Below are positions 1-40,105 of a stretch of 40,105 nt of DNA, piece by piece. Under the pieces are notes generated by a model that searched no databases, was not told where the DNA came from, and worked only from the letters and a program-made list of their open reading frames with translations. The position numbers and the translations under genes were made by a program. Every line of letters begins with the position of its first letter. The first letter of the stretch is position 1. Origin of the DNA: Acidimicrobiaceae bacterium. GTDB taxonomy: Bacteria > Actinomycetota > Acidimicrobiia > Acidimicrobiales > Ilumatobacteraceae. The stretch is from the NCBI GenBank assembly GCA_002698945.1, contig NZZV01000058.1, positions 1-40,105 of the forward strand, written 5' to 3'.

Positions 1-477
1 CTCCATTGGGATTGGCTGCCGGCGACCGGGTTCGTCAGCGTCACCGACAGCTTCAGCCAGAGTGTCAAGCACTTGGTGCTCCCGGCAGCGACGATCGGGC
101 TGTCCGCGATGGCGGCAATCACCCGCCAGACCCGCAGCGCGATGATGGAGGTGCTCGACGCCGACTTCATCCGCACCCTGAACGCGATGGGTCTTCGCGG
201 TCGCATCGTGATCTGGCAGCACGCCCTGCGCAATGCCTCCATTCCGGTGGTGACCATCATCGGCTTGGACATCAACCGTGCGATCGGCGGAACCGTCGTC
301 ATCGAGTCGGTCTTCGGTATCTCCGGACTCGGTTCGCTCGTTGTCGACGCCACTCACCAACGCGACTTCCCGATGGTGCAAGGGGTCATCCTCGTCGTCG
401 TGTTCTTCGTCGTCGTGACGAACTTGCTCGTCGACCTGCTGTACGTCTGGCTCGACCCGAGGATCTCCCTGACATGA
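1..477 (+). CDS. Peptide-type ABC transporter permease, DppB family (5' partial)
   Basis: The reading frame is open from the first base of the window, so only the C-terminal 158 residues are present. It is an inner-membrane subunit of a dipeptide/oligopeptide/nickel-type ABC importer. The visible part has the family's loop (LPATGFVSVTDSF), then the coupling region that contacts the ATPase (VRTLNAMGL-like, here FIRTLNAMGLRGRIVIWQHA followed by LRNASIPVV), and two final hydrophobic segments ending in LLYVWLDPRI, which is typical of the DppB C-terminus. Its stop overlaps the next permease start (ATGA), so the two are translationally coupled. The substrate-binding protein and probably the ATPases lie upstream outside the window; none follows downstream. 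The family assignment is strong, but the substrate cannot be told. Confidence 0.93.
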   Translation, partial: LHWDWLPATGFVSVTDSFSQSVKHLVLPAATIGLSAMAAITRQTRSAMMEVLDADFIRTLNAMGLRGRIVIWQHALRNASIPVVTIIGLDINRAIGGTVVIESVFGISGLGSLVVDATHQRDFPMVQGVILVVVFFVVVTNLLVDLLYVWLDPRISLT

Positions 478-1424
478 CGACCACACACGACCACCACGAC
501 GCAGTCACCCCAGCGGGTCCGCTCGACGATGTCGGGTCCACGCCCGTTGATCCCCAGGCCGACGATGCGACGCAGGCATCGCCGTGGCGTCGCCGAATCG
601 CGAAGACTCCTGCTGGGGTCCTGGCGGCGTACTGTGTACTCCTGCTCATCGTGATCGTCGCGGCCGCCGCGCCCTGGCTGGCGCCGTACGGGTTCAACGA
701 CCAGGACTACGAGGCCATCCTGGTCGGAAGCTCGTCGGATCACTGGCTCGGCACCGACAGCTTCGGGCGCGACGTCCTGAGCCGACTGATGTATGGGGCA
801 CGTGTCTCGCTCGGTTCGGCCGCGGTGGCCGTCACGGTCGGGATGTCGCTCGGAGTGCCAGCCGGCCTGCTCGCCGGCTACTTCGGTGGACGAACCGACG
901 GGATCATCATGCGACTCGTCGACACGCTCCTCGCCTTTCCCACGATCGTGCTCGCCATCGGCGTGACCGCCATGCTCGGCGTCGGCATGACGAATGCGAT
1001 GGTCGCCGTCGGCATCGTGCTGTCACCCGCGTTCGCTCGTGTGATGCGAGCCCAGACGCTGGTCGTCAAAAACCGGCTGTACGTCGACTCGGCCCGAACG
1101 TTCAGCGGAGGCAGCTTCTGGATCGTTCGGCGCCACATCCTGCCGAACGCCGTGCAGCCCGTGATCGTGCTCGCCGCACACATGCTCGGTGTGGCCCTGC
1201 TCGTCGAAGCATCACTCAGCTTTCTCGGGTTGGGAACCCCGCCACCGAATCCGAGCTGGGGTGGCATGCTCCGCGAGGCGTCGCGTTTCCTGGATGGTCT
1301 CGCCATCCAGATCGTTGCTCCGGGCCTGGCGATCGCCGTCACCCTGCTGGCGATCAACGTCGTCGGCGACGGACTGCGCGATGCACTCGACCCGCGCGGT
1401 CGGGTCAAGCGCCTGCGCTCGTGA
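474..1424 (+). CDS. Peptide-type ABC transporter permease, DppC family
   Basis: 316 residues. The start is the ATG that overlaps the stop of the upstream permease by four bases. The N-terminus is a long hydrophilic His/Asp-rich tail (about 45 residues, MTTTHDHHDA), followed by the first membrane helix (VLAAYCVLLLIVIVAAAAPWLAPYG) and the DppC hallmark HWLGTDSFGRDVLSRL. The EAA-type coupling loop is ARTFSGGSFWIVRRHILPNA, followed by SFLGLGTPPPNPSWGGML, which is diagnostic for DppC. It pairs with the DppB-like subunit to form the translocation pore. The operon ends here, because the next gene is on the opposite strand. The substrate (peptide, sugar or metal) is not determinable from the permeases alone. 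Confidence 0.95.
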   Translation: MTTTHDHHDAVTPAGPLDDVGSTPVDPQADDATQASPWRRRIAKTPAGVLAAYCVLLLIVIVAAAAPWLAPYGFNDQDYEAILVGSSSDHWLGTDSFGRDVLSRLMYGARVSLGSAAVAVTVGMSLGVPAGLLAGYFGGRTDGIIMRLVDTLLAFPTIVLAIGVTAMLGVGMTNAMVAVGIVLSPAFARVMRAQTLVVKNRLYVDSARTFSGGSFWIVRRHILPNAVQPVIVLAAHMLGVALLVEASLSFLGLGTPPPNPSWGGMLREASRFLDGLAIQIVAPGLAIAVTLLAINVVGDGLRDALDPRGRVKRLRS

Positions 1425-1605
1425 CACTGGACGTTGGGGCGGTGCGATCACGCCGCTCGTCGTCGCCCGACGGCGGCGCGTTCCGAAGGAGCGCCGGGTG
1501 ACAGGCTCCGGTCCCGGGCCGGTGGTGCCCGACGCGCTGCTGCTGGGTGCCGGCGTCATCGAACTCCTGACCGCTCCGGAGAACGGTGAGCGGGATGAGC
1601 GGGCG

Positions 1606-2373
1606 CTACTCGCCCGCGGCGAAGGTGTCGGCGTCGACGAAGGCGGCGAAGACGTCGTTGGCGACGGCCTCGGCAGTCGCCCGATCCATCGACGCCTCCC
1701 ACGCCTCGGCCGAGTCGGGTAAGAACCCGGAGACCGGGTTCACCACGATCGTCATCGACGTCACCCCGTCGTGGAAGATCAGCCGGTACGCGTTCGTAGC
1801 GGCCTTCGTTCCGCCGTCCTGGACGAAGCTGAGGCTGTACAGGTAGAACGCTTCGTAGCCCGGCACCGGCTCGACGTTGCCATAGTCGAAGACGAGGTCG
1901 GGATTGTCGAGGTGGATCGGCGCCAGGTTGCTCCGGAGGTTGGCCTCCTGCTCGGCGCCCACTTCGCCGCCGAGATCCCAACACACGAACGGATCGCACG
2001 CCGCGAGCGTCACGAACGCCTCGACCTCGTCGTTGCTGTACATGACCGATGCGGTTTCACCGAATCCACCCGGCGTCGCCTCGCCCGCCTCCAGACCGGG
2101 GACGGAGACGCCGGCGGCGACTGCAGTCAGCTCGTCGGCCGTCAGGGTCTCCGCCGACGCTGCTGCGTCATCGGCGGTCCCGGCGTCCGCCGATACCGAG
2201 CCGTTCGACTCGCTGTCCGGCGTCGCCGACGGTGCCTCGACCTCGGACGAGTCGGCGCCCGAATCGGCGTCGGCATCGTCGTCCGAGGAGTCGCCCCCGC
2301 ACGCGCCGGCCAGTACAGCGAGGCACGAGAGGGCGATGATGGGCAGTCGTGGTCGATGAAATGGTTCACGCAT
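1606..2373 (-). CDS. Exported lipoprotein of unknown function
   Basis: 255 residues when started at the ATG at 2373, which gives a clean lipoprotein signal: a basic N-terminus, a hydrophobic core and the lipobox LAGAC with Cys at residue 25. A low-complexity Asp/Ser/Ala/Glu-rich linker (about residues 28-75) follows. A globular domain then has two Cys in CDPFVC and the pattern YRLIFHDGVTSMTIVV. The frame extends further upstream, but that would bury the signal peptide. It lies 65 bp downstream of the collagen-like surface protein on the same strand and may be co-transcribed with it. I recognise no named family. The prediction of membrane anchoring is firm; the function is unknown. Confidence 0.82.
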   Translation of the reverse strand: MREPFHRPRLPIIALSCLAVLAGACGGDSSDDDADADSGADSSEVEAPSATPDSESNGSVSADAGTADDAAASAETLTADELTAVAAGVSVPGLEAGEATPGGFGETASVMYSNDEVEAFVTLAACDPFVCWDLGGEVGAEQEANLRSNLAPIHLDNPDLVFDYGNVEPVPGYEAFYLYSLSFVQDGGTKAATNAYRLIFHDGVTSMTIVVNPVSGFLPDSAEAWEASMDRATAEAVANDVFAAFVDADTFAAGE

Positions 2374-2438
2374 GTCGAGCAGCCTGTCGACCGCTGGATG
2401 CGCCGTCATCGGGGTACGACCCCGAAACTCGGCGGGAC

Positions 2439-4217
2439 TCACGAGTCCGATGGTAGATAGTTCGCACAGGTCGCATTGCCGCACACCGCAACGGTCGTGC
2501 CGCTCGTCGAGCTGTACACGAGTGCCGGATTCCCATCGAGGCCGAGTGTCATGTCGAGGTACGAATCGCCCTGCGGGATCGAGTCGAGCACGGCGATGGT
2601 GGCAGACGAACACGTCGGGTCGTCGCACGCCGCGACCTTGACCGGCCCACCGAGATCCGAACTGGCGTTGTAGCCGATGACCGGGAGCCCGTCGTCGCCG
2701 ATCGCGATCGCCGAATGGAGTCCTGTGTCACCGCGAGCATCGATGGTTCGGAGGGTCGCGGTGGTGCAGGCCGTGTCGCCGCAGGCTGCGACTCGGAGGT
2801 CGGCGCTCGTCCTGTTGAAGTAGCTGATGATCGGGTTGCCGTCCTCGCCGATCGCGATCGAGGAAAGGTAGCCGGTGTCGTCTGTTGCATCGACGGTGGT
2901 CGTCGTGGCGACGGTGCACGTCGGGTCGGCGCAGTGCGCGACCTTCAGGCTCGTCTTGCTCCTGTCGTAGTAGGAGATGATCGGATTGCCGTCGTCGCCG
3001 ATGGCGATCGAGGTGGTGAGTCCGACGTCGCCGGTGGTGTCGAGTGTGGTGATCGTCGCCGACGTGCAGCTCTCGGTATTGCAGGCGGCGACCTTGAGAT
3101 CATCGTTCGTGTTGTCGTAGTACGAGATGACCGGGTTGCCGTCGTCGCCGATGGCGATCGAGGTGGTGAGTCCGACGTCGCCGCTGGTGTCGAGCGCAGT
3201 GATCGTCGCGTCGGAGCACAAGATGTCGGTACACGCCGCGACCGTCAGCTCGCCCGTGTAGTAGCTGATGATCGGAAACCCGTTCGGGCGAACTGCGATC
3301 GAGGTGTAGAACGCCCCCTCCGAACCGAGTGTTCGGATCGTCGTGCTCGTGCACGAGGGATCGTTGCAGAAGGCGACGCCGAGGCTGCCGACATCGAGTT
3401 CCAGGAAGCTGACGACCGGATTCCCGAGCGCGTTGATCGCGATCGCGTTCTGACGGAACCCCTCCGGTCCGATCGCCTGGTTGATGCTGTGCCCGGTCTG
3501 GCCCCCGAAGGACGGCCCCGCCGGCCCTCGAGGACCTGCCGGACCTTCGGGACCTGCCGGACCTTCTGGACCTTCTGGACCTTCTGGACCTTCGGGACCT
3601 GCCGGACCTTCGGGACCTGCCGGACCTTCGGGACCTGCCGGTCCCTCGGGGCCGGCTGGGCCAGGGCCGCCGCCCGCGATGATGTAGTAACCGACGATGT
3701 CGATGACGAGATGGGTCGTCGCCGTCCGTGACGTGCCGTGGAACCAGAGGTCGACGTGACCGGCGTGACGACCCTCGGTCGGGACGGCGACGGTGACCGA
3801 GTTCGGCACCACGTCGCCCACACCGAAGTTCAGGCTCGAGGTAGCCGGCTGACCGGTGGCATCGCCAGGCCGGACCGCGACGTGACCGGGCGTCGACGGT
3901 GTCACCGCAGTCACATTGGCGACGACGCCGGTCGCACCATCGGGGACCACGACGGCCGTGTCGAGCTCGCGGTCCGGCCGCACGACGGTGATCGGTCCGA
4001 CCACATCGACCTTGGCCGGTACGTCCGACTCGAGTACGTCGGGCAGCCCCGCTCCGATTCGGGTGTCCAGCACCCGTGTCGGCACGACCGGTACGAACGA
4101 CGAGGCGGGCGGAGACGACGCAGACACGTCGATGACGGTGGCGGCGACGACCAGGGCAGTCGCAACGGCGCCGACCGCGGCCGCGCTGCGCCGGTTGAAC
4201 AGGCGAGGCGTGCGCAT
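2439..4217 (-). CDS. Large secreted protein: surface-type N-domain, collagen-like stretch, seven propeller-like repeats
   Basis: 592 residues. The ATG at 4217 is chosen because it directly precedes a signal sequence ([20 protein letters not shown]). Residues ~40-175 form the domain common in actinobacterial exported proteins that opens with VPTRVLDTR and ends with [10 protein letters not shown]. Residues ~183-234 are 17 consecutive Gly-Pro-X triplets, mostly GPE and GPA, a collagen-like rod. The remainder is seven ~50-residue repeats, each with a core like [16 protein letters not shown], a strand LKVAAC and a second Cys five residues later, followed by a T-rich strand. Seven repeats suggest a seven-bladed propeller with one disulphide per blade; this is inference. 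Repeats 2-4 are nearly identical in DNA, showing recent duplication. It is divergent from the LAL regulator. Likely an extracellular binding or adhesion protein. Confidence 0.85.
2620..3420 (-). repeat. 150-bp coding tandem repeats of the propeller-like domain
   Basis: The repeat period is 150 bp (50 codons). The blocks beginning near 3000 and 3150 on the + strand share a run GATGGCGATCGAGGTGGTGA and continue almost identically for about 45 bases. The outer units are more diverged, so amplification seems to have occurred in the middle of the array. Confidence 0.85.
3511..3669 (-). repeat. Collagen-like coding tandem repeat
   Basis: Short tandem DNA repeats (units such as GGACCTGCCGGACCTTCG on the + strand, period 18 with 9-base sub-units) encode the Gly-Pro-Glu/Gly-Pro-Ala triplets of the surface protein. 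Such arrays change length easily by slippage. Confidence 0.9.
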
Positions 4218-4407
4218 CGACCCAGCCTGGCGACGTCGTGGCTCCCCGTCATCGGGGTCACCCCCCGAGATTCGTCGCGTCGTGCGTGAAACCGCCCATG
4301 GCCGCAACGTGGCTGGCTACCCTCGTCGTCACGATGGTGTACCAGGGGACCGACACCGCCGAACCGAGCACACACCCACGAAGGCTCTGGCGCGGCGCTC
4401 GAACCGA

Positions 4408-7296
4408 ATGATCTACGGGCGTGAACCCGAACTCGATCGGCTCGACGATCTCATCGCGACGGTCGCGGGTGGTCGCGGTGCGGCGATCGTGATCGAGGGC
4501 CATGCCGGCATCGGTAAGTCGACGCTGCTCGACGTCGCAGTCGATCGAGCCGCCCGGCGTGGGATCACCACGGTGCAGGTCGCCGGCAACACACACACCC
4601 AGGGTGCACCGTGGGCGCTGAGCGGTCGCCTCGTTCAGCGGCTCGACCAAGCGTTGGCCGACCGACTGCCCGAGATGTTGCACGGACCGGCGCGACGAGC
4701 ACTCGACCTGTTGGAGACCGACCCGACGCCGTTCAACGGGACCGCCTACTCGATCGTGCACGGGGTGACGTGCGCCGTCCGTGACCTCGCATCGGCCGAC
4801 CCCCTGCTCATCGTCGTCGACGACGCGCATCTCGCCGACGAGGAGAGCGCTGCGGTCCTGGCCTCCATCGTCGACCGACTCGACGACGCCGCCATCGGAC
4901 TCGTCGTCGCCCGGCGCCCGCCCACGGCGAACACCGCCGACGCATTCGTCGAACTCGACGCGGCGCTCAGCACGAATCGCGTCGAACGGCGTTGGCTCCC
5001 CGAACTCGACGCAGGATCGATCCGGGCGATCGTCGACGAGCGACTCGGTGACGCACCGGTCGAGGTCCGCGAGCGGATCTCCAGCGCAGCAGGAGGCAAC
5101 CCCTTGCTCGCTCGAGAGTCGGCCGACCTGTGTGTCGGCGCGTCACCGGACCACCCTGCCGACGTCGCCCTCGCCGATGAACTCGACCCGCAGTCGACGG
5201 TCATCCGCCGGGCCACGCTCGCTCGGCTCGGTGCGGGCGGCGTTGGCGCCGGACGGGTGGCGGCGGCGATCAGTGTGCTCGGTCGGCAGGCTCGACCGGA
5301 TCGTGTTGCAACCGTGGCGGACGTCGACCCGGACACAGCTGCGTCCGTCATCGGTCAACTCGTCCAGAGCGGTCTGGTGGTCGTCGACGACGGTCGACCG
5401 ACCATCCGTCACGCGTTGATCGAGGACATGGTTCTCGCGGAGGTCGGTGAGGTCGGGCGTGTCGGCTTGCACGCCAAAGCGGCCGAGACACTCCACGCGG
5501 GTGGTGCCCGGGACGAGGCGGTCGTGGAGCACATTCTGGCCGGTCGCGGCGCCTGTCACCCGAGCCCGTGGATGGTCGCGACCCTGCGCCGCGCCGCAGC
5601 GCGGCAACGGATCCTCGGCAGTCCGTCGCGAGCGGTCGAACTGCTCGAAGCCGCGGTGGCGTTGTCCGGCGCTGACGAGGACCGCCGGCCGGTCGCACTC
5701 GACCTCGCCCTCGCATTGGCGGCAGGCGGGGACCGCAGCGCGAGCGACCGCATCGACGCCATCGTCGACGACACGACCGCTGCATCGTCCGCCGCCACAG
5801 GCCACCTCCTGTCGTTCCTGGCAGCGATCGCCGAGGCCCGCTACACGACGGGCCAGTTCGCCGCTGCCGAGCGCACCTGCGATCGAGCACTGGCCCACCT
5901 CGGGCTGGCCGACGTGCCGGTCCGCGTCGCGGTCGGGGCCGCCGAGCAGTCCGGCCCGGAGACGGCCATGCTCGTCGCCCGGTTGCTCGTCGGGCGCGAC
6001 AGTGCTTCGTTGCTCGCCGGTCACGGCCCGCGTCTCGACATCAGCGTCGACCGCCTCGTCGACGAGCGTCGCCGGGCGCCGTCGCTCCACATCCGGCTGC
6101 TGGCAGCGATGCGAGCCGGGCAACGAGCGCTCGGCGTCGACATGGACCCCGGTCGGCTCGACCGGATGATCGAGACGGCGCAACACGCCGGGGACGTGCT
6201 CCCCGACGCTCTCGTGCGCCCCGTGTACGAGCCGATCGGAACCGCCATGGCGATGGCCGGGCGACCCACCGACGCCGACCTGCTCCTCACCCGCCTGATC
6301 GACGACGCCACCGAACGCGGTGAGCTCGCCGCACACGTCAGCCTGCTTCCCGTTCGCGCGTACGCGATGCTCCGGCTCGGGCGCCTGGCCGACGCAGTGG
6401 CCGACGCCGAAGGTGCGCTCGGACTCGCCGCCAATGCGCCGACCGCAAGTCGCTACGGCTCCGCACCGGCGATCTATGTCGCAGCGTGCGCCGAGCTCGA
6501 GCGAGGCCGTCCGGAGGCCGCCCGCCGCCTGGTCGCCGTCGAGGACGCCGCTGCTCGATGGGGCGACTCCCAGGTATACGCGTGGTACCTCAGCGCGGTC
6601 GGCCGAGTCGCGCTCGCCGACGGCGACCAAGTCGACGCCGAACGAGCCTTCGCCGCAGCCGGCACGATCTTCCTCGGAGCGGGGGGCGGAGGAACCGTGC
6701 TGCCGTGGCGGAGCGAACTGGCGATCGCTCGTCGGGCGCTCGGTGACCACGACTCGGCCGTCCAGCTCGTCGCCGACCAGATCGAGGCGGCGGAACGGGT
6801 CGGCGACGCGTGGCTCCTCGCCGAGAGCCGACGGGTCGCAGCCGAGTGGATCGACGACCACCGTGCGGCAGCCGACGAGCTCGCGTCGCTGGCGGCCAAC
6901 CTCGCAGCCGACGCCGGCCCGCTACTCCATGCAACCGTCCTGACCGATCGCGGACGTCGACTCCGGCGCGCCGGCGATCTGCGTGCAGCGAGACATGTGC
7001 TCGCCCGAGCGTTCGACCAGGCGAACGCGATCGGGGCCGCCCGGCTCGCCACCATCGCAGCCGCCGAACTCGAGCGCGCCGGGGCCCGCCGCCGGACCGT
7101 GGCGACGAGCGGGATCGCAGCGCTGACGCCGGCCGAACTCCGCGTCGCCCGACTGGCCGGCACGGGGCGCACCAACCGCGACATCGCCGACGCCCTGTTC
7201 GTCAGCCTGAAGACCGTCGAGTCGCAGCTGTCGGCGGTGTACCGGAAGCTGCAGGTCTCGGGCCGGGACGAAGTCGCCGCCGCACTTCGTTCGTGA
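4408..7296 (+). CDS. LAL-type (MalT-like) ATPase transcriptional regulator with LuxR HTH
   Basis: 962 residues from the ATG at 4408 (MIYGREPELDRL, the usual start of this family). An NTPase domain has Walker A GHAGIGKST at residues 31-39 and Walker B LLIVVDDAHLAD at about 133-144. A long helical, TPR-like middle follows, rich in Ala/Arg/Leu. The C-terminal LuxR-type helix-turn-helix is at about 902-962 (LTPAELRVARLAGTGRTNRD, then IADALFVSLKTVESQLSAVY). The length and order match the large ATP-binding LuxR regulators of actinobacteria, which switch on target genes after binding an inducer. No strong ribosome-binding site precedes the ATG, and longer in-frame starts exist. The divergent collagen-like gene, with only 190 bp between, is the natural candidate target; that is inference. 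Confidence 0.92.
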   Translation: MIYGREPELDRLDDLIATVAGGRGAAIVIEGHAGIGKSTLLDVAVDRAARRGITTVQVAGNTHTQGAPWALSGRLVQRLDQALADRLPEMLHGPARRALDLLETDPTPFNGTAYSIVHGVTCAVRDLASADPLLIVVDDAHLADEESAAVLASIVDRLDDAAIGLVVARRPPTANTADAFVELDAALSTNRVERRWLPELDAGSIRAIVDERLGDAPVEVRERISSAAGGNPLLARESADLCVGASPDHPADVALADELDPQSTVIRRATLARLGAGGVGAGRVAAAISVLGRQARPDRVATVADVDPDTAASVIGQLVQSGLVVVDDGRPTIRHALIEDMVLAEVGEVGRVGLHAKAAETLHAGGARDEAVVEHILAGRGACHPSPWMVATLRRAAARQRILGSPSRAVELLEAAVALSGADEDRRPVALDLALALAAGGDRSASDRIDAIVDDTTAASSAATGHLLSFLAAIAEARYTTGQFAAAERTCDRALAHLGLADVPVRVAVGAAEQSGPETAMLVARLLVGRDSASLLAGHGPRLDISVDRLVDERRRAPSLHIRLLAAMRAGQRALGVDMDPGRLDRMIETAQHAGDVLPDALVRPVYEPIGTAMAMAGRPTDADLLLTRLIDDATERGELAAHVSLLPVRAYAMLRLGRLADAVADAEGALGLAANAPTASRYGSAPAIYVAACAELERGRPEAARRLVAVEDAAARWGDSQVYAWYLSAVGRVALADGDQVDAERAFAAAGTIFLGAGGGGTVLPWRSELAIARRALGDHDSAVQLVADQIEAAERVGDAWLLAESRRVAAEWIDDHRAAADELASLAANLAADAGPLLHATVLTDRGRRLRRAGDLRAARHVLARAFDQANAIGAARLATIAAAELERAGARRRTVATSGIAALTPAELRVARLAGTGRTNRDIADALFVSLKTVESQLSAVYRKLQVSGRDEVAAALRS

Positions 7297-7353
7297 CGAC
7301 GAACTCACCGGACACAATGGCGGCCCCCATCAGCCGGACGCCTTTCGTCGTCA
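7294..7353. terminator. Inverted repeat spanning two convergent stop codons
   Basis: TGACGACGAA (7294-7303) and TTCGTCGTCA (7344-7353) form a perfect 10-bp inverted repeat around a 40-base loop. The first three bases are the stop of the LAL regulator and the last three are the stop of the ATPase gene on the other strand. It may act as a bidirectional terminator, but the long loop makes this uncertain. Confidence 0.45.
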
Positions 7354-8448
7354 GGTGAGGAGGTCGGCGAGGACGATGAGGCCGTCGACGTCGTGGATGT
7401 CGACGTCGAGGAGGGGGAGCTCGAGCAGCGGCACGCCGGCACCCGCTGTGCCGATCGTGGCGAGCTGCTCGCGTTCCGACAGCGCCAACTCGGTCAACTG
7501 GCGGTGCCAGGTGACGTGATCAGCGAGTGGGCCGGGGTCGAGCGACTCGAGCGCGTCGCGCTCGGTGGCGGACAGCACATCGAACGACTCCGGCAACGGA
7601 TGGACGAGGTTGGCGATCACGCCGCCGAACGGGAAGCCACGGTGCTCCAATGCGTCGATCAGGTGGTTCGCCTCGCCGACTGCCTCCGACCGCGGGCTCG
7701 TCACGACGACGAAGCTGGTCGACTCGGCACGCAGCAGCGCCGACACCTCCTCGGCCCGCTTCCGCAGCCCCGGCTCGACGTAGGCGAGCGACTTGAAGAA
7801 CTCGAGCACGTCCTGCACCAGCTTCGGACCCGCCAACCGCTTCACCGCCCAGAGGAACACCGACGACGCGGCGTCGGTGACGCGGGCGAACGTCCGCTGC
7901 CCGGCGGTGAGCGTGCGATACACCGGATGCCCGAGGAACTTCGTGAGCCGGTCCGGTGCTTCCAGCAGGTCGATCGCGTGCCGAGACGGCGGCGTGTCGA
8001 CGATGACGAGATCCCACTCGCCGCTCGTGTACAGCTGGTGCAGCCGTTCGACGGCCATGTACTCCTGCGCCCCGGCCAACGATCCGGACAGCGCCTTGTA
8101 CACCGTGTTGCCCAACACCGCCTCGGCCTGCCGCTCGCTCGGCGACTGCTCGCGCACCAACCGGTCGAACGTCGCCTGCGCGTCGAGCATCACCGCCCAC
8201 AACTCGCCGCCGTCGGGTGTGTCGGCGAGATCGACCCGGTGCGGCAGGTCGGCGCCCTCACCCTCGGCCAGACCGAGCGCGTCGGCCAGCCGCCGCGCCG
8301 GGTCGACCGTCAGCACGACGACCTTGCGTCCCGCCCGCGCCGCGGCGACGCCGAGGGCAGCGGCGGTCGACGTCTTGCCGACACCGCCCGGCCCGGCGGT
8401 CACCAACAGGTCGGTCCGCTCGAGGACGTCGCGCAACGAACCGGTCAC
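7351..8448 (-). CDS. ArsA/Get3-like ATPase, second gene of pair (Rv3680-like)
   Basis: 365 residues, GTG start overlapping the stop of the upstream ATPase gene by four bases (GTGA), so the two are coupled. The P-loop is GPGGVGKT at residues 19-26: the canonical P-loop Lys is present, but the ArsA/MinD signature Lys (GKGG) is replaced by Pro. Other motifs are VVLTVDPARRLADALG, the switch LVIVDTPPSRHAIDLL and FVVVTSP. These match what I recall of Mycobacterium tuberculosis Rv3680, which also has GAGGVGKTT and works with Rv3679 as a Get3-like complex. It is a cytosolic ATPase. A role in arsenite transport is unlikely, because no ArsB or Cys metal site is visible. The assignment to the pair family is strong; the client is unknown. 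Confidence 0.9.
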   Translation of the reverse strand: MTGSLRDVLERTDLLVTAGPGGVGKTSTAAALGVAAARAGRKVVVLTVDPARRLADALGLAEGEGADLPHRVDLADTPDGGELWAVMLDAQATFDRLVREQSPSERQAEAVLGNTVYKALSGSLAGAQEYMAVERLHQLYTSGEWDLVIVDTPPSRHAIDLLEAPDRLTKFLGHPVYRTLTAGQRTFARVTDAASSVFLWAVKRLAGPKLVQDVLEFFKSLAYVEPGLRKRAEEVSALLRAESTSFVVVTSPRSEAVGEANHLIDALEHRGFPFGGVIANLVHPLPESFDVLSATERDALESLDPGPLADHVTWHRQLTELALSEREQLATIGTAGAGVPLLELPLLDVDIHDVDGLIVLADLLT

Positions 8449-9383
8449 TGCGCACCCTCCCCGAGTGCGTCGGCGAGCACCGGCAGGTCGTCAGGGCCGA
8501 GGCGGGCGGTGGTGAGGCGGGGCAGGACGATCAGCGGCTGGCCGACTGCATCCCGCAACCGTTCGATCTGGTGCGCCTGCCGCTCCTGGCGGACGCGACC
8601 GAACGACGAAGCCGATGCCAGCACCCGCTTGGCGTCGGCCGAGAGCTTCAGCTGGTGTGACCGCGATGCCATCGCCGGCGACTTCGCCAGGCCCGGCAGG
8701 TCGGGCCAGCAGCCGTTCACGACGATGGGCAGGTGACCGACGCCCATCCGGTCGACCTCTGCGGTCAGTTCGATCGCCTCGGTGACCGGCGTCTCCTCCG
8801 GCAGCGTGACCGCCATGACGCGGCACCGGTCCGGGTCGTGCAACAACTCGATCACCTCGTCGGCCTGCTGCCGCACCGGCCCGGTCGTGACCAGATCCGA
8901 CACCGCCAGCGCCGACCGCAGGAACGGGGTCGCCCGACCGGCCGGCGGCGCGTCGACCACGATCAGGTCGGCGGCGCCGTCACGTTCGAATTCCTTGATG
9001 CGGGCCAGGATCATGAGGTGCTCGAGTCCGGGTGTCGCGGCGGCGATCATCGGCAGTGACGCCGCGGCCGCGGCGCGTCGGACGACCGCACCGATCCCCT
9101 TGATCTCGAGGTAGTCGGTGAACGCCTGGTGCGCCGGGATCGTGCGACCACGGATGCGACCCGGCCCCTCGACCTTGCCGAGCTCGCGCTCGCGATCGTC
9201 GAGTTCTCGCCCACCGAGCAGCGTGCCCACCCCTGGCCGACCGTCGACCGATACGAACAGGACGTCGGCGCCGTCCCGTGCTGCGCCGAGTGCCATCGCC
9301 GCCGCCACGGTGCTCGACCCGACCCCGCCCTTCCCGGCCACGATCGCCACCCGGGCGCCCACCCATGGTGCGGATGCCGACAT
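8445..9383 (-). CDS. ArsA/Get3-like ATPase, first gene of pair (Rv3679-like), altered P-loop
   Basis: 312 residues from the ATG at 9383 (a start seven codons upstream is possible). The N-terminal P-loop reads GKGGVGSST at residues 17-25: the signature Lys is present, but the canonical P-loop Lys is Ser. The switch motif LIVVDAPPAGRATPFL and the segment ATPGLEHLMILARIKEFE match the Rv3679 side of the mycobacterial pair. It is the first gene of the pair, and its stop overlaps the start of the partner, which has the opposite substitution in its P-loop. The natural reading is a heterodimer with specialised subunits. The promoter region upstream contains palindromic element A and is shared with the divergent coiled-coil gene. 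Confidence 0.9.
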   Translation of the reverse strand: MSASAPWVGARVAIVAGKGGVGSSTVAAAMALGAARDGADVLFVSVDGRPGVGTLLGGRELDDRERELGKVEGPGRIRGRTIPAHQAFTDYLEIKGIGAVVRRAAAAASLPMIAAATPGLEHLMILARIKEFERDGAADLIVVDAPPAGRATPFLRSALAVSDLVTTGPVRQQADEVIELLHDPDRCRVMAVTLPEETPVTEAIELTAEVDRMGVGHLPIVVNGCWPDLPGLAKSPAMASRSHQLKLSADAKRVLASASSFGRVRQERQAHQIERLRDAVGQPLIVLPRLTTARLGPDDLPVLADALGEGAQ

Positions 9384-9405
9384 GCGCCCACGGTACCCAG
9401 TCAAT

Positions 9406-9494
9406 GGTCGGTTTGATGTCAGACCAGAACCGACCGGGACTGCCTGGGGTCACCGAACGCCGGGTGGTCGGTTCTGGTCTGACATCAACCGACC
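9406..9494. repeat. Nested palindromic element, copy A
   Basis: The left arm is 9406-9435 and the right arm 9466-9494. They are reverse complements except for one extra T. The arms start with GGTCGGTT and end with AACCGACC, so each arm is also a small palindrome around the core GATGTCAGACC. The loop is about 30 bases. It lies in the shared upstream region of two divergent genes. Confidence 0.93.
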
Positions 9495-9604
9495 GGTGCA
9501 ACGCGGCGACACCCTCGCCGTATGGTGACGTGCACACCCACTCGAGCTCATCGACGTCGGCGCCAGGGTCGCTCTCCAGCCTCAGACTGCGAAGGAGTAC
9601 CATT

Positions 9605-9991
9605 GTGGCACTGACCGAATCACAGCGGATCGAGCTGTACGAGTTCGTGAAGCAATCCTCGCTCGGCAAAGCCGGAGCCGACATCGTCATGAACGCCATT
9701 CCCACCATCGACTGGAACGACCTGGCGACCAGAGACGATCTCGCGCTGCTGCGGAGTGAACTGCGCGGTGAAATGGGGGAGCTGCGGAGTGAACTGCGTG
9801 GCGAGATCGGGGAGCTGCGGAGCGAACTCCGCAGCGAGATGACCGGCCTCCGGGGCGACTTCCAGCTCGAGATGATGCAGCTCGAGAACCGACTGCAGCG
9901 TTCGATCGTCACCTGGATCCTCGCCGCGCAGGGGCTCACGCTCGCAGCGATCAGCGTCCTGGTCACGACGCTTGCCTTCGTCCTCTCGTAG
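9605..9991 (+). CDS. Small coiled-coil protein with C-terminal membrane helix
   Basis: 128 residues. The GTG start is supported by AAGGAG at 9592-9597, seven bases upstream. After an N-terminal segment (LTESQRIELYEFVKQSSLGK), residues ~45-85 are a regular coiled coil of 11-residue repeats such as ELRSELRGEMG, then LQLENRLQRS. A single membrane helix (TWILAAQGLTLAAISVLVTT) ends the protein. The repeats are nearly identical in DNA (GGGGAGCTGCGGAGTGAACTG and variants), implying duplication. It resembles the short DUF1640-type coiled-coil/TM proteins; that name is a suggestion only. It probably sits in the cytoplasmic membrane with the coiled coil exposed and forms oligomers. No link to neighbours is evident beyond its proximity to recQ. 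Confidence 0.8.
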   Translation: MALTESQRIELYEFVKQSSLGKAGADIVMNAIPTIDWNDLATRDDLALLRSELRGEMGELRSELRGEIGELRSELRSEMTGLRGDFQLEMMQLENRLQRSIVTWILAAQGLTLAAISVLVTTLAFVLS

Positions 9992-9996
9992 CGAGT

Positions 9997-10089
9997 GTCG
10001 GTTGATGTCGGTTGAGGTCAGACCCGATCCGACCGTCCAGCGTCGGTGATCACCGTGAACTCGTCGGATGGGGTCTGACCTCAACCGAC
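9997..10089. repeat. Nested palindromic element, copy B
   Basis: The left arm is 10007-10033 and the right arm 10063-10089, reverse complements with one mismatch. The core is GAGGTCAGACCC rather than GATGTCAGACCA. A partial extra GTCGGTTGAT (9997-10006) precedes the left arm. The loop holds a perfect palindrome CGGTGATCACCG. It lies between the coiled-coil gene and recQ. Confidence 0.9.
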
Positions 10090-10128
10090 TGGTCCATCCC
10101 TGCGACACCCCTCTGGCATGCTCGACCC

Positions 10129-12216
10129 ATGGCCGGCGACGATCCACTGCTCGATGCGCTCCGGAAGCTGACCGGACGCGCCGACGCTTCGTTCCGCGAC
10201 GGGCAGCGGGAGGCGATTAGTGCGCTCGTCGACGATCGGTCGCGAGTCCTCGTCGTCCAGCGCACGGGGTGGGGCAAGAGCGCCGTTTACTTCCTCACCA
10301 CCCGCCTGCTGCGCGAGCAGGGGTTCGGACCCACACTCCTGATCTCGCCGCTGCTCGCGCTGATGCGCAACCAGATCGAGGCCGCCACCCGGCTCGGGCT
10401 GCGCTGCGAGACGATCAACAGCGCCTCGGCCACCACGGTCCACGAACTCGAGCGCAGGTTGCACGATGACGACGTCGACCTGATCCTCATCTCGCCCGAA
10501 CGACTCGCCAATCCCCAGTTCGCCGACAAGATCATGCCGCTCGTCGGCGAACGACCCGGGCTGATCGTGATCGACGAGGTGCACTGCATCTCCGACTGGG
10601 GGCACGACTTCCGCCCCGACTACCGGCGCATCGGGCGTCTGCTCGACAAGTTGGCCGGCACCTCGGTGCCGATCCTCGGTTGCACCGCCACCGCCAACGA
10701 CCGCGTCGTCGCCGACGTCGCCGTACAACTCGGCGCCGAACTCACCACATTCCGCGGGCCGCTGCGCCGCGACGGCCTCGCCCTCAGCGCCCACGCCCTC
10801 GACCGACCCGCGGAGCGTCTCGCCTGGCTCGCCGAGACCGTGCCCACCCTCGAGGGGTCGGGCATCATCTACTGCCTCACCGTCCGCGACGTCGACAACG
10901 TGACCGATTGGCTGCGGTCACAGGGCCTCGACGTCGAGGCGTACCACGGTGGGCTCCCCAACGAGGAGCGGCTCGCGGCGGAGGGCAAGCTGCAACGCAA
11001 CGAGATCAAGGCGCTCGTCGCCACCACCGCGCTCGGCATGGGCTACGACAAACCCGACCTCGGCTTCGTCGTCCACTTCCAGTCACCCGGGTCGCCCGTC
11101 GCCTACTACCAGCAGGTCGGACGCGCCGGCCGGGCACTCGACCGCAGCGACGGGATCCTGCTGCGCGGGCTCGAAGACGTCGCGATCCAGGACTACTTCA
11201 TCGAGAACGCGTTCGCCGCCGAGCATCTCGTCAACGATCTGGTCGCCGCCTACGACCGCTTCGACGAACCCGCCTCGCTCATCCGCGCCCAGCAGTACGT
11301 CAACGTCAGCATCGGCCGGCTCGAAATGGTCGCCAAGCAGCTCGACGTCGAAGGCGTGCTGGAGCGCGTCGAGGGATCGAAGTACGTGCGCACGTCCGAA
11401 CCGTGGGCATACCCGGCCGAGCGCATCAACGCGGTCACCGCCGCCCGCCGCCGCGAGCAGCAGTCGATGCTCGACTACTTCCACACCGACGGGTGCCGGA
11501 TGCGTCACATCGCCGACCTGCTCGACGACCCCGACGCCACCGACTGCGGCATCTGCGACAACTGCACCGGCGACAGGGCGAGCGGCAATGCCACCATCGA
11601 TCTGCCGACCGAACTCGTCGCCGAGGCCGAGCGGTTCTTGCGGAAGCGACCGATCGAACTCACGACCAAGAAGCAGGTCTACGACCCGGCGACCGGCAGC
11701 CGTCGCAACTTCCCGAACGCGGAGCGGGCGGAAGACGGCCGCGTGCTCGCCATCTGGGGCGATGCCGGGTGGGGCCAACTCGTCCGCCAGGGCAAGCTCG
11801 ACGACGGCGCGTTCGACGAGCGCCTGGTCGACGCCTTCGTCGAGATGGTGGAGGAGTGGGCGCCCGACCCCGCACCGAGCTGGGTCACCTGTGTGCCGTC
11901 GCTGCGATATCCGAAGCTCGTTCCCGACTTCGCCGCCGCCGTCGCAGCCCGACTCGGGCTGCCGTTCGAAACGGTGGTCGCCAAGGTCGAGGAGCGACCG
12001 CCCCAGTTCGAGCAGCAGAACAGTGTCCACCAGCAACTCAACATCGAGGGTGCGTTCGCGGTCGAGGGGACGGTGCCTGGCGGCGCGGTGTTGCTCGTCG
12101 ACGACATCGTCGACTCCAGCTGGACGATGACCGACATCGCCCGCCGCCTCCGTCGCGCCGGCTCCGGTCCCGTGCTGCCCGCCGCCCTCGCCTCGTCCTC
12201 CAAACGTGAGTCCTGA
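10129..12216 (+). CDS. recQ: RecQ-family ATP-dependent DNA helicase with phosphoribosyltransferase-like C-terminus
   Basis: 695 residues from the ATG at 10129. The helicase core has Walker A QRTGWGKSAVYF (~44-55), the DEAH-box variant DEVH (~149-152) in VIDEVHCISDWGHDFRPDYR, motif III GCTATAN, and motif VI QQVGRAGRALDR. The RecQ zinc site is visible as Cys-x16-Cys-x2-Cys-x2-Cys (CRMRH then CGICDNC, ~456-478). Beyond the usual RecQ core the C-terminus has a PRTase-like fold motif, VLLVDDIVDSSWTMTDIA (~653-670), resembling a PRPP-binding loop. RecQ unwinds 3'-5' in recombination and repair. The extra domain's role is unknown. Palindromic element B lies just upstream. Confidence 0.93.
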   Translation: MAGDDPLLDALRKLTGRADASFRDGQREAISALVDDRSRVLVVQRTGWGKSAVYFLTTRLLREQGFGPTLLISPLLALMRNQIEAATRLGLRCETINSASATTVHELERRLHDDDVDLILISPERLANPQFADKIMPLVGERPGLIVIDEVHCISDWGHDFRPDYRRIGRLLDKLAGTSVPILGCTATANDRVVADVAVQLGAELTTFRGPLRRDGLALSAHALDRPAERLAWLAETVPTLEGSGIIYCLTVRDVDNVTDWLRSQGLDVEAYHGGLPNEERLAAEGKLQRNEIKALVATTALGMGYDKPDLGFVVHFQSPGSPVAYYQQVGRAGRALDRSDGILLRGLEDVAIQDYFIENAFAAEHLVNDLVAAYDRFDEPASLIRAQQYVNVSIGRLEMVAKQLDVEGVLERVEGSKYVRTSEPWAYPAERINAVTAARRREQQSMLDYFHTDGCRMRHIADLLDDPDATDCGICDNCTGDRASGNATIDLPTELVAEAERFLRKRPIELTTKKQVYDPATGSRRNFPNAERAEDGRVLAIWGDAGWGQLVRQGKLDDGAFDERLVDAFVEMVEEWAPDPAPSWVTCVPSLRYPKLVPDFAAAVAARLGLPFETVVAKVEERPPQFEQQNSVHQQLNIEGAFAVEGTVPGGAVLLVDDIVDSSWTMTDIARRLRRAGSGPVLPAALASSSKRES

Positions 12217-12330
12217 AGACGCCTCAGGCCGACGTCAAGTCTCGGCGAATCCGGGTCAACTCTTCCGCGGGCCGCACCGGGCTGATCTAGCGTTCGCTCT
12301 CCGGCGGGCTGAGCATCGAGGAGTTCTTCC

Positions 12331-14022
12331 ATGGTTACTCACACCCGCCGAGCGTGGGTTCGCTACGCACTCGTGCCGGCCGTCGTCGCCGCCGCCGTCG
12401 TGGCCGCCGTCGCCCCCGCACAGGCCGGCAAGGGCGACAACAACGGTCGTGGCAAGGACCGGGCGCCCGAGGTCGACCTGCAGATCCTCGCGATCAACGA
12501 CTTCCACGGCAACATCGCCAGCACGTCGAGCAGCTTCGGTGGTGTCGGCCGTGCCGACTACCTGGCCGCCAACATCGCAGCCACCGAGGCGGCCGCTCCC
12601 GGTGCGTCGATCTTCGTGTCGGCCGGCGACCTGATCGGCGCCTCGCCGCTGATCTCGGCGCTGTTCCACGACGAGCCCACCATCGAGGCGATGAACGAGA
12701 TCGGACTCGACATCAACGCCGTCGGCAACCACGAGTTCGACGAGGGCAAGGACGAACTGCTCCGCATGGCGTACGGCGGTTCACACCCCGACGGTGATCT
12801 CGACGGTGACGGCTTCGCCGGCGCCGAGTTCGAGTTCCTCGCCGCCAACGTCGTCGACGACGCGACGGGTCGGACCATCTTCGCCCCGTACACGATCGAG
12901 AACTACAGCGGTGTCCGGGTCGCCTTCATCGGCATGACGCTCGAGGGGACGCCGTCGATCGTCACGCCGTCCGGCGTCGCCGGGCTGACGTTCCAGGACG
13001 AGATCGACACGGTCAACGCCCTGGTGCCCGACTTGCGGCGCAGGAACATCGAGGCGATCGTCGTACTCCTGCACGAGGGCGGCGCATCCGACGGTGGTCA
13101 GAACGACTGCGGCACCGGACTCACGGGCCCGATCGCCGACATCACCCGCGGTCTCGACGACGCCGTCGACCTCGTGATCGCCGGTCACACCAACGACGAG
13201 TTCGTGTGCGAGATCGACGGCAAGTGGGTCACCATGGCCGACAACGCCGGCCGTCTGTACACCGACATCGACGTCAAGCTGAACCGTGTCACCAAGGACA
13301 TGCGGGTCGTCGCGATCAACAACCTGCCGAACTCGCAGCGCGACGTGACGCCCGACCCGGTGCTGACCGCGTTGATCGACAAGTACGACGACCTGTCCGC
13401 GCCGCTCGCCAATGCCGTGGTGGGCACGATCACCGCCGACATCTCGCGATCGGCCAACGCCGCCGGCGAGTCCGCGTTGGGCGACGTGATCGCCGACGCC
13501 CAGTTGGCAGCCACGGCTCCGGCCGGCTTCGGTGACGCCGTCGTCGCGTTCATGAACCCGGGCGGCATCAGGAGCGACCTGGTGTACGCGGCGTCAGGCG
13601 CCGAAGCCGACGGTGAGGTGACCTACGGGGAAGCGTTCACGGTCCAGCCGTTCGGCAACAGCCTGGTCACCATGACGTTGACCGGTACCCAGATCGACTC
13701 CCTGCTCGAACAGCAATTCGAGGTATCGCGCGTCCTGCAGGTGTCCGACGGCTTCACCTACGAGTGGAGCGTCGGCGCCCCGGTCGGAGCGAAGGTCGAC
13801 ATCGCATCGATCGAGCTGAACGGCGCCCCGATCGACCCGGACGGCTCCTACCGGGTGACGGTGAACAGTTTCCTCGCCGACGGCGGTGACGATTTCTCGG
13901 TCCTGGTGCAGGGCACCGACCGCCTCGGTGGTGACGTCGACCTCGACGCCTTCACCGACTACCTCGGCGCCAACTCCCCGGTGGCGCCGGGACCGATGGA
14001 CCGGATCGTCCAGATCCCCTGA
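12331..14022 (+). CDS. Secreted bifunctional metallophosphatase / 5'-nucleotidase
   Basis: 563 residues. GAGGAG at 12318-12323 sits seven bases before the ATG. A signal peptide (RRAWVRYALVPAVVAAAVVAAVAPAQA) is followed by a calcineurin-like metal site: AINDFHGN, SAGDLIGASPL, VGNHEFDEG, VVLLHEGG and IAGHTND, in the usual order. The C-terminal 5'-nucleotidase domain has ALGDVIADAQL, FMNPGGIRSDL and VNSFLADGGDDF. It hydrolyses extracellular nucleotides or related phosphoesters to release phosphate and nucleosides. There is no LPXTG or membrane tail, so it is probably secreted or loosely cell-associated. It is transcribed alone and followed by a strong hairpin. The assignment is secure; the exact substrate is not. 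Confidence 0.95.
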   Translation: MVTHTRRAWVRYALVPAVVAAAVVAAVAPAQAGKGDNNGRGKDRAPEVDLQILAINDFHGNIASTSSSFGGVGRADYLAANIAATEAAAPGASIFVSAGDLIGASPLISALFHDEPTIEAMNEIGLDINAVGNHEFDEGKDELLRMAYGGSHPDGDLDGDGFAGAEFEFLAANVVDDATGRTIFAPYTIENYSGVRVAFIGMTLEGTPSIVTPSGVAGLTFQDEIDTVNALVPDLRRRNIEAIVVLLHEGGASDGGQNDCGTGLTGPIADITRGLDDAVDLVIAGHTNDEFVCEIDGKWVTMADNAGRLYTDIDVKLNRVTKDMRVVAINNLPNSQRDVTPDPVLTALIDKYDDLSAPLANAVVGTITADISRSANAAGESALGDVIADAQLAATAPAGFGDAVVAFMNPGGIRSDLVYAASGAEADGEVTYGEAFTVQPFGNSLVTMTLTGTQIDSLLEQQFEVSRVLQVSDGFTYEWSVGAPVGAKVDIASIELNGAPIDPDGSYRVTVNSFLADGGDDFSVLVQGTDRLGGDVDLDAFTDYLGANSPVAPGPMDRIVQIP

Positions 14023-14042
14023 TCCGACGGTCAGGGCGCGCA

Positions 14043-14076
14043 CGGTCCCCTCCGCCGAACTCGACGGAGGGGACCG
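14043..14076. terminator. Strong hairpin between convergent genes
   Basis: CGGTCCCCTCCG (14043-14054) and CGGAGGGGACCG (14065-14076) form a perfect 12-bp stem with a 10-base loop, midway between the 5'-nucleotidase stop and the stop of the lipoprotein on the other strand. No T-tract follows, as is common in high-GC actinobacteria. It is a likely bidirectional terminator. Confidence 0.8.
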
Positions 14077-14109
14077 GTGGTGTTGGTCAGGCGTTGCTTC
14101 GACGATGCG

Positions 14110-14703
14110 TCACTCGACGACGAACTCGGCGACCATCCCGGCGGTGAAGTGAGGTGGGCCGCCAGCCACGCCCTCGGGCTTGCCGCCGCCGGCGGCTTCG
14201 ACCGCAGCGAGGTACTCATCCGGGTCGGCACCGATCGGGATGAAGCACATCATCACGTACCGTCCCGGTTCGGTGAGCGTGCCGTCGCCCACCGCCTGGA
14301 TCGCCTCCGGTGCCCCGGGCGGCTGCAGCAGCACCGTGACCGGCGCGCCGAGCGCCGCCTCGAGCTCCGCCGGGGGCAGCGCGAGCACCTCGTCGAGCGG
14401 CTGATCGGTGTCGAGCCGGAACGCGACCAGCTCGTGCAGTTCGACGCTCGACGTGTTCCGGAAGCCGAGCCGGGTTCCGGCGGGCACCGTGGCCGGCACG
14501 TTGTCGAACCCGTAGTCGACCCCGTCGATCATGACGGTCGTGTCGTGCTGGTCGTGATCGTCGTCGGGCGCGGTCGTCTCGACGGTCGTCTCGACGGGCG
14601 GGTCGTCGACGGGGTCGGCGCCCTCGGCGTCGTCGCCGCAGGCGGTGGCGAGGGTGGCGAGACAGGCGAGTGCCAGCACGCTGATGGTTCGTGAACGTTG
14701 CAT
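14110..14703 (-). CDS. Cupredoxin-like lipoprotein
   Basis: 197 residues from the ATG at 14703. The signal peptide ends in lipobox LATAC (Cys22), and an acidic, Thr/His-rich linker (DDDHDQHD) follows. The C-terminal ~120 residues look like a cupredoxin fold: GTRLGFRNTSSVELHELVAF, later GRYVMMCFIPIG, then PHFTAGMVAEFVV. This gives His, Cys, His and Met in the order of a type-1 copper site; that they bind copper is inference. It lies 56 bp downstream of an MBL-fold protein on the same strand, so it is probably in one operon. It would be anchored on the outer face of the cytoplasmic membrane. Alternative: a plain lipoprotein with a cupredoxin fold but no metal. Confidence 0.82.
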   Translation of the reverse strand: MQRSRTISVLALACLATLATACGDDAEGADPVDDPPVETTVETTAPDDDHDQHDTTVMIDGVDYGFDNVPATVPAGTRLGFRNTSSVELHELVAFRLDTDQPLDEVLALPPAELEAALGAPVTVLLQPPGAPEAIQAVGDGTLTEPGRYVMMCFIPIGADPDEYLAAVEAAGGGKPEGVAGGPPHFTAGMVAEFVVE

Positions 14704-14759
14704 GATGGGGTTCCTTGTCGTCGGAGCAGTGTTGGTGTTGGGGGAGTGAGCCGGCGCGT

Positions 14760-15644
14760 TCACGACGGCAGGGACAGCGACATCGACTCGATCGTGGCGA
14801 CGATCTGGTCGAGGGCGAGCTGGTCGGGCTGCGGCGGGACGGGCAGGGACGGCACCCGCCGCAACATCTCGAAGGCGTGGTCGATCTGGCTGGCGCCGAT
14901 CGTCGGGCCGTGGCACGTGGCGATCGCCCGCAACGTCAACCTCTCGATCACGGCACACGCGTCCGCGAAGCGGTGCTCGTCGAGCAACGAGACCCACGGG
15001 CTGTTCCACGCCTGGAAGGTCTGGAAGCCGCCGGCCCACGCTTCCGGGTCGAGCTCGTCGACGAAGGCCGTCGGGCCAGGCACCGGCGTGGCGTAGCAGT
15101 CCGACGCCCAGTAGACGCCGGTGGTCGGGTCGTACAGGCCACGGGTCGTCGGTGAGTCGTAGAGCGGCGGGCGGATCGCCGCCAGGGTGCGGTCGCCGAC
15201 CTCCAACGTCTCGCCGTCGTTCACCCAGCGCCAGCGAGTGGGCGGTACGTCGAGGCGGTCGACCGAAACCCGGTCGCACAGGAACCAGCTGGCGACGAGC
15301 GTCGCGTTCGGGCAGGCGTCCATCACCTCGTGCACGTTCCCGTAGTGGTCGACGTCGTCGTGGCTGATGAACACCCAGCGCACGTCCTCCGGCTCGACGA
15401 GACCGAACAGGTCGTCGAGGTAGGCCGCACGATTGGTCGGCGCGCCGGTGTCGACGACGACGGGTTCGGCGCCTCGGATCAGCATCGAGTTCATGTGTAC
15501 GGCGCCGGGTGCGCCCGGGGGAGCGAACGTGTCATGGATCACGAACGTCTCGGGCGCGATCTCGATCGGCGCCAATCGGTCGGGTCGCGGCGGCGCTGCA
15601 CCGTCGGCGGACGGGTGGATGTTTCGGTCATCGGTGAGTGTCAT
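14760..15644 (-). CDS. MBL-fold protein, flavodiiron/ODP-like
   Basis: 294 residues from the ATG at 15644. A metallo-beta-lactamase fold is shown by VVDTGAPTN, the metal motif ISHDDVDHYGN, WASDCY and the late His in ATCHGPTIG. The usual HxHxDH is HDDVDH here, so the second His is Asp. That resembles the HxExDH of flavodiiron/ODP diiron domains rather than zinc hydrolases. There is no flavodoxin domain, which argues for a stand-alone oxygen- or NO-interacting ODP-type protein. It lies upstream of a cupredoxin-like lipoprotein with 56 bp between, in the same direction. Diiron binding is inference; membership of the MBL superfamily is clear. Confidence 0.85.
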   Translation of the reverse strand: MTLTDDRNIHPSADGAAPPRPDRLAPIEIAPETFVIHDTFAPPGAPGAVHMNSMLIRGAEPVVVDTGAPTNRAAYLDDLFGLVEPEDVRWVFISHDDVDHYGNVHEVMDACPNATLVASWFLCDRVSVDRLDVPPTRWRWVNDGETLEVGDRTLAAIRPPLYDSPTTRGLYDPTTGVYWASDCYATPVPGPTAFVDELDPEAWAGGFQTFQAWNSPWVSLLDEHRFADACAVIERLTLRAIATCHGPTIGASQIDHAFEMLRRVPSLPVPPQPDQLALDQIVATIESMSLSLPS

Positions 15645-15802
15645 GGCGCCATCGTCCGCTCGGCGAGGCCGCGCCACCATCCCGCATCGCCACGGACTTC
15701 GGCGCCCACACGGTCGGGTGGCGGCGACCCCGAGACCCCGGGATCGAGACCCCCCAGAAAATTGGGATGGCGCACTCACGTTCGGAGGATCATGATGTCG
15801 AC

Positions 15803-16945
15803 ATGAGCAGAGCTCTGATGGCTGAGCGCGTCCGGAGAGACGTCGAGGTGGTGGCGACCGCCGGGCTCGATCTGCCGACGTTCCTGTCCGAGATCGACGA
15901 GTCGATCAATCGCTTCTTGCGTCCGATCGCTACCTGCATCGCCACGATCGATCCGACGACGTCGCTGCTGACCAGCACTTACAAGTTCGGCGACCTCTAC
16001 GGCCGCGACGACCACGATCTCGAGTGGGGTCTGATCGAGTACGGCGGCGTCGAACCGACCTCGTTCCTCGACGTCGCCGCCACCCCGAGCAAGGCGCTCG
16101 GCATGCACATCACGACCGGCGGCGACCTGGCCCGTTCACCCCGCATGGGCGACTTCATCGAGCCGTACTACGGATACGGCGACGAGCTGCGCCTGATCGC
16201 GACGGTGGAGGGTCGCGTGTGGGGAGCGCTCGCGTTCTTCCGTGACCCCGACGACGACCCCTTCGACGAGGCCGACGTCGAGTTCGCGTCGACGTTGTCG
16301 TCGGTGATGGCGAACGGCTTCCGGTCCGGTCTCCTGAGTCGGGTCGCCACCCAACCCCACCGTCACGTCGACCACGGCCCGGCCGTGATCATCGTCGACG
16401 CCACCGACAAGATGAGCCAGATCAGCGTCGGCGCCGAGGAACGACTCCGGCAGGTCATGCTGAGCGACCACTGTTCCGACCCGATCGGCACGATCGCTGC
16501 GCTGGTGGCGAGTGCGCGGCGCTTCGCTCAGGGTACGTCGTCGGTCCTGCCGCGTGGTCGACTCCGACTGCACGACGGGAGTTGGGTCGTGCTCCAGGCC
16601 TCACCGATGGCGGCCCGCGACGGCGTCACCGGCGACGTCGTCATCACGATCGAGGACGCCCGCCCACCCGAGATCATCCCGCTCGTCGTCGAGGCGTTCG
16701 GCCTCACCGCACGCGAACGCGACGTGACCCAGCTCGTCCTCCAAGGGGTCGAGACCAAGGACATCGCCGCCACGCTCCACCTGTCCGCGTACACGGTGCA
16801 GGACCACCTCAAGTCGATCTTCACCAAGGCGGGCGTCCGGAGTCGGCGCGAGCTGATGGGGAAGGTGTTCTTCGATCAGTACCAGCCCCGCTTCGGCCAG
16901 GAACTCGGCCCCGGCGGCTGGTACGACCTGGCACCGGCCGGCTGA
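15803..16945 (+). CDS. LuxR-family transcriptional regulator with GAF-like sensor domain
   Basis: 380 residues from the ATG at 15803; another in-frame ATG at 15767 is possible. GGAGGA at 15784-15789 is a candidate ribosome-binding site, though 13 bases away. Residues ~20-170 look like a GAF sensor (FLRPIATCIATIDPTTSLLT; VEGRVWGALAFFRD). A PAS-like middle segment follows (~190-290). The C-terminal LuxR helix-turn-helix is at about 300-365 (LTARERDVTQLVLQG, then DIAATLHLSAYTVQDHLKSI). It has no receiver domain, so it probably responds to a ligand or redox state directly. The divergent MBL/cupredoxin genes, 158 bp away, are the candidate targets by position only. Confidence 0.9.
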   Translation: MSRALMAERVRRDVEVVATAGLDLPTFLSEIDESINRFLRPIATCIATIDPTTSLLTSTYKFGDLYGRDDHDLEWGLIEYGGVEPTSFLDVAATPSKALGMHITTGGDLARSPRMGDFIEPYYGYGDELRLIATVEGRVWGALAFFRDPDDDPFDEADVEFASTLSSVMANGFRSGLLSRVATQPHRHVDHGPAVIIVDATDKMSQISVGAEERLRQVMLSDHCSDPIGTIAALVASARRFAQGTSSVLPRGRLRLHDGSWVVLQASPMAARDGVTGDVVITIEDARPPEIIPLVVEAFGLTARERDVTQLVLQGVETKDIAATLHLSAYTVQDHLKSIFTKAGVRSRRELMGKVFFDQYQPRFGQELGPGGWYDLAPAG

Positions 16946-16970
16946 CGCTGCGACGGCGGTCGCGGCGTCA
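16943..16970. terminator. Hairpin at convergent gene junction, containing a stop codon
   Basis: TGACGCTGCGAC (16943-16954) pairs with GTCGCGGCGTCA (16959-16970) around the loop GGCG, with one T-G wobble. The first TGA is the stop of the LuxR regulator, and the stop of the convergent YjbR gene begins two bases after the stem. Likely bidirectional terminator. Confidence 0.78.
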
Positions 16971-16971
16971 G

Positions 16972-17382
16972 CTACGGGACCGGGTCGGGTGGGCGGTCGA
17001 GCTGGGCGACGAGCTTCTTCGGGGCGCGGGTGCAGTAGCTCTCGGTGACGAGTTCGGCGACCTCGCTCCAGTCCGTGTCGTCGTCGATCACGACACCCAT
17101 GGCGTCGCGACCCCAGCCGAGGAACAGGAACGGGTGACCGGTGCGCTTCAGCACCTCCAACTCCTCCCCCTCCGACCGGAACGTGAGCACGAGCTTGCGC
17201 GGTTCGCCCTCGTCGTCGATCGCCAGCAGCTGAGCGAAGGTCTGTTTTCGCACGCGCCAGCGCACGCCGACCCAGGCCCGCTCCTCGTACGCCTCCGGCA
17301 AGGCGTCCGCGATGGCCCGCACCCGCGCCTCGGCTGCTTCCGGCACATCGTCCACGTACGACCGCCCCGACGGCTTCGCCAT
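16972..17382 (-). CDS. MmcQ/YjbR family protein
   Basis: 136 residues from the ATG at 17382. It shows the typical features of the small YjbR-type fold: an N-terminal helix with ALPEAYEERAW, then WRVRKQTFAQLLAIDD and a C-terminal segment IDDDTDWSEVAELVTESYCT with APKKLVAQLD at the end. The family is widespread, has a CyaY-like fold and has been suggested to bind DNA; no enzymatic role is established. It is transcribed in the same direction as the Excalibur-like gene upstream, but palindromic element C separates them. Confidence 0.87.
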   Translation of the reverse strand: MAKPSGRSYVDDVPEAAEARVRAIADALPEAYEERAWVGVRWRVRKQTFAQLLAIDDEGEPRKLVLTFRSEGEELEVLKRTGHPFLFLGWGRDAMGVVIDDDTDWSEVAELVTESYCTRAPKKLVAQLDRPPDPVP

Positions 17383-17399
17383 GGCGCCAGCGTACGCCC

Positions 17400-17526
17400 G
17401 TCGGTTGATGTCAGACCACGACCGACGTCACCATCGGTTGGGTCGGTTGATGTCAGACCACGACCGACATCACCATCGGTTTGGTGCTGCAGCCAACTGG
17501 TCGGTCGTGGTCTGACATCAACCGAC
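17400..17526. repeat. Nested palindromic element, copy C (left arm duplicated)
   Basis: Left arms at 17400-17426 and 17442-17468 are identical, and the right arm at 17500-17526 is their exact reverse complement. The spacing of 42 bases and the similar inter-arm DNA show a tandem duplication of the left half. The loop includes CACCATCGGTTTGGTG, itself able to pair. It lies between the YjbR gene start and the end of the Excalibur-like gene. Confidence 0.95.
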
Positions 17527-17573
17527 GGGGCGCGGGTGCAGGAGCTCGCCAGCGCATGTGGCCCGAGGCGGGC

Positions 17574-18260
17574 TCAGTCGCAGCCGATGCCGTCGCCGTC
17601 TCGATCGAGGCCGTAGATGTCGGAACCGACCACGTAGACGGGACCGGATGTGTACGCCGGACCGTTCCCGCCGCCGCCGGCGCAGTCGACATCTGACGCA
17701 ATGGGAACGCAGACACCCTCGTAGTTGGGATCACAGCTCGATTGCGGGATGAGCGGTTGGATCGCGGGAGCGGGAGTCGGTGGTGGTGGCGGCGGTGGCG
17801 GTGGCGGTGAGGTCGTCGTCGGCGGCGACGTGGGGGGAACGGTCGTCGTCACCGGGAGTGACGAGGTGGTCGTCGGCGTCGGCGGTGTCACCGTCGTGGT
17901 CGGCAGGGCGATCACCGCAACCGTCACCGGAGGTCCGACCGGCACGACCGGCAGGACCGGGAGCGTGGTTCGGGCGTCGATGGTCGTGGAGGGATCGATC
18001 ACGGAAGTTGGCGCCGATCGGTGTGAGGAGATCTGTTCGTCGCCGCCCGGCTCCGTGGCGGGCGACTCGATCGTGGCCCCCTCCTCGAGCGCGGCCGGCG
18101 ACCAGACAGACGAGCCGATCGCGAGCGCGACCAGACCCCCCGACATCCAACCCCACACCGGGACGCGTCGGTACGGACGCGACCACCAGCGCAGCGACGA
18201 TGCATCCGCCGCCACGGGAATGTGGCGAGCTTCGCCCACCTGGGGAGGATCCCAGCCCAT
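17574..18260 (-). CDS. Membrane-anchored Excalibur-like envelope protein with Pro/Thr linker
   Basis: 228 residues. The ATG at 18260 is preceded by AGGAGG with three bases between, a strong reason to prefer it over the upstream start. After ~35 hydrophilic residues comes one membrane helix (GWMSGGLVALAIGSSVW). A long Thr/Pro linker follows (many TTT and PPT units and a run of ten Pro). The C-terminal ~55 residues read SSCDPNYEGVCVPIASDVDC ... GLDRDGDGIGCD, the small Cys-rich, Asp-rich module of the Excalibur type, which is thought to bind calcium. Expected topology: cytoplasmic N-terminus, extended linker across the wall and an extracellular module. It is flanked on both sides by palindromic elements C and D in the same orientation. 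Confidence 0.85.
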   Translation of the reverse strand: MGWDPPQVGEARHIPVAADASSLRWWSRPYRRVPVWGWMSGGLVALAIGSSVWSPAALEEGATIESPATEPGGDEQISSHRSAPTSVIDPSTTIDARTTLPVLPVVPVGPPVTVAVIALPTTTVTPPTPTTTSSLPVTTTVPPTSPPTTTSPPPPPPPPPPTPAPAIQPLIPQSSCDPNYEGVCVPIASDVDCAGGGGNGPAYTSGPVYVVGSDIYGLDRDGDGIGCD

Positions 18261-18353
18261 GTTCCTCCTGTCGACGCCGGAGCGAGTGCCGGCGCCTGCG
18301 GCCATTCGATCACATCCGTCGGTGTGTTCGACATGTTCTCGGAGGCATGTCGA

Positions 18354-18437
18354 GTCGGTTGATGTCAGACCACGACCGACGTCACCATCGGTTGGTGCCG
18401 CAGTCGACCGGTCGGTCGTGGTCTGACATCAACCGAC
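18354..18437. repeat. Nested palindromic element, copy D
   Basis: The left arm is 18354-18380 and the right arm 18411-18437, exact reverse complements and identical to the arms of copy C. The loop also resembles that of C (CACCATCGGTTGGTG). The last bases overlap the 3' end of the VOC gene, whose TGA stop lies inside the right arm. Confidence 0.95.
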
Positions 18438-19145
18438 GGTGAACCGCACTCCGCTGATCGTCGTGTCGACGCGGTGTGCCGCGTCCGGTCGCGCAGCGGC
18501 GAGGACCACCTGGTCGATGCCTTCGCGCTCGTCCGCGTCTGCGGGCACGAGGTGCACGATCGCGTCGTCGGTCTCGATCAGCCATGAGCCGTCAGCGCCG
18601 CCCACCGGGCCCCGCAGGAGCAGCGCACCCCAGCGGCGGGCGGTCGCCTCCGGGTCGTGACACCGCACGGTCGCCGCGGCGATCCCGCGTACGACGTCGG
18701 TGCGCACGGCGGCGTGCCAATCGGGTCCGGCGGGATGCCACGCGTGCTGACCGTCCTGCTGATCGATCTCGACGAACGTGCCGCCGGTGTCGGCGGGATG
18801 CAGCTGCATGTTGCGGAACCCGTCGGCCGAGAAGTCGGCGACGATCCGCACGCCGTGTTCGTCGACCGCCGCCCGGTGCGCCGCGTGATCGTCGGTCTGG
18901 AAGATCAACATGTATCCGGCGTCGCCGCCCTGACGCGTGCGGAACCGATCGGCGGTCGTGCCGTCTTTCGTCGGTGCGATCACCTCGAGGAACTGGTCGC
19001 CGACCGGGATCACCGCGTTCACCAGATCGAGCTGTTCGATCTCTGGGTCGTGGTAGCCGACCTCCAGCCCGAACTCGTCGTGCAACCGGGCGGTCACGGC
19101 GTCGCGGTCGGCGGCGACCACGGCGATCTGGCGGAGCCGCAACAT
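18429..19145 (-). CDS. VOC-superfamily (glyoxalase-like) protein
   Basis: 238 residues from the ATG at 19145. It opens MLRLRQIAVVAADRDAVTAR, a typical first beta strand of a VOC module. Two modules are visible: ~1-115 (FGLEVGYHDP, QFLEVIAP, GYMLIFQTDD) and ~120-238 (FVEIDQQDG, AATVRCHDPEATARRWGALL). Candidate metal ligands are His and Glu in these segments, but their positions cannot be fixed without alignment. The start overlaps the stop of the upstream enoyl-CoA hydratase by one base, implying coupling and a possible role with an acyl-CoA or related substrate. The C-terminus (RFTVG, stop) runs into palindromic element D. Confidence 0.82.
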   Translation of the reverse strand: MLRLRQIAVVAADRDAVTARLHDEFGLEVGYHDPEIEQLDLVNAVIPVGDQFLEVIAPTKDGTTADRFRTRQGGDAGYMLIFQTDDHAAHRAAVDEHGVRIVADFSADGFRNMQLHPADTGGTFVEIDQQDGQHAWHPAGPDWHAAVRTDVVRGIAAATVRCHDPEATARRWGALLLRGPVGGADGSWLIETDDAIVHLVPADADEREGIDQVVLAAARPDAAHRVDTTISGVRFTVG

Positions 19146-19948
19146 CAGCGATCCTCGTCGCCCACTCGGTCGAACTTCGGCGGGCGACGCTCGACGAGGG
19201 CGGCGACACCTTCGCTCGCGTCGGCCCGGTCGAGGGCGGCCCACGTGACCTCGTCGGCTTCTCGGAACGCGTCGGGTGCCGCCATCCCGACGTGGCGGTA
19301 GACGAGTCGCTTCGTCTGTTCGAGCGCCCAGGGCGAGACCTCGTTCGCCAGGTCGCGCACGTAGCCGCACGCCGTGTCGAGCAGCTGATCGGGCTCGACC
19401 ACCCGCTGCACCAGTCCGATCCGGAACGCCTCCTCGGCGTCGATCTTGCGCGACGACCACAGCAGGTCGAGTGCCGCACCGACACCGACCTGCCGGGGGA
19501 GTAGCCACGTCATCCCGTGCTCGGCGATCAGTCCCCGCTTGGTGAAGATCGTCGTGAACGCGGCGTCGGTCGAGGCGATCCGCAGATCGCACTTCGAGGC
19601 CAACACGAAGCCGCCGCCCGCGGCCACGCCGTTGACGGCGGCGATGATCGGCTTCGGCTGTTCGAGGAGATAACTGAACAGTCCGACCAGTTCGTTGTCG
19701 TCGTCCGGCCGCCCGGACGACCCACCATCGGTCGTCGCGGCCAGGGCCTGCGCGTCGAGTCCGGAGCAGAAACCGCGCCCCTCGCCGGTGATCACCACGC
19801 CGACGACGCGACGATCCGTCATCGCCTGTGCGATCGCGGACTCGACCTCGGCCAGCATCTGGTGGGTGAACGCGTTGAGGACCTCGGGTCGCCGCAATGT
19901 GAGGACGGCGACCGGATCTTCGATGTCGAGCGAGATGGTGTCGGGCAC
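19145..19948 (-). CDS. Enoyl-CoA hydratase/isomerase family protein
   Basis: 267 residues from a GTG at 19948 (VPDTISLDIEDPVAVLTLRR). The crotonase fold is shown by RPEVLNAFTHQML, VVITGEGRGFCSGLDAQAL and the oxyanion-hole segment NGVAAGGGFVLASKCDLRIA. The family's second active-site region reads FTKRGLIAEHGMTWLLPRQVG, and EEAFRIGLVQRVV follows. An insertion (DGGSSGRPDDDN) lengthens the loop after the first oxyanion residue. It is the first gene of a two-gene unit with the VOC protein. It may hydrate, isomerise or hydrolyse an acyl-CoA; the reaction cannot be fixed from sequence alone. Confidence 0.92.
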   Translation of the reverse strand: MPDTISLDIEDPVAVLTLRRPEVLNAFTHQMLAEVESAIAQAMTDRRVVGVVITGEGRGFCSGLDAQALAATTDGGSSGRPDDDNELVGLFSYLLEQPKPIIAAVNGVAAGGGFVLASKCDLRIASTDAAFTTIFTKRGLIAEHGMTWLLPRQVGVGAALDLLWSSRKIDAEEAFRIGLVQRVVEPDQLLDTACGYVRDLANEVSPWALEQTKRLVYRHVGMAAPDAFREADEVTWAALDRADASEGVAALVERRPPKFDRVGDEDR

Positions 19949-20028
19949 GCCCCCAGCACAGCCGCGGACGACACCCCCGTCAATTCGGAGCCTGATCCTG
20001 CGCTGCCGGCCGGCCGGTCGGATCGCCG

Positions 20029-20775
20029 TCACGGACAGGTGGCGGTCAGTTCGAGCGACTGGCCGCCCGAGGTGCTCGACCCCGTCACCGTGATGCCGGA
20101 CCCGCCATCGGGCACCTCGAGGAAGCGGGCGCCCGCGTCGAGCGGGTCGGGATCGCTCAGGTACTCGATCGTGTCGAGGTCGTACACCGCGACATAGTCG
20201 CCGCCGTCCTCGAGTCGGCTCACCGTCAGCGCGGGGCCGTACTCGAGCACCGGCTCGATGAGCGGGAACAGGTCGGTGTCGGGATCCATCACACCGAGCA
20301 ACGGCTCGATCAGCTCGGGTGGGGTGTCCGGCGCGATGCCATCGATCGTGATGTCGATGATCTGGTCGCCGAACACGCTCGGCCGGTCGCGGAAGCACTG
20401 GATCACCATGAACTCGAATCGTTCGTCGCCGACGGCCACGGTCGCCGTTCCGCCCGTCGACGGGTTCGCCGGCGCCGCCTCCGTGGCCCCCGACGTCGTC
20501 GACGGAGCTGCAGTCGACGGAGCTGCAGTCGACGGAGGTGCCGTCGGGGCAATGGCGGTGGACGGGACCGCGGTGGTGGGTGCGCTGGTGTCGACAGGGA
20601 TCTCGGCAGGGGTGTCGCTCGTCGTCACCGCGGTGGTCGATGACGGAGCCGGCGCGGCGTCGGTGGTCGTCGTGCCGTCGTCGCCCCCGCAGCCGGCGAG
20701 GACGACGAGACCGGTGAGGCCGACGACGGCCAGCGCCCGAGCGCGGAACGACATGGTGCTCATCGTGGTGGTCAT
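20029..20775 (-). CDS. Exported Thr/Ser/Pro-rich lipoprotein
   Basis: 248 residues from the ATG at 20775; ATGs at 20784, 20763 and 20754 are alternatives. The signal ends in lipobox VLAGC (Cys29). A linker of about 90 residues follows, full of Thr, Pro, Ala and Ser (STAAPSTAAPSTT), with a 15-base DNA tandem repeat at about 20496-20531. The C-terminal ~140 residues form a domain with VGDERFEFMVIQCF and a final Cys (LTATCP), perhaps a disulphide pair. No family recognised. It lies between two crotonase genes on the same strand but has no apparent metabolic link to them. Lipid anchoring is well supported; function is unknown. Confidence 0.82.
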   Translation of the reverse strand: MTTTMSTMSFRARALAVVGLTGLVVLAGCGGDDGTTTTDAAPAPSSTTAVTTSDTPAEIPVDTSAPTTAVPSTAIAPTAPPSTAAPSTAAPSTTSGATEAAPANPSTGGTATVAVGDERFEFMVIQCFRDRPSVFGDQIIDITIDGIAPDTPPELIEPLLGVMDPDTDLFPLIEPVLEYGPALTVSRLEDGGDYVAVYDLDTIEYLSDPDPLDAGARFLEVPDGGSGITVTGSSTSGGQSLELTATCP

Positions 20776-20964
20776 CGGCCGCACGATAGTGACGCGCCTT
20801 CGTGAGGGTTTCGGGAAATGCCAAGCCGGAGATCCGACCGCGACGGGGCAGCGGTCGAGGGTCGGCGTCTGCGTCCACCGGTGCGATCGCCGGTCGGTGC
20901 TCGCGGTGCCGCCCTCGTCGCCGTCGGGCTCCGCTGCGCTCGCGCGTCGCCGCCCGACCTGGGC
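20776..20964. other. Intergenic stretch, nothing recognised
   Basis: 189 bases between the lipoprotein start and the end of the next crotonase gene. I see no hairpin, repeat or promoter that I would support. Confidence 0.5.
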
Positions 20965-21756
20965 TCAGTGACCCTTGAACTCCGGGGTGCGCTTCTCGAT
21001 GAAAGCGCTGACGGCTTCCTTGGTGTCGGCGGTTCCGAAGTTGACCGTCTGCGACGAGCCCTCGTTCTCGAGCGCACGATGCAGCGTCGTCTCGAACGAC
21101 TCGTTCAGGAGGCGCTTCGTCTGCGCCAACGCGATCGGGGGACCGGCGGCGAGTCGCTGCGCCCAGTCGGCGACGAACGCGTCGAGCTGATCGTCGTCGA
21201 CCACCCGGTTCACCAGACCGATGCGATCGGCCTCGGTGGCGTCGATGATGTCGGCGAACAGCGCCAGCTCCTTGGCGCGATGCAGGCCGATGCGCCGGGG
21301 GATGAACCACGAGCCACCGAAGTCGATACTCAACCCGCGCTTGGCGAAGATCTCGGCGAAGCGGGCGGTGCGGTCGGCGACCACGAGGTCGCAGGCCAAC
21401 GCCATGTTCAGTCCCGCGCCGACGGCGACGCCCGACACCTTGGCGATGGTCGGCTTGGGGAGCTCGGCGATCGCGACGCATGCGGCGCCCACGCGCCGCA
21501 TCGCCGACAGCTGGTGCTGGTCGAGGTGCTCGGGCGGCGCGTTGCCGTCGCCGGCGAGGTCGGCGCCCGAGCAGAAGTCGCCGTCGGCACCGGTGAGGAT
21601 CACGGCCCGGTCGTCGCGGCGAACCGCGATGTCGCGGAACGTCTCGGCGAGCTCGTCCCACATGTCGGAGGGGACGGCGTTCTTGCGGTGCGGTCGGTTG
21701 AGGGTCACCGTCACGATCCCGTCGGCACGTTCGACCAGCAGTCTGTCTGTCGCCAT
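20965..21756 (-). CDS. Enoyl-CoA hydratase/isomerase family protein
   Basis: 263 residues from the ATG at 21756. Crotonase motifs: VTVTLNRPHRKNAVPSDMWD, AVILTGADGDFCSGADLAG (first oxyanion segment), SGVAVGAGLNMALACDLVVA (second), and FAKRGLSIDFGGSWFIPRRIG around the active-site acid, where an Asp occupies the place often taken by Glu. ATEADRIGLVNRVV and TKEAVSAFIEKRTPEFKGH complete a typical C-terminus. It acts on a CoA thioester, probably in beta-oxidation or related acyl-CoA breakdown. It is distinct in sequence from the two other crotonase genes nearby, so they are not recent duplicates. It is transcribed alone or with the downstream lipoprotein. Confidence 0.93.
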   Translation of the reverse strand: MATDRLLVERADGIVTVTLNRPHRKNAVPSDMWDELAETFRDIAVRRDDRAVILTGADGDFCSGADLAGDGNAPPEHLDQHQLSAMRRVGAACVAIAELPKPTIAKVSGVAVGAGLNMALACDLVVADRTARFAEIFAKRGLSIDFGGSWFIPRRIGLHRAKELALFADIIDATEADRIGLVNRVVDDDQLDAFVADWAQRLAAGPPIALAQTKRLLNESFETTLHRALENEGSSQTVNFGTADTKEAVSAFIEKRTPEFKGH

Positions 21757-21829
21757 GCGGCGACGGTACCGGCGCGCCGGCCCACCCGACGAGTCATGTG
21801 TCAGGCAGAGCGATCGAGCTGCTGACCAG

Positions 21830-22603
21830 TCAGCGGCCGACGTAGTTGGGTTCGCGCTTTTCGAGGAACGAGGCGACGCCTTCTTTGTGGTCCTCGGTCT
21901 GGAACAGTTCGCCCAGTGTCGAGCTGACCCAGCGGCCCAGTTCGTCCCACTCGGGGTCGAGCGCGAGACGCAGGCCGGACTTGAGCGCCTGGACGGCGAG
22001 CGGGGGGTTGCCGGCGATCGAGCCCGCCACCTCGCGGGCGGTCGCCATCAGCTCGTCGTGCGGAACGACCCGTGACACGAGCCCGATCCGTTCCGCCTCG
22101 CTCGCCTCGATGACCCGGCCGGTGAATAGCAGCTCGGCGGCGCGCTCGCGGCCGACGAGTTGGGCGAACCGTGCCAGCCCGGCGACGTCGCAGCACAGGC
22201 CGCGCTTGACGAACAGCTCGCCGAACTTGGCCCGTTCCGACGCGACGCGGATGTCGGCCATCAGCGCCAGCTCCATGCCCCAGCCGACGGCAGCGCCGTT
22301 GACGGCCGCGACGATCGGGACGTTCGTTCGCAGCAAAGCGCCCGCGGCCGGGGTGAGGCGTGGCGCGGGCCGCTCACCGGCCTGCTGCTGGTCGCCGACC
22401 TTCGACAGGATCTGCTTGACGTCGTCGCCCGAGCAGAACGACGGGTCGGCGCCGGTGACGATCAGGCAGCGCTCGGTCGTGTGCTCGACGGCGTGCTGCA
22501 ACTCGTCGTAGGTGGTGTAGGTGAGGGCGTTGCGCGCCTCGGGCCGGTTGATGGTGATGGTGCCGATGTGGTCGGCCTCGTCGTACTTGATCTCGGTGTA
22601 CAT
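21830..22603 (-). CDS. Enoyl-CoA hydratase/isomerase family protein
   Basis: 257 residues from the ATG at 22603, preceded closely by GAGGGAG. Motifs: IGTITINRPEARNALTYTTY, CLIVTGADPSFCSGDDVKQI, VNGAAVGWGMELALMADIRV and FVKRGLCCDVAGLARFAQLVG, then EAERIGLVSRVV and EGVASFLEKREPNYVGR. The oxyanion segment has GWG in place of the usual GGG. The position of the common catalytic acid carries Cys-Cys-Asp, so the Asp may serve. It is divergent from the acyl-CoA dehydrogenase gene with 142 bp between, suggesting shared regulation of an acyl-CoA degradation step. The exact substrate is unknown. Confidence 0.92.
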   Translation of the reverse strand: MYTEIKYDEADHIGTITINRPEARNALTYTTYDELQHAVEHTTERCLIVTGADPSFCSGDDVKQILSKVGDQQQAGERPAPRLTPAAGALLRTNVPIVAAVNGAAVGWGMELALMADIRVASERAKFGELFVKRGLCCDVAGLARFAQLVGRERAAELLFTGRVIEASEAERIGLVSRVVPHDELMATAREVAGSIAGNPPLAVQALKSGLRLALDPEWDELGRWVSSTLGELFQTEDHKEGVASFLEKREPNYVGR

Positions 22604-22745
22604 GGCTCCCTCGACTGCGATCAGCGCGATCCGGGTCGTTACGTTCGGTTGGCACATCGGTGCCGACGTGCCTGCGGCAGTGTTGCGCATCGGCCCTCAT
22701 CCGTCACGAATCGACGTCCAGCCCACGACACACGGAGACCCTGAC

Positions 22746-24017
22746 ATGAACTTCGACCTGCCCGACGACCTGGCGGCGTACCTCGACGAGCTCGACGACT
22801 TCATCGAGCAGGTGATCAAGCCGATGGAGGAGCGCGACGACAACATCCGCTTCTTCGACCACCGGCGCGAGGATGCCCGCACCGACTGGGAACGCGGCGG
22901 TCTCCCCAACGCCGAGTGGTACGCCCTCCTCCGCGAGGCGAAGCTGGCCGCCGACGACGCCGGCCACTTCCGGTACGCGCTCCCGAAGGAGTTCGGCGGC
23001 AAGGACGGCACCAACCTCGGGATGGCCGTCATCCGCGAGCACCTGGCCCGCAAGGGACTCGGGCTCCACAACGATCTGCAGAACGAGCACAGCATCGTCG
23101 GCAACAACGTCGGTCTGTTGCTCATGATGCACTACGGCACCGAGGAGCAGAAGGCAGAGTGGGTGGAGCCCCTCGCCCGTCTCGAGCGGGGGTTCGCCTT
23201 CGGCATCACCGAGCTGGACCACGGCTCCGATGCGACCCACATGGACACGCGGGCCGTTCGTGACGGCGACGACTGGATCATCAACGGCAACAAGACCTGG
23301 AACACCGGCATCGATCACGCCCAGTACGACCTGATCTTCGCCCGCACCAGCGGGGACGACGGCGACGGCACCGGCATCACCGCCTTCCTCGTCCCGACCG
23401 ACTCGCCCGGGTTCAAGATCGAAGAGTTCCTGTGGACGTTCAACATGCCGACCGACCACGCCACGATCTCGCTCACCGACGTGCGAGTGCCGAACTCGGC
23501 GATCTTCGGCGGTGAGGGCAAGGGCCTGCAGGTCGTCCAGCACTTCTTCAACGAGAACCGCATCCGTCAGGCCGCCTCGAGCCTCGGTGCAGCGGAATTC
23601 TGCATCGATCAGTCGATCGAGTACGCGAAGGAGCGCAAACCGTTCGGCAAGCCCCTGTCGCAGAACCAGGCGATCCAGTTCCCCCTCGTCGAGTTGCAGA
23701 CGCAGTGCGAGATGCTGCGCGCGCTCATCCAGAAGACGGCGTGGCAGATGGACACCTACGGCGTCTGGTCGGTCTCCGACAAGGTGTCGATGTGCAACTA
23801 CTGGTCGAACCGGCTGTGCTGCGAGGCGGCCGACCGGGCGATGCAGGTGCACGGCGGTCTCGGCTACAGCCGTCACAAGCCGTTCGAGCACATCTACCGG
23901 CACCACCGGCGCTACCGGATCACCGAGGGCACCGAGGAGATCCAGATTCGTCGCGTCGCCGGCTACATGTTCGGCTATATGGGCCAGCGCGCCCCCAAGG
24001 GCGTGAGCGAGAAGTAG
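22746..24017 (+). CDS. Acyl-CoA dehydrogenase family protein
   Basis: 423 residues from the ATG at 22746. N-terminal helical domain, then the FAD-contacting middle domain FGITELDHGSDATHMDTRA and WIINGNKTWNTGIDHA, then the C-terminal helical domain with QVHGGLGYSRHKPFEHIYRH and RITEGTEEIQIRRVAG. The Glu in TEGTEE (about residue 395) is the usual catalytic base position in this family. It oxidises an acyl-CoA thioester to the enoyl-CoA with FAD, passing electrons to electron-transfer flavoprotein. Its product type fits the crotonase enzymes encoded divergently beside it. The N-terminus is slightly longer than in short-chain enzymes, so a larger or unusual acyl substrate is possible. Family secure. 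Confidence 0.95.
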   Translation: MNFDLPDDLAAYLDELDDFIEQVIKPMEERDDNIRFFDHRREDARTDWERGGLPNAEWYALLREAKLAADDAGHFRYALPKEFGGKDGTNLGMAVIREHLARKGLGLHNDLQNEHSIVGNNVGLLLMMHYGTEEQKAEWVEPLARLERGFAFGITELDHGSDATHMDTRAVRDGDDWIINGNKTWNTGIDHAQYDLIFARTSGDDGDGTGITAFLVPTDSPGFKIEEFLWTFNMPTDHATISLTDVRVPNSAIFGGEGKGLQVVQHFFNENRIRQAASSLGAAEFCIDQSIEYAKERKPFGKPLSQNQAIQFPLVELQTQCEMLRALIQKTAWQMDTYGVWSVSDKVSMCNYWSNRLCCEAADRAMQVHGGLGYSRHKPFEHIYRHHRRYRITEGTEEIQIRRVAGYMFGYMGQRAPKGVSEK

Positions 24018-24112
24018 CCCGGTCCGGGCGGTCGGTCGGGCGCCGAAAGCGGTGACATGAGCGACACCGTCGTCGGGTCAAGTTCGTGTCGACGCGCGAC
24101 GAAGGAACCACT

Positions 24113-25183
24113 GTGATCACCGCCCCGCTGCCCGACGACGAAGCCGACCGGTTGGCTGCCCTTGCGGACACCGGGATCCTCGACACGTTGCCCGAGCAGG
24201 CGTACGACGACATCACGCTGCTCGCCTCCCAGATCTGCGAGACGCCGATCGCGTTGATGTCGCTCGTCGACGAGAGCCGGCAGTGGTTCAAGTCGAAGGT
24301 CGGGGTCGAGATCGAGAGCACCCCTCGCGACGTGTCGTTCTGCGCCCACGCCATCCTGCAACCCGACCAGCTGTTCCTCGTTCCCGACACCCACGCCGAC
24401 GAACGCTTCGCCGACAACCCGATGGTGGCCCAGGCCGACGTCAGGTTCTACGCGGGGGTGCCGCTCACGACGGCCGGTGGCCACGCGCTCGGGACGCTGT
24501 GCGTGATCCACCAGGAACCCCACCGGCTCGCTCCCGAGCAGCAGCAGGCACTGTGGGCGCTCTCGCGCCAGGTCATCGCTCAGCTCGAACTCCGCCGGAC
24601 CATCGCCGCGCTCGAGGCCGCCGCCGCCGAACGCGATCGGTACTACGAAGAACTCGAGGCGTCTCGTGCACAGCTCGAACAGCAGCTGCGGATCGTGGCC
24701 GAACAGAGCGTCACCGACGAGCTGACGCGGCTGCCGAACCGTCGAGCGCTGATCGAACGGCTCGATGGCGAGGTCGAACGCGCGCGGCGCCACGGCACGA
24801 AGTTCTCGGTCGTGATGATCGACGTCGACCGGTTCAAGCAGTACAACGACACGTACGGCCACGTCGCCGGCGACGAAGCGCTCCAGACGATCGCCGACAT
24901 CCTCCGGAGCCAGACCCGTGCGAGCGACGTCGTCGGACGCTGGGGCGGTGAGGAGTTCGTCGCCGTCCTCACGGGCACCGACGCCGCCGGGGCCGAACGA
25001 CTCGGCGAGCGCTACCGGAGCGCGGTCGAGTCGGGCGAGTGGCCCCTCGTGTCCGTGACGGTGAGCGTCGGCGTCGCCAGCTCGAGCGACGATCTCGTCG
25101 ACGTCGACCAGCTGATGATCGCCGCCGATCAGGCGATGTACCGATCCAAAGCCGAGGGCGGCAACCGGGTCTCCGCGCGGTGA
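24113..25183 (+). CDS. Diguanylate cyclase with GAF sensor
   Basis: 356 residues. The GTG at 24113 is chosen over the GTG at 24086 because GAAGGA lies seven bases upstream. Residues ~10-155 are a GAF domain (DITLLASQICETPIALMSLV, CAHAILQPDQLFLVPD, GVPLTTAGGHALGTLCVI). A short coiled coil follows (~175-205, ALEAAAAERDRYYEELEASR). The GGDEF domain has TDELTRLPNRRALIERL, MIDVDRFKQYNDTYGHVAGD and an intact GGEEF at about 278-282. RASD, five residues before it, is a classic inhibitory RxxD site. It should make cyclic di-GMP with product feedback, controlled by a ligand at the GAF domain. No EAL domain is present. Confidence 0.95.
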   Translation: MITAPLPDDEADRLAALADTGILDTLPEQAYDDITLLASQICETPIALMSLVDESRQWFKSKVGVEIESTPRDVSFCAHAILQPDQLFLVPDTHADERFADNPMVAQADVRFYAGVPLTTAGGHALGTLCVIHQEPHRLAPEQQQALWALSRQVIAQLELRRTIAALEAAAAERDRYYEELEASRAQLEQQLRIVAEQSVTDELTRLPNRRALIERLDGEVERARRHGTKFSVVMIDVDRFKQYNDTYGHVAGDEALQTIADILRSQTRASDVVGRWGGEEFVAVLTGTDAAGAERLGERYRSAVESGEWPLVSVTVSVGVASSSDDLVDVDQLMIAADQAMYRSKAEGGNRVSAR

Positions 25184-25290
25184 GGCGCCGGGGCGGCCGG
25201 CCGGCCGGCTGGTCGGCGATGGGGTTTCGACGTCGCCCGTTCGGGTCACGCTCGTGTCGCAACACGACCGCACGACCCCCTGGGAGAGAG

Positions 25291-25821
25291 ATGGCTGAGT
25301 TCCTGACCGATATCGAGACGATCCGGGCGCGTGCCCGCGAGAACATCGAGCAGGGTCCGATCACCGACGCATACGGCGCCGACCGCGAGCGGGTGATCGA
25401 GGTCCTCAATGAGATCCTGGCCACTGAACTCGTGTGCGTGCTCCGCTACAAGCGGCACTACTACACCGCGACGGGGCTCAACGCCGGTCCGGTGGCGGCC
25501 GAGTTCCTCGAGCACGCCAACGAGGAACAGGATCACGTCGACCGCGTCGCCCTGCGCATCACGCAGCTGAACGGTGATCCCAACTTCGACCCGGCGGGCC
25601 TCGCGACCCGCGCCCACTCCGAGTACGACTCGAGCGAGAGCCTGGTCGACATGGTCAAAGAAGACCTCGTCGCCGAACGCATCGCGATCGCCAGCTACAG
25701 CGAGATCGTCCGCTGGCTCGGCGACAAGGATCCGACCACGCGCCGCATGATCGAAGAGATCCTCGCCGTCGAGGAAGAACACGCCGACGACCTCCTCGGC
25801 CTGATCGAGAACATGACCTGA
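25291..25821 (+). CDS. Ferritin-like (bacterioferritin/Dps-type) protein
   Basis: 176 residues from the ATG at 25291, preceded by GGGAGAGAG. A four-helix ferritin-like fold is seen: VIEVLNEILATELVCVLRYK (first Glu), AAEFLEHANEEQDHVDRVAL (Glu-x-x-His), VKEDLVAERIAIASYSEIVR (Glu) and MIEEILAVEEEHADDLLGLI (Glu-x-x-His). This is the ligand spacing of a diiron ferroxidase centre. The family oxidises and stores iron or protects DNA during stress. No haem-binding Met can be identified with confidence, so I do not say whether it is a true bacterioferritin. It is transcribed singly. Confidence 0.9.
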   Translation: MAEFLTDIETIRARARENIEQGPITDAYGADRERVIEVLNEILATELVCVLRYKRHYYTATGLNAGPVAAEFLEHANEEQDHVDRVALRITQLNGDPNFDPAGLATRAHSEYDSSESLVDMVKEDLVAERIAIASYSEIVRWLGDKDPTTRRMIEEILAVEEEHADDLLGLIENMT

Positions 25822-25937
25822 CCCTCACGCATCCGCCGCTCCGGTCCCGCCGGGCGCGGCTGCCGGCAACTGCGTGACACCCTCCCGCTACGTTGAGGGT
25901 CGCCGACTTCCCCTTCCGCCGTACCAGGGAGGGAATC

Positions 25938-26537
25938 ATGATTCGAGAACGACCGCCGCGACCGATGGCCGGCCGTGTCGACGCCACCGAGCCGATCACG
26001 CCCGCGCTGGTCGCCGCCACGTCCGGGGTCGATCGGCAACTCGCCGACGTCTGCTTTCGGAGTTGGATCGATGCCGTGGCCGACCGCTGTCGCGCCGGCT
26101 ACGTCGTCGTGTTCGACGAACTCGTCATCGGACCGAACGAGCCGATCCTGCTCGAGGGGTGGCACGCGACCCGCACCGCTGCGCTCGCGGACGAACGGGG
26201 TCTGTTCGACGACGACGAGGAGCAGTGGTACGACCTGCACGCCGAGCTGTGCGGCGATGACTGCGATCACGTCTACGAACGCCTGACCGTGGCCGAATGG
26301 GCACTGGTCGGGCTGCAGCTCGGATGGTGCGGCGACCGGTTCGTCGACGGGTCGCGCCTCGTCGCCCAGGCGACGCGCCACCTCGAGACGGAACGGTGGC
26401 TCGACGTGGTGCGGATCGTGATGGCGATCGAGCGGTTGCTCACCGAGTTGGCCGATGCGATCACCGTGGACGGCTTCCCCGTGCTCGATGCCCGGCCGCG
26501 CCACCGCCGCATCGACCGTCTCCGGTGGGCCGCGTGA
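25938..26537 (+). CDS. Protein of unknown function (acidic, soluble)
   Basis: 199 residues. The ATG at 25938 follows GGGAGGG at 25925-25931 and is preferred over an in-frame start 15 codons upstream. It is rich in Asp, Glu, Arg and Trp with no signal peptide or membrane segment. Notable parts are DRQLADVCFRSWIDAVADRC, YVVVFDELVIGPNEPILLEG, LHAELCGDDCDHVYERLTVA and WLDVVRIVMAIERLLTEL. Four or more Cys (including CGDDC) could bind a metal, but this is guesswork. It precedes the MazEF-type pair by 47 bp, yet an independent promoter seems to start that pair. I do not recognise a family. Confidence 0.7.
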   Translation: MIRERPPRPMAGRVDATEPITPALVAATSGVDRQLADVCFRSWIDAVADRCRAGYVVVFDELVIGPNEPILLEGWHATRTAALADERGLFDDDEEQWYDLHAELCGDDCDHVYERLTVAEWALVGLQLGWCGDRFVDGSRLVAQATRHLETERWLDVVRIVMAIERLLTELADAITVDGFPVLDARPRHRRIDRLRWAA

Positions 26538-26572
26538 CCGGGCTGACGCCACGGCAGGAACTCATACCGGGT

Positions 26573-26578
26573 TATACT
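26573..26578 (+). promoter_or_regulatory. -10 element of a probable leaderless toxin-antitoxin promoter
   Basis: TATACT matches the consensus TATAAT at five of six positions. It lies seven bases before the GTG start of the antitoxin gene, so transcription would begin at or next to the start codon, giving a leaderless mRNA of a kind common in actinobacteria. No well-spaced -35 hexamer is evident. The surrounding CATACCGGGTTATAC is an imperfect palindrome that might be the antitoxin's operator. Confidence 0.55.
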
Positions 26579-26584
26579 CGCGGC

Positions 26585-26815
26585 GTGAAGACTGCCGTGT
26601 CGATCCCGGATGCGCTCTTCGAGGCAGCTGATGCGCTCGCTCGTGAGCGGCGGATGAGCCGCTCGGCGCTGTACGCGGAGGCGCTGGCGCTGTTGTTGTC
26701 GACCCGCAACGACGACGTCACCGAGCGGCTCGACGCGGTGTACGCCGACGAGTCGTCGTCGATCGATCCCACCGTCGAACGGGCCAACGTCGGGCTCGCG
26801 GCCGAGCCCTGGTGA
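26585..26815 (+). CDS. Antitoxin of MazEF-type pair (ribbon-helix-helix)
   Basis: 76 residues from a GTG at 26585, preceded by a TATACT -10 motif rather than a ribosome-binding site. The N-terminus has a ribbon-helix-helix pattern (KTAVSIPDALFEAADALARE, then RRMSRSALYAEALALLL), which would dimerise and bind DNA. The C-terminal tail (DESSSIDPTVERANVGLAAE) is short, acidic and probably wraps around the toxin. It is 16 bp upstream of a MazF-like toxin in the same direction, the standard order for antitoxin then toxin. It should neutralise the toxin and repress its own promoter. Confidence 0.9.
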   Translation: MKTAVSIPDALFEAADALARERRMSRSALYAEALALLLSTRNDDVTERLDAVYADESSSIDPTVERANVGLAAEPW

Positions 26816-26831
26816 TGGCTGGTGACCACTG

Positions 26832-27176
26832 ATGATCCGTCGGGGCGACGTGTGGTGGGCCGACCTCGGTGAGCCGGCCGGGTCCGGACCGGGACGTCGC
26901 CGACCGGTCGTCGTCATCTCCGCCGACTCGTTCAACCGCAGTCGGATCGGGACCGTGGTGGTCGCTATCGTGACGTCGAACACCGCGCTTGCCGCCGCGC
27001 CCGGCAACGTCGAACTCGAGGCTTCGACCGTGGGACTCGGCAAGGACTCGGTCGTGAACGTGAGCCAGATCACCACGCTCGACAAGCGGATGCTCACCGA
27101 ACGCGCCGGTGAGTTGTCGTTGGCGAAGCTCGCCGAGATCGATGCTGGGATCCGCCTGTCGCTCGCCCTCGACTGA
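26832..27176 (+). CDS. mazF: MazF/PemK-type endoribonuclease toxin
   Basis: 114 residues from the ATG at 26832. The N-terminus RRGDVWWADLGEPAGSGPGR, then RRPVVVISADSFN, is the MazF hallmark. Further matches are TVVVAIVTSNTALAAAPGNV, GLGKDSVVNVSQITTLDKR and LAKLAEIDAGIRLSLAL. The family cleaves RNA at short single-stranded sequences and inhibits growth when not held by its antitoxin. All expected segments are present, so it appears intact. Which RNA sequence it prefers cannot be told. Confidence 0.95.
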   Translation: MIRRGDVWWADLGEPAGSGPGRRRPVVVISADSFNRSRIGTVVVAIVTSNTALAAAPGNVELEASTVGLGKDSVVNVSQITTLDKRMLTERAGELSLAKLAEIDAGIRLSLALD

Positions 27177-27206
27177 GTGTTCTGACGGGGTGAACTGGCG
27201 CAGGCG

Positions 27207-27863
27207 TCAGCGGCGGCGGATCATGGTGACGCCGTCACCGATCGGGAGCATGACGGCGACGACGTCGTCGCGGGCCGCGACACCGTCGTTGAAGGCGCGC
27301 AAGGCGACGGTCGACTCGCTCTGGTCGTCGTCGCCGACGACGGCACCGCTCCACAAGACGTTGTCGACCAGGATGACGCCGCGGGCGGACAGGCGGGGGA
27401 GGAGCAGGTCGAGGTAGCTCTGGTAGCCGGTCTTGTCGGCGTCGACGAACGCCAAGTCGATCGGGCGGTCGAACTCGTACTCGGCGAGCCGCTCCGCGGC
27501 TGGGCCGATCACCATCTCGATCCGGTCGGTCACATCGCCGGCATCCCACGCTTCGGTGGCGATGTCGAGGTACTGGTCGGTGATGTCGAAGCAGATCAGC
27601 CGACCGTGCTCGGGCAACGCGCGTGCCATCCAGAGCGCCGACATCCCGGTGAACGTGCCGACCTCGACCACGAGCTCGGCGCCGGTGATCGCGACCAGCA
27701 TCTCCAGGAAGTGGCCCTGATCCGGGCCGATGTTCATGCCGGCCCGGTCCTCCCAGCGCTCCTGGGTGGTCGCGGCGAGCTGCTCGCTCACGGGGTCGTG
27801 CGACGGGTTCGCGTGCCGCTGCACGTAGTCGAACACCGCATCGTCCATCTGGATCCAACGCAT
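27207..27863 (-). CDS. SAM-dependent O-methyltransferase (class I, CCoAOMT-like)
   Basis: 218 residues from the ATG at 27863; a GTG two codons upstream and an ATG at 27848 are alternatives. The order of motifs is that of the caffeoyl-CoA/catechol O-methyltransferase type: GPDQGHFLEMLVAITGAELV, the SAM loop VVEVGTFTGMSALWMARAL, LICFDITDQYLDIATEAW, then FVDADKTGYQSYLDLLLP (metal-binding Asp) and GVILVDNVLWSGAVV. A divalent metal probably orients the hydroxyl group of the acceptor. The acceptor is unknown. It is convergent with mazF and divergent from an amino-acid importer, with a palindromic element in the region upstream. Confidence 0.92.
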   Translation of the reverse strand: MRWIQMDDAVFDYVQRHANPSHDPVSEQLAATTQERWEDRAGMNIGPDQGHFLEMLVAITGAELVVEVGTFTGMSALWMARALPEHGRLICFDITDQYLDIATEAWDAGDVTDRIEMVIGPAAERLAEYEFDRPIDLAFVDADKTGYQSYLDLLLPRLSARGVILVDNVLWSGAVVGDDDQSESTVALRAFNDGVAARDDVVAVMLPIGDGVTMIRRR

Positions 27864-27879
27864 GAACACTGCGTACCAC

Positions 27880-27968
27880 GAACAGGAGGTGTCCCGGATA
27901 CCTCCTGTCCATCCAGCACGTCACGACGACACTCCCGTCGGACAGGAGGTATCCGACACCTCCTGTCC
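27880..27968. repeat. Nested palindromic element, second type, in a divergent promoter region
   Basis: Arms at 27880-27910 and 27940-27968 are reverse complements with small differences. Each arm itself reads GGACAGGAGGT ... ACCTCCTGTCC, and the centre is GTGTCCCGGAT or ATCCGACAC. It is placed between the divergent O-methyltransferase and substrate-binding protein genes, so it is not between gene ends. It carries AGGAGG motifs on both strands. Confidence 0.9.
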
Positions 27969-28048
27969 GCCGGGGCGCCCACGCAATACCGACACACGCG
28001 CCATTACACTCCGGCACTTCACGATTGGGCTGACGTTAGGGAGGAACC

Positions 28049-29053
28049 ATGAAGGCACGATCATTGGCAGCAGGCGTGCTCGCGCTCTCGCTCGTCGCCG
28101 CGGCTTGCGGTGACGACGACGAACCGACCGCCGACACCACGGCCGAAGAACCCGCCGAGGAACCCGCGGACACGACGGCTCCGGCCGAAGAACCCACCGA
28201 CGAACCCGCCGAGGAACCCGCGGACACGACGGCTCCGGCTGAAGAACCCTCGACCGAGACCACGACGGCGAACACCGATGCCGCCGGCGGCGAGTGCGAC
28301 CCGCTCCCGCTGGTGCAGGAGGGCATGCTCACCGTCGCCACCGGCGAGACCGTGTTCCCGCCGTGGATGGGCGCCGGCGAGGACGACTTCGACGACCCGA
28401 CGACCGGCACCGGCTACGAGGGCGCCCTCGTGTTCGCGCTGGCCGAGGAGATGGGCTTCACCGCCGATCAGGTCACCTTCGTCCGCACCGGCTTCGACGA
28501 GGTCATCGCGCCGGGTGACAAGGACTGGGACTTCAACATCCAGCAGTACTCGATCACCGAGGACCGCGACGAGGTCGTCGACTTCTCCGACGGCTACTAC
28601 GAGGTCGACCAGGCGATCATCGGTGCGGCCGACTCGCCGGCCGCGTCGGCCACGAGCATCGCCGACCTGAAGCCGCTGCGCATCGGCGCTGCGATCGGCA
28701 CGACCAGCCTCGACTACGCCGAGCAGGTCATCGATCCCGACGGCGACGTGCAGGTGTACGACGACAACTCGGCCGCCAAGGCCGCGTTCGACGCCGGCCA
28801 GGTCGACGCGATCGTGTTCGACCTCCCGACGGCGTACTACATCACCGCCGTCGAGATCACCGACGCCTCGGTCATCGGCATCTTGCCCCCGGGCGAGAGC
28901 GCCGACGAACTCGGCATGCTGTTCGAAGAGGGCAACCCGCTCGTGCCGTGCGTGAACGCGGCGCTGCAGACCCTCAGCGACAACGGCACTCTCGACGCCA
29001 TCGAGCAGGAGTGGCTCGCCGCCGGCGGCGACATCCCGACCCTCGACAGCTGA
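28049..29053 (+). CDS. Amino-acid-type ABC transporter substrate-binding lipoprotein
   Basis: 334 residues. A strong AGGGAGGA site lies just before the ATG at 28049. Lipobox LVAAAC (Cys20) is followed by a long linker rich in Thr, Glu, Pro, Ala and Asp. That linker has a perfect 18-residue tandem duplication (EPAEEPADTTAPAEEPTD; a 54-bp period starting at 28148). The rest is a periplasmic binding protein fold of the polar amino-acid type (SBP family 3): GYEGALVFALAEEMGF, DFNIQQYSITEDRDEVVDFS, and later FDAGQVDAIVFDLPTAYYI. Two Cys (GGECDP and VPCVNAAL) may form a disulphide. It delivers its ligand to the permease/ATPase genes that follow. Confidence 0.93.
   Translation: MKARSLAAGVLALSLVAAACGDDDEPTADTTAEEPAEEPADTTAPAEEPTDEPAEEPADTTAPAEEPSTETTTANTDAAGGECDPLPLVQEGMLTVATGETVFPPWMGAGEDDFDDPTTGTGYEGALVFALAEEMGFTADQVTFVRTGFDEVIAPGDKDWDFNIQQYSITEDRDEVVDFSDGYYEVDQAIIGAADSPAASATSIADLKPLRIGAAIGTTSLDYAEQVIDPDGDVQVYDDNSAAKAAFDAGQVDAIVFDLPTAYYITAVEITDASVIGILPPGESADELGMLFEEGNPLVPCVNAALQTLSDNGTLDAIEQEWLAAGGDIPTLDS
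28148..28253 (+). repeat. 54-bp tandem duplication in a lipoprotein linker
   Basis: Two units, starting at 28148 and 28202, differ at very few positions and encode EPAEEPADTTAPAEEP twice. It lengthens the unstructured tether between the lipid anchor and the binding domain. Confidence 0.85.
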
Positions 29054-29082
29054 GCGAGTCGGAACAACGTGAGGACGACGCG

Positions 29083-29967
29083 GTGAGCGCACCCGATCCG
29101 CAGCCTTCGGGGCTGCCGGGTGGGCTCCCGCGTCGTCGCTCGTTCTTCCAGTCGACCGCCGACATGCTGCGCCAGGAGGGCGCACGTGCCGGCATCATCG
29201 CCGTCGTCTCGACGGTGGTGTTCTTCGGCGGCGGGTTCCTGCTCGTCGTCAACAGCCCGAACTGGCCGCGCGTGCGCGACCAGTTCTTCAACCCCGAGGA
29301 CTTCCGGGAGAGCTGGCCCGACGTGCTCGACGGGTTCTGGCTCAACATCGAGCTGTTCGTCTACTCGATGCTCACGATTCCGGTCGTGGCGTTGATCGTG
29401 GCCGTCATGCGCAGCCTGCGCGGGCCGGCGTTCTTTCCGATCCGCCTGCTCGCCGTGATCTACACCGACATCTTCCGCGGTATCCCCCTGATCCTGCTCA
29501 TCTTGCTGCTCGGCTTCGGTGTGCCGGCGCTCGACATCGACGGTCTGCCGAACAGCTCCACGTTCTGGGGCATGGTCGCCCTCGTGCTCAGCTACTCGGC
29601 GTACACCGCCGAGATCTATCGGTCGGGGATCGACGCCGTGCCCGAGAGCCAACGCTCGTCGGCACGCGCGCTCGGGCTGACGCAGTGGCAGTCGCTGCGG
29701 TTCGCGATCCTGCCGCAGGCGATCCGCAACGTCGTGCCGGCGCTCATGAACACCGTCGTGTCGCTGCAGAAAGATGTCGCCCTGATCGCCGTGTTGGGTG
29801 TGCGCGACGCCGTGCGCGAGGCCCAGATCTACACGACCCGCACCTTCAACTACACGTCGTACGTGGTGGCGGCGGTGCTCTTCCTCGCCCTCAGCATCCC
29901 GCTCACCCGCTTCGTCGACTGGTACGTCGCCCGCGATCGAGCCCAACGCTCCCAAACCCTCGTCTGA
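29083..29967 (+). CDS. Polar amino-acid ABC transporter permease
   Basis: 294 residues from the GTG at 29083, with GAGGA seven bases upstream. The hydrophilic N-terminus (~35 residues) is followed by membrane segments: IIAVVSTVVFFGGGFLLVVN, LNIELFVYSMLTIPVVALIV, LAVIYTDIFRGIPLILLILL, GMVALVLSYSAYTAEIYRSG and a last segment near SYVVAAVLFLALSIPLTRFV. The ATPase-coupling (EAA) loop reads RALGLTQWQSLRFAILPQAI, close to the HisM/GlnP consensus. It lies 29 bp after the binding protein and 10 bp before the ATPase, clearly one operon. One permease only is encoded, so it probably acts as a homodimer. Confidence 0.94.
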   Translation: MSAPDPQPSGLPGGLPRRRSFFQSTADMLRQEGARAGIIAVVSTVVFFGGGFLLVVNSPNWPRVRDQFFNPEDFRESWPDVLDGFWLNIELFVYSMLTIPVVALIVAVMRSLRGPAFFPIRLLAVIYTDIFRGIPLILLILLLGFGVPALDIDGLPNSSTFWGMVALVLSYSAYTAEIYRSGIDAVPESQRSSARALGLTQWQSLRFAILPQAIRNVVPALMNTVVSLQKDVALIAVLGVRDAVREAQIYTTRTFNYTSYVVAAVLFLALSIPLTRFVDWYVARDRAQRSQTLV

Positions 29968-29977
29968 TGGAGCAACG

Positions 29978-30724
29978 ATGACGGCGAAGCTCGAGATCCG
30001 CGACGTGCACAAGTCGTACGGCGACAAGGTCGTGCTGGACGGCATGTCGTTCGACGTCGACGAGCACGAGGTCGTCTGCCTGATCGGGCCGTCCGGGTCC
30101 GGCAAGTCGACGCTGCTGCGGTGTATCGACCTGCTCGACCCGCTCGACGCCGGTTCGATCCGACTCGACGGGATCGACATCACCGCTCGCAACACCGACG
30201 CCAACGCCGTCCGTCGCCGGGTCGGCATCGTGTTCCAGTCGTACAACCTGTTCCCGCACCTGTCGGTGCTCGACAACTGCACCCTCGGCCCGAGGCGCGC
30301 CCTCGGGGTCGACCGCAAGTCCGCCGATGCGAAGGCACGTGAGCTGCTCGAACGGTTCGGACTCGGCGACAAGGTCGAGGAGTACCCGAACCGCATCTCC
30401 GGCGGCCAGAACCAGCGGGCTGCGATCGTGCGGGCGCTGATGGCCGACCCGGAGATCCTGCTGCTCGACGAGGTCACCTCCGCGCTCGACCCCGAGTTGG
30501 TCGGCGAGGTGCTCGGGGTGATCCGCGAATTGGCCGGACGCGGCATGACGATGCTGCTCGCGACCCACGAGATGGGTTTCGCCCGCGACGTCGCGGATCG
30601 GGTCTGTTTCCTTCACGAGGGCCGCGTCCTCGAAGACGCGCCGCCGAGCCAACTGTTCGGCTCCCCGCAACACGAACGCACCGCTCAGTTCCTTCGCCGC
30701 GTCCGAGACGCCGGCCGCATCTGA
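29978..30724 (+). CDS. Polar amino-acid ABC transporter ATPase
   Basis: 248 residues from the ATG at 29978. Walker A GPSGSGKST (near 36-44), Q-loop FQSYNLFPHLSVLDN, signature ISGGQNQRAAIVRALMADPE (Asn in place of the third Gln of the common GGQQQR), Walker B ILLLDEVTSALDPE and the switch His in LLATHEMGFARDVADRV. It powers uptake with the preceding permease and binding protein; the order binding protein-permease-ATPase is standard. The C-terminus (FGSPQHERTAQFLRRV) has the usual length, with no regulatory extension. Substrate is predicted as glutamate, glutamine or a related polar amino acid by family only. Confidence 0.95.
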   Translation: MTAKLEIRDVHKSYGDKVVLDGMSFDVDEHEVVCLIGPSGSGKSTLLRCIDLLDPLDAGSIRLDGIDITARNTDANAVRRRVGIVFQSYNLFPHLSVLDNCTLGPRRALGVDRKSADAKARELLERFGLGDKVEEYPNRISGGQNQRAAIVRALMADPEILLLDEVTSALDPELVGEVLGVIRELAGRGMTMLLATHEMGFARDVADRVCFLHEGRVLEDAPPSQLFGSPQHERTAQFLRRVRDAGRI

Positions 30725-30771
30725 AACGTCGGAGCGAGGTTGGCCTCGAACGATCCGGGTATGCCACGGGC

Positions 30772-31371
30772 ATGAATATCGGCATCGTGTACTACTCCAC
30801 CTACGGCACCACGTTCGCACTCGCCAGGGAACTGGCCGACGCCGTCGAAGCGGCGGGTACCGAGCCGCACCTTCGGCGAGTGCGCGAACTCATGCCGGAT
30901 GAGGCGATGGACGACAACGCCAAGGCCGCCGCGCAGGCGCAGGCCGACGTGGCGTACGCGGACGTCGATGAGCTGCCCTCGTTCGACGGTCTGCTCATCG
31001 GTTCGCCGACCCGCTTCGGCAATCGGGCCGCCCAGATGTCGCAGTTCCTGGATCAGACCGGGCCGCTCTGGCAGCAGGGTGCGCTCGCCGGTATGCCGGT
31101 GGGTTTCTTCACCGGCGCCGCAACCATGCACGGGGGTCACGAGTCGACCGTCTTGACGATGTCGACCTTCGCGTATCACCAGGGGATGGTGATCGTGCCG
31201 ATGGGCTACACGAGCGACGAGGTCGGGGAGACGTCCTCGGGTGGGGGCCCGTACGGACCGACCCATTACACCCCGTCCGACGGTTCGAAGACCTCGCTCA
31301 GCGACCACGAGATCGGCATCGCGCGCCACTACGCGACCAAGTTCGTCGACATCGCCCGACGCCTGAACTGA
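30772..31371 (+). CDS. wrbA: WrbA-type NAD(P)H:quinone oxidoreductase (flavodoxin-like)
   Basis: 199 residues from the ATG at 30772. The FMN-binding start is IGIVYYSTYGTTFALARELA. The middle has GLLIGSPTRFGNRAAQMSQF, then GMPVGFFTGAATMHGGHESTV and a loop GETSSGGGPYGPTHYTPSDG typical of WrbA. The length fits the family (about 200). It reduces quinones by two electrons using NAD(P)H, protecting against redox cycling. It is 48 bp downstream of the amino-acid importer operon and could be transcribed with it, although a functional link is not evident. Confidence 0.94.
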   Translation: MNIGIVYYSTYGTTFALARELADAVEAAGTEPHLRRVRELMPDEAMDDNAKAAAQAQADVAYADVDELPSFDGLLIGSPTRFGNRAAQMSQFLDQTGPLWQQGALAGMPVGFFTGAATMHGGHESTVLTMSTFAYHQGMVIVPMGYTSDEVGETSSGGGPYGPTHYTPSDGSKTSLSDHEIGIARHYATKFVDIARRLN

Positions 31372-31399
31372 GCCCGTGCCGGCGTCTACAGTCGCTGGC

Positions 31400-32554
31400 G
31401 TGCGCGTTGGCATCCTGACCCGTGAGTATCCGCCCGAGGTGTACGGAGGTGCCGGCGTGCACGTCGACTTCCTCGTGCGCGAACTCACGAAGCTGATCGA
31501 CGTCGACGTACACTGCATGGGCGAGCCGCGCGACGGTGCGACCGCCCACTCCGAACACGAACCGTTCCTCGCCGACGCCAACGCCGCGCTGCGCACGCTG
31601 GCGGCCGACCTGGCGATGGCCGACCAGACCGCCGACTGCGACCTCGTCCACTCCCACACGTGGTACGCCAACATGGGCGGCCACTGGGCGAAGCTGCTCC
31701 ACGACATCCCCCACGTCGTGACCTCGCACTCGCTCGAACCGCAACGCCCGTGGAAGGCAGAACAGCTGGGCGGCGGCTATCGGGTCAGCTCGTGGGCCGA
31801 ACGGACGGCGTACGAAGCCGCGGACGCGGTCATCGCCGTCAGCCACGGGTCGAGGCGCGACGTGATGGCGTCGTACCCGCAGCTCGACGAGACCAAGGTG
31901 CACGTGGTGCACAACGGGATCGACACCGACTTCTATCGGCCCGACCCCGACACCACCGTGCTCGAGCGACTGGGCGTCGACCTCGACCGACCGTTGGTCG
32001 TCTTCGTCGGTCGCATCACCCGCCAGAAGGGTGTGCCGCATCTGCTGCGAGCCGCGCTCCACCTCGACGAGTCGGCTCAGCTGGTGCTGCTGGCCGGTGC
32101 CGCCGACACGCCGGAACTCGCCGCCGAGACCGACGCCGCGATCGCCGACCTCCGGGCGTCGCGCGACGGCGTGTTCGTGGTGTCGGAGATGCTGTCGCGC
32201 GAGGAGGTGCGCCAGGTGCTGACCCACGGGACGGTGTTCGTGTGTCCGTCGGTGTACGAACCGCTCGGCATCGTGAACCTCGAGGCGATGGCGTGCGAGA
32301 CAGCGGTCGTCGCCAGCGACGTCGGCGGCATTCCCGAGGTCGTCGCCAACGGTGAGACGGGCACGCTCGTCCACTACGACGCCGACGACACGGAGGGCTT
32401 CGAGCGCAACCTCGCCGAGGCGATCGACGCGGTCGTACTCGACCCCGACCGCGCCCGCGAGATGGGGCTCGCCGGCCGCGAGCGAGCCGTCCGCGACTTC
32501 GGCTGGGACGCCGCCGCCCGCAAGACCGTCGACATCTACGAGTCGCTGCTCTGA
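31400..32554 (+). CDS. glgA: Glycosyltransferase family 4/GlgA-type glycogen synthase
   Basis: 384 residues when started at the GTG at 31400 (VRVGILTREYPPEVYGGAGV), which matches the usual start of the actinobacterial proteins; a GTG at 31376 would add eight residues. The N-domain has YGGAGVHVDFLVRELTKL and SHTWYANMGGHWAKLLHDIP. The C-domain has VVFVGRITRQKGVPHLLRA and the donor-binding SVYEPLGIVNLEAMACETAV, with the final DVGGIPEVVANGETG. It should transfer glucose from a nucleotide sugar to alpha-glucan or to glucose-1-phosphate, as in the mycobacterial GlgM enzyme. Its stop TGA shares bases with a palindromic element. Confidence 0.9.
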   Translation: MRVGILTREYPPEVYGGAGVHVDFLVRELTKLIDVDVHCMGEPRDGATAHSEHEPFLADANAALRTLAADLAMADQTADCDLVHSHTWYANMGGHWAKLLHDIPHVVTSHSLEPQRPWKAEQLGGGYRVSSWAERTAYEAADAVIAVSHGSRRDVMASYPQLDETKVHVVHNGIDTDFYRPDPDTTVLERLGVDLDRPLVVFVGRITRQKGVPHLLRAALHLDESAQLVLLAGAADTPELAAETDAAIADLRASRDGVFVVSEMLSREEVRQVLTHGTVFVCPSVYEPLGIVNLEAMACETAVVASDVGGIPEVVANGETGTLVHYDADDTEGFERNLAEAIDAVVLDPDRAREMGLAGRERAVRDFGWDAAARKTVDIYESLL

Positions 32555-32621
32555 CAGAAGCGGTCAGGCACCTTCTGTCCGCCGCGACACGACGGACAGA
32601 GGGTGCCTGACCCCTTCTGTC
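32553..32621. repeat. Nested palindromic element exactly filling a convergent gene junction
   Basis: Arms at 32553-32579 and 32595-32621 are reverse complements with two mismatches. Each arm starts with GACAGA and ends with TTCTGTC around the core GGTCAGGCACC / GGTGCCTGACC. The left arm begins inside the glgA stop codon, and the right arm ends one base before the stop codon of the opposite gene. Confidence 0.93.
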
Positions 32622-32622
32622 G

Positions 32623-33513
32623 TCAAGGCCTGCCGCCGACGGTTTGGATCTCGACCACTGGGTAGGTGACCGGCTCGCCGGTGATCGTCAGCGGGTCGAG
32701 CGGGAACGGACCGGCGGTGACCCAGCCGAAGCGGGCGAGGAAGAGTTGCGCGGTCCAGCTGCCGTTCCAGGTGGCGCCGAGGGTGACGAGGTGATCGCCG
32801 GTCTGCGTCGGTGTCCACGTGGCCGCGGCGCCGTCACCGTTGCCAGAGGGGTCGGGCTCGGTGCCGCAGCTGGTCGCGGTGCGGGTCTCGGTACCGCTCG
32901 GGCCGGTGATCGTCCAGACCAGTTCGCTGATCCCGACCTCGGCGCTCGCGACCGACCCGCTGGTGCGGGCCTCGACGTCGACCGTGCCGGGGTCGTCGCA
33001 CCAGAACCAGGTGTCGAGTTGGGTCACCCCGCCGATCCCGTCGAGCGGCGGGTTGACGCCGATCTCGAGTGACAGGATCTCCCGAGTCGCCAGATCGGTC
33101 TCGCCGGGAGGTTCCGGGAGAGCAGGCGGCTGGGGAGGATCCTCCCCCGGCCACTCGCAATACGTATAGATCGCCAACAACTCCCCCGTGTCCGTGTTCG
33201 TGACCTGCACCAACCACTGAGCGGCGTAGGTGATGATGATCTCATCCGCGGTCTCGTTCGTCCGTCGACAGGGCGGGTCTCCGGCAGGAATCGACGGGAT
33301 GTAGTCCCGACTCCAGACAATCGGACTCGCCGGGATCGCGGCGGTTGTGTTCGACCCGCCCGGCTGTTCTGTGTTTGTCCGCACAGGCTTCGGCGGCGGC
33401 TCGGTCTCTGCGAGACAAGCGACGCTGTTGCTCAAGTCGCAGGTCGTTGGCTCGGAGGGGTTCGAAACTGTGAGGGCCAGCAACACGGCCGAGTAGCCAA
33501 GCAGATCGGTCAC
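32623..33513 (-). CDS. Secreted protein of unknown function
   Basis: 296 residues from the GTG at 33513, where GGAGGG is five bases upstream and the stop of the previous gene is next to it; a longer frame exists but has no better start. The N-terminus (VTDLLGYSAVLLALTVSNPS) is a weak signal peptide. No membrane helix follows. The body is rich in Thr, Pro, Glu and Trp with several Cys (CDLSNSVAC, CRRTNETADE, YCEWPGED, FWCDDPG, TSCGTEP) that may form disulphides. A beta-rich Ig-like segment (VDVEARTSGSVASAEVGISE; WTPTQTGDHLVTLGATW) is near the C-terminus. No family recognised. It is coupled to the upstream lipoprotein, so the two exported proteins likely work together. Confidence 0.78.
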   Translation of the reverse strand: MTDLLGYSAVLLALTVSNPSEPTTCDLSNSVACLAETEPPPKPVRTNTEQPGGSNTTAAIPASPIVWSRDYIPSIPAGDPPCRRTNETADEIIITYAAQWLVQVTNTDTGELLAIYTYCEWPGEDPPQPPALPEPPGETDLATREILSLEIGVNPPLDGIGGVTQLDTWFWCDDPGTVDVEARTSGSVASAEVGISELVWTITGPSGTETRTATSCGTEPDPSGNGDGAAATWTPTQTGDHLVTLGATWNGSWTAQLFLARFGWVTAGPFPLDPLTITGEPVTYPVVEIQTVGGRP

Positions 33514-33514
33514 G

Positions 33515-34222
33515 CTATCCCTCCGTGGATGCATCGCTGGCGAGAACTCTCCAACCATCTGGTGTGTTCAGCAGGACGAGATCTAGCCGTTCAGGCGGAG
33601 CGTCCTCATCGCGAGTGAGCTGGAAGACGGTCTCGCCGGAACTGTCGACGATGCGAGCTTCACTGAGATCCTGAGGCTCCGTCGTCACCCGAACCTGATG
33701 CCAACGGGCCGCGTCAGGCAAGTCTGTGGCGACTTCGATCACTTCGGCCCTGGTCACCACTGGGTTGTCAAGGCCCACTACCCGCCAGTTCTCCTCCACG
33801 AGCCGCTGGACTTCCGTTCCGTGCAAGCTCTGGCACGAGTTCTCCCCTGCAACGCAGTACTCGCCGATGCGCCCAAGGTCTGGGTTCGCTCGTAGGTCGT
33901 TGAGTGTGCTGAGCAGCCCTTGCGTGATCTCGAGCCAGTTGGGGTCTCCGGGGTTGGTGGTGGGGGGTGGGGGTGTGGTCGTCGTGGCGGGTTGGGTGGG
34001 GATCGTCGCCTCGGTGGTCGAGGTCGTGCTGGTCGCTTCGGTCGTCGTCGGTGCCGCTGTCGTGCTCGTCGTGGCGGCGGCGGTGGTCTCGGGGGCGGCC
34101 GTGGTGGTGGTCGCCTCGGTCGTCGACGTGGCGTCTGCCTCGTCGTCGCCGGACGAGCAGGCACTCAGCAGCACCACAGCGCTGATGGTGGCGGTCAGGA
34201 TGCGTCGAGTGGTCGGCCGCAT
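33515..34222 (-). CDS. Exported Thr-rich lipoprotein
   Basis: 235 residues from the ATG at 34222. Signal with lipobox LLSAC (Cys22), then a Thr-dominated linker (about residues 30-90; many TTT, TTA and TTE units) that ends PPPPTTNPGD. The C-terminal ~130 residues form a domain with two Cys (YCVAGENSCQSLHGTEVQRL), then WHQVRVTTEPQDLSEARIVD. This looks like a small exported sensor or binding domain, but I do not recognise the family. Its stop is next to the start of the secreted protein, with a shared ribosome-binding site inside its end: a two-gene operon. Palindromic element E lies just upstream. Confidence 0.82.
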   Translation of the reverse strand: MRPTTRRILTATISAVVLLSACSSGDDEADATSTTEATTTTAAPETTAAATTSTTAAPTTTEATSTTSTTEATIPTQPATTTTPPPPTTNPGDPNWLEITQGLLSTLNDLRANPDLGRIGEYCVAGENSCQSLHGTEVQRLVEENWRVVGLDNPVVTRAEVIEVATDLPDAARWHQVRVTTEPQDLSEARIVDSSGETVFQLTRDEDAPPERLDLVLLNTPDGWRVLASDASTEG

Positions 34223-34278
34223 CCGTACAGCATGGCCGATCCGGCCGCCTCGTGCCACGGGGAGATGTCCCCAGGCCT

Positions 34279-34373
34279 GTCGGTCGATGTCAGACCACGA
34301 CCGACGACCTTCGCAGTGCTGCCAGATGGCTGGATGGTCGGTCGTGGTCTGACATCAACCGACATCAACCGAC
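34279..34373. repeat. Nested palindromic element, copy E
   Basis: The left arm is 34279-34305 and the right arm 34337-34363, followed by a second partial right-arm end ATCAACCGAC (34364-34373). Arms match copies C and D except for one base in the left arm. The loop has CCAGATGGCTGG, able to form its own stem. It lies between the start of the lipoprotein gene and the stop of the malic enzyme gene. Confidence 0.93.
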
Positions 34374-34388
34374 AGCAGCCGACCTGGT

Positions 34389-35792
34389 TCAGGTTCGGGT
34401 GACGCCGTCTTCGATGGCGGCGGCGCACACGGCCTCCGCCACCCGTTGCGACACCGACTTGTCGAACACCGGCGGCATGATGAACTGTTCGTTCAGGTCC
34501 TCGTCGGAGATCGACTCGGCGATCGCCTTGGCGGCGGCGAGCTTCATGTTCTCCGTGATGCTCTTCGCTCGGGCGTCGAGCGCGCCTCGGAAGATGCCCG
34601 GGAACGCGAGCACGTTGTTGATCTGGTTCGGGTAGTCGCTGCGGCCGGTCCCCATCACTCGCACGAGACCCTCCGCCAGTTCGGGTCGGATCTCGGGGTC
34701 GGGGTTCGCCATGGCGAACACGATCGGGTCGGCGTTCATCGCGCGGATGTCGTCCTGGGTGAGCACGTCGGGCGCGCTCACGCCGATGAACACGTCGGCG
34801 CCGGCCATCACGTCACTCAACGCACCCTGCTTGCGTTCGGCGTTGGTGTTCTCGGCGAACCACTGCTTCCACTTGTTCAGCCCGTCACGACCGTCGTAGA
34901 CGGCGCCGCGCGAGTCGACGCCGACGATGTTGGTCGCCCCGGCGCCCATCAGGATCTTGCCGATCGCAACCCCGGCCGCACCGACGCCCGAGATCACGAC
35001 CGACAGGTCTTCCATCTTCTTGCCGGTGATGCGCAACGCGTTCTCGAGCGCGGCGAGGGTCACCACGGCGGTGCCGTGCTGATCGTCGTGGAAGACGGGA
35101 ATGTCGAGCCGCTCCTTCAGCGCCTCCTCGACCTCGAACGCACCCGGCGCCGCGATGTCCTCGAGGTTGATGCCGCCGAACGTCGGTGCCAGGCGCACGA
35201 CGGTCTCGATGATCTCCTGCGGCGACGACACGTCGAGACAGATCGGGAACGCATCGACGTTGCCGAACTCCTTGAACAGCAGCGCCTTGCCTTCCATCAC
35301 GGGCATCGCCCCCTTGGGCCCGATGTCGCCGAGGCCGAGCACGGCGGTGCCGTCGGAGACGATGGCGACGGTGTTCTTGCGGATCGTGTACTCGTCGGCG
35401 AGCGACTCGTCGGCGGCGATCGCGTTGCACACGCGGGCGACGCCGGGGGTGTACATCATCGACAGGTCGTCCTGATCGCCGACGGGGTAGAGCGACAGCA
35501 CCTCGATCTTGCCGCCCTCGTGCTTGCGGAAGGTGCGGTCCCACCAGTCGCGCAGGACGACGCCGGGCGTGTTCTCGACGGCGCGCACGACCTCGGCCTG
35601 GTGCTCGACCGAGCTGCAGTTGACGACCATGTCGCGGTCGAGCGACTTCCCCTTCGCGACGAACGCGTCGACGGCGAAGATGTTGCCGCCCGCTGCCCCG
35701 ATCTCGGTTGCCAGTCGTCCGAGTACGCCCGGCACGTTGTCGAGCGTCACTTGGAGATGGATCGAGTACTGGGTGGCGGGTGGCCGTGACAT
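34389..35792 (-). CDS. NAD(P)-dependent malic enzyme with N-terminal ACT domain
   Basis: 467 residues from the ATG at 35792; an ATG six codons upstream is an alternative. An ACT-type regulatory domain occupies ~1-80 (YSIHLQVTLDNVPGVLGRLA). The malic enzyme core follows: SLYPVGDQDDLSMMYTPGVA, SDGTAVLGLGDIGPKGAMPV (catalytic Lys and substrate loop), NLEDIAAPGAFEVEEAL, PVFHDDQHGTAVVTLAALEN (metal-binding Asp-Asp) and the Rossmann loop VVISGVGAAGVAIGKILMGA. It oxidatively decarboxylates malate to pyruvate. The ACT domain suggests allosteric control by an amino acid or similar ligand; this is inference. The C-terminal phosphotransacetylase-like domain of MaeB is absent. Confidence 0.95.
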   Translation of the reverse strand: MSRPPATQYSIHLQVTLDNVPGVLGRLATEIGAAGGNIFAVDAFVAKGKSLDRDMVVNCSSVEHQAEVVRAVENTPGVVLRDWWDRTFRKHEGGKIEVLSLYPVGDQDDLSMMYTPGVARVCNAIAADESLADEYTIRKNTVAIVSDGTAVLGLGDIGPKGAMPVMEGKALLFKEFGNVDAFPICLDVSSPQEIIETVVRLAPTFGGINLEDIAAPGAFEVEEALKERLDIPVFHDDQHGTAVVTLAALENALRITGKKMEDLSVVISGVGAAGVAIGKILMGAGATNIVGVDSRGAVYDGRDGLNKWKQWFAENTNAERKQGALSDVMAGADVFIGVSAPDVLTQDDIRAMNADPIVFAMANPDPEIRPELAEGLVRVMGTGRSDYPNQINNVLAFPGIFRGALDARAKSITENMKLAAAKAIAESISDEDLNEQFIMPPVFDKSVSQRVAEAVCAAAIEDGVTRT

Positions 35793-35820
35793 GCCTCGAA
35801 CGGTACTCATCCCCGCCAAC

Positions 35821-35878
35821 CGCCCGAAAACGGGATGTGTCGGATGCTGCCAGGCACCATCCGACACACGGTCGGGCG
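35821..35878. repeat. Palindromic element, single-arm type with related core
   Basis: The inner stem is TGTGTCGGATG (35836-35846) with CATCCGACACA (35858-35868) around the loop CTGCCAGGCAC. An outer stem of seven pairs joins CGCCCGA (35821-35827) and TCGGGCG (35872-35878). The core resembles the GGTGCCTGACC of the element at 32553-32621. It lies upstream of the malic enzyme and downstream of the hydrolase, both on the minus strand. Confidence 0.8.
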
Positions 35879-35897
35879 GAGTCACCTGGTCGAAACG

Positions 35898-36692
35898 TCA
35901 GGCGGCGACGGTGGGGCGCCAGATGGCGGGCTTCGGGAAGAACTGGCTGGTCCCCGGCGGCGCCTCGAACTTGGTCCACTCGCCCGGCTTCTGAGCGAGC
36001 CGGTCGATGATCGCGTAGATCGCGGCCGGGTTGAAGCCGAGTCCCGAGTGGCTGCCGTACACCTCGATGTTCTCGCGGAGAGGTCCCTCGTCGTCGAGGC
36101 ACTGCCACCAGCGCACCACCCCATCCGACCGGGTGTAGATCGAGGTGGCCGGCACCAGTAGCTCGCCGGCCTCGTGCCCGGGCAGGGCCTCCTCGATGAG
36201 TGGGATGTGTTGCGGGCTGAGTCGGTCGTAGATGCGCGACACCGCGCTGCGGTCGTCGGCGGTGATCCGGAACGGGCTCCCGAGCGTGATGACCTGACGT
36301 ACGAGGTGCGGGTACTTGCGCGCCAGCCGTCGTGAGTAGATCCCGCCGAGGCTCCAGCCGATGAGCGTCACGGGGGCGCCGTGACGGTCGTGCATCATCT
36401 GCAGCTTGGCGATCAGCCCGTCGACGATCGCCGGCGTCGGCCCGATGTTTCGCCCGAGGTCCCACCCGTCGACCCAGTACCCCTGGCCGCGCAGGATGTA
36501 GCGCAGCGGGAGGGTGGAGGAGTCGTCGGCGAGGAAGCCGGGGAGGATCAGGACGGGATGGTCGTCGCCGCGCCCCATCATCCGCAGCCACGGCGCCGCT
36601 GCCATGACCGCGCCGAGTTCGAAGACGGCGCGGGCCTCGAGCAGGCGCAGCCAATGGCTCGGCGGCGCCGCCCCCCGGTCGGTCTCTGCCAT
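35898..36692 (-). CDS. Alpha/beta hydrolase (lipase/esterase-like)
   Basis: 264 residues from the ATG at 36692. A hydrolase fold is seen in HPVLILPGFLADDSSTLPLR (HG-like oxyanion loop), followed by the nucleophile elbow LIGWSLGGIYSRRLARKYP with Ser near residue 114. VITLGSPFRITADD is next and YGSHSGLGFNPAAIYAIIDR carries the likely catalytic His. The acidic residue may lie in IYTRSDGVVRWW. The pattern resembles secreted or membrane-associated triacylglycerol lipases and PHA-related hydrolases, but there is no signal peptide, so it is probably cytosolic. Substrate unknown. Confidence 0.88.
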   Translation of the reverse strand: MAETDRGAAPPSHWLRLLEARAVFELGAVMAAAPWLRMMGRGDDHPVLILPGFLADDSSTLPLRYILRGQGYWVDGWDLGRNIGPTPAIVDGLIAKLQMMHDRHGAPVTLIGWSLGGIYSRRLARKYPHLVRQVITLGSPFRITADDRSAVSRIYDRLSPQHIPLIEEALPGHEAGELLVPATSIYTRSDGVVRWWQCLDDEGPLRENIEVYGSHSGLGFNPAAIYAIIDRLAQKPGEWTKFEAPPGTSQFFPKPAIWRPTVAA

Positions 36693-36735
36693 GGTCAGAC
36701 CATAGACCCTGGCCCGGACATCCGCAGGGTTGGGC

Positions 36736-37416
36736 TCAGGCTGCGCCGATCACCGACGGGTCGTCGCAGGCATCCGGATACCGGACCGCCCACTCGCGAA
36801 CGGCGGAGGCCGGACTCGTCTGGCGGCCGACGCGCCAGTCGTCGAGGTACGGAGCGGGCCAGACGACCCCTCGCCGCACCCACCACTCCTCGATTGAACA
36901 GTTCGGCGAGATCCCGAAGTGGAGGTGGCACGCGGACGTTCGACCGCTGTCGCCGAGCGAGCCGAGGAGCCGTCCCGGCTCGACGGTGACGCCGACCACG
37001 ATCGCCGCGTCGACCGAGCGGAAGTGCGCGAAGTAGTAGCGCACGCCGTCGACGCCGACGATCGCCACCGACCTGCCACCCCGGGTCGCCGGGTCGTCGA
37101 CCGCCGGATCCCACGAGTCGACCCGACGGACGTGGGTGACCGTGCCGTGAACGGGCGATACGACGTCGGCCCCACACGGGAGGAAGATGTCGGTCGCCGG
37201 ATACGACGAGTGGGTCGGGTTCCAGCCGGGCCCCGCCGAGGCGTCGACGGGCAGCCGATAGGGGGTCGACGGCGGCGGCACCGTCTCGGCGACCTGTGCG
37301 TCTTGACCGCGGTCGGCCCGTTCCTCGACGATCGCGACGGTTCCACTCGTCGCAGCCACCACGCCGGTGCCCGTGAGCAGTGCGGCGGCAACAGCGAGCG
37401 CAGCGGTGCGGGACAC
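36736..37416 (-). CDS. Secreted M23-family peptidase
   Basis: 226 residues from the GTG at 37416, which opens with a signal peptide (RTAALAVAAALLTGTGVVAA); a GTG at 37452 would add 12 residues in front. The catalytic domain has GWNPTHSSYPATDIFLPCGA, in which His and Asp spaced by six residues form the first zinc motif. VVSPVHGTVTHVRRV follows, with YYFAHFRSVD and LGDSGRTSACHLHFGISPN (HxH, the second zinc motif). This is the LytM/lysostaphin fold. It would cut peptide cross-links in peptidoglycan during growth or division. A C-terminal extension (WAVRYPDACDDPSVIGAA) is of unknown role. Confidence 0.88.
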   Translation of the reverse strand: MSRTAALAVAAALLTGTGVVAATSGTVAIVEERADRGQDAQVAETVPPPSTPYRLPVDASAGPGWNPTHSSYPATDIFLPCGADVVSPVHGTVTHVRRVDSWDPAVDDPATRGGRSVAIVGVDGVRYYFAHFRSVDAAIVVGVTVEPGRLLGSLGDSGRTSACHLHFGISPNCSIEEWWVRRGVVWPAPYLDDWRVGRQTSPASAVREWAVRYPDACDDPSVIGAA

Positions 37417-37535
37417 GATGTCATCGTGCCACCAGTCCGGAGCGGTTCCCACTGGATTGGCGGCGATGGGCCGGCACGTTCACCGGGGATGCGCCCTTCG
37501 GCCCTGGCCGACGTCGGGCGGCCGGGCGTAGCGTC

Positions 37536-38141
37536 ATGGGCGTGGACGCAACGACGTGGGACGAGCGCTACCGCGACACCGAGCTGATGTGGTCCGCCGG
37601 ACCGAATGGCTTCGTCGAGGAGATCTGTTCGGCGTTCGAGCCGGGCCGCTCGATCGACCTCGCAGCGGGCGAGGGCCGCAACGCCCTCTGGCTGGCCGAA
37701 CAGGGGTGGGACTCGACCGCCGTCGACTTCTCCGCCGTCGCCATCGACAAGGCGAGGGCGATCGCGGAGCGGAGCGGGCTCACGATCACCACCGAGGTCG
37801 CCGATCTCACGACCTACGTGCCCACACCGGGCGGCTTCGACCTGGTGGTCATCGCGTATCTGCAGCTCCCGAGCGAGCAGCTCGCCCCGATTCTCCAGCG
37901 AGCCGCCGAGGCGGTCGCGCCCGGTGGACACCTCGTGCTCGTGAATCACGACCTCGACAACCTGGACCACGGCTACGGCGGTCCGCCGAGTCCAGATGTC
38001 CTCACCACACCGGCTCAGGTGGTCGGGGCGATCGGCGACACCCTCATCGTCGAACGCGCCGAGACCGTCGACCGTCACGTCCAGACCGACGCCGGCGAAC
38101 ACGTCGCCCGCGACACCGTCGTCGTCGCCCACCGCCCCTGA
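37536..38141 (+). CDS. SAM-dependent methyltransferase (class I, TehB-like)
   Basis: 201 residues from the ATG at 37536. The start VDATTWDERYRDTELMWSAG is typical of the TehB/thiopurine-type methyltransferases. SAM motif I is SIDLAAGEGRNALWLAEQGW, motif II STAVDFSAVAIDKARAIAE, then ADLTTYVPTPGGFDLVVIAY and VAPGGHLVLVNHDLDN. It lacks features that would identify its acceptor (a thiol, tellurite or a small acid are all possible in this family). It is divergent from the M23 peptidase gene and is followed by the 140-bp hairpin array. Confidence 0.9.
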   Translation: MGVDATTWDERYRDTELMWSAGPNGFVEEICSAFEPGRSIDLAAGEGRNALWLAEQGWDSTAVDFSAVAIDKARAIAERSGLTITTEVADLTTYVPTPGGFDLVVIAYLQLPSEQLAPILQRAAEAVAPGGHLVLVNHDLDNLDHGYGGPPSPDVLTTPAQVVGAIGDTLIVERAETVDRHVQTDAGEHVARDTVVVAHRP

Positions 38142-38156
38142 CGCGTGAGCGCCGCC

Positions 38157-38490
38157 GCGTTCTCGGTGGGCCTGGTTGCGGTTTCCGCAACGGGTGCCGC
38201 CGAGATCTCAGGCGGTGCGGTGTCGGGTTTCTCGGCGGGGTCGGGTGCGGTTTCCGCAAGGGGAGCCGCCGAGAACGGTGGGGTGAGTTCGGTCGGGCGT
38301 TCTCGGTGTTGTCGGTGCGGGATACCGGACGGGGGCCGCCGAGGTCTTAGGCGGTGCGGTGTCGGGTTTCTCGGCGGGGTCGGGTGCGGTTTCCGCAACT
38401 GGAGCCGCCGAGAAACTGTGGCATGCGTGCGCGTGCGCGTTCTCGGTGTTGTTGGTGCGGAATCCCGGACGGGGGCCGCCGAGGTCTCAG
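38157..38490. repeat. Tandem array of ~140-bp hairpin-forming units
   Basis: GCGTTCTCGGTG begins units at 38157, 38298 and 38437 (periods 141 and 139). In the first two, TTCTCGGCGG pairs with CCGCCGAGAA around an inner TGCGGTTTCCGCA hairpin. The palindrome CCGCCGAGATCTCAGGCGG is in unit one, a variant in unit two. The third unit is cut by the IS insertion after CCGCCGAGGTCTCAG. No convincing gene overlies it. Confidence 0.88.
38486..38490 (+). repeat. Left copy of IS target-site duplication
   Basis: CTCAG immediately before the left end of the IS element; repeated at 40101-40105. Confidence 0.8.
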
Positions 38491-38504
38491 CCTGGATTCA
38501 CCGT
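38491..38504 (+). repeat. Left terminal inverted repeat of the IS
   Basis: CCTGGATTCACCGT; matches the right end in inverted orientation with one mismatch. Confidence 0.9.
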
Positions 38505-38610
38505 GTAGGTGACTGTGGTGGGTGGTGCGCGTCCACCAAAAAGGCCTCCTGAGCTGGGATGATTGTGATGTTCGAAGTCACAGTCTCACCAACAACAGGA
38601 GGCACTTTCT

Positions 38611-39927
38611 GTGTTCCCAGTATCGCGCACCCTCGACCGCTATGACACGGCATTCGATCATGACGGTTTGATCGCGAATGCTGGGCTGATCGTGGTCGCC
38701 ACGTTGATGGTCCGGCTCGGCCTGGAACGCCTTGCGAACAGTTGGGTGCGGACCGGGTCGTTCGCGCCGGGCCGCAAGATCTGCACCTTGGTCGCCGCGA
38801 TGCTCGCTGGCGCCACCCACATCGACCACGTCAACATGTTGCGCGCTGGGGCGACCCAGCAGGTGTTGCCGTTCAAGGTGATGGCACCGTCCACGATCGG
38901 GACGTTCCTGCGGTCGTTCACGTTCGGGTTCGTGCGTCAACTCGACGCCGTCGCCGCACGGTTGTTGGCGAACGCGTGGGCGGCAGGTGCCGGACCCGGT
39001 GAGGGCGATCTGGTGATCGATCTCGATTCGACGATCTGTGAGGTCCACGGCCACGACAAGCACGGCGCCGGATACGGCTACACGAAGTGTCTCGGCTACC
39101 ACCCCCTCGTAGCGACACGAGCCGGGACCGGGGAGATCTTGTTTTCCCGGATGCGCAAAGGCTCCGCCGGATCGTCGCGTGGGGTCAACCGGTTCGTCGA
39201 CGAACTCGCCGGCATCTTGAAACGCGCGAAGGCGACCGGGGCGAAGACGGTGCGTGCCGATTCGGGGTTCTGGTCGTGGGAACTGCTGCGCACCATGGAC
39301 CGCCATCGCATGTCGTGGTCGATCACCGTCACCAACAACACCAAGGTGAAGACCGCAATCGCAGCGATCCCCGAAGACGCCTGGATCGACATCGACTACA
39401 CCATCGGCGGATACGCCCAAGTCGCCGAAACCACCTACGTCGGCGGCGGACGATTGAACAAGCACCGTCGCATCGTCCGGCTGGTAGTGCGCCGCACCAG
39501 ACTCGCTGACACCGCCCAAGCCCGCCTGTTCCCGCACTGGAGACATCACAGCTTCATCACCAACCGCGACGACCTCGACACCGTGGCCGCCGACGCGTTT
39601 CACCGTCAACACGCCGTCGTCGAACTCGCGATCCGCGAACTCAAAGACGGCGGAGCCGAACACATTCCCTCCGGGCACTACCCCGCGAATGCCGCCTGGT
39701 TCGCGTGCGCCGTCATCGCCCACAACCTCAGCTGCTGGACCGTCATCCTCGGTGAACACGAACCGGTCAACACCCGAACCCTGCGCACACGGCTCATCGC
39801 CGTGCCCGCCGTCGCGGTCAACCGCTCCGGACGCCCCACCCTGCGGTTCCCGACCCTGTGGCCCTGGCAACACCAACTCGACCAGGTGCTCACCAACCTG
39901 CGCGCCATTCCCGGACCCGCCGGATAG
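38611..39927 (+). CDS. IS1380-family DDE transposase
   Basis: 438 residues from the GTG at 38611, with AGGAGG eight bases upstream. The N-terminus (FPVSRTLDRYDTAFDHDGLI) is typical of the family. The catalytic acids are likely the first Asp in VIDLDSTICEVHGHDKHGAG, the Asp in TVRADSGFWSWELL and the Glu in AVVELAIRELKDGG. The frame is uninterrupted and full length. It catalyses cut-and-paste movement of the element. A long open frame on the opposite strand (38578-40080) is a by-product of the codon bias. Confidence 0.95.
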   Translation: MFPVSRTLDRYDTAFDHDGLIANAGLIVVATLMVRLGLERLANSWVRTGSFAPGRKICTLVAAMLAGATHIDHVNMLRAGATQQVLPFKVMAPSTIGTFLRSFTFGFVRQLDAVAARLLANAWAAGAGPGEGDLVIDLDSTICEVHGHDKHGAGYGYTKCLGYHPLVATRAGTGEILFSRMRKGSAGSSRGVNRFVDELAGILKRAKATGAKTVRADSGFWSWELLRTMDRHRMSWSITVTNNTKVKTAIAAIPEDAWIDIDYTIGGYAQVAETTYVGGGRLNKHRRIVRLVVRRTRLADTAQARLFPHWRHHSFITNRDDLDTVAADAFHRQHAVVELAIRELKDGGAEHIPSGHYPANAAWFACAVIAHNLSCWTVILGEHEPVNTRTLRTRLIAVPAVAVNRSGRPTLRFPTLWPWQHQLDQVLTNLRAIPGPAG

Positions 39928-40086
39928 TCCCCGGCCCAGCGGTCGACGCGCCGCAGAACCCAGCCGCAGCGTCACCAACCCAACGAAACGGACCGAACCC
40001 GGTTCAACGCGCCCCAACACCAGCCCGCCAACGTTCATCACACCAGCCGGCCCGAGACTGTCACCACCCGACCCCCTCACCTCAAG

Positions 40087-40100
40087 ACGGTGGATCCAGG
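40087..40100 (-). repeat. Right terminal inverted repeat of the IS
   Basis: ACGGTGGATCCAGG on the + strand; inverted match of the left end at 13 of 14 positions. Confidence 0.9.
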
Positions 40101-40105
40101 CTCAG
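40101..40105 (+). repeat. Right copy of IS target-site duplication
   Basis: CTCAG, the last five bases of the window, equal to 38486-38490. Family duplications are usually four bases; a fifth may match by chance. Confidence 0.75.

Follow-up and report, generated by a model that had tools for sequence, protein, structure and literature searches.

REPIN-like palindrome doublets probably spread by a Y1 transposase in an Ilumatobacter-like bacterium and its relatives

Five copies of a nested palindrome lie within a 40,105-nt stretch of DNA (the window) from the draft assembly of an Ilumatobacter-like bacterium (genome G000), which raises the question of what kind of element they are and how they came to be there. 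The original prediction took them for a genome-wide family of REP- or MITE-like structures, or for protein-binding sites. All five copies (A to E) were recovered at the predicted positions when the window was rescanned: GTCGGTYGATGTCAGACCACGACCGAC, with up to three mismatches, matched eight times in the window and never in 100 dinucleotide shuffles, and GTCAGACC occurred 12 times, with 2.98 expected. We consider it very probable that these are REPIN-like non-autonomous elements spread by a Y1 transposase of the RAYT/TIRYT type, a reading in which mobility is deduced from comparison between genomes.

Two inverted 27-nt arms around a spacer form the layout of four of the five copies. The exception, copy A (9407–9493), has a left arm of 28 nt with one added base (GTCGGTTTGATG, 9407–9434), a 32-nt spacer and a right arm at 9467–9493, and the fixed-length scan therefore scored it as a single arm. 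The arms of copy B (10007–10089) lie at 10007–10033 and 10063–10089, 29 nt apart; those of copy C (17442–17526) at 17442–17468 and 17500–17526, 31 nt apart; those of copy D (18354–18437) at 18354–18380 and 18411–18437, 30 nt apart; and those of copy E (34279–34363) at 34279–34305 and 34337–34363, 31 nt apart. Copies B and E carry an additional GTCGGTTGAT-like unit outside one arm (GTCGGTTGAT at 9997–10006 and ATCAACCGAC at 34364–34373, respectively), and an extra left arm (17400–17426, plus strand) stands in tandem with copy C at a period of 42. The spacers of C and D are related, and copy A shares 88% identity, across 91 nt, with its counterpart in a relative, G112. The claim that all copies lie between genes held in the window except for copy D, whose right arm enters the minus-strand gene at 18429–19145 by 9 nt and supplies its stop codon; genome-wide, the claim is only partly settled. 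Copy E lies 25 nt 3′ of the stop codon of the minus-strand gene at 34389–35792. With DNA parameters, A to E each fold as a single hairpin (z −7.3 to −12.0, with 0/200 shuffles as good), whereas the two single arms folded alone gave weak structures (z −1.25 and −1.07). Rfam gave no match in the window at the gathering score.

The copies in the window are a small part of what the genome holds. Exact half-sites number 81 per strand in G000 (81 + 81), compared with 0 for a reversed-pattern control, which bears out the predicted genome-wide family and leaves no room for a handful of local copies. A relaxed scan of fetched G000 stretches found 71 doublets of two inverted 27-nt near-palindromic arms, separated by 28–32 nt in 69 cases. 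In none of 82 clusters did a minus arm precede a plus arm, and 11 clusters had a single arm, among them the chance arm-like matches in coding sequence at C151:48140, C73:3470 and C8:20658, which were excluded from junction counts. The arms have the core GTCAGAC, with the motif YCAGR, within a near-palindromic core, GGTCAGACC. They are exactly complementary in 49/71 doublets and differ from their partners by a mean of 0.48 mismatches, compared with 3.04 after partners are shuffled; each arm is far closer to its own partner than to other copies, so that the coupled change of both arms, proposed from the window, is a property of the whole family. Spacers share a mean identity of 30% (0.30 for the 31 spacers that are 30 nt long). 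The first reading is corrected accordingly: the repeating unit is a doublet whose spacer is constrained in length and free in sequence.

Such arms might also be operators of a DNA-binding regulator, with each pair forming two sites about 57 bp apart from centre to centre, as the near-palindromic core and the fixed spacing would suggest. However, partner arms share variants copy by copy, which independent sites need not do, and protein binding, the second half of the original prediction, does not by itself account for this match. Arms are also amplified in tandem on one side only, and the sites are found at the 3′ ends of genes, not at their starts. We therefore regard operators as very improbable.

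The position of doublets relative to genes was read from a home-made codon-pair caller, which is crude. With these calls, 31 of the 71 G000 doublets touch no gene, 18 overlap one by 1–30 nt, and ORF calls extend further across the other 22. Doublets into which ORFs run for more than 30 nt (22/71 in G000, 8/42 in G019, a second relative, and 1/21 in G112) and those at contig edges (2, 0 and 2, respectively) were omitted from position counts. The caller also gave a minus-strand ORF over 9604–9991 in the window, which we read instead as a plus-strand gene. Where gene calls allow, doublets sit directly 3′ of stop codons: at the 27 tandem junctions of G000, the median distance is 12 nt from the upstream stop and 81 nt to the next start, and convergent junctions outnumber divergent ones by 15:5, 14:3 and 7:3 in the three species.

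This placement is also what one would see if the doublets were host elements at gene 3′ ends, acting as transcription stops or as mRNA 3′-end hairpins, with the pairing under selection and the transposase link only historical; arm-to-arm pairing that is kept while the sequence varies fits that reading too. However, a stop signal needs no 27 closely similar bases at every locus. Intrinsic terminators in particular were rejected, as no T-tract follows the arms of A to E and a scan of 9300–18500, limited to loops of 3–8 nt, found no site at A to D (E lies outside the scanned range).

The distribution of the family bears on the same question. Of 150 genomes of the taxonomic family, only three are rich in the arm pattern. 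These belong to a single genus, of which 10 genomes were examined, and abundance in only 3/10 counts against a host signal. Orthologous junctions are filled, empty or occupied instead by family 2, a second set of doublets that surrounds a second Y1 gene. The proposed comparison of relatives thus revealed empty and family-swapped sites, not identical copies at every junction. For 11 junctions chosen by map position, five also have a family-1 copy in G019 and three are empty there. Junctions filled in both species are frequent, as the host-element reading would have it, and they also imply that a large part of the family is old or that sites are reused; on balance, we consider a host function unlikely. 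The stretch comprising copy C, a minus-strand ORF (17574–18305) and copy D is missing from G112, where the two neighbours are 30 nt apart, and a family-2 doublet lies inside a truncated family-1 arm in G019 (C130:32262). The clearest pair of filled and empty sites (C151:52270) is without visible target duplication. This observation, together with the arms that bracket a Y1 gene, makes MITEs of an ordinary DDE insertion sequence the least probable of the alternatives, even though dispersed, mostly intergenic inverted repeats would suit them. CRISPR-like repeat-spacer units were excluded, as the arm pairs are inverted rather than direct.

Spacers provide a record of relationships between copies. 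A spacer score of at least 12 was reached by 31/9453 doublet pairs and by none after shuffling, and spacers that resemble one another were found at sites far apart, in either orientation. A spacer derived from target DNA is therefore unlikely, and the empty site at C151:52270 shows nothing spacer-like by eye. The closest spacer pairs in G000 are local neighbours, so that fresh long-range copies were not seen in this genome by spacer comparison; likewise, comparison of the genomes revealed no excision or new insertion.

A link to a Y1 transposase, whose presence near copies had been proposed as a check, was found in G000 itself. A single Y1_Tnp match represents the only Y1 (HUH) transposase gene detected there, and it lies between two copies of the family, one doublet ending 38 nt ahead of the likely start codon and the other located inside the 3′ end of the frame. 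This gene is broken in the assembly by an internal amber codon and has an altered Y motif, and spread may thus have stopped in G000. In G112, a frame truncated by a contig edge shares 41% identity across 109 aa with the C-terminal part of the G000 protein (E 8e-24) and extends into a family-1 doublet at the corresponding position. The second Y1 gene of G112 is unbroken and lies between two family-2 doublets. In G019 (99% complete), which carries 88 arms, the one Y1 gene detected is bracketed by other repeats, and no family-1 arm lies near it. A cognate gene flanked by the same repeat was therefore found in G000 (broken) and G112 (family 2), not in G019. More broadly, among 23 Y1 loci for which 100 nt of sequence was available on each side, inverted repeats of at least 18 nt flanked 14, compared with 5/2000 random intervals, and the other nine had none of that length. 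YCAGR was present in the flanking repeats of 12 of these 14 loci, several other Y1 loci have different stems around it, and the core of the flanking palindrome is dispersed in G076 (91), G088 (71) and G101 (39).

The proteins themselves match the RAYT model only distantly. PF01797 exceeded its cut-off in each of the 20 genomes that had a match and in 4/4 intact relatives, whereas the N-terminal piece of the G000 protein scored 22.8 against a cut-off of 23 and the C-terminal piece gave no match. The HUH motif is present in 26/26 proteins, which is no separate test as it was used in choosing frames, and the class-2 Y motif, Y---NP, in 18/27 proteins or pieces examined. The NCBIfam RAYT model NF047646 was the sole family match for 7/8 queries, at 25.6–56.4 bits and hence below its 80-bit cut-off, and did not match the C-terminal piece of the G000 gene. 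In five Y1 proteins, no HTH or DnaA-like Pfam domain matched up to E 10, and a sequence search with the G112 protein found no PDB relative at E 0.1.

Compared with known systems, the doublets most resemble REPINs, described as a pair of inverted palindromes that flank a short spacer of highly variable sequence, extragenic, with compensatory changes and a RAYT link, and with spacer length and hairpin capacity named as critical features (Bertels and Rainey 2011, PMC3116915; PMC8049555). Paired palindromes in one long hairpin (71 doublets, as folded for A to E), a short, diverse and length-constrained spacer, many dispersed, mainly extragenic copies (31/71 clear of genes), compensatory changes and a RAYT-type gene are all found here. 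Unlike REPINs, the doublets have long near-palindromic arms whose core is GTCAGAC, and they occur in an Ilumatobacter-like host; their transposase matches the RAYT model only distantly, and they lack a GTAG-type tag, GTAG or GTGG lying within 6 nt of only 2/142 doublet ends. Classical GTAG REPs share the flanked transposase gene and the dispersed palindromes (Nunvar et al. 2010, PMC2817692), whereas the tag and a RAYT match above cut-off are absent here. In TIRtrons, a TIRYT Y1 gene is flanked by inverted repeats (TIRs) that bear no relation to GTAG REPs and have the motif GGGGWSAS; some of these TIRs are scattered in dimeric or clustered form (Di Nocera et al. 2013, PMC3733652, whose main text does not contain the word Actinobacteria). 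Families 1 and 2 contain GGGGTCAG, which agrees with this motif, and flanking repeats that fit it are also found at loci L059 and L063; the elements described here differ in occurring mainly as strict doublets with a 28–32-nt spacer. TnpA_Y1 subclass 2.1, a large class in which 20/26 TIRYTs were placed, has GGGG[AT][CG]A[CG] flanks and the Y---NP motif, and PMC6006769 reports no REP-like sequences near 2.1 genes. The genes studied here come close to this description in their flanking motif and, in 18/27 proteins or pieces, in their Y motif, differing in that no HTH or DnaA domain matched in the five proteins searched. Palindromes, most of them with a YCAGR core, thus surround genes that resemble subclass 2.1, and in several cases the palindrome is also dispersed through the genome. 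An open-access literature search found no such repeats described in this lineage, and REPIN-like biology is extended to Ilumatobacter and relatives.

We infer that spread would proceed through single-stranded DNA, such as that exposed at the replication fork, where each doublet, with its arms held 28–32 nt apart and a spacer whose sequence barely matters, may fold into a long hairpin. The Y1 HUH transposase would recognise the hairpin with its YCAGR core, nick it and place copies preferentially directly behind stop codons. The doublets offer a concrete substrate for in vitro study of TIRYT/subclass 2.1-like Y1 transposases. More speculatively, YCAGR hairpins could be the general substrate of a large RAYT branch without a known REP partner, and doublets of this genus might regain their symmetry by themselves, with a change that arises in one arm later copied to the other by template switch in the hairpin, at a fixed site, while the spacer drifts; we regard this extension as possible but rather doubtful. 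Matched arm differences (57/79) lend it little weight, as doublets that are not related reach 80% trivially and those with the most similar spacers 7/14. Occurring in three species and two families, the doublets are a natural system for how hairpin arms may stay matched while the interior drifts: over 138 doublets from the three species, arm-to-arm pairing holds in 98.6% of cells, compared with at most 89.0% in 500 shuffles, and within-arm pairing in 87%.

The five palindrome copies that the original prediction placed in the window are real. Each of copies A-E pairs a 27-nt arm with the same arm inverted, around a spacer of 32 nt (A), 29 nt (B), 31 nt (C), 30 nt (D) or 31 nt (E); the left arm of copy A has one extra base, and a further left arm stands in tandem with copy C. 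At up to three mismatches, the window holds 8 arm matches versus none in 100 shuffles, and single-strand folding of its doublets gave z values of -7.3 to -12.0. An extra GTCGGTTGAT-like 10-mer lies directly outside one arm at window positions 9997-10006 and 34364-34373, and likewise at two fetched loci, L009 and L013, as if left by a partial second insertion or by slippage.

The window comes from contig 80 of its source genome, G000, a 4.36-Mb draft that is 82% complete, where GTCAGACCNNNNCCGAC has 81 matches per strand and the same pattern reversed has none. Stretches fetched around these sites and scanned at up to three mismatches per arm gave 175 arms in 82 clusters: 54 of type '+-', 10 '+--', 4 '++-', 2 '++++-', 1 '++--', 7 single '-' and 4 single '+'. 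Copy A is one of the single arms, and at least three are coincidental matches inside coding sequence. One '+-' doublet is present in each of 71 clusters, with a spacer of 28-32 nt in 69 and of 2 and 43 nt in the remaining two, and the order '-' before '+' occurs in 0/82 clusters versus 1/48 in G019, a relative from the same genus. We surveyed 150 genomes drawn from the taxonomic family, 10 of them from the genus of G000, and found the pattern of these doublets (family 1) to be abundant in three, all of that genus: G000 (162 matches), G019 (88; one contig of 4.78 Mb) and G112 (51). In the other 147, matches number 0 to 4, and the reversed control gives 0 or 1 per strand. A whole-doublet scan of a named genome collection, which may omit G000, returned 18 stretches, all from the Ilumatobacter sp. 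HKST-UBA13 draft and with the coordinates of the G112 doublets. G112 also has a doublet of another kind, CCAGATGGGGTCAGGCACC.., at two junctions (family 2), whose core pattern is found 141 times in G112, 58 in G019 and 33 in G000, with none in six further members of the genus and none for the reversed control. In both families, one arm and spacer can be tandemly amplified to one side of a doublet, with a period of 54-59 (G000:C2:20617-20851, G019:C1:764772-764944 and G019:C1:4355919-4356114).

The two arms of a doublet closely follow each other. In G000, 49/71 doublets have exactly complementary arms, and the mean number of mismatches between partners is 0.48 versus 3.04 when right arms are redealt. 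The spacers are diverse, with a mean identity of 30% among those of length 30 (n = 31) and only 10/4556 comparisons, in both orientations, scoring above every shuffled one. Across 138 doublets (68 from G000, 49 from G019 and 21 from G112; the statistics ignore the kinship of copies), arm-to-arm pairing holds in 98.6% of cells versus at most 89.0% in 500 shuffles, and 297 cells are changed on both sides versus at most 106. Inside single arms, pairing is kept in 87% of cells (arm positions 9 and 19, mostly A and C, form a standard pair in 26%), so the long hairpin is preserved more than the palindrome of each arm. Related spacers (score at least 12) were found in 31/9453 doublet pairs and in no shuffled ones. 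The arms of these 31 pairs differ at 79 positions, 57 of them altered alike in both arms: 7/14 in the 10 pairs whose spacers are most alike, 18/23 at scores 14-17 and 32/42 at scores 12-13. Unrelated pairs reach 26,294/32,793 (80%) because each doublet is symmetric. In young pairs the difference is thus often confined to one arm, and in older ones it affects both. This fits a restoration of symmetry over time, whether through template switching, through selection or through the elimination of lopsided copies, none of which is singled out.

Orthologous junctions were compared in two sets. A first set, biased towards filled sites as the G019 and G112 loci were fetched for holding copies, gave 21 rows (20 G000 sites) filled in both genomes, 16 of them with whole doublets in both. 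In these 16, arm variants often differ between species yet match inside each doublet, and 6 spacer pairs reach scores found in only the top 5% of unrelated pairs. Of 11 junctions picked in G019 by map position, five hold family 1, two hold family 2 (half of a family-1 arm is also present at one of them), three are empty and one is rearranged. At C151:52270, filled in G000 and empty in G019, the G019 gene ends in CCC TGA, the G000 doublet supplies its own TGA to end the gene, and no target duplication is visible. At C130:32262, a G019 family-2 doublet sits inside a truncated family-1 arm. Downstream of window gene 10129-12216 there is no copy in G000, family 1 in G019 and both families in G112, and the place matching copy A in G019 holds a doublet with different arms and a different spacer.

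Positions relative to genes were taken from a crude gene caller, dropping doublets crossed by its open reading frame calls (22 in G000, 8 in G019 and 1 in G112) or at contig edges (2, 0 and 2). In tandem junctions, the median distances to the upstream stop and the next start were 12 and 81 nt in G000 (n = 27; Wilcoxon p 0.0006), 12 and 65 nt in G019 (n = 17; p 0.0045) and 10 and 30.5 nt in G112 (n = 8; p 0.20). Convergent to divergent junctions with doublets numbered 15:5, 14:3 and 7:3, respectively; the window's own gene calls give 7:6.

Each of the two families brackets one gene for a Y1 (HUH) transposase. The single Y1_Tnp match detected in G000 (contig 46, E 5.5e-7) is preceded by arms at 18291, 18336 and 18384 and followed by arms at 19286 and 19305. 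The upstream doublet ends 38 nt short of its likely start codon, and the 3' portion of the frame crosses the next doublet, whose spacer is 2 nt. The gene has an internal TAG and YIHQID in place of the Y---NP motif; it is probably dead, barring an assembly error. A contig-cut G112 frame, which shares 41% identity with the C-terminal piece of the G000 protein across 109 aa, likewise enters a family-1 doublet, and the DNA on the far side matches the DNA past the G000 gene at 87% identity. Family-2 doublets flank an unbroken G112 Y1 gene (locus L070) on both sides; their spacers are closely similar, and the arm differences between them are alike on both sides. G019 has both families and a single detected Y1 gene (L065, G019:C1:4550610-4553930), which is enclosed by runs of a third family of longer repeats, GGGTCAGGTGCCAGAGGTGACGACTCGCC. 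Absent genes mean little in two of these three genomes, which are incomplete drafts. A further G112 Y1 gene (L050, G112:C375) is a far better match to Pfam Y1_Tnp (IS200-like; E 5.8e-42) and probably encodes an ordinary IS200-type transposase.

Flanking repeats were also found at other Y1 loci. An HUH-motif script gave frames in 26 of 30 listed loci, 27 with the G000 gene, and 23 of these are flanked by 100 nt or more on each side. Inverted repeats of at least 18 nt surround the gene at 14/23 loci and were absent from nine; YCAGR or its complement is in the repeats of 12 of the 14 and, by the same test, absent from those of two. Among 2000 random intervals, five had such repeats and one the core. 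The palindrome GTTGTG-YCAGR-CACAAC flanks Y1 genes in G076, G088 and G101, which have 91, 71 and 39 genome copies, and has 0 copies in G000, G019, G112 and G012. Only 4/39 G101 sites lie less than 100 nt from another, so doublets are not usual there. The single-contig genome G038 has 19 copies, yet no Y1 gene was detected in it.

Among the open-access papers listed, judged by title or by the opening of the abstract, we found no description of REPIN/RAYT systems in Actinobacteria, palindromic repeats in Ilumatobacter or REP-associated tyrosine transposases in Acidimicrobi-. In one survey, the Y1 genes reported for Actinobacteridae are only of subclass 1.1 (IS200-type), and subclass 2.1 is reported without a REP-like partner (PMC6006769). 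The doublets share their design with REPINs, and the gene arrangement and the GGGGTCAG motif are shared with TIRYTs (PMC3733652). The tags of classical REPs are absent from the G000 doublets. RAYT proteins take single-stranded palindromes as substrate and are the presumed agents of REPIN spread (PMC3116915, PMC8266576, PMC8049555). The anatomy seen here (a hairpin, a strand-asymmetric arm, a bracketed Y1 gene and no target duplication seen) agrees with such a scheme, in which recognition, cleavage and copying would be putative steps.

The window also carries tandem repeats. Tandem 9-base units GGACCTGCC/GGACCTTCG occupy 3496-3680, where one frame would encode collagen-like Gly-Pro-X repeats, and a gap between called genes holds, at 38177-38490, imperfect tandem units of about 140 nt that contain inverted repeats GCCGCCGAG/CTCGGCGG.
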